Source: Tribonema minus
Lineage: Eukaryota > Sar > Xanthophyceae > Tribonematales > Tribonemataceae
Reading direction: 5' to 3'
Length of the DNA: 64,000 nucleotides
Assembly: GCA_017506865.1 (NCBI GenBank)
Contig: JAFCMP010000189.1
Coordinates: 31,268-95,267 of the forward strand
Part shown: piece by piece, positions 1-64,000 of the stretch
How positions within the stretch are numbered: the stretch's first letter is position 1
Layout of the letters: every line of letters begins with the position of its first letter
Notes under the pieces: generated by a model
The model's input: only the letters and a program-made list of their open reading frames with translations
What the model was told of the DNA's origin: nothing
The model's database searches: none
Made by a program: the position numbers and the translations under genes

Positions 1-3000
1 ATCGCGCCGCTGCCGCCCGCCGCCGCCGCCGCCAACGCCTTCTACCAGGACTGGGTGGTCGGCGGCGCGGTGGCGGCGATGGCGCTGCAGCGCGCGGCGC
101 GCGGCCACCTGGCGCGGCGGCGCGCGCAGCGGCTGCGCGCGTGGCGGCGCTGGCGCGCCGCGCTCGCGCGCCTCGTGTGCGTGCCGCTGCGCGTCGCCGC
201 ATGCGCCGCGGTGCTGCTGGCACGCCTCGAGCGGCGCCGTGCCGCGCGCGCCGTGATAGCGCGCCTCGTCTCCCTCTACCGCGCGCGCGCCGCTGCACGC
301 GCGCAGCTCGAACTCCTGCGTGCGCAGCGGCAAGGCGCCGTCGCCATGCAGCGCGCGCTGCGCGGCGCGGCGGCGCGGCGCGGCGCGGCGCGGCGGCGGC
401 GCGCCGTGCGCGCCTGGGGTCGGCTGGCGGCGCGGCTGCGGCGGCGGCGCGCAGCGCTGGCGCGGTGGCGCGCTGCGACGTGCGTCGTGCTGTGCGTGGT
501 GCGGCTGCGGCGGCGGCTGACGCGCGCGCGGCGGCGACTGGCGGGGCGGCGGCTGCGGAGGCAGGGGCGCGTGTGGGCGGCGCGCGCGGCGCTGCGGCGT
601 GCGCGCGCGGAGCGCCTGGAGCTGCGCCACAGGTGAGCTGGGCCGCGGTGATCAAAGATGGACAGGCTGTTGAGCATACCGTGCTTACACGAATAGATTG
701 GTCGTTGCTCAAAATGCTCCAGAATACTTGACGGATGGCCTTGTCCGAAGGCTGCGGCGCGCGCGCGCCGAGCGTCTGGAGCGGCGCCACAGGTGATCCT
801 GTTGATCGCAGTGATCGTGTTGGTCAACGAACGGACCATATTCTGCTTGCTGAATAGATCCACAATACTCCAGAATACTAGACTGATGAATTTGTTCAAA
901 GGCTGCGGCGCCTGAATGTGGAACGTCTGGAGCTGCGCCACAGGTGACTGTGCTGCGTTGGCATGCTGGCTCATGCGCCACTAGGGGTGGCGGTAGGGTT
1001 AGGGTTAGGGTTAGGGTTTTATGTCGGGGTGAGGATAAAGTGTTATGACTAGGCCACAGCTGCGGCGCGCGCGGACCAAGCGGCTGGAGCTGTGCCGCAG
1101 GCAACAGTGTCGCCTGTTGTCGAGAATGATGAACGGATGTGCGTCTGCCTTGCCCTCTGTGTTTGTCCACTTTGGAGGTGACATGCCGTCAGCAGCAGGC
1201 GCTGAAACTGTGCGCCTCTCCCTTGCCGCAGCCGTGGCATCGTGAAGTACAGCCACGCGGATGCGCAGCTGCACTTAGGGTTAAAATATCATAACGCTAA
1301 CCGTAACCCTACCCCTAACCCTCTGGTACCGCAAGCGCGCATGGCGCGTCAGCGGTGTGCCGAACTCAAAAGTTCACATACTGAACTCAAGAGTTCACAT
1401 GATGAACTCGAGAGTTCACTCTGGACTGCCCCCTGCCGCAACCCGCTCTTGTTTCCCCCGCCAGATCTGCAGCCGTGATACAGCGTGCGTGGCGCCGCCA
1501 CTACTGGTGGAAGTGGACGATCCGCGACGCGCTGAGCTCAACAGTTCACGCGCTGAACATGAAGTTCATGCTGAACTCGAGAGTTCACTCTGGTCTCCTG
1601 TCCCACATTCTTGATACAGATCCGCAGCAACAATACAGCGCGCGTGGCGCCGCCACTTCTGGTGGAAGTGGACCATCCGCGACGTGCGCCTGCGCGAGGC
1701 CGCGCACCAGTGCTGAACTCAAGAGTTCAAATGCTGGACTCGAAGTTCACATGCTGTACGCAATGGTTTTCGCACTTCTGCATCCTTTTCCCAGGTCCGC
1801 AGTGACCATACAGCGCGCGTGGCGCGCTGTCACTTCTGGTGGAAGTGGGCGATCCGCGACGTGTGCCTGCGCGAGGCGGCGCACCAGCGCTGACATACTG
1901 GACTTGAAGTTCACATGCACAACTTCAGAGTTTTTCGCACTTCTGCATGCTTGTTCCAGGTCTGCTGCGACCATACAGCGCGCGTGGCGCCGCCACTTCT
2001 GGTGGAAGTGGACCATCCGCGACGTGCGCCTAGTGGAAGCGGCGCACCAGCGCTGAAATCAAGAGTTCACATACTGGACTTGAAGTTCACATGCTGAACT
2101 CAAGAGTTTGCTTTTCTATATGCTTGTTCCAGGTCCGCGGCAATCATACAGCGCGCGTGGCGCCGCCACTTCTGGTGGAAGTGGACCATCCGCGACGTGC
2201 GCTTGCGCGAAGCCGCGCACCAGCGCTGGCGCATGGCGCTGAGCGCCATGCAGGCGCGCGTCGCGCGCTGGTGGCGCGTCCACCGCAAGTTGAAGTGGAC
2301 GAAGCTGGCGGCGCAGATGGCGAGCAGGCGACGCTCCGCGGCGACCGCCATACAGGCGCTGTACCGCGGGGGGAGGGGGCGCGCCGCGGCGGCGGCGCTT
2401 GCGAAGCGGCGCGCGAGGGCCAGGTCAGTACTTGTATTAGGGTTAGGGGTTGATGTTTGGGTTAGGACTATGGTTAGGGTTAGGGTAAGTGTTAGCGGTG
2501 CGACCGCATACAGGCGCTGTACCGCGGGGGGACGGGGCGCGCGGCGGCGGCGGCGCTTGCACGGCGGTGCGTGAGGGCCAGGTCAGTGCTAGGGTTAGGT
2601 TTAGGGTTAGGGCTAGGGTTAGGGTTAGGGTTATGACCGCCATACAGGCGCTGTGGGGGGAGGGGGCGCGCGCGGCGGCGGCGCTCGCGACGCGGCGCGC
2701 GAGAGCTAGGTCAGTGTTAGGGTTAGTCTAGGGCTAGGGTTTGGAATAGGGAAAGGTAAGGGTTATATGGTGAGGGTTACGACCGCTATCCAGGCGGGCG
2801 CAGGGGGCGCGCGGCGGCAGCGGCGCGCGCGAGGGGGCACGCGAGGGCCAGGTCAGTGCTCAGCGCCGTGATGAGTTGTGCGGTGCACACTTGCTGCAGA
2901 TACCCACATGTACCCTTACACTGACCTGTCACCAAAGCGGGGTTGCAGTAGATGCCACCGCGAGTGGAGAGCAACCTCGATCGCAAAAGCAGGCGAGGTC

Positions 3001-6000
3001 TGTGGGGCACTGAGCAGATGTACATCACATTTAGCATTTGCGCTGGGGTTGAAGTATACAGCTCTCAATCACCTCGACTACCAGCGGGGCGCAGACTATG
3101 TCACCAATCCCTGCCTGCACGTCTTCGTGACATACCATGCTCCGTGACCTCACCTGCTGCGGGTGCATCCAGCCTGCCTCCAACACCTCACCCGCCGCTT
3201 CAACTGCAGGTGCAGGTGGCGGCGGCTGTTCTGTCTGCACCGCAGTAGTAGTATCAAGGTACAAAGTGCATACTGGAGAAGGAGTGTTGCATTGAGTGCA
3301 CATCCAAAGAGAGGCCTTTTCGCGCCCCTGGCGAAGCAGAATAAATCAAAGTACATGCTGGGCTTTTCCGCACCCTGAGCGACAATTGACAAGAAGCACA
3401 TGCTTTCTCTGACCCTAACACCTTACCCGCCGCTTCAACCGCAGATGTAGGTGGCGGCGGCTGTACTGCCTGCACCGCAGTGTGCCCGACCCTGCTGCGT
3501 GGGCACGCGCGAGGCAGCACCTGGCGGCGGCGATGCGACGCTACAAGCGGCGGCGTGCGGCGACCTCCATTCAGGTAGGGTTGAAGTTCATTCACATAGG
3601 GCTTGAACTTTGCGCACTTCGTCTGCCTGGGCACGTGCGAGGCAGCACCTGGCGGCGGCGATGCGGCGCTGCAAGCGGCGGCGCGCGGCGACCGCCATTC
3701 AGGTAGGGTTGAAGTTTAAACATATGGGGTTTGAAGTTTGTTCACCAGGGCTGCGTGGGCGCATGCGAGGCAGCACCTGGCGGCGGCGATGCGGCGCTCC
3801 AAGAGGCGGCGCGCGGCAGCCTCTATTCAGGTGCATAGCCTAAATTCCATCGAGTTTAGGTTGTGCTGCATACAGAAGGCTAGTCCTTTGTCGAGGGTTC
3901 AAAATATATTTGGAAGGGTTGAAGCCAGTCCTGGCGGGGTTTGGATGTAGGGTTGAAGTTCAAGTGCATAGGGTTTGGCGTTTGTTCACCAAGTCTGTGT
4001 GGCCACCTGGCGGCGGCAATGCGGCGCTACAAGTGGCGCCACGTGGCTATTGCCATTCAGGTAGGGTTGAAGTGCACAGATGTTGTTCACCACGTCTGCA
4101 TGCGCGCGCGCACGGCAGCACCTGGCAGCTGCGATGCGGCGCTACACGAGGCGCCAAGTCAGGTAGTTTTGAACTTCATTGAGGCAGGGTTGCAATCAGT
4201 TGGCGGAGACTGTGTGGTGGATTAAAGGGGGGTGGAGCAAGTCCTGGCAGGGTTTGAGGTACGGTTTGTGAAGTTGAAGTTGACGTTCACGCACATAGGG
4301 TTTATATATTATTGTACCGAGTCTGCGTGGCCACCTGGCAGCGGCGATGCGGCGTTACAAGAGGCGGTGCGCGGCGACTGCTATTGAGGTAGGGTTGAAG
4401 TTTGCACTTGTAGGGTTTGAAGTTTGTTCACCACGTCTGCATAGGAGCGCGCGCGGCAGCACCTAGCGGCTGTGATACGGCGCTACAAGAGGCGTCGCGC
4501 GGCGACCGCCATGCAGGTAGGGTTGAAATTCACACGTATAGGGTTTGAAGTTTGCGGCAACCGCCATTCAGGCAGGATTGATCTCCGCTGAGTTATGGTT
4601 GCAGTGGTTGAGTAACCCTAACCCTAAGAATAATCCTGCTCCTACTGTAGCCCGACCCTCCATCTGAACTATACCGTGATTCTAAGTCCTTGTGGTTCGG
4701 GCACCTGTGCCGGTGACACGAAGAGCACATAACCCTAACCCGTACCCTTGCCCTAATCCTACCCTACTAGTACCCCCCGCTTACCCCGATTCAAACCCTT
4801 ACCCTAAATGTCTCCTTTGTGATGTATCCAGGCTCTGTGGCGTGGGCACCTGAATCGGCGACACGAAGAGCAGCGCCTGGCACAGCGCTACTGGGCGGCC
4901 GCCATTGTCACCCTACTAGTACCCCCTGCTTACCCCGATTCAAACCCTTACCCTAAATGTCTCCTTTGTGATGTATCCAGGCTCTGTGGCGTGGGCACCT
5001 GAATCGGCGACACGAAGAGCAGCGCCTGGCACAGCGCTACTGGGCGGCCGCCATTGTCATACAGCGCTACACGCGCGGGCACCTCGCGCGCGCTGGCACA
5101 TACGCACGCCTGCTGCATGAAGACAGGTGATGGTGAACTATGAGATTATATATGTATATATATACATATATATATGTATATATATATATATACAGCGTTA
5201 CACGCGCGGGCACCTCGCGCGCGCCGGTACATACGCTCATCTGCTGCACGAAGATAGGTGACGGTGAATAATTATAGTATGCATGTAGAAGTACTTTTTA
5301 GAAGTACTACTTCCCTACTGGTAATCCTAACTCCATCTAAGCCTCAAGCAGCACTGCTGGGCGGCCGCCATTGTCATACAACAGTACGCGCGTGGGCACC
5401 CCGCGCGCACTGGCACATATGCGCGCCTGCTTCATGAAGACAGGTAATGGTGAACTATGAGATCACATTATATCTATATATTCATGTACCAGTAGTAGAG
5501 ACGATGATCTGGCACGTACGCATGCCTGCTACACAAAGACAGGTGGTGGTGAAATAAGAAACGTGCCACAAGATAAGATACTTGCTGATTCTTGTTCAGG
5601 ACATAAATAAAATCTCCTACGTTCAAGTGAACGCTTTCATTATCAGGGTACAGCAGTCATGATGCATGCCCTACTGCTACCAGAGGACACCCGCACGCAC
5701 CGAATTGATCCAGACAGTCCCAGTGAGCATGAACTGAAAGACGCGATTCATGCACTGCTTGCCACAGGTGGCAACGATGAGACTGACCACCAATACTGCA
5801 AGCATTATCAATTATAGATATAACACAGCCCAGTTGTACCAGGGGGAGCTCACGCACTAACCACAGAAATCAACCTCAAGGATCGAGCCGTAACTGCCAC
5901 ATTCATGTGAAACTTCAGCTTCAAACTTCAACCCCCACGAGTCAGAGGTGCCGAGGTTGTGGCATCCCCTGAAGCGCCGGCACGCGAACTCCCCGCACGC

Positions 6001-9000
6001 CGCGCGTGCAATTAGTTCAACTTCACCATGTCACCTCAATCGTACTTGTGGCTTTTAAAGTAGACTCCTAAATTCCAATTTTCAAAATCTTCAATTTTTC
6101 TCAAAACCTCGCACACTTTTCAATTTCACCCCCCACGTCTCATATGCGCCACGGACGTGGCGCGGGCCTCCCACAATGATGTTCTTCATGTACAACTTCA
6201 ACTTCACACTGTATCACAGTGCAGCATTGATTTTCTCGCTCAATTTCAAACTGTGCATCTCCAGATGCGCAAAGGTGGTGGCGCGCGCAGTGCGCCGCCA
6301 GTATCCGCTTCGCGCGCATGCAGCGCCTCGCACGCGAACTTCACGCAGACTTCAACTTTGCCATCACACTCAATCTCAGTAATTAACATCGTGATTTGAG
6401 CCCCCACCTCCGACATCTTCGTGTGCAATTTCACCTTTGCACTGCTTCGTCAGCCTCAAATTCGAGCCGTAAGTTCAACATCGATGCTCACGTTCAACTT
6501 CAACCCTTGTGTCTCCAGGTGCGCCAAGATCGTGGCACGTGCGATGCGCCGCCGCATCCGCTTCGCGCGCATGCAGCGCCTCGCGCGCGAACTCCAAGCG
6601 CGCCGTGTGCGCAATGAGGCGGTCCACAAGGCGCGCGCCGCGCAGCGCAGGGCGGAGGAGACCGTTCGGCGGAACCTTCTGCGGAACGGCGAGAGGGCGG
6701 TGTTGAAGTTGCAGCGGCAGTGGCGCGCGCGCGCGGCACAGCGGCGCGCGGACGAGGATAGGAGGCTCGCCGAGCTGGCAAAGCTTCGAGCGGCGGAGGA
6801 GAAGGTCAGCGCAGGAGCACGCGCTCAAGTACTTCATGTACTTGCGCTTGAGTGGGGCGGAATCCCTATTCCGCACCGCGTTGTATACGGCACGTGTGCT
6901 CCTATCGAACTCGTGCACGCTTTCCCCGCTGGGATACCTCGAGCATACGCAAACATTCACAAAGCCATCTACAGGTGGGACTGAGACCAAGTACACCGAG
7001 TACACCGGACCACCGCGTGTACTGCCTCGAGTCGCTGCGCACATGCACTAAATTCCCCGTCACGGAATGGCACTCTACTGGTTGCGTACGTTAGTCAGAA
7101 AGAGGCCTCTGGCAAAGCTCGTGAGGGCCATCGTCGTCGCACGCCTCAGGAGTACCGGAGTACACCCGTGTTCAGCGCTGGACTGACACGTGTACTTGTA
7201 TTTTATTTCGCTTCGCCAGGGGCGCGAAAAGCCCTCTCTTTGGATGTGCGCTCAATGCAACACCCCTTCTCCGAAGAGAGACTCAAACGCAAACAGGCTT
7301 CTTCTTCCTCGTCACACTACCGCCAACACTCCACAACCATCACGCGTTACTTCTTGAGTGTACTGGACTCATGCACCTCGAAAGTCGCTCATGCGTGCTC
7401 CTCCGTTGTTTGCAAGGGCAGCGTGTACCACAGTGCTCAAGAAGCCCGCGATGCGGCCCGTGAAGTTGTGTCGCAGGAGTGCCAAAGTACACTTCAAGTA
7501 CACTCCAAGTACAGCACTGAATTTGCGATGCATACTACATGACACTGCTGCGTATATTCCCGTTCCCGTAAACTTCAGTCTTCACCCCAAGTCACTCATG
7601 CAATAAACTCGATCACTTGTGCACGCCGTTCAGGCGGAGCGCCTGGCAGAGCTCATGGAGGCGCGCGAAGTGGCCATTGAAGCGCGCCACAGGCGTACAG
7701 CAGTACACTCCAAGTACAGCGCTGCATCACCACGTGCACTGCCTGAAGCTACTGCATACATGCAACTAACCACAGTCGCTCATGCAATGGCACACCATCG
7801 TCTGTGCTCGCAATTCAGGCGGAGCGCCTGGGAAAGCTCATGGACGCGCGCGAAGCGGCGCTCAAAGCGCGCCACAGGCGTACAGCAGTACACCCAAGTA
7901 CAATGCTGAATCACCGCGTGTACTGCTTGAATTTGCTTGCTTTGCAGTCGCTCACGCAATGGCATGCAATTGTTCGCGCATGCAATTCAGGCGCAGCGCC
8001 TGGCCAAGCTCATGGAGGCGCGCGAAGCGGCGCTCGAGGCGCGCCACAGGCGCGGCCGCGGCCTCATAGGGCGCCTCAGGAACACCCTGGGCTTCGCCGA
8101 CGCGCGCGCGCACACGCCCCCAGACGACGAAATCGACATGGACAATGAGGACCTCGAGCTGCGGGAGGAGGCAGAGAAGCCGGGTGCGGTGGAACGCGTG
8201 GCGGATTTTGTAACGGGGGCTGCGCGCGCGGAGAAGAAGGTGGCGGAGGCGGCGGCCGCCAAGGACCAGCTGGATCTGCTGAGCAATGCGATACTGAACC
8301 ACCAGGCGGCGAGCACCACGCAGGTGAGGCAGTGGTGGTAGGTAGGTATATGGTGAGACGCATGCATACCTCGGCCTGCTGAGCCAAAGCCGTGCTTGGA
8401 TCACCAGGCGGCCAGGACCACACAGGTGAGGGGATGAGGGGGTATAGGTAAGTATTTGTCAAGGATTACGACCCCGAGCACTTGCCATAGGGTTAGGGTT
8501 TGGGTTAGGGTTCGAACCACATGTCAGCGGTCAGGGGACTTGCAAGGGCGTAGGTAAGTATCCATCAAGATCCAGACCTCGCTCTGCTGAGCTGTGACCA
8601 CCAGGCGGCCAGCATCACGCAGGTGAGCGGGGCAACGAGACTGAGCGGGGAAGGAGATTAACTCACCCTAACCTCACCCTATATCTGACCCTGGGGGCGC
8701 TAACCCAACCTTCATCTCAACCCTCACTTTAATACGAGCTGGCCTTCACGGTCGGCTTGCGCGATCGCCACGCCGTCAAGAAGTAGCCTGATTTCAGCCC
8801 TACTCCGTTCAGCCCCAGCCCTAACTTCAACCCTTAACTATTGTGCATCCCCGCGCAGGAAGGCCTGTGCGAGATGGCCTTCCGGTCGGACCGCGCGAGC
8901 GCCACGCCTTTGGCGACGCGCAGCGCCACCTCGCGGGCACCTCGCAGCCGTACCTCAACCTTATCCAAACCCAACTTCAACCAAAACTTCAACACCATCT

Positions 9001-12000
9001 TCAACAACATCTTAAACCCCAAGTTTCACTTCAACTTCATCTCTAACCTCAAGGAGGGCCTCTGCGAGCTCGCGTTCACGGTCGGGCCGCGCGAGCGCCA
9101 TGCCTTCGAGGAGGCGCAGCGCTACTTCTGACCCTAACCCTAATCTCAACCCTAACCTCAACTCTGCCCACACCGTAACTTTAAACCCCAACCTTAACTT
9201 CAAACTCAGCTTCATCTTCAACTAAAACTTCAACTTCAATTTTGACTTCATCATCAACTCGCAACTCGTGCAGGAGGGCCTCTGCGAGCTGGCCTTCACG
9301 GTCGGGCCGCGCGAGCGCCACGCCTTCGAGGAGGCCCAGCGCTACCTCGCCGGCACCTCGCAGCCGCACCTGGCCATGCTCGACTTCGACCTCAGCGGCG
9401 CCGCGCGCCTGGACGTGCGCCTCTGGGCGCGCGCCGGCACCGGCGCCGGCGTCTTCGTGAGCGTCCGCGTAGAGCGCGCGCCGCCCAACCACGTCGTCGC
9501 CAACGCGCAAAAAGCGCGAGAGCAGATAGCGGCGCGCGCGGGCGGCGCTATCGTAGGCCACCCGCGGCTCGATCTGGAGCTGCACTGCGCGGCGCTGGGG
9601 AGGAATGGCGGCGGCGCGCCGGTGGTGGAGGCGCTGGCGGCGGCGTACGGGCTGGAGGATTCGCGCGCGCTGCACGCCGCGGGGTACGAGCGCGCGGCGT
9701 GCGAGTCACGCACCATGCGCTGGCTGCCCACCCCAGGTATGTGGGTACCTTTTTTCGCATCCCAAGCAGAGGTGATGATAGGGCTGGGACAAACAGTAGG
9801 GAATTAAGCCCTAACAACAGATCAGGGGCTGGAGGACGCGCGCGCGCTGCACGCCGCGGGATACGAGCGCGCGGCGTGCGAGCCGCGCGTCATGCGCTGG
9901 CTGCCCACGCCAGGCATGTAGGTATCGTAGGTGCCGCTTGTTCACGTCCCAAGCAGAAGAAATGATGTGCGCTGAGCCGTTGCATTGTAGTGCGGGTGGC
10001 GCATGTAGTCTCTCAGCCTAACAACAGGTGAGGGTTTGAAGTGCGCGAAGTGTGAGTCGCACACCATGTGCTGGCTGCGCACCCCAGGTATTTCATGTAC
10101 TCACCACTTGTTCGCGCCTCAAGCGGAATTGATGATAGGATTGGGAATTAAGCCCTAACAACGGTTCAGGGCTGGAGGACGCGTGCGCGCTGCACGCCGC
10201 GGGATACGAGCGCACGGCGTGCGAGCCACGCGTCATGCGCTGGCTGCCCACGCCAGGCATGTAGGTATTGCAGGTGCCACTTGTTCGCGCCCGACCATGA
10301 CGTACACCGAGCCGGTGCGCAATTCGCGCGCCATGTGCTGGCACGCCAGGTACTCAAACTGTTTGAGGTTGACTGACGCCACGTAGTACGAGAGCAATCT
10401 CAACGACACCCTCTGAGCTTCGTGTTTGCCGCACTTCAACTGCAGGCACCGATCAGCAAGAGCTGCCAGCTGACACTTACAATTAGGTAATCTGACAGCG
10501 AAAACAATTGCTCACCGGTCGCTGCTCACACCGCAAGACTTGACATCCACCCGCACTTGCAACCGCACGCACCGCACAGCAGGGGTTCATAGCCGACACT
10601 ACGTGTAGGTAATCTGACACTACACGTAGGTAATCTGCCAGCGAAAACAACTGCGCTTTGCTCACTGCTCACGCCGCAAAACTTCACACGTTCAGCCGCA
10701 CTTGCAACCGCAGGCACCGCACAGCAGGGGTTCCCAACTGTCACTACGTAAAAACAGCTGCTCACTGCTCGCTGCTCACACCGAATCACACATCACGTTC
10801 GCCCGCACTTCAGCTGCAGGCACCGCGCAGCAGGGGTTCAGCACGCTGATAGCCCCGGCCCACACTGAGCTAGGGTTAGGGTTAGTATTAGGGTTAGGGT
10901 AGGTAAAGTTGTTTGAACTGACGCCACATAGTCTGACAGCAAATTGGGGGGTGGCTGATACCTTCACAACTTCACGTTCACCCATACTTGCAACCGCAGG
11001 CACCACGCAGCAGGGGTTCCTGTGGCTGCGGCGCAAGACCTTCAAGGGCACCCCCGCCCTGCTCCTGCAGACGACCAAGCACATGCGCCGGTTCGCGTGG
11101 TTCAGCGAACGCACGGGGGTGCTCGTGGAGAAGTTCGCGCTCACTGAAGTTGAAGTTCGGGGCCTGCGCGCCGTGTTCGACGAGACGGACTACGCCGGCG
11201 ACAGCACCATTGCGACCTTTTCCTTCTTCAAGGAGATAGACGAGCCGGAGTCGCTGTTCGGCCACTGGATGTTCAGGTGCGGTTGCAGCGCAGCGTTGCC
11301 CTACGCTAGCCATAATCTAATTTTCCTGATGAAAACTTCAGCTCTGTTGTCAGGTGCGTTGGAGCGCAGCGTGTTTTGGGCTGATCGTCAGCCAACTCTG
11401 ATTGCAACTTCAAACCTGGCAGGGGACATCAGAGGCAGCTGGAACGTGGCACGCAGCGTATTTTACCCCTAGCCGTAGATAATGTATTACGTTTTGAAAA
11501 CTTTAACTCTATTGTGGGGCGGCAGAGGCAGCTGGAGGTGGCACACAGACCCCGTGTGCTGGTTGTACAAGTGATGCCGCATGGCACTCACCATTGACTA
11601 TGTGAACTCATCAGGAAGTTAGCTTCACGAACTGCTTAAAAGAGTGAAACTGCACCGCTGACCAGCAGCAGGTGGTACCAAATTATCAGCCCGCACCAAA
11701 ACAGCCCTCTTGCGTCCAAGGTTTGTCGACATTCGAGTTGAACATCACACTCAACCAGGCACCTTGAAGTGCTTGAACAGTGTGCCCCACTCACAGTCCA
11801 GTCAACGCGGGCGCCAAAGGCACCTCTCGTGTCCTGTGTTGACACCTCCAAACTGCACACAAACTGCATTGAACAGCCCAACACTGCGAATGAGTGCCCT
11901 TGGCTGAAAGCGCGGCCTGAGCAGTAGCTGACCAGTTACGGCAAACCCCCGCGCGACAGGTCGGTCAACGCGGCCTCCGAGGAGCATCTCACGTGGGACG

Positions 12001-13846
12001 AATACCTGCACCTGGCGTGCTTCTTCGGCATGCTCGACAGGCAGGGCATGCTGCGCTTCGCCTTCGGCCAGCTCGACCCCGCGCAGCGCCGCTACATCGA
12101 GCTGCCGGAGCTGGACATGCTGCTGCAGGTGAGACAGTTACACCTGACCCTGACCGTAACCCTAACCCAAACCCTAACCCAAACTCTAAACCTAACTCAA
12201 GAGCTGCCGGAGCTGGACATGCGGCTACAGGTGAGGCAGTTACACTTGACCCTAACCCTAACCTTCATCCTGACCCTAAGAGCTGCCGGAGCTGGATATG
12301 CTGCTGCAGGTGAGACAGTTGCACCTGACCCTAATGCTAACCCTCACCCTGAACCCCAGCCCCTGACCCTAACTCTAAACCTAACTCAAGAGCTGCCGGA
12401 GCTGGACGCGCTGCTGCAGGTGGAATCACAGTTACACCTGACCCCAACCCTAATCCTGACCCTAGACCCACCCCAGCCTAACCCTAACTCTAAACCTAAC
12501 CCAAGAGCTGCCGGAGCTGGACGCGATGCTGCAGGTGAAGCGATGTTTTGGCCCCACAACAACAAGTTTTGGGAGGCTTGAAATGTGCAAGAGCTCCCCC
12601 ATGTCGGGGGGCCACGAAGTCTACTGGCGGACATGATAGTATTGGCAGCTTCACTTACATGGTGTGTGAGCCACGCGAGGAACCACAGCCAAGACGACGA
12701 GGAGCGGAAAGAGAGGCACTTGATTCTAACCCTAATCCTAATCCCTGCTCTGACCTAGGGGTACGTGGCATGAAACGTTGCTGAGCTAGTCTTGCTGTCG
12801 GGATGGCACCGTTGGTGTGTTTTGGGCTCGCCTCAGACTTCTGTTGCCCCGCTGCTGCATCCTGCTCCCGTGACCATCCCCAGAATTTGACCGGCGATTG
12901 CCACCAGACCCTAAAAACTGACAACCAGTAGGGTTTACGAGCAAAATCACAGACGCACCACTGCAACTATTTGGTCTTCATGTGACAGACAACTGGGATA
13001 TTAGGGTTAGGGATAGGGTTAGGGTTAGGGTTAGGGTTAGGGTTACCCTAGCCCTGCGCTGGCATGACTCCGAGACTCGAAAAATGCTTCCGTGGCGCAT
13101 TCTCCTTACATATCCCCAACCGTGTCATCTTGCACATATTGTTATAGTGACCAGGTCGCATTGAAAATTGTCTGCGGCAGCATGCACTATTTGGTAGGCG
13201 GCACACGCCTTCTCACCACCCCGTCTGAGTTGACAGCACGTGTGCTGGAGGACTCGCAGTCGTAAAGGCCCCAAGGGAGGCCGGGTGCCCGCTGCACTTC
13301 TAGGGTGCGGTCTCATGCAGCAGCTTAAGCCGCCTTTATTAAACATCAGCAGTGCTACGCCTTGTCGTCTTGAAAGGTCTTTGCCCGATCGTGTCGCCCG
13401 ATTTGCTTACCTCATTTTGCGGCAAAAGTCCAGGTCACTTCCCTTCGCGACACAGGTGTTGATTCCTCTTCCAAAAAGAGGCGTCTGGGCCCCGATTCCG
13501 GCCATTTTTTTTTTTTGGAACGCCACAAACTGACTGACGGCCTGTCTCTGCACCATATTTCCCTGCAACTGTGTCACAGGGCGTGATCGAGGTCGAAAAG
13601 GACGGAGCGCTGCCCACGAGCTTCGCCGCGCAGGCGCGCGCGGGCTTCAAGCGCCACGCCAAATTCGGCACGCAGCTGGACTTTCCGGGGTTCGTCGCGC
13701 TGTGCCGCGCGTACCCGCGCGTGCCTTTCGTCCTGTACAGGCTGCAGACCAAGATTCAGCAGCGGAACCTGGGGGAGGCGTTCTGGGAGGGCAAGAAGGC
13801 GCAATTCGCTGAAGCGCGGAAGGCGCTTGGTATCGAGGTCATGTGA
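1..13846 (+). CDS. IQ-motif / EF-hand-like protein, 3' part (5' end outside window)
   Basis: Ten exons: 1-632, 2133-2423, 3481-3574, 4981-5126, 6519-6804, 7991-8323, 9274-9736, 11000-11276, 11960-12128, 13580-13846 (stop TGA). All junctions are GT-AG and every phase agrees, giving 985 residues with the N-terminus missing. Residues 20-480 are basic, with repeated calmodulin-binding IQ-like motifs, e.g. LQRAARGHLARRR, IIQRAWRRHFWWKW, IQALYRGGRG and VIQRYTRGHLARAG; one IQ is split by the exon 3/4 intron (SIQ|ALWRGHLNRR). Residues 480-600 are charged and helical (LMEAREAALEARHRR). Residues 595-750 form a globular domain starting EGLCELAFTVG. Residues 750-985 hold degenerate EF-hand-like segments (DETDYAGDSTIATF; LDPAQRRYIELPEL; LDFPGFVALCRAYPR). 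Known for such families: Ca2+/calmodulin-responsive cytoskeletal or ciliary scaffolds; the role here is inference. The EF loops lack several Ca2+ ligands. Almost every intron carries reiterated junctions, listed separately. Confidence 0.8.
740..1106 (+). repeat. Donor-junction copies of IQ gene exon 1 (3 copies)
   Basis: The end of exon 1 (gagcgcctggagctgcgc followed by cacag|gtgagc at 632) recurs at about 750-800, 898-948 and 1056-1105. Each copy keeps 30-45 nt of exon end; the first two keep cacag|gtga, while the third has lost its GT (cgcag|gcaac). They are separated by unrelated intron DNA, including a TTAGGG block at 990-1018. Confidence 0.75.
990..1018. repeat. Interstitial TTAGGG block (one of many)
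   Basis: Four to five TTAGGG-like units. Similar blocks occur at 2437-2500, 2590-2635, 8488-8512, 10872-10902, 13003-13048, 16596-16640, 18668-18705, 22808-22835, 22940-22975, 40003-40022 and 46296-46345. Nearly all lie in introns or junction-copy spacers. Both orientations occur. Confidence 0.9.
1461..2132 (+). repeat. Acceptor-junction copies of IQ gene exon 2 (4 copies, ~165 bp unit)
   Basis: Four tandem copies of the start of exon 2 (about 1461-1540, 1608-1717, 1788-1893, 1955-2056) precede the real exon at 2133. Each has a pyrimidine tract plus cag and then codes for a variant of IQRAWRRHFWWKWTIRD. Copies 3 and 4 keep caccagcgctga, an in-frame TGA exactly where the real exon reads caccagcgctgg. 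They would act as poison exons if spliced in. Confidence 0.85.
2484..2858 (+). repeat. Donor-junction copies of IQ gene exon 2 (3 copies) with TTAGGG spacers
   Basis: The exon 2 end (ataIQALYRGGRG segment, then gccag|gtcagt at 2423) is repeated at 2495-2590, 2634-2720 and 2780-2860. Each copy ends with gtcagtg. TTAGGG-like runs fill the gaps (2437-2500, 2590-2635, 2718-2745). Confidence 0.85.
3182..3245 (+). repeat. Acceptor-junction copy of IQ gene exon 3
   Basis: The intron end before exon 3 (3417-3480: cccgccgcttcaaccgcag, ggtggcggcggctgtact, tgcaccgcag) has an earlier copy at 3182-3245 that also ends in tgcaccgcag. Confidence 0.7.
3283..3362 (+). mobile_element. MITE-like dispersed repeat, copy 1
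   Basis: 3283-3362 is the reverse complement of 7186-7278, sharing ttcgcttcgccaggggcgcg-type and cctctctttggatgtg blocks across about 80 bp. Both copies lie in introns of the IQ gene, in opposite orientations. They carry no coding capacity. Confidence 0.65.
3600..4575 (+). repeat. Donor-junction copies of IQ gene exon 3 (6-7 copies)
   Basis: The exon 3 end (cacctggcggcggcgatgcg, then ccattcag|gtagggttgaag at 3574) recurs at 3619-3715, 3746-3835, 3985-4075, 4096-4170, 4321-4400 and 4433-4528, with a fragment at 4555-4575. Most keep cag|gtagggttga. Decay grows with distance from the real donor; one copy has ag changed to gag|gtaggg, others have stops. Confidence 0.85.
4761..5059 (+). repeat. 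Near-identical 149-bp tandem duplication across an acceptor site
   Basis: 4761-4910 and 4910-5059 match with one visible mismatch (ccccccgc versus cccctgct in the early part). The unit spans the intron end, the acceptor tgtatccag and the first 75-80 nt of exon 4. The downstream copy runs on into the rest of the exon. An older, decayed copy of the same exon start lies near 4690-4730. Confidence 0.95.
5140..5545 (+). repeat. Donor-junction copies of IQ gene exon 4 (3 copies) plus TA microsatellite
   Basis: Copies of the exon 4 end (cacctcgcgcgcgctggcac through gaagacag|gtgatgg) lie at 5193-5275, 5346-5455 and 5510-5550. A TA-rich microsatellite (about 5140-5192) separates the real donor at 5126 from the first copy. 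Confidence 0.8.
5940..6360 (+). repeat. Acceptor-junction copies of IQ gene exon 5 (about 3)
   Basis: Degenerate copies of the exon 5 start (gtgcgccaagatcgtggc, then cgcatgcagcgcctcgcg) occur near 5946-6008, 6141-6175 and 6262-6345. The last is the best preserved, with ctccag before it. The true acceptor is at 6518. Confidence 0.7.
7186..7278 (-). mobile_element. MITE-like dispersed repeat, copy 2
   Basis: This is the inverted partner of 3283-3362: gcgcgaaaagccctctctttggatgtgc-gctcaatgcaacacccc. The core gggcgcgaaaa(a)gccc also stands alone at 15488-15506, 17186-17205, 17273-17292 and 17440-17456, which suggests a small family with a hairpin-forming core. Confidence 0.6.
7618..7885 (+). repeat. 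Acceptor-junction copies of IQ gene exon 6 (2 copies, ~180 bp unit)
   Basis: The exon 6 start (ttcag|gcgcagcgcctggc, then gcgcgccacaggcg) occurs at 7629-7692 and 7812-7883 before the real exon at 7991. Both copies keep ttcag and translate to close variants of LMEAREAALEARHRR, then diverge after gccacaggcg. Confidence 0.85.
8366..8635 (+). repeat. Donor-junction copies of IQ gene exon 6 (2 copies)
   Basis: The exon 6 end (ctgctgagcaat, then accaggcggcgagcaccacg, cag|gtgagg) recurs at about 8370-8440 and 8578-8640, each with an intact cag|gtgag. Confidence 0.75.
8730..9135 (+). repeat. Acceptor-junction copies of IQ gene exon 7 (3 copies)
   Basis: Copies of the exon 7 start (gcgagctggccttcacggtc region) lie at 8735-8795, 8846-8955 and 9050-9130. 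The 8858 copy follows gcgcagg and the 9050 copy follows aagg. Each runs 60-100 nt into exon sequence and then switches to intron-like CTAACC or CTTCAAC DNA. Confidence 0.8.
9823..10346 (+). repeat. Donor-junction copies of IQ gene exon 7 (3-4 copies)
   Basis: The exon 7 end (gctgcacgccgcggggtacg to tggctgcccaccccag|gtatg) recurs at 9826-9925, 10033-10095, 10166-10270 and, as a fragment, near 10325-10348. In two copies the donor is gccag|gcatg, so GT has become GC. Confidence 0.85.
10435..10845 (+). repeat. Acceptor-junction copies of IQ gene exon 8 (4 copies)
   Basis: The acceptor region cttgcaaccgcag|gcaccacg-cagcaggggttc (true site 10999/11000) is repeated near 10430-10472, 10548-10592, 10695-10735 and 10800-10845. 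All keep gcaggcaccg, and three keep cagcaggggttc. Confidence 0.8.
11340..11465 (+). repeat. Weak donor-junction copies of IQ gene exon 8
   Basis: The exon 8 donor context (ttcag|gtgcggttgcagcgca at 11276) is echoed at 11346-11375 (tcaggtgcgttggagcgcag) and more weakly near 11430-11462. Intron 8 also holds an exon 9 acceptor copy at about 11796-11832 (gtcaacgcgggcgccaaagg). Confidence 0.5.
12129..12540 (+). repeat. Donor-junction array of IQ gene exon 9 with CCCTAA spacers (4 copies)
   Basis: The segment gagctgccggagctggacat-gctgctgcag|gtgag (true donor at 12128) is repeated at 12200-12240, 12279-12320, 12389-12425 and 12504-12540. The spacers are almost pure CCCTAA-type repeat (CCCTAACCCAAAC and similar), about 70-115 bp per unit. 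The arrangement is regular, exon tag then telomere-like run, and the array stays open in one reading frame for long stretches. Confidence 0.9.
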
Positions 13847-14027
13847 AACTCATATTGTGAATAGGCCAGTTGAATTTACACCAGATTTCGGTCCCGCGGC
13901 TGCCAGGCACTCGGCTTTTGGACAGAGTAAGGTGTTGCCTCAAGCTGTGGTCCATGTTTTTTTCACGTGATTGCGTGTGAGGGCTGGATTTTGGTGTGCT
14001 GTGTGTTGCAATGCCTCCATGTCCACA

Positions 14028-14058
14028 GGAGGGCGCTTGGCACTGAGGTCATGCCAAG
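14028..14058 (+). repeat. Copy of the IQ gene stop-codon region
   Basis: ggcgcttggcactgaggtcatg downstream of the gene repeats the last codons of exon 10 (ggcgcttggtatcgaggtcatg, 13822-13843). The upstream flank also has a second copy, 13975-14030 resembling 14265-14352. Confidence 0.65.
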
Positions 14059-14385
14059 TAGGCAGAGCAAGATGGTACTTCAGACTGTGAATGCACTGTC
14101 TACTTGCGGTTGAGAGATGGAAACCTTACATGTGAAAAATGCAAGGCATGCAGCTCTTGTGCTTGCTTCAAGCGTGTGCTCACGGCGCAATCGTGCATGC
14201 AGCTGAAAGCAAGCACTACTGACGCTCGCTGACCGCCCGTACAAAAATGGAAACCTCTTTTAATTTTAGGTGGTTTTGTGTGTTTCCGTGTTTGTGAGGG
14301 GGCTGGGTTTATTCTGCTGCCGGCGTATTGTTTTTTGCAATGCCTGCATGACCACAAGCGGGGTTACGCGGGGTCCTTGCGCCAG

Positions 14386-14388
14386 CAT

Positions 14389-14430
<42 letters not shown>

Positions 14431-14431
14431 C
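14386..14431. repeat. CAG/GCA trinucleotide run
   Basis: About 14 GCA units just beyond the Rpn13 stop codon. A similar run of about 13 units lies at 14893-14932 inside the last Rpn13 intron, and a shorter interrupted one at 14756-14782. Confidence 0.95.
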
Positions 14432-14538
14432 GGAAGCGTCTCCAGACTGCCCTCACGCGACCCTGGCAGTAGCCCATGTATATATGTACAGTCCGTCCAT
14501 CGGGTTGCACAACGCGCAGCTGCCAACTGTGCGTGTGC

Positions 14539-14892
14539 CTACTGCTGCGGAGGGGGGTTGGGCGGATTCGGTGGCGTATCGGGATTGGCACCCCCCTCGT
14601 TCTGGTCCCCCTCGCCCCCCTCCCCTGGGGGTGGCTGATCCGTGCTGCGTCCCCCTTCTGCGGTCTCTTCTGCAACCAAACCAAAAAGTAATAAGCGGAA
14701 GGTCAAGGTCAGATTGTGTTGAAGGTTTTGGAACCGGTGCTGGATAGGACACACGGCGGCAGCAGCAGCAGCAACAGCAGCAGTGGCCGTTAATGATATC
14801 AATTGCAGTACCCACGACCGTGACTGGGGCTGCAGTTATCAGCGTGCGGTCTGAATTGCCAATTCACAGCCGCTGTTGCCTGACCTTACCCT

Positions 14893-14933
<41 letters not shown>

Positions 14934-17900
14934 CCTTGTGAAGTACTTGCAGGGATCTGCACCACATACGATTTTGTTGGGCAATATCAGTGTGCTGTGT
15001 CATGTTGCAGCAAGATAGAATGAGAGTAGGGAAGAAGCTACAAGCAGACAAGCGACTATCGGCCTGCGGAAAGGCAAATAAGAATACAGCACAGAGGCTT
15101 CCCACGTGGTCCCCCACCGTAGTACTAGCTCCGCTCAAGGGTGCTTAACTTCAGCGATCGGACGAGAGCTGGTGCTGTCACCATGATGTGGCCGTACCCA
15201 TTTGCTTGGTGTCTGTGCCAAATCTAGTCATGAGCGTTGCTAACTTAGCCTACACCAACTGATGTATCATGCAAGCAAGGCATGTAGCCACCATCAGTAA
15301 AAGGCTGCTGCGTCATGCTAATGGGAAGTATACATTCTTGGTTGGAGTCTGCGTGGAACTGGATGGCCTTGGCCTTCGTGCAGGTCTGTCTGTGAGGCGA
15401 GGGCTATGTAGTTGTGCAGGGTATTCCTATTTGTATGTGTGTGCCACAATCGTTTGCAGGTCTTTGTGCTTTTTAGTCATTCTCGCTTAGGGCGCGAAAA
15501 AGCCCAGATGAATGTATTTGAGTTTGCTGTACAGAATGTACATGTCGTGTGACAGTCTGAATGTGTTCCCATGACCACCACAGTCAAACGCCGCCGCCGC
15601 CAAGTGGCATCTCAAGATCCCCCCCTACGTCCTCGTTCATGCGCCCCCCCCCCCTCCGGATTCTGCCATGTGTGTCATGACACGGCCAGAGTACGCCATG
15701 TGGAGCGCTTTGTACTACTTGAGTAGTTTGTAGAGGGCGATCTGGGCGGCGGGGCGCAGCGTGAAAGCTTTGCACGCTGCATACACGAGTGAAAACGAGG
15801 TCTTCATCAATGGCCATCTAGCGGAGGTTACCCCTGCCATGGGTGCGCCAGTCATGCACAGCGGTGAGGCACCGAGCGCAGACACTCCTCCTGCCAAGAA
15901 GAGGGCACGCCTGGAGAAGAAGAACAAGCATCGTCATCTGCTGCTGCAGCAGCAAGGCCAGCAGTCCCCTGGCAGTAAGCAACAGAAACAAGAAGAAAAA
16001 GAAGGCATCGCCACCTCTGGAACCGCTTTTGCTGCTGCTGATGATGATGAATGATGATGATGGCAGCAGCAGCAGCAGCAGCAGCAGAAGCGATGCCAGA
16101 GGTGCGATGCCTTCTTTTTCTTTTTCTTTCTTTTTTTTACTGCCAGGGGCTGCTGGTCTTGCTGCTGCTGCTGCTTCTGCTGCTGCTGATAATGATGATG
16201 CTTCTTCTGCTTCTCCAGGCGTGCCCTCTTCTTGGCAGGAGGCGTGTCTGTGTACGGTGCCACACGGCTGCGCATGACTGGCGCACTCATGGCACCTGGG
16301 GCTTCCACAGCAGCGCTCTCTCAGATAACCAGATTACATGCTTCAAACTTTGAAGTACACGCGTTTTGCGATGTCAGTCGGAAGTTATCGTCAGTGCGAG
16401 CAGTGCTCAACGGCACAGCTGCCATCGCCTCCCACCATCTGATTGCTGCCCCTCCCACATGAATGCAGCTCCTCGCTGCACAAAAGGCTTTCTGAAGCGC
16501 ACGCAGTACTAATGGATGCCGGACTGCCACATGCAAGGGTACGTGCAAGCATGCCTACCCAAAGCAAGCATCACCCACCTTCTGACCTCCTGCCTAACCC
16601 TAACTCTAACCCCAACCCAAACCCTAAACCTGACCTATGATAGGCGCACCTCGCTTCTGAGGGTTTCTTTGAAAGGCTTTCTGAAGTGCACGCGGTACCG
16701 ATAAATGTCAGACTGTCACATGCAAGCATACATACAAGCATACCTACCCAAAGCGTACATCACACCCACCTCCTGATGGCTGCCCCTCCTGCTGCTGCTG
16801 CGCCTGCTGCTGCTGCTGCGCCTGCTGCTGAGCAGCGTTAAAGCCCATTGTCGACAGAATGCTCTGCAGGTCTTGCAAGTTCACCTGGTGGTATGTACAA
16901 TAAGCGCAGTCATTTAGTTGTTGTACCGTCATGAGCGTTGAGACACGCTGTCTTCAAGGTATGTGTAGACTCTGGAAGCGAGCAAACCCATTGTCGACAG
17001 TATGCTCTGCATGTCTTGCAGGTTCACCTGATGGTATGTCATAACAAGCGCAGTCACTGAGAGTCACGATCGATGAGCATGGACACACCTTGATGGAAGT
17101 ACTTCAAAGTACACGGTATTGTAATCTTGAAAGGTGTTCACAAAGATACGCGTAGATTGTGGTGCAAGCTGGACATCCACCATCTGGGCTTTTTCGCGCC
17201 CTGAGCAAGAATCAATAGAAAGTACTTCAACAAAGCATGTGTAGGCTCCGGGAGCAAGCTGAATGGTGATCAACCGCGCTTCTTCGCGCCATAAGCGAGC
17301 ACTTTGTGAAAACATCAAGCCATACTACATGCGTGCATACCGGCACTGACGCGCCATTCAGTGTCGTCAGAATGAGCGATGAAGACACTTTGTTACTGGG
17401 TATACTTGGACTCTGATAGCAAGCGGAATGTGAACCGCCTGGGCTTTCTCGCGCCCTGCACCCATGAATCAAGCCATCAAGCCATACTGCATGTATACAT
17501 ATTTGCACGAACGCGCTGGCTCACATTGAACACAAAACGCGCCGGCTCACATCAAACACAAAACGTCCGCCTGGGTTGCATGTGGCTACGCATCTCGCCG
17601 CGCGCTGCATGTTCAACGCCATTCAAATACGGTCATGTTGGCAGTCTTCTGGCGCATCGCGCTGGACATTCCAAAGCACGCTGTGCAAACCCTACAGGAG
17701 CGCGCTGCGAACTTGTATGCAAATGGAAAAAACGGATAACACCTGATGCTCGTTCTGCATCCCCGCCCCGCCCTCTGGCACTCGTGAGGCATTTCAAGAG
17801 GGCCTGCTACCTCTGCGGCACGAGCAGAAAGCCAGCTAGCACGTGCACGCAAAACGCGAGGCATTGCGCCAGAGCCTGCTATCTCCCAGTCTGCGAAAAG

Positions 17901-20900
17901 CAGCTTTGTAGCGCATGCACATTTGTGGTCTTTGAATTTACCTGCCCCCCTGGTTTGCACCCAGGCGTGCGGTTGCTACAGGCAGCCAAAGCCAGGCGGG
18001 TAAGGCAGAGCCTTGCATCAACATACTTCGAAGTATGTGAAATCGCGCAAAAGTGAAGTCTGAAACTTCAAGTTACCTGCCCCCCTGCGCCGCCTGCCCC
18101 TGCGCCCCCTGCACCTTGACCAGTCCCCAGAGCCCTGCAATTGTGACAAAAGCAGCAGTACTCCTTGGTCAGGCCGAAAAGTGCGTGTTTCAGGCTACTC
18201 ATGCTGCTGCATAATACCAGATTTGACAGCTGTCAGAGGCAGCCTTCAGCATTCAGTGGCGACCGGGAAACAACATTTATGGTTTTGCTTGGCACCCCCG
18301 ACCATTTTGCTCAGCTTCAAATTGAAGCTGTTAAAGACAGGGCGGTGCAACGTAAACAAACTGGGAATCACATGCGAGCTCGAGCAGTCAGCTAGCAAGC
18401 CCCCAATTGGCGATCTCATGATGAAAGCAGTTGCTGCATACATGTACGTGTGATAACTTCAAAGGGCTCCGTCAACAAGAGGTCCATGTACTTCAAATAT
18501 GTCGAATCATCTGTCCACCCAACTCAACCGAGTCCGTACGCGCATTCAACAGGCATCGCCGCAACATCGCTGCTGAACACTCAGCAAGCTTGAATATTTT
18601 TTTTCCACGGCCAAACAGCAGCGACAATGAGGTCGGCGTGGTGGCTTGCAACGAAAGAAGGCAGCCTAACACCCTAACCCTAACCCTAGCTTTAACCCTG
18701 AACAAAACCCCCACCTAGCAGGTCAGAAAATGCATGTGTAGCTAGCAACTGACGGTCAATTGAGGCACACCATGCAAACTTCACGCAAACGCAAGTCTTC
18801 TGAGGTGGCGCGTCATCGCTCAGCAACCTCAGCATGTGCTGCTCTCTTAAACCAAAAGCGGCGTTTCAGATCCCGTGATTACGGTCCGATGTGCTTCAGC
18901 GAGTGTAGTGATGCAAATTGAAGTACGACTCTCGCACAACTGACTCTCGCACACTCACCTGATCATGTTGATGATGTGCTGCGCTGCTTATGGTATGACG
19001 TGCTACAGCAAGGATCATTATGTGCCTTGAAGTGCGGGCAAGCAGAGCATCAAGATGTAATCGAAGTTTGACTCTTGAAGTTTTCACCTGATCATGTTGG
19101 TGAGGCTGTCCCCCTCTGCAGGGGGGGCACTGGGGGGGTTGTCCCCCAGGCACTGCGTAACGGTCTTTGCGAGCTGTTCGTCCTGCGAGCAACAGCCAAT
19201 GGTTGTAGCACACAAAAGAATATTAAATACGTTTACAGTTGTGAGTGTTACAGTATAAAGAAGACTGTTTGTCCTGCGAGCAACAGCCAATGGTTGCAGC
19301 ACACGAATATGAGATAAATACTTGTACAGTTGTGAGTGTTACTGTACAATAAAGAGAACACACCTCCATTACGTTATTTGCACATGACATGAAATATGCA
19401 CGTTCGCTCGGCCTGCCAGCGGCATTCGGTGCCGGTGATGTGTAGCATATGCGTGTCAGTGAAAGTGCACTTTGAAGAAGACGCACACGTGGATCATTTG
19501 GAACACAAAATGTGCGCGCTGTCCCTGAGGTGCGCTCAATTCACGCGCATGAACTCACACCCGTGAAAACACTGCCTCACTGATTCACTCATCTGCCATG
19601 TCGGTAGAATAAAACAGCACAGCACAGCTACACGCGTGCACGAAAATCGCCTGCGGCTGCAATGATCACAACAACAAAAGTCGTTTTTTGTCTCACACCG
19701 GAAAGAGCGCCAACGCATGCTCCCAAGTATTGTTTTTACAGGACACTATCATACTTGGCGTCACTTGAAAGGTTTTGGCACGGGCGACAGAATCAAACAA
19801 ATATTTTTCAAGCTTAACGGTTCAGCTCAGCTGCTCTTGTTTTGCCAGTGGTTTTGCAAACCGCGCCACCCTTGGAAAGGTTGCAGATTTGGGTGTATGG
19901 TGTGGACGAGGTCAACTCGCGACCAACCCTGAATCTATCCAACAAAATCTGCCCTCGTTTTTTTAATGAAAAAACGTGTCGTGTTCAGCCTCATCTTGTT
20001 TTGTTTGACTTTCCATTCACGTACGACGCTTGTTGTAGAGAGATGCTTGTTTTAGAGGGATATGCTGCTGCCAGAGGCCTGCGCTCCGAACAAAAATCTT
20101 CACAAGGCAAGGGGCATGTGCTGTGTTCCGCAAAACAGAAGGTTTCATAATGGAATTAGTGCGTTATCGTCAAGAAGCTCCCCATTCTTTCAATGTAATG
20201 TTGGTGACTCACAATGTGCTCTATGTACCTCGTTTCAGAATGCTTCTCTTCAACTTCATGCTGGTGCAACAGTCGAAGATCGCCGTTGCTGCCAACAATG
20301 ATACTGGAGTTGGCCAAGCAGTTGCACCACAGGACTTTAATATTTAACTTGTATACTCCAGCGCTACATGTGGCAGCGCCAAAGAACTGTAAACTTCATT
20401 TATGACTTCAACTTTAAGCACTTTCTAAGTAGCGCTACATACATACCTGGGTGGCAGCTGCGCCAAAGAACTGTAAACTTCAACTATGACTTCAAGTCTT
20501 TGTACTCTAGCGCTGCATACATACCTTGGTGGCGTCCTTGTCTTGCATCCAGTAGAAGAACCTCCTGGCCGAGTTCTTGACCTGTAAGAATCCGCATACA
20601 GTGGTATAGAAGCGCGTCAAGGCATTGATGACTTGAATATGAAAAAAGCAAACAAACGGCCAGGCACTCGAAACAGTCTTTGATATGAGTCAGTGCTCAA
20701 ATTGTACCCGCGGACTTCCACAAATTACGGCATGGCTGAGCTCAAGACAATGCTCATCATAACATGGAAACCAATCAAAACAGCGTAGAGCTCTGGGTGA
20801 CAAGGCCTGGTTAGCCGCAAGTACCTTACACCAAAGACCGTGACGTAACGGTGTGCAGCGCGGGGCAGCGTCGCGTTGCTGACGACTTGATTGCATGAAG

Positions 20901-23900
20901 AGGGGGGAAAGGCAAGAGACTATGTAGCAACACTTTTCCGCATGGAGTGCTCTCAACTTAGAACAGAATTGATATCATATGGTGCAGGTCTGAGTCAGAG
21001 TCAGAGTGCACTTAACTCCAAGCAGTGCTCAGCATTTCATCTGGCGTGGGGTTCAATACATATGTCAATATAAATACTTCAAGTACTAAGTGCTGTAGTG
21101 CATATGCACAGAGGCACTGTGTTGCGCCAGTATTCCAGGTTCTCGATACACCAGGGCATGCAGTCAAACTGCAAGTTGCCTGACGCCATTTGTCTACTTC
21201 AAGTTTGAAGTCTTATGAGGAAGTTTGGCCTTTGGCCTGCATCACGGGCAGCGCAGCCTGTGGGCCCTGCTCAGACCGACAAATTTCAAGCTGCACAATA
21301 CAGCAGCGCGGTGACGCCTGAGCACTGCCAGTGCCTCAACGCCTTATTAAGACACTTCTCCACGCGATACAGCAGCGCGGTGATGCCTGAGCAATGCCAG
21401 TGCCTCAAAATGCCTTATCAAGGCACTTCTCCACGCTCAATTGCACGTCTGAGCATTGACTGCCTGCAGCAAGCACACGCCTAACCCTAACCCCTACCTG
21501 TGGCTGACAGTGCCCCTCCCTAGTCATCATCTGTGACAGGCCATCACGCCACATATTGAACCTCATACTTCAATTGCATCAAGTCGCATTACCAATGTAA
21601 ATGCTGAGCACTGACTGCAGCTAAAGTCCGTGCCACATCAGCAGAGTCTCCATGCGTGACTGCATGTCGGGAGTTCACTGACAGTTCGCTGACCTGCAGC
21701 AAGTACACACAATCCTGCGACCTCCTCATGTTAACAGCTGCAGAGCACTGACTGCAGCTCTAAGTCCTGACTAGCTCGAGTCCATGCCTGTTGGTGCGCG
21801 CATGACCGCATGCCCGGAACTTCACTGACCTGCAGCAAGTACACTGACGGTTTACTGACCTGCAGCAAGTTCACTGAGAGTTCACTGACCTACAGCAGGT
21901 ACACGGGATCGTGCGAACGCCCCGCTCTAGTATATACCGCATCCACAGATTATGCACGCAATGAAACGCATGTCGGGAGTTCATTGACAATTCACTGACC
22001 TGCAGCAAGTACACGCGATCCTGCGACCTCCCCGTGTTCACCTTGGTGAACTCCAGCTCGTCTGGCATCACAATCAGGTCATCCACCACCTGCGCCGTCC
22101 ATCACGACAAAGAGAAGAGGCGCGGAGAGGGGGGCGTCAAATGTATCCCTTGAAGTACTCTGAATGAAAAGCTGAAGTTTAACCATCAGGCTCATACTAC
22201 CAACTGCGCCAGACAACACAGCTTAGAGAAGGGGCGCCGAGAGGGGGGGGTGAGGGGGGCATAAGAGCTAAAGGTCAGGGCCGGAGAAGCATGACACTTG
22301 AAGTGCATCAACAACTAATATGACGTACACAGAGGTATACAATCATATCCAATGGGATGCAGTTGAACTCGTGCGCGCTTCAATCTTCGGTACACACTTC
22401 AAGGAATATGCAGAGGTGAGAACCAGTCAGGTCGTACACTGCCTGCGGCAACGCAGCAATCATCGCGGAGCAGTGGATGTGATTGGCGATGTATACAGCC
22501 AAACCCAATGAGATGCAGTTTACCTCATTTGTGCTGCTATTTAAAGCAGCCAGAACCAGGACATCTGGCAGTCCAATTATGTACTTCTATTTCACTGGCA
22601 CAATAATCTACATTGGACAGGGGTTGAGAATTGCAGCAAGGAAAAGAAAGAAAAAACGCGATGCCTCCGTTTCACAACTTGCTCGTCTCTGACTTCAATG
22701 CCATGTGCTCTGTGCGTCTGCGAGTGTCTGTCCCGCGTTTGAGGTACAGCAGTGACTCTGCTTCATAAGACGGGGTCAACTTGAAAGCAAGCGCGCCCCC
22801 AACCCAATTCCTAACCCTAAGCCTAACCCTAACTGGTGTGGGAGGACGCTCAGCCGCGGGAGAGAAAACTTGCAAATCCTAGCCCAACGCTGCTCTCAGG
22901 GTCAGCGCTAGGGTTGTGCAACGCACCGCTTAGGGTCAGAGTTAGCTTAGGGTTAGGGTTAGGGTTAGGTTCCTTTGCGCAACAGCAAGAAACGCCGAGG
23001 AGCGATGCATACTGTGGCAGCAGTCGCCATGCATGCACAAGCTCAGCGGGCCTTCAGACAACTGCAACTTGAAGTGCCTACCAGGGCCACAAGTGTGACT
23101 CTCCATTGACGTGCGTGTTGGTAAATCATGTACTGCCAAACAATTAGAAGTGTGTCTTTACCGCAGGAGGTTGTGTGATGACGTTCAATGTATGCATGCG
23201 TCTACGTGCGGTGTGTGTGCGTTTTGAAATGCGCACTGCAGCCTTCAGCAACGCAGGATACTACTCACCGCATTGCTGACTTGGTCCTTCCACTGTAAGG
23301 GTAAAAACTAATCATGGATGTAGGTATGCTCTCTATGCTCTCATGCATGTATATTCCCAGGCTCTGTGTATCGGTGTAAGTGCATGTGTGAATATCCTGA
23401 CACGCTTGCCCTCACATGGATATTGTATGCACGCAACAGGAGTTTGTAATTTTTTTATGTTTATCCTGCCATTCTTCTCCTCACATGGACATTGTAGCAG
23501 TTGTTGTGTACATTCATGACGGCGCATTGGCACTCACCGCGTTGCTGACCCGGTCCTTCCACTGGAAGTGTATCAGCTGATCCTGCCCACGCACCACATG
23601 CACCTGTGCAAATATCAGCAAAGGCACGAGCGAGCAGGTTGAGAACAGCTTATGTGATGGCAACAGCACAAAAAAAAAAAGTATCGGTGTCACGAGGCGC
23701 ATTTGACGGCAAAACCGCAAGCAATCAAACTGGGAGTGTCGCATGTCTGTTGACAGCATTTGACAGGGCATGAGATGCACAGCAACATCTGGCGACCTGT
23801 GCCGTGTATGTGCGTGTACTGATCCGTCTGCAGCTAGACGTTTGGATTGTGGTGTTGAGTGCTTTCTGGCTGCCATGTGTATACACGCGCTCATTGGCCA

Positions 23901-25407
23901 CAGGTAGATTGCTGCTGGTGGCGACTTAGGTCAAGGGTAAGGGCTAGTGGTAGAGTGTTCTTCACAGAGGCCGTTCTGAGGCCCCCCCTGCTTCTGGTGC
24001 TCATGCGTAGGAAATCCAGCACGAGAGCGCAAGCATACCGTGCTTCCACGCAGGATGATGGACAGCTTACAGATAAAAGGGTTCGGGTGAGACTAAAGTT
24101 GAAATATGGCGCGGCGCTCAGCGCGAAGACTAGATGTTTACAGAGAGATGATGTGACAGGTTTTGAGAGACTTGCTTATGAATTGACGATTGAACACACC
24201 GGTATCCTGATTGAGTGGTCCTGCAACGGTGCATCAAGCTTTGTTCCTTAGTAATGTGTCTGGGAGACAGCATGAGTGATTACTGTACCTCTACGTAAAT
24301 GACACTTGCCTGTAAAAGGTGAGATGGATAATCTCATACATGAATTGCATGACATCAAACAGCGGATGACAGCTCGCCCGTATAGTTGCACCACGCATCA
24401 ACCAAGGGCACACGCGGCGCTGCAACAATGATTATCGCATCATCACGGCGCTGTACTTGCTGACGGTGACAGTGCTGGAGCAGATGTGGCTGCACCGTGG
24501 CCGTCGCAGCGGCAGGTATGTATGTAAGGAGTGTGCGGGGTCAGCGTGCGCCACGCATGAGTGTCATCACTCATGTCAAATCAATTTTCCTATGGCGCCG
24601 AACTTAATGTGGGCAACTGACCAAAAGTAGATAGGTAAATCATACTCGCACGCTCTTCAAGGGCCTAGGCTGTGACCCCTTCCACAAATTGCGACCCCTT
24701 CCACGCCCCTTCTGTGGTGTACTTGTGGAAGGACAGACATGCTTTGCCCTAGTAGTATGGCGAAAACGGTCCGCCTGTAGTTTCTCGTGTGCGGCGCCGC
24801 AGCTCTTGTCAGGGGTACCCACTGCATGTTAGTCATTGCGGCCTCCTGAAAGTAATTTAGGTTTGTCTCTGCCCTACGCAGGTGGCACGATTCTTGTTTT
24901 GTCAAGCACACGGCGCACGCACTGGTGAGTGCAAGGCAAAGTCAGATTGTCTGTCGTGGGCGGGAGCTCAGCGAACGAAAAAGCAGACCAAGCGTCTGGG
25001 TGATCTGATCGCATAGGCATGGAAACTGCAGCACAAATAGTTCAGGGAATAGCCTACAGCGCTGCTGGGCGCCCGATGCAGTCAGGCCGCAATCACTTCC
25101 CCCCCGGATCCGATCCGAAAAAGCAAAAAAGTGAGAAAAACTCAGGATCCACTGCCGCTGCCACGGTGTCAGGGACCCGGAATTTCGGTATCAACGCTGA
25201 ATACCAGTGGCTTATCGAATGACATGCAGCAAAAGCAGCCAGCTGAGGTCTCGGAGGATCTACATGTACTGTACTCACCTCCCCTTTGCGATCTTGGGGC
25301 TTGACACTGAACTTGCCCCCACTGCTCTCCTTGGCATCCAGCTTGCCAGCCTTGAAGCTCACCAGCGTTTTTGCTGCATCTCCTCCTCCGAACGCCCCAC
25401 CCGACAT
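14539..25407 (-). CDS. ADRM1: Proteasomal ubiquitin receptor Rpn13/ADRM1
   Basis: Eight exons in transcript order: 25279-25407 (ATG), 23538-23603, 22000-22089, 20525-20581, 19088-19182, 18077-18134, 16770-16884, 14539-14669 (TAG). All phases agree; 246 residues. Residues 14-125 are a Pru (PH-like) domain matching human Rpn13 block by block: LVSFKAGK, LIHFQWKDR, DDLIVMPDELEF, RVYLLQ and RFFYWMQD. A Gly/Ala linker follows (ALGTGQGAGG), then VNLQDLQSILSTMGF, which in animals directly precedes the UCH37-binding DEUBAD domain. No DEUBAD follows here: a Gln run leads into an acidic Pro/Gly-rich tail ending NPPNPPPQQ. Known role: Rpn13 sits on Rpn2 in the 19S particle and captures ubiquitin chains. 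Ubiquitin-contact positions differ from human (F76 is Met, D79 is Glu, F98 is Val by my alignment). A DEUBAD exon hidden in the 14.7-16.8 kb intron cannot be excluded. Confidence 0.85.
15330..15800. repeat. Dispersed repeat, copy 1 (partner at 29110-29345)
   Basis: gttggagtctgcgtggaact and aggtctgtctgtgaggcgag (15341-15405), plus gcggggcgcagcgtgaaagc-tttgcacgctgcatac (15745-15785), match 29140-29200 and 29275-29320. No coding function is evident. It lies in the last Rpn13 intron. Confidence 0.6.
15837..16292. repeat. Long imperfect inverted repeat (hairpin), arms ~210 bp
   Basis: The left arm starts ccatgggtgcgccagtcatg at 15837. The right arm, read on the minus strand from 16292, starts ccatgagtgcgccagtcatg. 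The arms share further long blocks, for example cctcctgccaagaagagggc and cacgcctggagaag. The loop (about 16045-16080) is GAT/GCA simple sequence. Both arms encode PPAKKRARLEK when read outward-in. It could be a fold-back element or a long hairpin RNA inside the Rpn13 intron. Confidence 0.85.
16435..16600 (-). repeat. ADRM1: Donor-junction copies of Rpn13 exon 7 (2 copies)
   Basis: The block around the true donor (16675-16790) is duplicated at 16485-16590. Shared pieces include aggctttctgaag, gcacgc-ggtac and cctacccaaagc, and the donor reads agaag|gtgggtg on the minus strand. A further fragment with gggcagcaatcagatg|gtggg lies at 16435-16465. Confidence 0.75.
16980..17045 (-). repeat. ADRM1: Acceptor-junction copy of Rpn13 exon 7
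   Basis: On the minus strand, accatcag|gtgaacctgcaaga-catgcagagcatactgtcga repeats the exon 7 start and would code VNLQDMQSILSTMG. It lies about 150 bp upstream of the true acceptor at 16884. Confidence 0.85.
17930..17970 (-). repeat. ADRM1: Donor-junction copy of Rpn13 exon 6
   Basis: Minus-strand ccaggggggcag|gtaaattca repeats the exon 6 end (gcgcaggggggcag|gtaacttg at 18077). Confidence 0.65.
18945..18985 (-). repeat. ADRM1: Donor-junction copy of Rpn13 exon 5
   Basis: Minus-strand atcaacatgatcag|gtgagt repeats the exon 5 end (accaacatgatcag|gtgaaa at 19088), 120-140 bp into the intron. Confidence 0.7.
19186..19310 (-). repeat. ADRM1: Acceptor-junction copies of Rpn13 exon 5
   Basis: The acceptor context ccattggctgttgctcgcag|gacgaac (minus strand, true site at 19183) is repeated at 19262-19302 as ccattggctgttgctcgcag|gacaaac. 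The shared intron flank includes atactt/acagttgtgagtgtta-like sequence (19230-19255 and 19325-19350). Confidence 0.8.
20350..20475 (-). repeat. ADRM1: Donor-junction copies of Rpn13 exon 4 (2 copies)
   Basis: The exon 4 end with its intron start (gacgccaccaag|gtatgtatgcagcgct on the minus strand) is echoed at 20435-20470 (cagctgccacccag|gtatgtatgtagcgct) and weakly at 20355-20385. The intervening aaactgtaaacttca-like DNA is duplicated too. Confidence 0.75.
21455..21920 (-). repeat. ADRM1: Donor-junction array of Rpn13 exon 3 (4-5 copies)
   Basis: The exon 3 end (cgcgtgtacttgctgcag|gtcagtgaa on the minus strand, true donor at 22000) recurs at 21690-21745, 21826-21845, 21855-21880 and 21885-21925, with a weaker fragment near 21460-21480. 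Copies keep gtcagtgaac. One has ctgctgtag|gtcagt, a stop just before the junction. Confidence 0.85.
23258..23305 (-). repeat. ADRM1: Donor-junction copy of Rpn13 exon 2
   Basis: Minus-strand cagtggaaggaccaagtcag-caatgcg|gtgagt repeats the last 36 nt of exon 2 (true donor at 23538). It would code QWKDQVSNA. The flanking intron (tatgtaggtatgc / gtgtgcattc region) also looks duplicated. Confidence 0.8.
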
Positions 25408-26160
25408 GCTAACACACCACGCAGTTGTACAACTTTGCTGCTTGGCCGCTAATAGGTGATGTTTAGCTTCAAGAAGTTGATTCTGATGAAAATGAATCAC
25501 TCAATGACACATTTCATCATGGTCATATTTACCCTGGCCCAGCAAATATGACTCTGAGTGGTCGGCACATCGGCAGAATAGACCCGTACGATCATATTCA
25601 CGGATGGCCCGTTCATGATTTATCTTGAGGGAGATCTGTAAAATGCAGAATGGCCGAGTCGCCTCGCAAAACCATGGCCAACTCATTGTTCACATTTCTG
25701 CAGAGAGAAATTGACGCTCGCTCGTTGCCACATTACCATATATGTTGCCCGCCAAGACTGTGTCACATGGAGCTCTGCTTAGTCTGCGCATACCGCTGCG
25801 ACAGCGCCAGTATACATGCCATATGGCACGCCGCGTACCGCCACAGGCTGGACCAGCAACAGGCGGCACACCATCGTTCAGACGTGCACACTTGCTGAGG
25901 CGCGGTTCTGCCAAATGTCTTGAATGTCTCTGCTTTCGTTGTGACGGCAGTTACGTTGTGAGTTTGCAGTGGCGAGGCAGTACGCGCATACGAATGTAAT
26001 TTTAGTTTTATTGTTTTCCTTTGAAACACTGATCATGGTTAAATATACTGCTGGGTTTGAACCACAGATCAAATTAAGGATTTGAGTATGCGGAAAGCGC
26101 TGCAAGGATCCGGGTTAAGATCACGTTTACTGAGTTACTTGGCGCCACCGCGCTCTGTGC
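25408..26160. other. Upstream region of Rpn13; no gene seen
   Basis: About 750 bp before the Rpn13 start codon. Only short chance ORFs are present. It presumably holds the Rpn13 promoter, but I see no clear TATA or initiator element. Confidence 0.4.
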
Positions 26161-26214
26161 GTTGCTGTGGTGTCAGTGATGGGATTGAGCGCTGACTGTT
26201 TACTGATCAGGTTG

Positions 26215-26216
<2 letters not shown>

Positions 26217-26255
<39 letters not shown>

Positions 26256-26421
26256 AGGGTTTAAAACTCTGCCTGCGCATGGGTGGGGTGGCCCGAACAA
26301 AAGCGTGCAGGACAGGCTGCGCACCATCGAGGACTCGGTCAGCAAGCTGCTGTCAGAGTTTGCGGCGTTCAAGTCGGATCTCAACGTGATCGACGGGAAA
26401 GTTTCCAAAGTGTCATCTTGA
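26217..26421 (+). CDS. Possible exon or fragment with coiled-coil coding potential
   Basis: A CTG run and ttgcag (26217-26259) look like a pyrimidine tract plus acceptor. An open frame to TGA at 26421 follows, containing SVQDRLRTIEDSVSKLLSEF and then DLNVIDGKVSKVSS. The heptad-like pattern suggests a coiled coil. A related inverted copy lies at 27218-27365. I do not recognise a family; it may be a retroelement ORF1 fragment. Confidence 0.3.
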
Positions 26422-26497
26422 TCAAACACCGTTGTTGGTGAATTTCGCGAAGCTGCAATAACCATCACCATCATGACCGTTATGGACGGACCAACAT
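26330..26497 (+). repeat. Inverted repeat partner A (with 27218-27365)
   Basis: 26330-26497 read on the minus strand matches 27218-27365 on the plus strand: ggtccgtccataacggtcat, cggtgtttga-caagatga and tttcccgtcgatcacgt. About 150 bp is shared with moderate divergence, and the centre is 720 bp of unrelated DNA. Confidence 0.8.
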
Positions 26498-27217
26498 GAG
26501 AGAGTGTTGCACCGTAGGCCGGGGAGGCATGACCTGGGTATGGCGGCAATACGAGTTGGTGTCAGCAAGTGTCGACACGCGGGAATATCCCCGTGCAGCT
26601 GAGTGCGGTTTGACTCAAGCCGCATGAGCGTGCAAATTATCGACCAATGTGCATGCATATTATCCCGCCAGTCCTCCCCCCATCTGTGGCTTTGTGATGC
26701 ATGCACGTTCCGTGCGAATGACCGCCTTCCAGCATGCTTGCCTGCCATGATTGCTTGCAGCTATGGGGCGCGTTTTACAGACCTCGCAAGCGCATGCCCG
26801 CACCTTTCAACGGCTTTACATGCGAAGCGCACATGGTCGCACAAACGCAGGATTATTCCAGAGACACAGATTCAGCCCTGCGCTGTGTTGCACCGCCTTG
26901 AAAAAGGCAACAGCCAGCAGGTGAATGCATCACATAGGCCTGCAGGCGAGCACACCATAACAACTTAGATGGCAGCGCATGCGGCAGTTTGGGGGGGGGG
27001 GTAACGCTGTGATCAGGTATTTATCGTGTGTAGGGTTGTAGAGGGCCTGAGGTTGCACTTGCACGGGAGCTCTCTGAGCGGGCGTTTGCGAAGTATTTTT
27101 AGGTCTGTGAAGGCAGGTAAGGACACAGACCAAGAGGGTCTACATAGTAGGGGGGAGAACTACTACCAGACGCCCTTGCGTAGGCCCTTTCTCGGCCCTG
27201 CTGCGCACTCACTTTGG

Positions 27218-27365
27218 TCCGTCCATAACGGTCATGATGATGATGGTTATCACAGCTCCGAGGAATACACCGACAATTGGCAGCGGTGTTTGACCAAGAT
27301 GATGCTTACGGAAAGTTTCCCGTCGATCACGTCGAGTTTCGACTTTAATGCCGCAAACTCAGTGC
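27218..27365 (-). repeat. Inverted repeat partner B (with 26330-26497)
   Basis: Opposite-orientation copy of 26330-26497. It ends near a GC-rich stretch (27480-27740) in which short open frames such as VKGAAGVAVHTLKVHARTLA can be read. No gene model is supported. Confidence 0.75.
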
Positions 27366-28568
27366 AGCGCATCGCACGAGGTCAAGCAAGCGCAAGAGGC
27401 TTTGAAGCAGCAGCAGCGCACCGACCCGCCTGCCCAGCAGACTTCCTGAGCACGGTGATGCGAGCAGCAGTGGTACATAGATGAGTGCTCCCATTACGCC
27501 CCGAGCTGAGCCGGCGGTGGCGGCGCCGCGGCGGCGGCGGCGCGCGGCGCGCTGATCGTTAAAGTCAAGGGCGCCGCAGGCGTCGCCGTGCACACACTCA
27601 AGGTGCACGCGCGCACGCTGGCCGAGGGGTGAAGTCCTGCGCTCTTGCACTGCGCGGGAAATTGTGGCGGAGGCGGGGTTCTGGGGCTAACAGTATCGGC
27701 GAGCAGGTGGCGCGCGCCGCGGAGCGCGTGGCCGCGCTAAGCTGCAGCATGCTTTGTCATGCTGGTCGGCGGGTGCGCACGAGAGGTCGTGCTCAACGCT
27801 CAGCTACATCTGCTGAGCACTTTACCTACTGAGCGCACGGGCAGGTCTGCTGCTGCTGGTGCGGTGCGCAGCCGCAGTGACACTCGGCCTGCATGTATGT
27901 ACCCTCAACAGTGCGTGAACACCAAGTGCGCAGCCCTGGAGCAGGCACACCTGCTTGCACAATACGCACTGCATCGCCCACCAATGTGAAGCTTTCGCAC
28001 AGTCTCAGGAACGAGTTGCCTAGCAACTCTGGCACAAGCAGCCTGCCTCCGTCATGGTGGAAGGGGCGCGTGGCTTCTTCCGCTACATGTTCTTTTGACA
28101 CGACGAGCTCGCTGCATGATACAGCTGCATGGTCAGACACACATGAAAGGCGCGCAAAGCAAATTTGCTTTCTGTGTGTTCAGTTTGCAGTAATTCAGGC
28201 CAGTAACCTAGGTGCATCTCAGGTCAAAGGCACCGTGGGTACTACAACGAGGTAAACTTCAACTTGAAGCTGGCATGGCAACAAGCAGAAGTGTGATCGG
28301 CGTCAAGCAGCTTGCCTCGGGTCACTACATTGTGTGCATCAAAGGCGTGACGGCATCATTGACGAGGTTGCCGCAGTCACTTCATCCGGATTCCTGACTT
28401 GATCATATCCTCGAGTATGACACGCAGCAGCTTGACTGTACCGTTTTCCTTGTAAATGGCGGGTACGTCCGTCCCTTCTTCCAGCCGCCGCAACAGGATC
28501 TTGAGGTCAAGTCCCTGCCCTTGATGAGCATAGCTATATGAATCGTCCGCAACGCTCCGAAGCGTGTC

Positions 28569-28961
28569 CTAGTCCTCCCAGCTCAGGCCCTTGGTGGCAA
28601 GCACGGCCTGGAGAGAATCGTGCACAGGGCGAGTCTCGTCCTCAGCCGCTTTGCTCTCGACTCGCAGCTCCGCGTTCACCTCGTACCAGCGCCGCCCGCC
28701 CATGGCATTACAAACGTGCTCCCGCCATGTCGAGAGTGCATCCCGATAGGTAGCCCTGAAGTCGCGCAGTTGCTGCTCGGCCTTCAGAGCCTCCATCTCG
28801 GCCTCTAGAAAGCTGAATCTGCTGTCAGCGACGACCATCAGCTGTGAAAGGGCTTTGACTGATGTCGCCAAGCTTTTTCCGGCGCTCTGCAAGTGCATCA
28901 TGGCCTCGATGACAGGGCCAGGCACGGGGCCTGTGTCTTCGCTCTCCAGCGCCTCGGTCAT
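28569..28961 (-). CDS. Orphan 130-aa ORF, coiled-coil-like
   Basis: A single uninterrupted ORF from ATG at 28961 to the stop at 28569. It is acidic near the start (TEALESEDTGPVPG), then has an amphipathic stretch, FLEAEMEALKAEQQLRDF, consistent with a coiled coil, and a basic middle. Composition is less extreme than the exons of the neighbouring genes and no splice structure is seen. I do not recognise a family. Given the retroelement ORF 1.6 kb away, a retroelement ORF1 or captured fragment is possible. It could also be chance. Confidence 0.35.
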   Translation of the reverse strand: MTEALESEDTGPVPGPVIEAMMHLQSAGKSLATSVKALSQLMVVADSRFSFLEAEMEALKAEQQLRDFRATYRDALSTWREHVCNAMGGRRWYEVNAELRVESKAAEDETRPVHDSLQAVLATKGLSWED

Positions 28962-29109
28962 CTTTTTCTAGCTCTGTTCGAACTCAGTGCACGACCGATT
29001 GGCCGCATCATTGACTGTCTGCACCTGCTTCTGCCGCTGCTCTTTAGCTGACCCACTCATGGTGCTAGTATTAATAGCTGTGCTCTTCTGCGTGGGGACA
29101 GCAAAGTCA

Positions 29110-29345
29110 CCAGGGAATAAAGTACATGAAAACTTTGAGATGGAGTCTGCGTGGAGCTGGGTGGCCCTAAGACGGGTCTGTCTGTGGGGGGAGAGTCTTG
29201 TAGCTTTGTTTGGTATCCCTGCTAGTATGTGGGGGACAGTCGCTTGCGGGTGCTTTGTTGGGGGTGATGTGGGGGGCGGGGCGTGGCGTGCAAGCTTTGC
29301 ATGCTACATCCAAGAGCGAGAACAAGGCGACACACCTACAACATG
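29110..29345. repeat. Dispersed repeat, copy 2 (partner at 15330-15800)
   Basis: The pieces ggagtctgcgtggagctggg, ggtctgtctgtggggggaga and gtgcaagctttgcatgctac match copy 1. The two differ by a ~300 bp insertion or deletion. Confidence 0.6.
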
Positions 29346-30545
29346 GCATTTCCACAGCCACAAGTGGAATATAATAAAAGTACATGAACTGCAACTGGCG
29401 GTTAGTTGAGTTCTTCGGCCGGGCCGGCCGCAGGTTTTCAGTTTGGGTGATCTGAACACACACAGCCCGCAACATGGCTTCTCTGCACACCAGCCAACAG
29501 GGCTTCGCTACAAACCAGCCTGATGTACCAGCTGCGCCCGCTATCAGTATCAGCCCAGCGTTTGATGGGTGCCTGTCTGCCTATTATCACCTGCATAACA
29601 TGCTGTCATCATTACGCAGGGCCAATCTGCGAGATACGGCAGCGTGCCTTAAAAAAGCGCGCCTTGATGTACGAACTGCGCGAACACCCAGCCTCCACCT
29701 GAGCGCCGCGCAGCTGCTGGATCTGTGCCCGCCGATACACATGCAGGCACCGTAACTCTGATATCAAATTCTTTGGAATCAGGGGTGTTAAAAACTACAG
29801 AAAGTAACTTTGATGCAGCTGACAACCAACATCTGCAGTTGCAGGTCGTGCACACCATCACTCTCTGACCTTGCCACCTTAGCTGAAACGAATTGCTTAG
29901 AGGCGTGTGCAGCCGCAGTGTCATGGAGCGCTGGCGTCAGCAGCTAGGACACCTCGACTCGGCGGACATGCGGCATCTGGCGGGTACGGAGGGTTCAGGA
30001 GTGCAGATGCCCGGCGAGGGGCTGCCACCAAGCGAGACATGCCAGCTAGGCATGGCCTGCCCACCAGCCGCCCCCCCGTTGCAAGTAACCCAGGGGATTA
30101 TGTAACCCCCCCCTTGCTGGTGCCTGTATGTAGATCCATAGAGTCCCAGGCTCCTGCATCCTTCTTGCTCCCTCAAACCTCGCCACGTTAGTGCACAGCA
30201 CATGCATTCTTCACCAACAACAACAGCATGTAGCATTAGGTTAAGGTCAGGCATGAGTGTTAGGGCTAGGAATGGGGGTGACTAGACTAGATGCTTCTCG
30301 TTGGCTGTCGCAGGCTGGCACGACCGAAAGTGGCACTGAACTGTGGTGTGCTCGGATGTTGAGGGGTGCTCTCAGTGTTAACCGCTGTGTCAACATGTCT
30401 CTGTCCTTAATCTGCCAACATGGTCAGCCGAGCATCATTGTTGAGAGTGAAGTAACCGAGATGTCTCTGACGTCACGGGTGACTCACAACCTGTACTAGC
30501 GCGCGGGTCCTGGCACAGCTGCGCAGCCAGCGTGCGTCCGGGGCA

Positions 30546-31349
30546 ATGGCGTGGATGAGCGTGCCGCCCGCTGCCAATGACCGCCCGGGTGCGGCGCCCA
30601 TGTCCAGTATGGCAGCAGCCACGATGATTTTGGTTGCGATCTTTATAGACGGGAGGGGCATACAGGGCGAGGTGTGCCCATGGCGGTGCAGTGACGTGAG
30701 CCCCACCTCCACACATGCGATCAGCTGCCCCAGCCAGCACATACGGGGGCACAACGCGACACACACTGCCCAAAAGCGGTGCCTACAGCGCATCTTGAGA
30801 CAGCACCATGTCTCTATTGTCCGCAATGAGGACGCTAGCGTCTTCAAGGTACCGGGGTATCGGGCGGACACAGTAATTGACCCAGGGTGTCTGCACTTTA
30901 GCAGTGCATACCGTAACAAGGGAATAGTGCTAGACACAAGTGTGCGCGCGCCCACAGCGAGCTCGTACCTGACAGGCGAAACAAATGCCTCGAACACGGA
31001 CGGCTATGCTGCTGGGGTGGGGGAGGACGCGAAGGTCAAGCACCACACCGGCACCTTGACGTCATCTTGGGCTTTCGTGCCATTCGTGCAGGAGTCATAC
31101 GGACGGCTGGGCAAGCAGACAAGCCTTTTTGTTAAGGAGTTGGCAATGCACTCAGCACTGTGCTCAGGGGGGGGGAAGGCAGATGTGTTACGCAAGGCCG
31201 GGTTAGCTAAGCGTCAGATCCACATTGAGCTGAGCATATCGCTGGCGCGGGAGTTGGCGGAGCGCGTCATGGCATACACACGTGGAGCGCGAATGCTGGG
31301 CTGTGTTGCGGCGCCAGTATCCAAACTCCTAGGGCACAGCGCAGACTAG
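30546..31349 (+). mobile_element. Non-LTR retrotransposon remnant, C-terminal part of polyprotein
   Basis: A 267-aa ORF. HIRGHNATHTAQKRCLQRIL, then GYRADTVIDPG, IVLDTSVRAPTA and FVPFVQESYGRLGKQ follow the order seen at the C-terminal end of non-LTR reverse transcriptase proteins of fungi, oomycetes and algae (RHN region, arginine-aspartate motif, VLDV motif, FVP..E..GR.G motif). This is resemblance from memory of the family, not a database match. No reverse transcriptase YADD box is visible upstream, so the element is 5'-truncated. Its 3' flank is shared with 36820-36925. Confidence 0.5.
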
Positions 31350-31425
31350 GCTGCTGCGTTGCCGCAAGCTTTTCGATTGCATAGGCAACCCGGCCTCCCT
31401 TGGGCCTTTATAAATACAAGTCCAT
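31332..31425 (+). mobile_element. Retroelement 3' tail, copy 1
   Basis: gcgcagactaggctgctgcg to ccttgggcctttataaatac directly follows the retroelement ORF stop region. It recurs at 36828-36925. Confidence 0.7.
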
Positions 31426-32402
31426 ACGTACTAGCCTGTATCCCCAGCAAATTTCCTTTAAACTGTGTTCGTGCAGCGTCTAGACAAGACATAACGTGTG
31501 TTTTATGCTGCTCCAAAGCGAGGCACTCCATCAAACGGTCACAACAAAGCATGACTCCACCGGCATACGAAGCATCAGTATTACTTGCCGTGTACATGGG
31601 TGCGCAACCGAGCAGCTGACTCATATGTTTCCTGTAAATCACAATTTAAATACTCAAACATACATATTTTCTGATGAATTCCGCCTTTCTTCAGCAGTAA
31701 GCAAGCCAGATTCGGGCACGCAGCAGATGTCTGTGACAAGTTGCTGACAACCAAGCAAGGCCTTGCAGCAGCGGTAGCGCAGCGTCGAAGCCGGTGGAAT
31801 TGTTCATTGGAAGCAACAAGTGTCTCGCATGACTGCATGCAACTTCCAACTCTGCAGGTGTGCTCTGTATGTGTCCGTGTACATATACATACCCTCAAAT
31901 GCCGGCGTCGTCTCCATGACGGCAGCAGCCGTGGCTGCCGCCGGCATCAGTCACATTCTTCAAGTGCTGTAATGTACTTCAACTCGTAAAGGGCTTGACA
32001 TGGAGGTGGCAGCGTTCAGCATCCATGCGATGGCAGCGCTCCAAATTGCAGCCGTCACTGCCTGCCGCCATTGCTGTACTGAGCTGCTGTTGTTGCTGCC
32101 ACTGCTGCTGCCGCCGCCACCGCCGCCGCCGCCGTCGCCACTGCTGCCGCCGCTGCTGACATGGCCGCAGAGAGATGGGCCGCTGCTGCGAAAAGCTGCT
32201 GTACTGCCGCTGCAGGGTCTAAGGTGCAATATGGCGCGCTGGCATGGCAGTGCTCGGCACTCTTGCGTCAGCTGTGTCTCGTCCACACTACCCTTAATAA
32301 GCGGGACCATGCAACGCGTGCGCAGACCGTCAGCTGAGCAGCCGTGGCGGCGCGCGCCGCGCGCGAGTACTGCCACTGGTAGGTAGGTATGCCTGAGCGC
32401 TG

Positions 32403-35400
32403 TCACACCGGCAGCACCGTGCCGCCCGCAGCGGGGAGTACCCTTATGGGCTGCAGTGGGGCAACGTGCAGCTGGCCTTGATGCGCGCCTTTTGACACGG
32501 CGGAGGCAGCAGTGGAGGCAGCGGCAGCAGCGGCCGGAGGCAGCGGCGGCGGCGGCGGCGGCGCCGGGTCGACTTGCAGGTAGTTGTCGAAGGCGGAGCG
32601 GCAGACGGGACACTTGTCGATATGCCTGGACAGAAGGAGGGGGGAGGGGGGGGGGGATGTATCAGCGTGGATGGTAAAGCTAAGTTTTGTGCTGCGCATG
32701 CGAGCACGTGAACAAGTTGCACGCGCGGCTTGCAAATCCTTCCAAGTCGCCATAAGATGCATGCAGATTCCGGCCGCAGGCTTGATGTGAAAAATCTGGG
32801 CCTTGTCGCCGCGCGGCAAGCAAGAATGAAAGTAAACAGCACTTGATGAGGTCCTGCCATGTACTGTGAAGAAGTAGATGTGCGCAAGTGATGGCAGGCA
32901 GGGCACTGGGGGAGAATGCCAGGGCAGAGTGATATCGCCAAAACGACTGCTTTGTCAGCGGCATTACCTCAACACACACACTGTAAGATTAAAGCTGACC
33001 TGAAGCACGCTTTGCACACGCACAGGTGCCTGCAGGGGAGTAGCATGAAGGCCTTCTCCTCGGTCAAGCATATGACGCAGTCGCTGCCGCTTTCATCCTC
33101 CAAGCCGTAGACCTCACCCAAGCTGTCATGACAGGGGGGGGGGGGGGGGGGGGGGGGGGTAAGAACTTGACTCAAAGCGGAGGATACTTAGTGAAGAAGC
33201 CGCTGCCAAAGCACAATTGTCAGGAATCTCTGATGGCTCAAATTGAAGCCAGTATCACAAATTTGATGCAGACATCACCGCTTTCGTCCTCCAAACCGCA
33301 GACATCGCCCAAGCTGTCGCAGCAAGCGGAGATCACTGTGAGATTGAGAACTCAACTCGGGTGGATATTTGATGCAGTCAGTGCCAAAGCACAGTTTACT
33401 GATTGCGAGGACTCTGACGATGACTCAACTTGAAGCGGGTATATGATGCAGTCATCATTGCTTTCGTCTGCCAAGCCATTGACTTCGCACGCACAAGCTC
33501 TCACAGCAAGGCAACGGCATCACGCGATTACGACGAGGACTTGAAGGGAGATTGTGACACGTTCGCGGCCGACGCACTCTTGCAGAGACTCTGATAATGC
33601 ATTCACTCCAAGGAAGCTTGCAACGCAGTTGCTGCTGCTTTCGTTTTTCAAGCCATTGACTTCACCCAGGCAGCCACCGCAAGACAGGAAGCTCGCAAGA
33701 CTCTCATGAAGACTCAAGTTGAGGTAAGTGACAGCACACACAAGGGAGGGAGTCAGAAGAGTCTGTATAAGGACCTGACGCGGGGCGAGAGATGGCGCAT
33801 TCTCTGCCGCTTTCCCCCTTTGAGCCATAGAATTTAAGCCCTGGAGGCCGTATACTTGAAGTACTTGGCGCGGTCTGCAATGTTCAACAATTTTCCACAT
33901 GGCTCAAGCATGCACTTCAAGGGCTTCTCCAGTAGTGCGCATGGTAAGCCTACACCCGTTGTGCATCATACGCTAGCTGCAGCAGTATACTCCGAAGCAC
34001 CTGATGACTTCTCCATGTACATATAGTGCAATACTTGACACATTTGAGTCAATGTATTGATCATGACTTCACACTCTCAAAGGCGAACTTTGCAACTGCA
34101 CATGACCCTTCTCACCTCTGGGCAGCGCTTCACCAATAATGACTGATATATGGAGACCAAAGGCGAAGTTTGCACCTGCGCATGACCCTTCTCATCTCTC
34201 TTCAGCACACCAACATACTGGGATCACAGGCAAATTGCGCACCTGTACATACATTGGCGGCCACACATTAACTGGTTTATCCTGCGTAGTGCACATCATG
34301 TTCCATTCTCACCTCATTTGAGCGCGTTGTTTTACTCAGATCAAATGGCAAGTTTCGCACCTGTACATGAAGGTTCCTCTGCTGGCACTGTCACGTTGTT
34401 TGGCATGTCATGTTTTATACTTTTTTTGAAGTAGTACTGGAAATTTTTTATTTTTTTTAATTGCGCACCTGTACATGAAGGTTTCTCTGCTGGCACTATC
34501 GCGTACCCCCACCAGCTGCCGCTCGACGACAGCTGTGTACTGGCCGTCATCCCCAGAGCAGGGCTCGAATGAAACTATCACCACAACACACGTCACCTGC
34601 AACAACAATGACGGTGTGAGATTGAACAAATGTCAATGGCCATCATCCACAGCGCAGGGCTGGAATGAAACAATCACCACAACACATGTCACCTGCGACG
34701 GTACGAGATCGAACAACAATGTCATTACTGCAGGGCTCGAATGAGACTATTACCACAACACACAGCACCTGCGACGGTACGAGATCGAACAACAATGTCA
34801 TTACTGCAGGGCTCGAATGAAACTATTACCACAACACACAGCACCTGCGACGGTACGAGATCGAACAACAATGTCATTATTGCAGGGCTCGAATGAAACT
34901 ATCACCACAACACACAGCACCTGCGACAACAAAGATGGTGCGAGATTGAACAACCAATGTCACTGGCCATCATCCCCAGCGCAGGGCTCGATCGAAACTA
35001 TCACCACAACACATGTCACCTGCGACGGCACAAAAACACGACGGTTAACCTTGTCTGTTGACGTGTAGAAATAAAGTACGTGTGTCAAGCAGGAGCGGCA
35101 CGTTGCCAGCGCGACGATCGAGTGAGAGTATCTCCACAACGCAAGTCACATGCGGCGTTGCAACAGCGAATAACAAATGTCACTGGACATCATCGCCAGC
35201 GCAGGGCTCGCATGAACCATGACCACAACACATGTAATCTGCGACAATGACAAGACAACGGCGTCTCTTGCGATAACCTTGTCCGTCAACGTGTGTGAAT
35301 ACGTGTGTCAAGAAGGAGCGGCAAATCGCCAGTGCAACGCTCAAATGAAACAATCACCACAACACATGTCACCTGCGACGGTACGAGGTCGAACAACAAT

Positions 35401-38400
35401 GTCACTGGTTATCATCATCGCCAGCGCGCAGGGCTCGAATGAAACTATTACCACAACGCATGTCACCTGCGACGGCACGACAAGACAACGGTGTCGCTTG
35501 CGATAACCTTGTCCGTCAAAGTGTTTTCATTGATTGTGTGTCAAGCAGGAGCAGCACAACAACATGTGAACTTCCGATGATCTTAATCAGCAACTCCTTC
35601 TGAATGGTGCTTGGATTTGTTATTTAGCCCAAGCACTTGTGGCAAGTGTAAGCCTCTGTTGAGCATGTGCTGTGCGTTTCTCCGGCACACTACACTCAAA
35701 TGAAACTGTCACCAGATGGAACTGTCACCACAACGCGTGTCAGCTGCATCAATCACAAGAGCAGCTGAACAACAACATGTGACCTGCAGCAAGGTTGGAC
35801 ATCAACTCTTCATGAGTGCTGTGCCATGTGCGAATGAAACTATCGCCACAAGTTGAACTCACCACTTGCTCGGAGGGGTATGTATCTCTTGTCGCTGCAG
35901 CGGGTGCTCGTTGCCGCTTGCGCCCTATGCAATTATTTCTGAGATACTTGGGATAATTTGAAAGTTTGAGAAACACATACTTCAAGTTGAACTCACCACT
36001 TGCTTGGAGGGGTATGTATCTGTTGTCGCTGGGGTGGGCGCTCGTTGCCGCTTGCGCCCTAAGCAAACATTTCCAAAATACTTAGAATACTTTGCATTAT
36101 GAGGATGTGAGTATCAACGTGCTACATGCTCGTATAATTTTCAGGTTTCGCCCGCAACACCACCATTAACTATGAGGAAGAACGCCATGCCTTCATATAA
36201 GATCTGCTGCTCGTATTAAAAATGTACTTCAAGTTGAACTTACCACTTGCTCGGAGGGGTATGTATCTGTTGTCGCTGCGGCGGGCGCTCGTTGCCGCTT
36301 GCGCCCGGGGCTGGCATGTGCTACAGTTGCGCCCCCGCCGAAAAGATTGCCAGCCCACCTGAACGTAATGAATCCCATGGGGCGAGTTTTTTTGTAGGGG
36401 CAAAAAAGGGGGGTGAGGCGCCAGTAACATGTGGATAAAACAAGGGTGGGGTGCATTGATGTTTGAGCCACTTTAGCTCAACTAACACCAACATGAGGAG
36501 CCTGTGGCGGCAGATGCTGTTACGGCAGCCTCCGCAACCGTTCAACTTTTCAGATTGCCAGCCCACCTGAACGCGCAGCAAAACCGGCCCTTGAAGTAGG
36601 GCATGCACTGAATCACACATATGTCGCAGCATACAGCAGAAGGGTCCATGTGGTCACAGCACAGGAGGGCATGCACTCAATCACACATATGGTACAAGTT
36701 ATGCATTCAGCGCCCTGGGCTGGCATGCGCTACGGCTGTGCCCCCGCCAAACAGATTGCCAGCCCACCTGAGCCGCAGCAAAACGGGCACTTGTGAGAAC
36801 AGCACCGCCGGTATCAAAGCTCTCAGGGCGCAGTGCAGACTAGGCCGCTGCGTTGAAGCAAACTTCTCGACTGCATAGGCAACCCTGCCTCCCTTGGGCC
36901 TTTATAAACATAAGCCCATAAGTACAGCACCGGGGGGCGTGTACGTACGTACTGAACAGCACACGGCGCTGTTCAGCTGGCTCGGCATGCTACAGCCTAA
37001 ACCTAACCCAAACCCCTACTTCTAACCCTAGCCCCAATCCTAACCCTATTCATATGGAGAACGCACTGACATGGCTACTGTTTCTTCAATTATAGGTTGC
37101 AGTTATCAACCTGCTCAGAATGCTGCAGCCATTGGCATCAATCAGCATGAGCACGACCTTTGGCTAGATGTGTTCGACTTCCAGGTATTTCAAACCATCA
37201 CACTGTTGCAGGCGCAGCTTCATGTACACATTGTAATGCAACACAGACTGCCTCGACCCTCCGTAAGCGAATGAGTCCATGAATGCAGCGTGCACAACAG
37301 TACACAGAGCAACTTAGGATGAGGGGTAAAAGGCTGCTGTACCGCATTTTTCTGGCACAAGACTAATAAGAACATAGAGAATTTGGCACATGGTCCTGCA
37401 AATTCAGCCCACGTTGGGGCTGCTCAGACGAAATCTTGAGTACACACACAGTACAGTACACAGTACAGTACACACCTGGACTGTCCCTCTTCTACAATTG
37501 ACGACGGCGCATGTGAGCCCACGTGGTGCCCACCATTCAGGGTGCAGCACACAGTACAGTACAGTACAGTACAGCACAGTACAGTACACAGTACAGTACA
37601 CACCTGGACTGCCCCTCTTCTACGACGGACGGCGGCGTATGTGAGCCCACGTGGTGCCCCCCACTCGAGGTGCAGCACCCCTTGCACTCCTCCTCGGGGA
37701 GGAGCATCGCCGCTGCCGCGGATTTTGAAACTTGAAGTTGGAGTTGAAGTGCAAGCTTCTCCGGCCTGATGACGATTGCCAGCTGATAATGCCCCTGTTG
37801 CAGTGGCACCAACCGAAGGGTGTAAAGTTTCAGTTTATGTGTGATGAGTCAGTGCCCCATGGAAGGCACACCATTGAACGGGAACTGGTTATTCGCAGTT
37901 TGCTTCTGGAAGGCACACCATTGAACGGGAACTGGTTATTCGCAGTTTGCTTCTGTGGAGCAGCCCGGCAGGTGATCACCGCCTGCAAGATGAGTAGCAA
38001 GCTGTGGACGCGACACCAATAAAGCACACAGTAACAATGACAGTAGTGATAGTGGTCATGACTCGCTGACTCAAATCTGACTCACCCTGGGGGCAGTGGC
38101 CTGCGACAGCAGTTTCAGGCTTCGTAAGACGACTCAGATTGCTCACTCGCATCTGACACACCGCCGGTTCCGTGGCTGCTGACTCAGCAAATTGAATCTA
38201 CTCTGATGACTCAACCCTGACTCACCGACTCGCTGGCTGGCTGCGGCAGCTTGTGAGCATCAAAGTAGCATCCGTCCATCAGGGTTTCAAACACGCAGCC
38301 AAACAACACAGAGCACTGTCACCCTGACTCGTTGACTTGACCTGGCTCACTCACTTGGAGGCTGCGAAGCTACACCGTTTTTCGGGAAGCACTGCCGCTC

Positions 38401-40540
38401 TCTGACTCACCAACTTGACTCCCACTCACCGACTCGGTGGCCTGCAATGGCAGCGTGTGCGCATCAAAGTAGCACTCGTCCGCGAGGGTTTCAAATACGC
38501 AACCACTTAACGACTCCAATGTTTGGGGAGCACTGCCTCACTGACTTGAAGGAAGGCTTGCAATTTATTCTGTTTTCTGGGAAGCACTTGCTACTCTGAC
38601 TCACCAACTTGACTCTCACTCACCGACGCTGTGGCCTACGACGGCAGCGTGTGCGCATGAAAGTAGCACTCGTCCGCCAGCGTAACGAGCATGTGCAGGA
38701 GCCCACTGCCGCTTCACCTGACAGACTCTAGCTCACCAACATGACCATCGCTCAGCAACTCTGTGGAGTGTGTTGTGACTCTCGCTGACTCTACTCTGAC
38801 TCACTGTCTAACTCACCGACTCGGTGGCCTGTGATGGCAGCGTGTGCGCATCAAAGTAGCCCTCGTCCGCCAGGGTTTCAGAATACGCACCACTAGACGA
38901 CTCCGACACGGGAGTTCTGCTGCTCAGCGACCCTGTGTTCTGATTCGCTGACTCTACTCTGACTCACTGTATGACTCACCGACTCGGTGGCCTGCGATGG
39001 CAGCGTGTGCGTATCAAAGTAGCACTCGTCCGCCAGGGTTGTGTACATGCGGCCCTCGCCGGCCTCAAGCTGCCTTGTGCTGCACACAGCAACAAGCAAC
39101 GAGGAGCATACACATTTATCATCGGCAAGTGAATATTCATACTCTGGAATATACTTTACCGTATGCCTATCTATGTTGTAACAAATAGACGACTGTAAAG
39201 TCACATGTACCGTATGTTCAGGTATGTATGGTTGTTGAGTATGCGGTCCTCGCCGGCCCCAATCTGCCTTGTGCTGCGCACGGCAAAAAGCAAACGCGGA
39301 GCATACAGTTGTCATGGATAATAGTAAGTGAATACTTCAACGTGTTTGTGCACGTACACTTTAGTACGTTTGTGCACATACACTTTAATACTTCGAAGTA
39401 TATGCTTGTAAGATAATGTATGAATACGTGTTTGCATGTATGTACATGTGCTCAGTAGTGTGCGCCCCTCGCCGACCTCAGCCTGCCTCGTGCTGCACAC
39501 GCGCATAGAGCAACCAGGAGCATGCACTTGTCATCAACAACAGAATAACCGCAAGTACTACTGATATGAGTATACTCCCGTACATGCCCTCTGGTGATTG
39601 ACCACACCCCAACTCCAGTTCCCCGCGTCACCTCAAAAGTTGGCGCAGAGCCCTGCTAAGAGCACGCGCCGCAGCGACAGGCGCCGGTCCTGACCCTACC
39701 CCCAACTCTTGCGCCAAATCTAATCTCCTCATCGTCCACCCCCTGACGAATGAACGATGAATCAACCCACCTCCTGGCCTTCAAGCAGAAGCCCCTTGAC
39801 AGCACATGGCGCAGCGACAGCCTCCGGTCTAACCCTGACCCTTGCCCCTGACCCCCCCACTAACCCTAATCCTCAACCTCCACCCCCTGATTCACGCGAT
39901 CCATGTATGATGAATTCACCCACCTCGTGACCTTCCCGCAGACGCCCCCCGATGGCACGCAGCGCAGCGACAGCCGCCGGTCCCGCCGCGGGCTCAGGCT
40001 CTGACCCTAACCCTAACCCTAGCCCTTACCACACTTCCAACCCTGACCCCCTGAACTACCCCTTGACCCCCCACGCACTTTAACGGTTCTGACCCCCATG
40101 CCCCGACCCACCTCGTGACCTTCCCGCAGAGGCTCTCCGAAAGCACGCGGCGCAGCATCTAACCTAACCCTACCCCCCCCCCCCCCCCCCCCCCCCCCGC
40201 CGACCCTAATCCTCACCCTCCACCCCCCCTCCACCCCCTGATTCACCCCATTCATGTGTGATGAATTCACGCACCTCGTGACCTTCCCGCAGAGGCCCCC
40301 CGATAGCACGCGGCGCAGCGACAGCCGCCGGTCCCGCCGCGGGCTCAGGCTCTGACTGCTCGCAGAGGAACGGCTCCGGGAAGAACGGAACAGGTTTCGA
40401 GCACGTTCCCCGGCCTCTGCCGCTGCTGCCGCGCTGCCGCTGCCGCCGCGGTCCAGCGCCGCTGCCGCCGCTGCTGCTGCGGCTGCTTCTGGCGTGGCGG
40501 GCGCTGCTGCCGCGGCGGCGGCTGCGGTGCCGTTTCCCAT
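32403..40540 (-). CDS. MGRN1: MGRN1/LOG2-type RING E3 ubiquitin ligase, N-myristoylation signal
   Basis: Exons in transcript order: 40275-40540 (ATG), 38980-39079, 37919-37982, 37604-37730, 36244-36358, 34469-34596, 33000-33122, 32403-32625 (TGA). All phases agree; 381 residues. The protein begins MGNG, a myristoylation signal as in plant LOG2, then a low-complexity Ala/Ser/Arg N-terminus. Residues 110-275 correspond to the diverged domain next to the RING (FDTHTLPSQATESAVITC; YPSEQVVTCVVVIVSFEP; SLGEVYGLEDE, like the family's LQEIYGIEN). The RING is C282-x2-C285, C297-x-H299, C303-x2-C306, C313-x2-C316; the last spacer is 6 residues instead of about 10. A Pro/Ala tail follows. Known role: membrane-anchored E3 ligases for trafficking substrates. 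The domain next to the RING is strongly diverged. Exon 4 uses an AAG acceptor, the weakest link. Confidence 0.75.
33134..33160. repeat. G27 homopolymer (poly-C tract of an acceptor on the minus strand)
   Basis: 27 consecutive G on the plus strand. On the minus strand they form C27, then tgtcatgacag and exon 7 of the RING gene, so the homopolymer sits where the polypyrimidine tract belongs. Confidence 0.9.
33265..33840 (-). repeat. MGRN1: Acceptor-junction copies of RING gene exon 7 (3-4 copies)
   Basis: Copies of the exon 7 start (cttgggtgaggtctacggct, coding LGEVYGLEDESG) lie at 33272-33330, 33440-33500, 33622-33690 and, weakly, 33800-33840. Translations include LGDVCGLEDESG and LGEVNGLKNESSSNC. 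The true acceptor is at 33122. Confidence 0.85.
34080..34390 (-). repeat. MGRN1: Donor-junction copies of RING gene exon 6 (3-4 copies)
   Basis: The exon 6 end (cagagaaaccttcatgtacag|gtgcgcaatt, true donor at 34469) is repeated at 34345-34392 (cagaggaaccttcatgtacag|gtgcgaaact) and, increasingly decayed, near 34225-34255, 34160-34200 and 34085-34120. Confidence 0.8.
34640..35770 (-). repeat. MGRN1: Acceptor-junction array of RING gene exon 6 (about 10 copies)
   Basis: The exon 6 start (gtgacgtgtgttgtggtgat, then agtttcattcgagccctg) with its preceding tcgcag is repeated about every 75-130 bp: near 34650-34700, 34730-34775, 34805-34850, 34885-34925, 34975-35025, 35105-35155, 35200-35245, 35330-35375, 35425-35470 and 35695-35745. 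Several successive units are nearly identical (34740-34890). This is the longest array in the window. Confidence 0.9.
35855..36068 (-). repeat. MGRN1: Donor-junction copies of RING gene exon 5 (2 copies)
   Basis: The exon 5 end (gggcgcaagcggcaacgagc to cccctccgagcaagtg|gtaag) recurs at 35858-35932 and 35988-36063 with donor gtgagttcaac. The intron DNA between copies (aaatacttagaatac-like) is also repeated. Confidence 0.85.
36540..36795 (-). repeat. MGRN1: Acceptor-junction copies of RING gene exon 5 (2 copies)
   Basis: Minus-strand cgttcag|gtgggctggcaatctg occurs at 36555-36580 and gctcag|gtgggctggcaatctg at 36745-36770. They repeat the true exon 5 start (acgttcag|gtgggctggcaatctt, 36358). 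The first copy also repeats the 3' intron flank. Confidence 0.8.
36828..36925 (+). mobile_element. Retroelement 3' tail, copy 2 (solo 3' end)
   Basis: gcgcagtgcagactaggccg, cataggcaaccctgcctccc and ttgggcctttataaacataa match 31332-31425 at about 85% or more. The coding part is missing, as expected for a severely 5'-truncated LINE insertion. It lies in an intron of the RING ligase gene. Confidence 0.7.
37435..37603 (-). repeat. MGRN1: Donor-junction copy of RING gene exon 4 plus CAGTA pentanucleotide run
   Basis: 37476-37560 repeats the last ~80 nt of exon 4 with donor gtccag|gtgtgtactg. Both the true donor and the copy are followed by cagta/cacagta pentanucleotide runs (37443-37475, 37548-37600). 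Confidence 0.85.
37862..37918 (-). repeat. MGRN1: Donor-junction copy of RING gene exon 3 (direct duplication)
   Basis: Minus-strand agaagcaaactgcgaataac-cagttcccgttcaatg|gtgtgccttcc occurs twice in a row with no visible differences, the second time at 37862-37912. The unit is about 51 bp, and the first copy is joined to the rest of exon 3. Confidence 0.9.
38070..38905 (-). repeat. MGRN1: Donor-junction array of RING gene exon 2 (4-5 copies)
   Basis: The exon 2 end (gcggacgagtgctactttga to aggccaccgagtcg|gtgagt) is repeated near 38225-38300, 38425-38500, 38625-38695 and 38815-38890, with a weak copy at 38085-38115. Units are about 190 bp and include gactcactct-rich intron DNA. Confidence 0.9.
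39228..39520 (-). repeat. MGRN1: Acceptor-junction copies of RING gene exon 2 (2 copies)
   Basis: Minus-strand gcgcagcacaaggcagattg (39265-39285) and gtgcagcacgaggcaggctg (39480-39500) repeat the true exon 2 start (gtgcag|cacaaggcagcttg, 39079), each followed by a ggcgagg-type exon piece. Confidence 0.85.
39610..40165 (-). repeat. MGRN1: Donor-junction array of RING gene exon 1 (4 copies)
   Basis: The exon 1 end (gggaccggcggctgtcgctg to ggaaggtcacgag|gtgcg) recurs at about 39640-39690, 39770-39825, 39920-40005 and 40100-40160. The unit is about 150 bp and is separated by CCCTAA-like DNA, with a C26 homopolymer at 40173-40198. Confidence 0.9.
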
Positions 40541-40835
40541 CGGCAGTATCCTGCGGCGGCACGCAGGGGGGGCGAGATAGAGAGAGCGGGGGGTGAGAGC
40601 TGCATGTTTCTTACTGCAATGATTCAATATGCGCGCGCTTTAATTCCATTGTTTATGCTTCTACTTAAATTTAATGGGTATGCAGTAGCACATCTTTACA
40701 ATCATATCATGTGGAGGGGGGGGGGGGGGGCAAGAGGGGCGGTGAGTGGGTTTCTAAGCGCTGGTGCTGGTTCTCAGTAAATGCGCTGCTGCTGCACAGG
40801 GAGGGGCGCTGCACGCGCTGATCGTTGAGCGATGC

Positions 40836-43800
40836 TCATTTGCTTTTAGGGCTAGGGTTGAAGTTGAAGCGCGTGCAGCACTTCAACAGGAGCGTGCACC
40901 AGGTGAACTTACCGGTCCTGGAACTCCGTAGCCCCCTGCTGCACTTGAAGTTAGGTTGCGCGCACACAGCAGGCAAATGTACCGGACCTGGCACTCATCG
41001 CCCCTGCTGCACTTGCATGTACCGGACCAGGCACTCATCGCCCCCTGCTGCACTTGCAGTTAGGTAACATTGAGGCTGTGGGGTTCACTCGTATTTTCGC
41101 ATGGGGAACTGAATGCGTGGCTGTGGCAGATACGACCACAGCACAGGCATCGCAGACTCAAAACCGCGGTGGCAATAAATTTGAACCGGGGTGCTGGACC
41201 CCGTTTGAAGCGTGGCAGCGGCTCAGCCACCGCGTTTGTTTCCCTTTCGTCTGTGCAGAGCAGTATCCACAGAGCACCGTGGTAGAACCCCCGGGGAGCA
41301 GATGCGCTACAGGTAAGGCCGTCTTTTATGAGGAGCAAAAGTCCCATTTCAAAGCGGATCGGGCGCCGCCGCATTGAGCCTGCGCCATTTCAACGTCACC
41401 AGTTCTGCGCCTTTTCGTTTTGAAAGATCCTTGCCGATTGTGTTCGCCCAATTTCGTTGATTGATTTCCTCATTTTGAGGCAAAGTCCAGGTCACTTTCC
41501 TTCGAAGCTGGCGTGGAATTAGAACCAGTTCCGGGCCCGATTCTGATCGATGGATTTGAATGCCATAAAAGACAGCCTTAGAGCAAGGGTCAGAACTGGG
41601 GTTTAGGGTTGGCAAGAGGGAGCTAACCCAATTCCAGCACTTCAGCTTAGGGGTTAGAGTTCCATACATACCTGGGTGAGAGGCTGAGGCCATGAGGGCT
41701 CCACAGCGGCCTCACGGCCTGCTGATGTTGATGTTGAACTTGAACTTGAAGTTGATGTGAGTACGGCACCGCCGCCGCAGCGTCCCCTCCCGTCGCGCCG
41801 GCGGGGGCGCCGCCGCTGCAGGGTAGCAGCGCGAAAGGGCATTTCGGTCGCAGCAGTCGAATGAGCAAGGTATTCACTGCCGGAGCATGGCCGCTTGACA
41901 CAACGCGGCCTTGCGTAGGCTTCACGACACGTGCAGACTGAGCTCTGCCCCGTAGGTCACCGCCTAATGGCACTATCAAGGAGCACATGCAGACGTGAGC
42001 GCAGTCTCGAGAGTCTAAGTTATCAACTCAGCATTGACCCCGAGTCACCTGCTGATTGCACTTGCAGAGCACTGTTTCAGAAGCCCCACTATGCAAATTC
42101 GCCGCTGCAGCAGCGCGAACATGCGTTTCAGTTGCAGCAGTCAAATGAGCAATGTATCCACTGCCATGAAACGTGAGCATACGCCTGATGGCACTTCAAC
42201 TGGGGCCCTTGGCAATTTCGAGACCAGATTCAGAGTCTGCGCCTAGTGGCTCCAGATGGCGCTAAAGTGCATTTCAGTCGCAGCACCCAAATGGGCAAGG
42301 TGTCTGCTACCTGCGCATCGCCGCTTGACGCAACGCGCGGCCTGCCCTAGGCTTCGAATACACTGAGAGCATTGAACTGCGGGTCCTCGCTGAGCCCTGA
42401 CTCACCCGCTGAGTAATGTGGAGGAGCACCATATATACAAACTGAGCGCTGACTCAAGAGCTCCACCATGCAAAATCAAAATCAGAGTCAGAGTCGTCAT
42501 GGAGCCCCGTCGGCGGTTGTGTGTGGGTGATCGTGACTGTTCGCGACAGATTTGACGGGGCCCAATGCGAAATGGAAGGCCTGGCCTGAGCGCTGACTCA
42601 CCTGCTGAGCGCTGAGCACTCACACACTGAGCGCTACCCTGTGAGGCCTTGCCTGAGCGCTGACTCAAGTGTTGAGCACTGATGCAGAGCACTCACAGAC
42701 TGAGCACTGACAAAAAGTCCCCACAAACCTCCTCAAAATGAGCGCTGACTCACCTGCTGAGCACCGTGTCGCGCGTCGCGGCGGCGCCCGCGGCGGGCGG
42801 ACTGATCACTGACTCTAGAGTCCTCAAAAAATGAGCGCTGCCTCACCTGCTGAGCACTGACGCAGAGCGGTCACAGACTGAGCGCTGACTCAAGAATCCT
42901 CAACTCCAAGCGCGCCTGTTGAGCGCTGATGCAAAGCACTCAGACTGAGCACACACACCGACTCAAGAGTCCTCACGTTTCAGCGCTGACGCACCTGCTG
43001 AGCACTGTGTCGCGTGTCGCGGCGGCGCTCGCGGCGGGCGGACTGAGGCTGCTGCCCACGCCGCTGCTGCCGCTGCAACGGGACGGGAGGCGACGCGCAG
43101 CGCACACGGGTGTGATGGTTAGGCAATGCAATTGGCATGTCATACAGAGGAGAGACGCATGAGGGTATATCATATTATTGGTGTGGGTGTCAAAAGAAAA
43201 AGTATACTCCAGTGTTCTTGAAATATGCCTTCAACTAGAACATTTGGGACTCTCACAAGAACTTGTCGAATTAACTTGCGCAGGGCGCGCGCAGGCTGCT
43301 GTGCTTATCAATTGTTCATGTTGATGTTCGCCATGGTGCTCTTTCCCAAACACACTTGGAGTCATGTCCAATGTTGCTGCAGCAAGGCAGAGCTTGGCTT
43401 TCACAAGGCACGCCGGTGCCGATTGCCTTGTTGCTATTCGCCAGTCACCTTGGAAGCGCGATGAAAGCGATCGAGGCCGTATCGCCCCTAGCCCTAATCC
43501 TAACCCCATCCCGAACCCACACCCCCGTCTCTCACCCTAACGCTAACCCCAATCCAACCACACTTATAAGAGTGCGTGCCTGCGCTGACCTGTCAAGCAC
43601 CATGCAAGCAATCAAGGCTGCAAATGCTCTGCGCGTTTTTCCGTGCGCCGGCAGCATTACAAGGTGCACATACTTCATCCTTCAAGTACTTGCAATGCAC
43701 GACGCAGACCCTAACCCCTAAACCTTATCCTAACCCTGTGCTGTCTACATGCTGTACCGTGCGCTGCGGCACAGCATTGCGGGGTGCACATACTTGAAGT

Positions 43801-46800
43801 GCACATTCTTGAAGTTGCCGCAAGCGCGAGCGCGCTCTTCACTAACTGACGCCTTGAGCACAGCACCATTGCAAGACAAGTGCTCGGGGCGCGATTTGCG
43901 GCAAGGAAGGCGCGCGCATTTGTGTGCTGACCTTTCGAGCATGGTGGACGTGCTGTGACGCGCGTTGCTGGTGGAGAGGTGGGCCATGGTGGAATTTCTG
44001 CAAAACGCACAGCAGCAGCAGCAAGGGCCACAGCGAGCAACGCATCTACATAAGTTCGCACTGTCATCAGAGATTCACAGCCAGCACGAGAAGCGATCTC
44101 GGGGCATGCGCTAGCAACGTGCATGCGCTGTCGGGATGGCGGTTGGGATGTGGTTGACACAGCAGCGCTCAGCACATGTTGAGGTGGGCCATGGTGGAAT
44201 TTCTGCAAAACGCACAACAGCAGCGGCAAGCCACAGTGAGCAACGCAGCTACGTTTGCACTCTCAGCAGGGATTCGCAGGCAACACAAGCATGTGCTTCT
44301 TTTTTCCTTTTGGACGGGAAGCGCGAAACGCACAGCAGCAGCAGCAAGGGCCACAGCGAGCAACGCACCTAAGTTCGCACTGTCATCAGAGATTCACAGG
44401 CAGCACAGAGGCGTTCTCGGGCCGTGCGCTGACGGCGTGCATGCGCTGTCGGGATGGCGGGTCGGGATGTGATTGACACAGCAGCGCTCAGCACATGTTG
44501 AGGTTGGCTTCCCATGACCACTGGTGACGTGCCGCATCAGACAGGTTTTGGTCACATCAATCAAGGTCTTGGGTAACCTTGCTACAGCGGCCTCTGTTGG
44601 AGGGAAACGGGCCTGCCATACTGTTTTCCATTTGTCCCTGAACTTTAACATGGCTGTCGGGGCGACATGCGGGCTTGGGGGGTTGACGGAGGCGCTACGC
44701 ACACGTTGAGGTTCGCCCTTCCATGAACACTGGTGACCTGCCGCATCAAACGCTTTCTGCCAGTTCCAACAACGTCGCGGATGTCTTCGCTGCAGCGACC
44801 TCTGCTGGAGGAAAACGAGCAGCCTAGTCTTCTCCTCCTGCCCCTCAACTTCAACTTGAACTTGAGGTTGAACTTCAACTTGAGCTTGAGGCTCACCGTC
44901 TTTGCCCAAGCGGACGCAGGTGCTTGTCCAGGTACATCGGGTCCACGTCCCAGAGCAGCTGCGAGCGATGGCAGCGATCACCGCAGAGCATAATAAGCGT
45001 TAAGGCTGTGTTTTGTTGCAGGTAAGGATGAGAGTTGAGGTAGGCTTAGATTTGGCCATACGGGAACGATAGAGAGGGAAGTGCCCTTCCGCAACTGAGC
45101 CATTCCCTAATCCCGGCCCCCCAGGTCCAATGAACAAAGGGTCAAATGCAAGCTGGTACCCTTTCCCAAACCAGTACATCAGCTCCATGTCCCAGAGCAG
45201 CTGCGAGCGATGGCAGCGATCAGCACAGAGCACCTTTGGCGTGAAAAGTATGCATAGATATTGAATTGCGTTAAGATTACAGGTAGAGGTACGGTGCGGC
45301 GTGTTACAGGATTGAGTATCAGCGTCGCTCGCAGCTGCTTTGTACTGCGTCCCAGAGCAGTTGCAAGCGATGGCGGTGATCAGCACATACAGCCATCAGT
45401 GATGAGGGCTGGTATAGGTATAGATTTGCGCTAGGATTAAGGTAGATGTGGGGTAAGGCGCTACACGGGGACGACAATCAGCGTGCAACGTGCAGGTTTA
45501 GAATACAGAGTCGTTTGCGACAAAGCGTTGGATTCCCGGTTCAGTAGAGATCATCTGGGCTTGGTCGCATGCAGCGCCGCCGCGGCCGCTATGACATCGG
45601 ATGCCATACCTGCATACCCATGGTCCTGTGCACACAGGAGCAAACATCATTCACCAAAGACCATTCTCAGGGTTAGACTTAGGGTTAGCCAACTTCCGGC
45701 ACGTCTTTGCGAGCCCCACCAATACTGCGTCTGACCCTTAGTCTGCCCCTCACCCATACTCTAACCCTAACCCGCCCAATCAGCATAGCATCTGCAAGCC
45801 TCAAGCTGAGCTATTTTCCAACCCTGACCCTGGCCCTCGATCAAATGAGCACAGGGTAAAATGCGAGCCTTTGCCCTTGCCCTAGCCCTTTCCAAGCCCT
45901 AGACGACGAGCGCGCATAACCTCATCGCAACCCTCATCCTACAAACGCGCGGCGCCCGAACCTGCACCGTGCAGCGCACGCTGCATTCCAGAAGCAGTTG
46001 CATGACCACTGCCTGTCCTGCGCGCAGCACCGTAAAGGCGCCGTAAACCCATGCCCTAACTCTGTAACCCCACAAGCGCGCAAAGCCGCAACTGCACCGT
46101 AAACCCCAACCCTGACCCTGACCCTGACTCAAACCTAACCCTACAAGCGCGCAGCTGCACGCACACACAGCACGCCCCGCACAGCACTGCTGCCCCTGAA
46201 CCTGACCCATACTGTGCCGTTCGCCCAACCCACGCCTGTGAGCACGCACAGCTGCACCTGCACCGTGCAGCGGGGGGCGCTGCAGTCGAACAGCTTGGTT
46301 AGGCTAACCCTAACCCTAACGCTAACCCTAACCCTCCACGCTCGACGCTGCTGCCGCCACGCGCCCCCTCACGACCAACCCCATCCCTAAGGCCACACCT
46401 GGTCAGCATAGCATCAAACTCATGCCTACCCCAAAAACCTAATCCCCTTTTCTGAGCCCTAGCCCTACTCAAGGCGACGAGCGCGGATAGCCTCAAACCC
46501 TAGCCCTAACCTAACCCTATGCGTGTGCGGCAAGCGCACCTACACTGTGCACCAGGTACATTGCAGTTAAGCAGCAGCTGCATGGCCACCGCCCGCCCCG
46601 CGCGCGGCACCATAACCCTAGTCCTTAGCCTGGCTCTGTAACCCTACAAGCGTGAAAGCCGCAACTGCACCGTGCAGCACCGTGTCCCTCACCTACCCCG
46701 TATACTGTTGTTCTCCTGACCCGTTGACCCCTACCGCTACGGGCCCACCTGCACCGTGCAGCGGACGCTGGAGTCAAGCAGCAGCTGCGCCCCCACCGCC

Positions 46801-48347
46801 CGCCCCCCCCGCGCACGGCACCGCCGCCGCCACGTGGCCCCCCTTAAGACCAAACCCCAACCCCAAGGTCACACCACCCGGTCAGCATCGCATCAAACTC
46901 ACCCTTACCCCTAACCCTAACCCTACGAGCGCACCTGCACCGTGCACCGGACGCTGCAGCTACGCGCCCCCTTGCAACCAACCCCAACCCTACGGCCACA
47001 CGCGGTCAGCATAGCACCAAACTCAACCCCCCCCCCCCGCGCGTCGCCACCCCCCTAATCCCTACCCCTACAAGCGAACCTGCACCGTACAGCGCACGCT
47101 GCAGTCCAGCTGCAGCTGCACCCCCACCGCCCGCCCCGCACCACACCTGGTCGGGCATAGCATCAAACTCAAGCCTACGCCTACACCTAACACCCCCCCC
47201 CCCCCCCCCCCATTACTCCCTTCCCCCACAAGCGCACCTGCACTGTACACCGCACGCTGCAGTCCAGCAGCAGCTGCACCCCCACCGCCCGCCCCCCCGC
47301 GCGCGGCACCGCCGCCGCCACGCGCCCCCCCCCGCGCCCCGCCCCCAGCGACAGCCTGTGCCAGTTTCCGCCGCTCCTGGGGTTAGCGTTGGGGCTAGGG
47401 TTACCGGCGACACTGCTCCGCGAGCTCCCCACGCCCGCCGCCGCTGCCGCCGCCGCCGCCACCATCGCCAGCGCTGCCGGCGACTGAGGGGATGTGGCGT
47501 GGGGGGGGTGGGGGGAGGAGGAGAGGTGGGGGGACGCCGCCCCCCCCTGGAGGCCGGGGTAGGTGTCCTGGGTGGTGGCGCGCACGCTTGCTTGCCTGCG
47601 CCGCGCAGCGGGGGCAGTCGAGAGGTGAAATGTTGAAGTTGGAGGTTGATGTCGCAAAGTACAGCATGCATGCATCAACTGTCTGATTGATCATTAGGGG
47701 CGTAGGACGACCAGCCTGTCGCGTACGGTTTCCACGATTGCCTTCGCGCCAGTACCACGCCCAAGTCAAGTGCTGGGCCGCCTGGGCGCGTCTGCGCCTA
47801 ACCCTTACCCTACCCCTGAGCACACGCAACGCTCAGCAGCAGGCGCGCGCGCGGTTCGTCGTACCCATTGCCAGCAGGTCTCCCACAGTGGGGTTGGGGT
47901 CAGAGGGGAGCGTTCCCTTCAGACACACACGCGCCTGTTGCGTGATACTGCTAAGAGTGCCCTACGCGTGCGCGTCGCCTGCTACTACTGAGACTCGCAG
48001 TGCTGGCTCCCGCACCGACGCTGGCACCTTGAAGCGACACGAATCACGCACCCAACCACAACTCAGGGTGAGGGTCGGCGGGGCCGCGCGCGTGACTGCC
48101 AGCGCGCAAGAGTAAAGCCACATGCCTTCGTGTACGCGCAACGCAGGCGCGGCGCCTGAACAAGACTCACCTGACCATGGCCGGCAGCGCCGCGCGCGCG
48201 ACCGGCTTGGGCGGGTGCGCCTGACGCGTGTGGACGAGCGCCTGCAGGTGGTTGCGCGCGAGGGGGCGCAGGATGGCCACGCGGTGCCCCAGACCGCGCA
48301 GCGCGACGATGCGCCGCGTTTCCAGCGCCGCGCGCAGCCCGCACACC
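40836..48347 (-). CDS. Unrecognised multi-exon gene (partial model)
   Basis: Exon-like segments, judged by splice signals, junction copies and open frames, in transcript order: 48171-48347, 47865-47947, 47727-47781, 47238-47595, 44897-44958, 44738-44804, 43932-43997, 42995-43072, 41672-41876, 40836-40938. Phases agree for the first five (AILRPLARNHLQALVHTRQA; LPSDPNPTVGDLLAMG; VGVQLLLDCSVRCTVQ; LLWDVDPMYLDKHLRPLG). They also agree among the last five if read WNWQKAFDAAEIPPWPTSP, NTLLIRLLRPKCPFALLPC, RTGKFTWCTLLLKCCTRF and TGA at 40836. The phase does not match between 44897 and 44804, so an exon edge is wrong there, or there are two genes. An ATG in a good context (ccaccatgg, 43987) opens another frame. 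The N-terminal exon is not found. No family recognised. Confidence 0.4.
40945..41062 (-). repeat. Acceptor-junction copies of orphan gene last exon (2 copies)
   Basis: Minus-strand aagtgcag|caggggg-cgatgagtgcctggtccggt at about 41010-41060 and 40965-41008 repeats the start of the last exon (aagtgcag|cagggggctacggag, 40938). Confidence 0.75.
42095..42355 (-). repeat. Acceptor-junction copies of orphan gene exon at 41672-41876
   Basis: Copies at 42110-42165 and 42258-42352 repeat the exon start tgaataccttgctcattcga-ctgctgcgaccgaaatgcc and the preceding gcgtcaagcggc intron end. One copy has tcatttgac, an in-frame stop in the exon's EYLAHSTAATE frame. Confidence 0.75.
42395..42990 (-). repeat. 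Donor-junction array of orphan gene exon at 42995-43072 (5 or more copies)
   Basis: The exon end (cgacacagtgctcagcag|gtgcgtcagcgct) recurs near 42750-42800 (the best copy, 50 nt of exon kept), 42840-42865, 42905-42935, 42595-42620 and 42405-42420. The spacers are gagcgctgactc/gagcactca repeats. Confidence 0.85.
43580..43620 (-). repeat. Donor-junction copy of orphan gene exon at 43932-43997
   Basis: Minus-strand catggtgcttgacag|gtcagcgc repeats ccatgctcgaaag|gtcagcac (true donor at 43932). Confidence 0.6.
44170..44510 (-). repeat. Acceptor-junction copies of orphan gene exon at 43932-43997 (3 copies)
   Basis: gttttgcag|aaattccaccatggcccacc is repeated at 44176-44215 with the same tgctgctgtgcgttttgcag context. 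The flanking ctgtgaatctctgatgacag and gcagcagcag blocks recur at 44320-44400 and 44480-44510. Confidence 0.8.
44515..44650 (-). repeat. Junction copy of orphan gene exon at 44738-44804
   Basis: Minus-strand tttccctccaacagaggccg-ctgtagc, with ctgatgcggcacgtcaccag at its other end, is a decayed copy of the whole exon and both its junctions. The donor G is mutated (cac|gtcacc instead of cag|gtcacc). Confidence 0.75.
45165..45390 (-). repeat. Acceptor-junction copies of orphan gene exon at 44897-44958 (2 copies)
   Basis: gctgccatcgctcgcag|ctgctctgggac (true site at 44958) is repeated at 45180-45230 and 45340-45385. Confidence 0.85.
45945..47160 (-). repeat. Donor-junction array of orphan gene exon at 47238-47595 (~8 copies)
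   Basis: The exon end (ggtgggggtgcagctgctgc, tggactgcagcgtgcggtgt, acagtgcag|gtgcg) recurs near 45955-46012, 46150-46180, 46250-46285, 46520-46610, 46660-46690, 46745-46815, 46925-46975 and 47075-47145. CCCTAA-type DNA fills the gaps. Confidence 0.85.
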
Positions 48348-48539
48348 CTGCAAGCATACATACATACCATGGTTGGCTGATGGGTGAGCCGACAGGCAAT
48401 GCACCTGACCCCATGGCAGGTACAAGGTGAGCTGCGTGAGCGGCCATTTCGCACGCGCAGGGGCCAGCATGGTGAGGTGATGAGTACGCGAGTCTGGGTC
48501 TGGCGACATGAATTAATGGCCTCGTGAGTCTGAGTCTGA

Positions 48540-49100
48540 GTCTGACGATGATGCGCCGCGTCTCCAGCGCCGCGCGCAGCCCGCACACCCTGTACGTAAG
48601 CATTCATATCGTGGTTGGCCGACAGTTGGACAATGACTGGTATGTGTCCATGTACACTTGCGTAAACGCATGGTAGTATGTATGTATGTATGTACGCGTT
48701 CGTACAGCATGCGTTTCCGAGACAGGCGACGATGCGCCGCGTACCCAGGGCGGCGCGCAGCCCGCACACCGTGAGAGGGTACATGCGTGCAATAGTATAC
48801 ATCAATGTATATACACACGGTTATTGGTGGAAGGCATTTGCGGCTAACCATCCCTTGTCACCTAGAGCTCAACGATCTCTTTGATTCGTTTTTCATACAT
48901 ATACATGCGTAATAGTATACATCAATGTATATATATATATAAATGCGTATTATGGCCGACGGCTGAGCCGACGATTACTGTCATGTACCCACTACAGCGC
49001 GAGTTGAGGAGTCTGTGAGTCTGAGTCTGGGTCTGGTCATGATGCGCCGTCTCCAGCGCCGCGCGCAGCCCGCACACCCTGGGAGCGTACATACATACCA
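48540..49100 (-). repeat. Acceptor-junction copies of orphan gene exon at 48171-48347 (3 copies)
   Basis: Minus-strand cag|ggtgtgcgggctgcgcgcgg-cgctgga-gacgcggcgcatcgtc is repeated near 48547-48600, 48728-48780 and 49039-49088, each preceded by a tatgtatg-type tract. The true acceptor is at 48347. Confidence 0.85.
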
Positions 49101-49615
49101 TATTTGGCCGACAATTAGACTGTAACCGACATCAATAGCGCGCGCAGTGCTCGGCACACACCATAACTATGGACCTCAGAGCCATGAACATGCACGTCGC
49201 GGCTGACGCGTCCACGGCGTGCTGGTATGTACGGTATGTAGTACGCACGGGTGTGTACGTATGTGTCGATGCGGGCCAGGTGGCGACGCAGCAGCGATGT
49301 CGCCCGCTACTTCGAGTGCAGAAGCGCATCCTGTAGCTTCAACTTTGTTGATACCGATTTCTATTGCGCTGACCCCAGCTGAAGCGGGTAGCATCATCTA
49401 TGCTCCGTTACCAGGCAGTCCAAGCAGGCGTGCCTTGTTCAGAGATGTGCGGCAAAGGTCCATCAAGATTACATTACATTGAGGTGCTCAGGGTATGTAT
49501 GCCTATACCTATACCTACCTACTCCACCTCCAGCCAAAGCTCAGCTGCTGCCGCTGAGTCGACGCCTGTGCGCTGACTACTGCGTCTGTAACCCTTACCC
49601 TAATTTCAGCCCTCG

Positions 49616-50092
49616 ATGTGTGCGACCAGGGTAGCGTGTGTGGCTTGCAAGCATGCTGATGGCGCACTTGCCCACATCATCAAAGATGTACTTCAGTTAT
49701 TGAAGTGTGCAGCCGCGTATGCCAACCATCTACCGGCAGGCGTTGGTCGACAGCGTCGGCAGCCTTGCTCAGGATTCATGTCAGCAAGTCGTGAGTCAGG
49801 CGCTGCGTCACATGCGATGAGCCTTGGCACCATCACGCCAGACAGTATTGGCAGTGGGGTACGAGCGGACAGCAGTAATGGCACCACACCTAATATGCTG
49901 CTGCTGAGCATCAGCACCAGCACCACTTCCATCGCTCCAAGCGGTGCGCTTCAACCGACCGCCGCGCGGGACTCCAAATCGCCTGCATACTGTAGCACAT
50001 CCTACGACGCCCTGCTGGTGGTTCTGAAGTCAACTCACCGCGATGCGAGAGCCGGCCTTCAAGAGGCATGGGCCATGGCTAAGGTGCACTGA
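49616..50092 (+). CDS. Orphan 158-aa ORF, unrecognised
   Basis: One uninterrupted frame with a Thr/Ser-rich middle (LLLSISTSTTSIAPSGALQP) and a helical end (DALLVVLKSTHRDARAGLQ). No domain or splice structure recognised. It lies between the divergent starts of the orphan minus gene and the ATG11-like gene. It may be chance or a retroelement fragment. Confidence 0.25.
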   Translation: MCATRVACVACKHADGALAHIIKDVLQLLKCAAAYANHLPAGVGRQRRQPCSGFMSASRESGAASHAMSLGTITPDSIGSGVRADSSNGTTPNMLLLSISTSTTSIAPSGALQPTAARDSKSPAYCSTSYDALLVVLKSTHRDARAGLQEAWAMAKVH

Positions 50093-51016
50093 TCGCACCG
50101 TGCGAGGCGAATGCTCTGGGCTCTGAATGCAGCGCGTGTCCTAAAACGCAGGATCTGCCCCCAGTCATGAGAAAAATGTGCCTCTGTGTGTCTCGTTCCG
50201 CCCGCATATGCGACATGCCTGTGCACCGCTGCAAGTGCCGACTGTCAAGTCGCCCACCTCACATGAACTGGTTACAGACCAAGGCTAGACACGTTTACTT
50301 TCGTATGAAAATTGTGTATAAGTTGCCGCTGTCATGTCGAAGAGTGATGCGACACGACTACCTACTGTAGTCGACCGCCCGCTCCGTGAAACACAGGCAC
50401 TTCGCAGATGTGTCGCTGCTGTCGACAACGGCATAATGCTCCTCGCCTGCAGGCCCCACGCTTGAATTACGTTACTCTCAAGCAGAACTGAGGCATCAGC
50501 GAATGTTGGGACAGCCTGGAACACCCTGATCGCTGCATTGCGTGCCACAGTCACTTTGCCTTGAAAAAAAAGTTCAGTCGGTTCTATTGCAGCGCGTACC
50601 GCGGGGTGCCACAGCGAAGCCAGAAACAAATTGCAGCGCCTTCACTCGCACAGGTGGAATGCGTCACAGGTATCAAGACCTTGCGTCAGACAGCGACGCC
50701 AGAAGGCGAAACATACCTGTGAAGGTCCCGAATAACTGCAGACACCCAGACCACCAGAACCGCCACCGCCACAATGACAACCAGGTTGTGCACCTCGGGT
50801 GGCAGCATGGGCATGCTGCTCTCCCCGCTCCCCATGGCAGCCGCTTGTCCTCCGCCGCCCCGCAACTACTTCCTTTCCTCTGAAAGGCGGCGGTATACAT
50901 ACTGTATCATGATGAGACCGTGGTCCCTCTTTTTTAAAACTTTTGCGATCCGCGCGGCTGCTCGTTCTCAGCTGCAGTGAAGTTGTGCGAGTCTCCGCGT
51001 TCACCGCAGCGTCATC
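50093..51016. other. Upstream region of the ATG11-like gene; no gene seen
   Basis: Only short overlapping ORFs on both strands. It presumably includes the promoter of the ATG11-like gene. No convincing regulatory motif was seen. Confidence 0.35.
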
Positions 51017-54000
51017 ATGGACGACTCCGAGCTCGCACCTGCTGGAGAATCCATGAACAACGAGATCCCTGCTGCTGCAGAGGTCCCTGCAGGATCTTCG
51101 GCAGAAAGCGACAGCGAACCGGATGAAGGCTGGCTCAGCGTCTGCCACGACGGCAGCTGCGATCCTCTGGCCACCCTAGATGCCAGCATTACACGCTTTC
51201 TAAGGGAGGGAGGCGGGTTCAGCGAAATCAGGTAGTTCAACACATCTTCTATGCGCGCATTGCAGTCGTTTGTTTAGCTGGCAGCAGTCCCATGCGAGCT
51301 ATCGGCTGTCGTGCTGCCAGCAAACGCTTGTTGCACTGTCTCTGGTTGTGTGTATGGCTTCATTACAGCTTTCAAGGCACACGACCCAATAGGTGTTCAC
51401 ACGTGTACTAAGCGCACGCACAGGCGACCGCTTTTGTGCAAGCCGTGCAAGTTTCCACTAAACTTGAGCAGGAATGCCAATCACCTGGGCAGACAGTATC
51501 TTGTAAGATCACACGCCTCGGCCCGTTTCAAATGTTTTGCCGGCCTCCGTCGATACGCAGGTTTAACCTGAGCATAGTGGTTGGTTGAAGTGGTTGCTTC
51601 AACCAACCATATACTTTTTGAACTCACAGCGTCGTCGGTCTGCCTGCAACCTCAGCTTGTGTTGCGGACTGCAGCTAACACCCAACGGCGCTTGCCGCCT
51701 TCCCTGCTCCGCTGCTGCAGCACGGTCGGCTCCGTCGCCGCCGCCGGCGCCTTCTCCCCCCCGCCGCCGCCCCCCCCGCCGCTGGGCATGCCGCGCCTCA
51801 CGCTGTCGCAGATCACACAGATCACCTCGGCGAGCGCCAGCCTTTGCGTCGAGCAGCAGACGCCCGGCGCAGCTTCGGCCTTCATGTGCAATGCTGATCT
51901 GGAGTCCGGCGCTGCGCCGGAGGCAGCAGCAGCAGCGGGACAGCGCTCCGATGCGCCGTTGAGCGCTGAGGCAGATGCGGCGGCAGCGGCAGCGGCGGCA
52001 GCGGCAGCGGCGGCAGCGGCAGCGGCGGCGCGGCACTCGGACGCGCTGCTGACGGCGCTGTGGCATGGGCCGCGCGGGCGCAGCGGCGCTGCTGCTGCCG
52101 CCGCCGCCGCCGCCGATGATGCCGCCGCTGCTGCTGCTGCTGCCACTGCTGCGGCTGGCGCTGCTGCTGAGGATGCTGGTGCCGCCGCCGCTGCTGCCAG
52201 TGCTGCTGACCGCGCTGCGGCAACGACTGTCGACGGCGCCGCTGCGGCCGCTGCTGCTGGCGATGGCGCCGCGGCAGCAGCACGGCTGCACGGCACTGCG
52301 GAGGCTGCGCTCAGCATGATGGAAAGTGGCGCATTCAGCGGCAGTGGCGGCGGCGGCGACACTGCGTACTTCAGCACCATGCTGCAGCAGCCGGCGGCAG
52401 CGCCCGTGCACTGCAGCGCCGGCATTTGTGAAGAGCCCGTTGCGCCGGCGCATGATGGTGCTTTGGCAGAGCAGGGGGAGCGCTGCTGCGACGAGCAGCA
52501 GCAGCAACGCGCAGCACAGCACTCCGCAGAGCAGCAGCGCTCACCGCATCAGGCAGAGCGCTGCTGCATCAAGCTGCAGCAGCGCCTGCGGCAGCAGCAG
52601 CATCGCCGCCAGCAGCAGCAGCAGGAGCAGCAGCAGCCGCAGCCGCGCCTGTCTCTGGTGCGCTCCGAGGCGACCTCAGAGGCGGACTTCGGCAGCGACG
52701 GCGACGACGAGGGCGACGACGGGCACGCGCTGAACAGCGCTGCCACCAGTCAGGAGGACTTGGTTGAAGTGGGGGCGGCGCAACTTGAAGTTGAGGCGCG
52801 GGAGGCGTTGGAGCAGCGGGCCGCGTGCGCAGAGGCGGAGGCTGCGCTCTGGCGCCGGCGCGCGGAACGCGCCGAGGAGGAACGGGATGCGCTGCGCAAG
52901 GTGAGGTTGAACCTTCAACAAAGCGAGCAGTACCTCAAGTTTGGACTTGCAACACAGTTGTTGCTAGGCAGCCTGCACAAGGTGAATTCAAAACTCCAAT
53001 ACTGTATTTCTACTAGATGTGGACACGCTGACCTGCGTGCGGAACGCGTCGAGGAGGAACGGGATGCGCTGCGCAAGGTGAGGTTGCGACTTCAACTGTG
53101 TACTTCTATCAATGTGTGGAAATGCTGACCGGCGCGGTGGAGATAGAGGAGGAATGCGACGTGCGCTGCGCAGAGGCATGTACCTCAAGTTTGAAGTTGC
53201 AGCACCCTTTTGTTCGCCAGCCTGCTGCTGCCGCAGCGGAGCGCCGTCTTTGCGCGCGTACACAAGCATTTTGCGTGCAACGTCACATTGAGTGTGCGCG
53301 GCGCGCGCCTCCTGCAACTTCTTGCTGGCGTGAACGACAGCAGTGTTGTGCAATGCGCGATCTCTCTCGCACCGCCACTGCGCTGCGCCACGCTGCGGCC
53401 GCTGTTGGCGCTGTGGCAGCGCTCCTGCAACTGGCGGCAGTGCTCTCCTCCTGAAGGCTCGGCAGCAGCAGCAGCAGCAGCAGCACTGTCACAGAGCTGC
53501 AGCGACGCCCTCGCCCAGAGCTGAGCGGTGCCACCCGCATCAAGCTGCGCGCGGCGTATCGTCGCTGCAGCCAGCGGCAATTATTGGAAGGCTTTCCGAG
53601 CGAGCAGCAACGCACGCCGCTGCCTGGGATTGGTAGCGTTGGACAAAAAAACATGACCCTGACCCTAGAGCAGTGACTTGTCGGCGGCTGGGATTATGGG
53701 CGCTGCCCCCAAAAGTGACTCAGACTCTTTTCACTCAAAGCGTTGATGAATATTCAACCAACGAGCTGCCACCCCCCCCCCCACCCCCCCTTCTCACCTC
53801 ATCGGCATGGACGAAAAGCACTGCCTCAGAAGCACTTTCAGCAAGCATTCATGATCTGTCCTATTCCAGCATTCATGATGTGTCCCATACCGCATGGAGC
53901 ACAAGTACTGCCCCCACAAGTAACGTCAAAGCATTAGCTGACCTGCGCCCCCCCCCCCCCCCCCCACAACCTATCCCATCAGGAATCTGCGTGGCAGCAG

Positions 54001-55165
54001 TACCTCCTCAGGGGCATCGAAGACGCCATTGCCGACGCCACAGGCGCCCCTGGCGTGTCAGATCGTCCGTTACTAACCCTCCCACAGGGGGTCCAATCGC
54101 TGGCAGCAGCGCTTGCCCCCCTGGTCCTCGAGCTCAACGCCGGCGCCAACCCTAGGTCTGGCATCGCCTACCGAGGGTTTGAAGTTGGGTGCACGGCGCT
54201 GTTTCTGCCGACGCCGCATGGACACTTCCTCGCGTTCAACGTCGGTGCGCCGAACCACTTTTTGGCGCGCGAAAGCGCGCAGCTGATTGGCCACGACCCG
54301 CACTTCACCGAGTTCTACATCCTCGGCCGCGTCGTGCAGATTGAGGTGAGGCCGAGAGTGTATAACTTTGCTATAAGTTACTGTTATGATGCTAATTACT
54401 ATGTAGTATTATGGACACGTCCTCGCGTTCAACGTTGGCGCGCCGAACCACTTTCTGGCGCGTGAGAGCGCGCAGCTGATTGGCCACGACCCGCACTTCA
54501 CCGAGTTCTACATTCTGGGGCGCGTCGTGCAGATCGAGGTGAGGCCGACTGTGTACGCTTTGCTATAGGTACTGTTGAAACAATACTACTGTTACCGTTG
54601 TAAACAATACTAAATACTTCAGAAGTACTACTGTTGTAAACGTTTTAGAGTGGTACTGAGTGTGCATTTAGGCACAAAACCTGCACTTCACCATTGCGCC
54701 GGAGCTGGAAGCAGACAGGCCGGCCTTGAGTAGAGATGATGACACTTGACGGCGAATATTGCATGTTATGGTGTTGACTGCACGCGCCTCAAGCACAGGG
54801 TAGGCATGTATACCACTGCTAGTGCACGGCGGTCCTGCTGCGCGGGCACCGACACACATTCACTGGCTCTCTCTCTCCCTCTGCCAATCGCTGCTGCGTC
54901 ACAACAGTGCACCGACTCAACACTCACAGGCTCTCCCTCTGTCATTGCTCCACAGCAGTGCACCGACACAACACTCACTGGCTCTCCCTCTGTCATTGCT
55001 GCTGCGTTACAGCGGCGGACCGCAACAAACGGCAGCGGCGTCGGCAGCGACCACTACCAGCTGCCTCGTGGCTGCGACTACGCCGTCCTCACGGTGATGG
55101 CCGTCTCAGCGGAGTGCACGCCGCCAACGCTGCTGCTGCCGCCACGCGCTGCCAGTGTGTGCTGA
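51017..55165 (+). CDS. ATG11: ATG11/FIP200-type autophagy scaffold (C-terminal claw)
   Basis: Four exons: 51017-51231 (ATG in tcatcatgga), 51721-52900, 53983-54345, 55013-55165 (TGA). Phases agree; 636 residues. The acidic N-terminus (AESDSEPDEGWLSV) is followed by long poly-Ala, poly-Gln and Pro runs in exon 2, then a coiled coil at residues 420-465 (RRRAERAEEERDALRK) continuing into exon 3. Residues 505-620 match the ATG11/RB1CC1 C-terminal claw: GHFLAFNVGAPNHFLARESA, FTEFYILGRVVQIE and then YQLPRGCDYAVLTVMAV, paralleling plant ATG11 (LAFN..CPNYFL..ES; SYIVGQIVHIE; LP.GCEYFVVTVAM). Known role: scaffolds the Atg1/ULK1 kinase and binds selective autophagy receptors through the claw. It is much shorter than typical ATG11 (about 1100 aa), with most of the coiled coil absent. 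An extra exon in 52.9-53.98 kb is possible. Confidence 0.7.
52975..53185 (+). repeat. ATG11: Donor-junction copies of ATG11-like exon 2 (2 copies)
   Basis: The exon 2 end (gtcgaggaggaacgggatgc-type, then gctgcgcaag|gtgaggttg) recurs at 53036-53095 almost exactly and more weakly at 53135-53180. Confidence 0.8.
53948..53965 (+). repeat. C18 homopolymer, part of a splice acceptor tract
   Basis: 18 C residues, then acaacctatcccatcag|gaatctg, the acceptor of ATG11-like exon 3. This is the second acceptor in the window with a homopolymer C tract. Confidence 0.85.
54405..54560 (+). repeat. ATG11: Donor-junction copy of ATG11-like exon 3 (about 130 nt of the claw exon)
   Basis: 54415-54560 repeats 54220-54365: ggacac-tcctcgcgttcaacg through gtcgtgcagat-gag|gtgaggccga. 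Few differences are seen, so the copy is young. It keeps an open frame across LAFNVGAPNHFLARESAQLI. Confidence 0.9.
54850..55012 (+). repeat. ATG11: Acceptor-junction copies of ATG11-like exon 4 (2 extra, 51-54 bp unit)
   Basis: The intron end accgacacaacactcactgg-ctctccctctgtcattgctg...cag occurs three times in a row (about 54850-54907, 54908-54957, 54960-55012). The real exon begins at 55013. Confidence 0.85.
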
Positions 55166-56924
55166 GCGCTGGAGGTGGCGGCAGCGCTCTGCCCGCTGCT
55201 GCTGCTGCCGCTGCCCCTGCCGCTGCTGCTACGAGTGCCGCTGCTGCTGCGGCTGCCGCTTCTGCGGCTGCCGCTGCTGCGGCTGCTTCCGCTTCTGCGG
55301 CCGCTGCTGCTGCTGCTGCTGCTGCTGCTGCAATTGCATGGCGAGCGCCGCGTTCTGCCACGACGCCACCAACGGCCTACAGCGTGCAGCGCGCCGCTGC
55401 AACTGCGCGATTTGAGCGCTGCACTGCAGCTGAGCACTGCTGCAGCGGCGGCAGCATCGCTCGATTCGCTGAGAGCCGTGACGCCCCAACTCGTTTTGTG
55501 CCCTGCTGTCACCTTGAAGTGCACACGGGAGGGTGCTGCGCACGACTGCGCACCGTGAGCACTGCTGCGGCCGTGCGTATGCGCGGCGGCGGCGGGTGCA
55601 CCACAGTGCTGCTGACCGATCTGATGCCGATCATCCCCTACGGCGATGCACAGCGGTATTCCAATGTGTAAGCAGCGGTTCTGTACACTAGACGCAGCGC
55701 CTGGCCTCGAAAAAGCCGACATGCTGTCTGCGATGGGTTCGCACGTGCCTCCGAGTCAGGGGAAGGGGGGGGGGAGGGGGGGGGGGGGAGGGGGAGCATG
55801 TGGCAAGTAAGTCGTTTGGCCTCACAACAGTCGAGCCGATGTACAAAGGGTAACGAGTAGAAGTATGTCGCCTTGTGCGCGTGGCCGCTGCGGCGCTATA
55901 TGCCTGCGTGCAAGACTGCGCGGGTGGTGTGATCATGCACACCTCGGAAAACCACCGCCACATAGAAGCAGCAGTGGGGGTCCCTACCAGCAGGCCATAC
56001 ATGACCCGCGCGTGCTGTATTGCATGCTTTTGTACGGTTTGTGCCTGGTGGTCCCTGTGTACAGATACTGTGATGCGTCTACTGCAAGTTGTGATTGTGA
56101 ATACACCATAGTGTTTCGCAGACCAAGCCACCCATTCTCGTGTTGTGCTTGCCTGTTGCTGCTTTGTGAAGATGACACATCGGCGCCACATCTCAGGCTG
56201 CTGAAACAAGTCTATGAATCCCCTGATGCTGCCGCAGTGGCAAGATGATGTCGCCTACCAAGGATCTGGTGCAAGATTGCAATGGACACATGTTGGACCA
56301 CCAGCATGGTTTGTTGCATTGCGGTAACCTTTTGTTGCAATACCAATGCTTCAAAGAGACATTAGGGCCAGGATCGACGTTTCTACTTCAAAGTAGGTGC
56401 TTTGACAATCAGACAATGCTACAGAACATATACAAATCAAGGCGTTGGCGCATCGTTTATGTCCTTGCTGTTGTAGCGCAAGTCTCACCCTCCCCTGCAG
56501 CACGTTTCGGCGAATGTCCTCAACTCTGGCATTGCTGCATCCAGCAGCCGCATACTGCCAATCACCTAAGAACTAGTTGCCAACATTGGCAAATTCAAGT
56601 TGACATCTTTGTGAGTTAAATGACCTCTTCATACAAACTCCTGAAGCGCTCCTCCATGTCGTGTGTCGACTGCGCTGGTGCCTTGCATTATGCGACTTCT
56701 ACAGTGGTCAAAGTTAACGGTGCAGATTCTTCGCATCTGATGCATCTGGTGACTAAGAAAATATACCTAAGTGGTGACTGAAGCAAAACTCGTCGACTGT
56801 GCACGCTAACAGAGCTCTTCTGCCATCTTGAACTGACTTCCTGAGCGCGAGTTTTGAAAAAAATCAGCGAAAGCGAGGTGCAGGCGCTGCTCCACGCAGA
56901 GCATTGCGCATGTAGAAGCACAGC
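55166..56924. other. Between the ATG11-like gene and the last gene; no gene supported
   Basis: CTG/GCT-rich DNA at 55190-55340 is probably 3' flank of the ATG11-like gene. Long ORFs on both strands here reflect GCN-repeat composition. An open stretch ending TDLMPIIPYGDAQRYSNV (to 55671) and a frame at 56245-56619 were seen but have no splice or family support. A G-rich run lies at 55764-55798. Confidence 0.4.
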
Positions 56925-59900
56925 ATGTACGATACCTTATCGTCACGTTCAGAGTCAGAAGAGATCGCCAGCATGGAGGACCACGAACAACATCCCGGCT
57001 TTCTATACACATGCCCATCGCAAGAAGACGATGCCCCAGGGACCATCGCTATGGGTGGTGCTTCATCAGCAGTGGCAGCAGAGTCACTATTGCCGCAACA
57101 AGCGTCAGCTGCGCCCTCGGCAGCAGCAGCTGCATCAACAGAAGCAGCAGCAGAGGCAGCGTCCTCATTGAGGCCTGAAGCACTTGATGCAGCGCCAGCT
57201 GCGGCTGCAGTCGCTGCTGTTGCAGCCCTTGCTGCTGCTACGCCACCACATCACGCGCTCACCATTCCAGGGATTGTTGATGCCGCTGGCGTGTCAGCTG
57301 CGGTGGCTACACGTGATGCTTCGGGGTTTGCAAGGCTGGTGGCCGATGTCGCCAGTCTCGATTTGGACGCGCCGGACGCAATGGCTGCCGGGGCTGAGGA
57401 TAATTGCAGCAACGCACCGCCACAGGTACGCCTGCGCACACCCCTAGCGTGTTCATGACCCTATCCTGGTGTAGCACTTTTTGCGCCAACCCCATTGACA
57501 TTGCGGCCTGCAGCAATATTTGTCTTGCCTCTGCAGTAGTGATAACGCCAACAGAGATCTCTAGTGCCCGCATTGCCTGTGCTTCTTCGTAACCTGGTGA
57601 ATCATCAACGAGCTTTCAGCAATTTACAAGCCACATCAATGATCACACTGCAACACGCCACCTGGCCCCGCACTGCACCTTACTCGACGCCTGCCTATTT
57701 TCCACGAGGAATCCGATGCGACCGCGCGCCGCCTGCTGCCGCTGCCGTTGCCGCCATGCCCCGCGCACCGCAGGCCCCTGCGCCAGGCGCCGCCAGCCAC
57801 CCCAACGTCTGGAGCCAGCACAACCTGCTGCTGATCGACGAGCTCGGCATCAGCCTCACGCCCACGCAGCGCTCCGCGTCGCAGCACGCACTGAGCACTG
57901 CCTCCCAACAGAATGCGGGGAGCGCTGCCTTGCAGCACACGGCCAGTGCTGCTGCTGCGCCTGTGGAACCGGCGAATCACTCCAACGACGCCGCCGCCGC
58001 CGCTGCCGCTGCCGCTGCGGAGACCGCTGCGGCGTCCTTCCTGCGCCTGCTGCGGCCGTCGCAGGCGGCGGCGTCGTCGCAGCCGCCAGCGCCGAGCGTC
58101 GATGCTTCCGCGCAAACTGGCGGCGTGGCGGCGGCCAGCTGCGCGGCGGCGCCTGCTGCACCTATCGCGCCGCCGCCAGCGGCAGCGCAGCGTGCCTCGG
58201 GGGGGTTAGTGACAGGGGCGGGGCACTCTGAGGCGCGGGTTGGAGGCGGCGCTGAAGCGACGGCGGACGTGCAGCCCGAACATGCAGCGGAGGCACGATT
58301 TGCGTCAGGGCCAGAGTTACCGTTGTCGCGTGGGGAGTCAGCGGGAAGCCAGGGGGAGCGGGAGAGCGGCGAGGAGCAGGCGGTAGCCGCTGCGGACGTC
58401 GGCGGGAGCACGACGCAGACGCCGCAGCTGCCGGCAGCGCGGCGAGACGGCGGCGCTGAGGCGCTTGCAAGGGAGTCGCATGGAGGGGCGGGGGAGTGTG
58501 GCGATGCAACGCAGTTAGGGGGACGGCGGGGGGTTGGCGAAGGGGGCCACGAGCCTACAACGGAGCGTATATCTATGGAGCGCCACAGTTGGCAATCGCG
58601 GCCGACGGGATCAACCGGCGGCGCCGCCTCTGCCGCCAGCGCCGGCGGCGCTGGCCATAGCAGCAGCAGCGACAGCGACGGCGGCGGCACTGCTGAGGGC
58701 GCTGCAGCTGCCGCCGCCGCCGCCGCTGCGCCGGAGGGCTTGCAGAGCGCTGGCGCAGGCATGGCGCCTCGGGCTGCTGCGGCGAGCAGCGCGCTGCCGC
58801 CGCCGCCGCTGTTGCTGAGCGCTGTTGGCGTGAGCCCGATGCGCGGCGCGCGCTGCGCAGCGTCTGCAGAGTCTTGCAGCGCCGCAAGCGCGCTGTCGGA
58901 TGATGGGCGGGGGTACGGCTGGCAGGGGGAAGAGACGCCACAATATGAGCTGCCCGATGATGGGTCCATGGGGTTTGCGTACACCCCGCCTGCAGCGCTG
59001 CAGGCGAGTGGGAGCGCTGCCACCGGCGCCACGCCGCGGACCCGGGGCGAGAGCTGCTCGCTGGGGTCGCAGCAGCGCTCGCAGCAGCAGGAGCAGCAGC
59101 CGCAGCACAGCTCCCAGCAGCAGCAGCTGCAGCCGCAGCAGCTGCATCAGCAGCAGCCATTGCAGCAGCCGCAGCACAGCTCCCAGCAGCCGCCGCAGCA
59201 GCCGCATCAGCAGCTGCAGCAGCTGTCGCAGCAGCAGCAGCAGTGCTCACTGGAGCGGCAGCAGGAGCGGCGGCTATGTTCTCTTCACCCCGCTGCTGCA
59301 GAGTCGCCTGCTGCAGCGGTGGCGGCGGCGTCACCACCGCTCCCGCCTGCGCCGGCAGAGCGAGGGGAGGCAGGAGACGGGAGTCTGCGCTTCTCTGCAG
59401 CGCCGTCGGACGGAGACAGTGATGCAGGGGAGGGCGTGCCGGCGACGGATCGCAGAGGGGAAGGGACGGAGAGCTGTGTTGCTGCCGCGGCTGCTGTGAC
59501 CGCAGCTGCTGCCACGAGCTCAGCCACAGCAGCAGCGGCAGCAGTGGCGGCACCGTGCTCGCAGTACAAAGGCCGCGCTGCTGCCGCAGCTTTGGTGCCA
59601 GCGGGCGCCGCCTCGACTGCTGCAATGCAGGGTCTTGAGCCAGCGGTGCCTGCATTGCAGGCGCTCACGGCTGCTGTTTCTGCCGCTGCAGCCGCAGGAG
59701 GTGAGGCAGCCCTGCCAGTGATTGCAGATGACTTGGCAGCGGCGACAGCGGCGGCGGCAGCAGCCATGACAGCACCGGCGGCAGGCGCTGCGGCGGCTGC
59801 GGCATCAGCATCAGCAGCAGCGGCAGCGTTGCCAATGTCGCAGGGCAGCTGCAGCAGGGAATCGATGGGGCTGGGCGGCAGGTCTGCGGCATCCACGCCG

Positions 59901-62098
59901 CATAAGGCGCTCCAGCATCAGGGTGCCGCCGCTGCCGCCAGCGCAGGAGTGCTATCGCCGGCGTCCACGCGCAGTGGCGGCGGCAGCAGCGGCGGCGGCG
60001 GCGCCTCCATGGCACTCGCTGAGCACTGCTCCCTGGGGCAAGGGCTGGGGCCATTACGCGCAACGCCGCCGCCTGTTGCTGCAGCTGCGGGCGAGGGCGC
60101 ACCAGCAGCAATAGCGGCAGCGGCAGCGGCGGCAGCGGCGATGGCGGCAGCGGCAGCGGCGGAAGTCGGGTCTCCGGCATCTGCGCGCAGCGGCAGCGGT
60201 CCCTCTATGGCACTGGCGGACTGCCTGTCGCCGCTGTCTCGCGCTGCGCCTGTCAGGGCAGCCGGCAGCAGCGCTCAAACGGCGGCGACACCTGCGGCCG
60301 CCGCTGTGCTGCCAGCGGACAACCGCCGCGCTGCGGCTGCGGCAGCGGCAGCGATCTCGCCTGCCTCGCACTGCAGCAGTCGCGGCGGCGCTTCCATGGC
60401 GTTGGGCTTCGTGCTGTCGCCGCTGGAGCGTCCGCCGCTGGCGCCCGCAGCGGCAGCGGCAGGGTCGCCAAACCCTAGTGCTGGGGCTGCTGCTGCGGCC
60501 GTAGCCCTGTCACCTGCGTCGCATCGCAGCCACAGCGGCCCTTCCATGGCGCTGCTGAACATCTCGCTGTCGCCACTTCGGCAGGCGCCGCCGCTTGCGC
60601 CCGCAGCAGCTGCACAGGGGTCACCGGACCGCAACACCAAGGGTGGCGCGGCAGCAGCGCCGGCGGCAGCAGCGACATCGCCGGCGCCGCACAGCAGTCA
60701 CAGCGGGTCGTCCATGGCGTTCGGCTTTGCGCTATCGCCCGTTGCGCATTCGCCCCTGGCGCACGCCGCAGGAGGCTCGCGTTCACCAAATCCTAGCGCT
60801 AGGGCTGCTGCTGTGGCGGCGGCAGTCCCATCGCCGGCCTCAGGTGGCGGCAACAGCGGCCCTTCCATGGCGTTGAACTTTGCGGTGTCGCCGAGGCAGC
60901 GCCCGCCGTTTGCGGCTGCGGCAGCAGGGCTGGCTTCACCAAACGCCAATGCAACTGCGACTGGCGCAGCAGCAGCAGCAGCAGCAGCGGCGGGCACACA
61001 CACGCCTCGCACGAGCGCTGCCGCAGCAGCCGCGCCCTCTCCCGCTTCGCACCGCAGCTGCAGCGCCGGCGCTTCCATGGCGCTCAACTCATCGTCCGGA
61101 CACGCGCCACTGACGCCAGCAGCATCCGGCGTGAGGCGCGCGCTTGCTGCCGCAACGCCGGCGGTGGCAGCTGGCCCTGGCAGCGCGCCACTCCGAGCGC
61201 CGCCGCCTGCAGCAGCAGCAGCAGCACCACCACCAGCAGCAGCAGCACCAGCACCAGTAGCAGCAGCGGCGGCGGCAGCGGCGCAGTCGCCCGCATCTTC
61301 GCAGGGCGACAGTCACAGCAGCGGCTACAGCGGCGCTTCGCTGACGCTGGGTTTTCGGCCCACTCCAGCCTCCGCGTCGCAGGCGCTGCTGAGTGCGCCG
61401 CCGAGCGCACCTCTGGCGATGGCAGCAGTGACGGACGCAGCGGCGGAAGTGGCGGTGCCTGCGGCGGCGGCGGCGGCAGCTGCGCAAGGTGGCGGCAACG
61501 CAGCATCTCTGGGAAGCAGCGCGGCCCTCGCCCAGTCGCAGTCTTCGGTTGCCGCTGCGCAATCTGCGGCAACGCCAGCAGCAGCAACAGCAGCAGTACC
61601 GGCGGCAGCTGGTCCAGCAGATGCTCCACTACCTGCATCGCAGCGCAGCAGCGAAGTACATCAGCAGCAGCGCATGGCGGACATGCCGCAGAGCACCCCT
61701 GCTGCTGCTGCTGCTGCTGCTGCCGCATTGCTGGCGCGGCATGCAGGCAGCGGCGCCACACAAGTGTCATCGACGGCGGCGGCAGCGAAGGAAGGAGCGC
61801 CACCCCCCCAGCCACGCCCCCTTGTGCAGTACAGCAGCACAGGCGCGCCAGTACACGAGCGCAGCGACGGCGCCGCTTCGTCGCCGGCGCAGCGGGAGGG
61901 CAGCAGCGGCGCGCGCGCTGCGGCCACGCCTGAGACAGCGCTCATGCAGCAGCAGGCGCCGGGCGATGGATCTGCGAGCCAGTCGCTGAGGCTTAAAATG
62001 GGACCACCTGACAGCAGCAGCGCTCAGGATTTGCAGCAGCAGCAGCAGGCGTCGGCAGTCAGGTGCCTCTCGGATCGGCTGGACGGCGCTGCTGCCGC

Positions 62099-62135
<37 letters not shown>

Positions 62136-63751
62136 GCCGCTGCTGCTGCTGCCAACGAGAGCGGCGGCGGCAGCGGCTGCGCACCGGCTGCCGCCAGCGC
62201 GGGCGCTGCAGCTGTCACGAAGGGCACTGCTGCTGCGGCATGCAGCGGCACACTTGGGGTTCCTCGCGCCTCTGGGAACGCTGGTGCTGAGCGCTGTGCC
62301 CATGCTGGCGATGATGAGGCAGGCGGCGACGCTGCACATGGCGGCAGCGCATGTGACAGCAGCAAGGATGGCGGCGGTGTCGGCAGCGGCGGGAGTGGCG
62401 GCAGTGGCGGCAGCAACAGCGGTGGCAGCGGTGGCGGCAGCAACAGCGGTGGCAGCGGTGGCGGCAGCGGCTGCGATGACGGCGACGGCAGCAGCGGTGG
62501 CAGTGATTCCAGCAGGGGCATCAAAACTTCCACCACAGCCGCTGCTGATGACGCCAGCACGACCGCAGCTGCTGTTGGCGTCACCGGTGCTGCTGCTGCT
62601 CCGACGAGTTTCGCTTCGGGTACTGCCAGCGTGGCAGCACGCGCTGCGTCAGCGCCAGCAGCGGCGGCTGGTGGTTCCTCGCAACCCGACGGCGCAGCGT
62701 GCACCGCCACGACCGGCACTGCCGCGGTTGTTACTGCGCATGGTCAACCTGCATCATCTCCAGCAGCGGCGGCGGCGGCGGCGGAGGCATCGGCACCAGC
62801 TGCCGTATGTCACCGGCCCGCCGGCGCTGCCCGCGGCGGCGATCGACGACTGGAGTCCACGCCAACAAGCAGCAGCGCTCCGCACAGCAGCGCTCAGCGC
62901 AGCAGCGATCCGCCGCTGAGCTCGCGCACGTCGAGCTGCACGCCATTGGGGGAGTCAGTGCTCAGCAGCGCCTCCGCGCCGAGCTCCACCCCCCTGTCCC
63001 CCGACCTTCTCGCCGTGAGGAGCCGCGCTGCGCTGCCTGTCGCCGCGACGCCGACCGCAGCTGCTGCTGTGCAGCGCGCGTCGACGGTGGCTGCGGCGGC
63101 GGCAGCTGCGGCGGCGGCAGCTGCGGCGGCGGCAGCTGCGGTGGCTCAATGCGCGGGCGGCACGGCAGCAGCAGCAGCAGCAGCAGCAGCGGGTGTGGAC
63201 GGGGGCCCTGCGAGGCGCGCGCTGCGGCGGCACGCAGCAGCGCTCAGGCTGCGGCAGCGCACGCCGCCTCTCCGGCGTCAACGCCGCGTGGCAGCGGCTG
63301 GGCAGCAGCGGCGGGAGTGGCTGCTCTGGACTCGCAGCGTACCACGCAGGGGGGCTGCGACGCCAGCGGCAGCGGCGGCGGCGGCGGTGGCGGCCCGTGC
63401 AGCGTTGAGCCCTCGTCTTCTGCCGCGAACGACGGTGACGCGCAGGAAGGCATGCCGCCTGCTACCGCTGCTGCTGCTGCTGCTGCTGCTGCCGCCGCTG
63501 CTGCTGCCGCTGCCGCGACGCCCGTGCGCAGCCAGCTGTCGACTGTAGACGATACGCTTGCCGACAGCTGTGACAGCGATGCTGACGATCGCCATCGCGA
63601 TGTCAGCGCTGCAGCTGGCGCAGCGGATGGCGGTCTTGGCAATGGCGGCGGCAGCGGCGGCGACGGCAGCGGCGGAGGTATCGACGATGGTGGCGGCGGC
63701 GAGGGCGGCAGCGGACGCAAAGCGCCGTTGCTGAAATCCAGAGAGGCTCAG
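56925..63751 (+). CDS. Very large Ala/Ser/Gln-rich protein with SMAL repeats (3' end outside window)
   Basis: Exon 1, 56925-57425: ATG, then MYDTLSSRSESEEIASMEDH, an Ala-rich middle, VADVASLDLDAPDAMAAGAE and donor cacag|gtacg. Exon 2 starts at 57774 after gcaccgcag, in phase 0 (APAPGAASHPNVWSQHNLLL). It stays open for 5.7 kb with runs of Ala, Gln (59070-59260), Gly and Ser. At 59940-61400 a unit of about 50-60 aa recurs eight times with the core S-P-A-S-x-x-S-x-S-G-x-S-M-A-L followed by LSP, as expected for phospho-serine-rich disorder. Near 63190-63240 the plausible frame shifts, so a short intron is inferred; otherwise the frame stops at 63548. The frame 63240-63751 ends LLKSREAQ and donor gctcag|gtcagt. 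No known domain is recognised. A regulator with disordered regions is a guess. Confidence 0.5.
59940..61400 (+). repeat. Eight tandem protein-coding repeats (SMAL units)
   Basis: Units of about 150-200 nt contain tccatggc(g/a)(c/t)t for SMAL, near 60007, 60204, 60394, 60543, 60711, 60866, 61074 and 61335. Examples are SGPSMALADCLSPLSRAAP and SGPSMALNFAVSPRQRPPF. The last is diverged (SGASLTLGFRPTP). Confidence 0.85.
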
Positions 63752-64000
63752 GTCAGTGCTCTGATTCAACTTCTTCGAAGAAGTGCAGATGAAGCCCACT
63801 CTAAGCTACACGCAGATATTGCCCTTGAGGCCAACTTGTCATACGTGCTTGTCACTCACTTGTACATTCATGCAAGGTTATGATAAAATTGATCTTGTCT
63901 ACCAAAATTTGAAGTTTTACTCAAAGTTGAAATCTCCATGCTAGCTTGGGATTTGGTGTAGTCATGGCAGGTCTGTTGGATCATTTGTCACTGTGTGTGG

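Follow-up and report, generated by a model that had tools for sequence, protein, structure and literature searches.

Introns in ordinary genes of the ochrophyte alga Tribonema minus carry copies of the edges of their own flanking exons together with the splice sites, and this is probably what Hron et al. (2026, GBE evag038, PMC12954441) call "sequence stuttering", which includes "exon stuttering". The exon-edge copying is real and extends beyond the stretch of 64,000 nucleotides that was analysed (the window). We turned to two unrelated conserved families encoded in the same 158 Mb genome, the dynein heavy chains and the CCT chaperonins, and placed their splice sites by homology at the protein level (99 introns; loci sampled from 30 of 59 dynein and 30 of 56 CCT matches). 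An intron had to be supported by at least two templates (dynein, two to four per gene piece) or by three of nine (CCT, where five of the nine are concatenates of matches from the same genes and may pull some borders), and inspection by eye removed, ahead of counting, six of 64 dynein introns and six of 47 CCT introns whose sites were implausible or in conflict. In a rank test, 50 bp of exon edge were compared with the exon's own intron and with all introns from other genes. For the last 50 bp, the best match was the exon's own downstream intron in 23/99 cases, and for the first 50 bp its own upstream intron in 20/99, against an expectation of 1.05 each; wrong-side controls gave 3/75 and 3/75. 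Copying of exon ends into their own introns, as described by the first-pass annotation of the window, is confirmed across the two families; its reiteration "at almost every junction" shrinks to about one junction in five. At least one junction-spanning copy was found in 33 of 99 introns. Dynein exon segments 50-100 bp from the edge scored 1/35 and 2/35, those at 100-150 bp 0/28 and 1/28, and a boundary-free CCT test yielded 8/30 and 12/30 against 0/30 and 0/30.

In the window, self-BLASTN revealed 35 local direct-repeat arrays within positions 1-55165, covering 25.7% of that span, together with four distant direct pairs in the span and four inverted pairs in the window. Over the whole window, a separate BLASTN run with other settings counted 113 local pairs against 10 others, six of which are inverted; the great excess of direct over inverted copies argues against templated insertion. 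A 401-bp DNA query matched only the window's own contig (single assembly). Rpn13 Pru, IQ and ATG11 domains were identified in window genes with Pfam, which bears out three of the gene names proposed earlier; the fourth, RING, scored below its curated cut-off. Homology fixed four donors and two acceptors, most of the array-bearing genes giving no homology that fixes their exons. The junctions of the Rpn13 and ATG11 genes are:

25279..25407, minus strand: Rpn13 exon 1, from ATG to donor GAG|GTGAGT (translation and splice motif); no array among the 35 detected includes this donor
22000..22089, minus strand: Rpn13 exon 2, 30 codons, true donor CTGCAG|GTCAGT (Pfam PF04683, E 7.1e-6, above cut-off)
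21662..21895, minus strand: exon 2 donor present as four copies within the intron (self-BLASTN), CTGCAG|GTCAG at 21689-21699, 21825-21835 and 21855-21865 and CTGTAG|GTCAG at 21885-21895
20525..20581, minus strand: Rpn13 exon 3, 19 codons, true donor ACCAAG|GTATGT (continuation of the Pru domain; weak Pfam match, E 0.073, below cut-off)
20373..20455, minus strand: exon 3 donor region in copy, with its site at 20438-20455 (self-BLASTN)
54157..54345, plus strand: ATG11-domain exon piece, true donor CAGATTGAG|GTGAGG (Pfam PF10377, E 2.6e-8, match ending at 54345)
54411..54576, plus strand: ATG11 exon end and donor copied into the intron, 193 bp further on (CAGATCGAG|GTGAGG; self-BLASTN)

Exon 1 is putatively assigned to Rpn13 through the Pru match in exon 2; a PDB search with exon 1 as query found no match. 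Three of the four homology-fixed donors (Rpn13 exons 2 and 3 on the minus strand, ATG11 on the plus strand) have intron-side copies, the farthest copy of the exon 2 donor lying within a 74-bp copy (21662-21735) with 89% identity to the true junction region. Neither of the two homology-fixed acceptors, both of Rpn13, lies inside any of the 35 arrays. In the window, the claim that donor and acceptor regions are repeated on the intron side on both strands holds for three of the four homology-fixed donors, and the count of more than 35 arrays at junctions compares with 35 local arrays, of which few can be placed at homology-fixed junctions. Further arrays are:

34539..35557: large array of local repeats close to the below-cut-off RING match, not fixed to junctions by homology (self-BLASTN)
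45901..47331: large array of local repeats where the minus strand has no Pfam match, not fixed to junctions by homology (self-BLASTN)
12099..12541, plus strand: array with GAGCTGCCGGAGCTGGAC copies at 12099, 12201, 12390 and 12505, donor-like CAG|GTGAGACAG copies at 12126 and 12307, and interspersed CCCTAA runs (self-BLASTN)
4761..5059, plus strand: most recent clean tandem duplication, two 149-bp units of 99% identity, each holding an acceptor-like ATCCAG|GCTCTG (motif starts 4826 and 4975)
1359..2228, plus strand: array at an IQ-motif exon, copies at about 1637, 1812, 1977 and 2150, spaced 165-175 bp (IQ-type Pfam match)

An acceptor-like CAG is present in every copy of the IQ array, whose copies are presumably acceptor copies.

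In the two families, the copies retained the splice motif, as had been stated for the window: 22 of the 23 donor cases kept a GT or GC, and 16 of the 18 acceptor cases that could be anchored kept an AG, one more acceptor case having too poor an anchor. The exon part of the copied units measures 13-115 bp, the median repeat offset is 148 bp and local-pair offsets peak at 120-200 bp, a range in which detection is better than for short units. Introns with any event (41/99) are clustered by gene (permutation P<2e-4), with some genes showing none (0/10 and 0/7 introns), and repeat copies make up 22% of intron bp over the 99 introns. The median length of affected introns is 681 bp, against 397 bp for the others (P=3e-8). 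Lengthening by silent duplications would predict such a difference, although long introns also offer more room for repeat detection. The exon ends of affected introns are GC-richer (0.648 vs 0.611, P=0.001), in parallel to the GC link in birds, and so are the introns themselves (0.551 vs 0.521, P=0.003). Affected junctions mostly have one copy, 12 of 198 having two to eight. Decay rising with distance from the true site, another feature of the first-pass annotation, is weak: among these 12 junctions the nearest copy was the best in six, the farthest in two and neither in four.

The process we propose would begin with local tandem duplication in GC-rich genes, mostly of about 60-250 bp, possibly through replication or break repair. 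The duplicated unit would, as many of the repeats do, contain the exon edge, the splice site and adjoining intron, and, as protein homology suggests, the outermost site would still be used, so that the copy becomes intronic and the protein is unchanged. Stuttering would be tolerated because of this; with the outermost site the conserved protein is continuous as far as homology tells. The copies would then decay in a non-coding manner, as they do in the dynein events, and multiple copies would arise at some junctions (the 12 given above), possibly homogenised by gene conversion against the frozen exon. Introns would lengthen as the net outcome. Among the 13 pairs of at least 93% identity, one is a clean tandem pair; in the remaining 12 the alignment is shorter than the offset, some being non-adjacent array copies and some having a non-repeated spacer. 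Such a spacer is not given at birth by plain tandem duplication and counts against it. A long target-site duplication by insertion was considered for the pairs with spacers and was not adopted.

Junction reiteration, taken for undescribed when the window was first read, had already been reported as sequence/exon stuttering in the chicken. The sections of that article drawn on here (PMC12954441) give, for dot microchromosomes, 190 of 236 introns, with 1-44 copies per expansion (median 4) and lengths that vary among individuals; they also carry a "data not shown" remark on the same pattern in extremely GC-rich gerbil genes (Hargreaves et al. 2017). Both systems show local tandem repeats that are imperfect and limited to introns, with intact exons, lateral exon parts copied with donor or acceptor into the flanking intron (exon part 20-187 bp in chicken), purely intronic arrays alongside and an association with GC-rich genes (PMC12954441). 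In the alga, the local repeats appear in the intron share and window arrays given above, copies go to flanking and not to distant introns in the rank test, and the GC association, which is not strictly defining, is seen at exon ends. Unlike the chicken dot chromosomes (PMC12954441), the alga shows the pattern in housekeeping genes on many contigs, mostly with one copy per affected junction and up to eight, in one assembly. An instability named only in 2026 from bird dot chromosomes, with a remark on a few GC-rich gerbil genes, now appears in unrelated housekeeping genes of a stramenopile alga and may be more widespread than thought. If general, it would be a transposon-free way of intron lengthening that leaves spare splice sites across introns, and a protist could serve as a study system; the link to GC-rich exon ends in two distant lineages makes its cause testable.

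The share of events at junctions bears on whether duplication is uniform. Among 56 repeat events, 42 span a junction (dynein 25/31, CCT 17/25), 11 are intron-only and three touch the exon edge only, so the wording that copies are always at the junction was too strong. Simulated uniform neutral duplication gave 49-55% junction-spanning among detected events (P=0.0016), and the exon share of the unit averages 0.36 against 0.45 simulated (KS P=0.008); these simulations replaced an initial placement null (9.8 or 14.4 of 31 expected) that was too low, and thereby reduced the junction excess. Gapped global alignment of the unit remainders was too permissive for interpretation. The earlier idea that silent duplications lengthen introns agrees with the non-coding decay, the apparently continuous protein and the longer affected introns, and is in tension with the junction share. 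The departures of junction share and exon share from simulation favour junction-targeted copying, as do the offset peak and some of the most similar pairs, which at the donor end 5-9 bp inside the intron; under this reading, breaks or template switches would concentrate at exon-intron borders (nucleosome edge, GC step, R-loop) with exon edge and splice site as the preferred source. Against it, intron-only events do occur, and, should large deletions be important, a pair whose exon copy is frozen may last up to twice as long as other pairs; by arithmetic without simulation, such a two-fold loss advantage would raise the expectation to about 70%. As deletion turnover can lift the expectation in this way, neutrality is tenable and junction targeting unproven, and we consider targeting an outside possibility worth keeping in view. 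More speculative still, and rather doubtful, is the idea that exon-intron borders are hot spots at which duplication preferentially starts, with the frozen exon re-seeding intronic copies by one-way gene conversion, so that exons would act as generators of slow intron growth in groups as far apart as algae and birds.

It is unlikely that the copies are functional, that is, decoy or alternative exon edges under selection. Splice sites are kept in 38 of 41 anchored copies, and the ATG11 copies differ by 10 changes of which nine are silent (read from the alignment). Divergence is also lower in the exon part (0.115) than in the next 40 bp on the intron side (0.313), a ratio of 2.7 vs about 1.6 in neutral simulation, over 42 events that include one poor anchor (C279_40916) and arrays in which the copy compared may not be the nearest. 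For the stuttering account the ratio is a difficulty, since it needs a 2 to 2.5-fold faster intron decay or gene conversion. However, the dynein copies decay as non-coding relics: over 25 events, differences by codon position were 33/40/70 over about 415 sites each, positions 1 and 2 changing as in non-coding copies, and seven of nine indels shift the frame, while splice-site retention is about that predicted by a frozen true site (estimated from dynein rates).

Tandem exon duplication, giving alternative or constitutive extra exons, has in its favour that the IQ and ATG11 copies could encode an intact peptide, and is nonetheless very improbable, given that the wrong-side copies it would produce number only 3/75 and 3/75, with 0/60 in the boundary-free test. 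Whole-exon duplication, with both splice sites and the frame kept, is disfavoured by these few wrong-side copies and the dynein frameshifts.

Introners are a known feature of stramenopile relatives. An origin of introns from tandemly duplicated AGGT segments, a route mentioned by the first-pass annotation, or from introner transposons is scarcely credible here, as in none of the 56 events does one copy span the donor and its partner the acceptor, the geometry of intron birth, and as copies match their own intron and not those of other genes (99 introns, two families), with few distant repeats in the window (the four direct pairs above); judged on the two families and the window, no similar element is dispersed among the introns of many genes. 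Accounts of intron gain by internal tandem duplication, in the sections cited for potato RdRp (PMC4974935) and Drosophila (PMC2891723), likewise involve introns or splice signals in tandem duplication, but concern newly gained introns or intron positions, whereas in the alga existing introns are lengthened. The cited part of Rogers and Bendich (2025, PMC11782384) describes direct repeats of 4-30 bp near splice sites, found by comparing two borders and read as insertion scars; the repeats of the alga also lie at intron/exon borders, but most are longer and involve a single border, their partner copy falling within the intron.

A word search of the introns returned only poly-C and AGGGTTAGG as over-represented. 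Telomere-like repeats as break filler were rejected, their tie to flanking repeats being weak (25/74 vs 179/888 controls, P=0.011; outside the window 8/35 vs 52/420, P=0.11). TTAGGG/CCCTAA runs are dense in introns, with 23 in 54 kb vs one in 13 kb of internal exon.

The window lies on contig C189 (31268-95267) of a eukaryotic assembly of 158 Mb in 554 contigs. Self-BLASTN of window 1-55165 yielded 35 local direct-repeat arrays, spanning 25.7% of the sequence, and four distant direct pairs, while four inverted pairs were found in the whole window. Pfam matches backed the gene names IQ, Rpn13 and ATG11 of the first-pass annotation; the RING gene has a match under the Pfam cut-off. In Rpn13 and ATG11, the frame fitting the conserved domain runs up to the outermost splice site, which would leave the copies inside the intron. 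The donor of Rpn13 exon 2 recurs four times, with the best copy containing the farthest motif:

22000: exon end at the Rpn13 exon 2 donor, CTGCAG|GTCAGT
21885: downstream recurrence of the motif
21855: downstream recurrence
21825: downstream recurrence
21689: farthest downstream recurrence

The Rpn13 exon 3 donor has a single recurrence and the ATG11 donor after 54345 recurs 193 bp downstream; the Rpn13 exon 1 donor and both acceptors were inside none of the 35 local arrays detected by self-BLASTN. The exon copies of ATG11 (window 54218-54576) carry 10 differences, 9 of them apparently silent by reading of the alignment, and both copies may at one time have been coding. Downstream, window 57546-63548 (forward strand) is stop-free over 2000 codons, abundant in Ala, Gln, Gly and Ser and rich in trinucleotide repeats, and is a putative coding region.

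Since exact exon limits were available in few window genes, the test was moved to other gene families, picked from Pfam alone: dynein AAA1 (PF12774; 59 exon matches, loci for 30) and chaperonin CCT (PF00118; 56 exon matches, loci for 30). A purpose-written spliced protein-to-DNA aligner with several templates set the borders of 58 dynein and 41 CCT introns; these were the ones left once 6 of 64 dynein rows and 6 of 47 CCT rows had been removed by eye, and five of the nine CCT templates derived from the very loci tested. At the protein level, the nearest named relatives belong to the stramenopiles. For CCT-alpha, identity is 94% with a EukProt transcriptome entry, 82% with Ectocarpus, 81% with a sequence whose incomplete label is ‘Vauche’ and 78% with Chrysoparadoxa; one dynein template shares 70% identity with Aureococcus across 48% of its length. 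The source is therefore probably an ochrophyte close to the brown and yellow-green algae.

The first-pass annotation had claimed that DNA across splice junctions is tandemly repeated on the intron side. The core of this claim was borne out, with some details weaker than proposed: 23/99 exon ends matched their own downstream intron better than all other-gene introns, and 20/99 exon starts did so with the intron just upstream of them, against 1.05 expected for each. The wrong-side control gave 3/75 for each edge (0.8 expected), and the signal was lost in dynein exon segments 50-150 bp from the edge (1/35, 2/35, 0/28, 1/28). A CCT test independent of exact borders agreed (8/30 and 12/30 vs 0/30 and 0/30), with exon middles at 1/29 and 3/29.

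The 99 introns contained 56 repeat events (23 donor-spanning, 19 acceptor-spanning, 11 intron-only, 3 at the exon edge only), and 33 introns held a junction-spanning copy. The offset was at most 260 bp in 38 junction events; their units had a median length of 148 bp, and the exon parts a median of 47 bp (maximum 112 bp); offsets of all local pairs in 188 kb peaked at 120-200 bp. Probing with 40 bp of exon showed a single copy at 30 junctions and 2 to 8 copies at 12; among these 12, the best copy was the nearest in six and the farthest in two. Introns with events were longer (median 681 vs 397 bp) and higher in GC (0.551 vs 0.521), as were the adjoining exon ends in GC (0.648 vs 0.611). Event rate varies from gene to gene: certain gene pieces were fully affected (3/3, 3/3 and 2/2 scored introns), whereas C235:869577-877857 (0/10) and C537:42140-47147 (0/7) were event-free; a second gene on C235 had 2/6 introns affected, and other dyneins were affected too. 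GC-AG introns (e.g. AAG|GCAAGT) recur in both families, and three donor copies have GC in place of the true-site GT. At C51:21979-22639, Pfam matched one CCT exon start three times consecutively (profile 52-88, 53-81, then 51-147), thus intronic copies may be mistaken for exons by gene finders.

In the dynein set, the copies decay like non-coding DNA, while the exon itself changes mostly at silent sites. In its 25 junction events, exon-versus-copy differences at codon positions 1/2/3 numbered 33/40/70, and 7 of 9 indels were frame-shifting. Across both families, GT or GC was retained in 22/23 donor copies and AG in 16 of 18 anchored acceptor copies, about as expected from a frozen true site. 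Divergence from the source was 0.115 in exon-derived parts, 0.313 in the neighbouring 40 bp of intron and 0.449 in unrelated sequence, a contrast above neutral expectation in 38/42 events (P=8e-10). At an acceptor of the C135 CCT gene, five intronic exon-start copies are 93-100% identical over the 40-bp probe, with strongly divergent intron parts. In simulation, intron decay 2 to 2.5-fold faster matched the divergences, but not the share of junction-spanning events; instead of faster intron decay, gene conversion with the exon as template may explain the low exon-part divergence.

This share was compared with uniform tandem duplication and neutral decay, simulated and passed through identical BLAST detection. 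The simulated share was 54% in one simulation, 52-55% in four age models and 49-52% at three intron rates, and the observed one 42/56 (dynein 25/31, CCT 17/25; P=0.0016 vs 55%). Pairs anchored in undeletable exon may, however, last up to twice as long; two-fold survival would raise the neutral share, by arithmetic, to about 70%, and the excess would no longer be clear. The junction excess is newly quantified, yet unproven as targeting.

The phenomenon is already described in birds. According to Hron et al. 2026 (PMC12954441), chicken ‘sequence stuttering’ consists of imperfect intronic tandem repeats that at times include a lateral exon part (20-187 bp) with its donor or acceptor; it affects 236 introns, 190 of them on dot chromosomes, in 115 genes, differs among individuals and is linked with GC-rich genes; it was also seen in GC-rich genes of gerbil (data not shown by these authors). 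In the literature set searched, this was the only paper found for the term, and none of the matches listed described stuttering in algae, which does not imply absence from print. New here are the finding of stuttering in a stramenopile, where it affects housekeeping genes of unrelated families, and codon-position evidence for the copies as relics.

Interstitial (TTAGGG/CCCTAA)n runs, 74 of them testable in 188 kb, are only weakly associated with the repeats. They are dense in introns, where 54 kb contain 23 runs, against a single run in 13 kb of internal exon. In the window they lie within:

994-1018: telomere-like run
2437-2633: telomere-like run
4730-4956: telomere-like run
8488-9157: telomere-like run
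12157-12488: telomere-like run
13001-13045: telomere-like run
18665-18699: telomere-like run
46304-46335: telomere-like run

Such runs were also found in introns of dynein and CCT loci outside the window.
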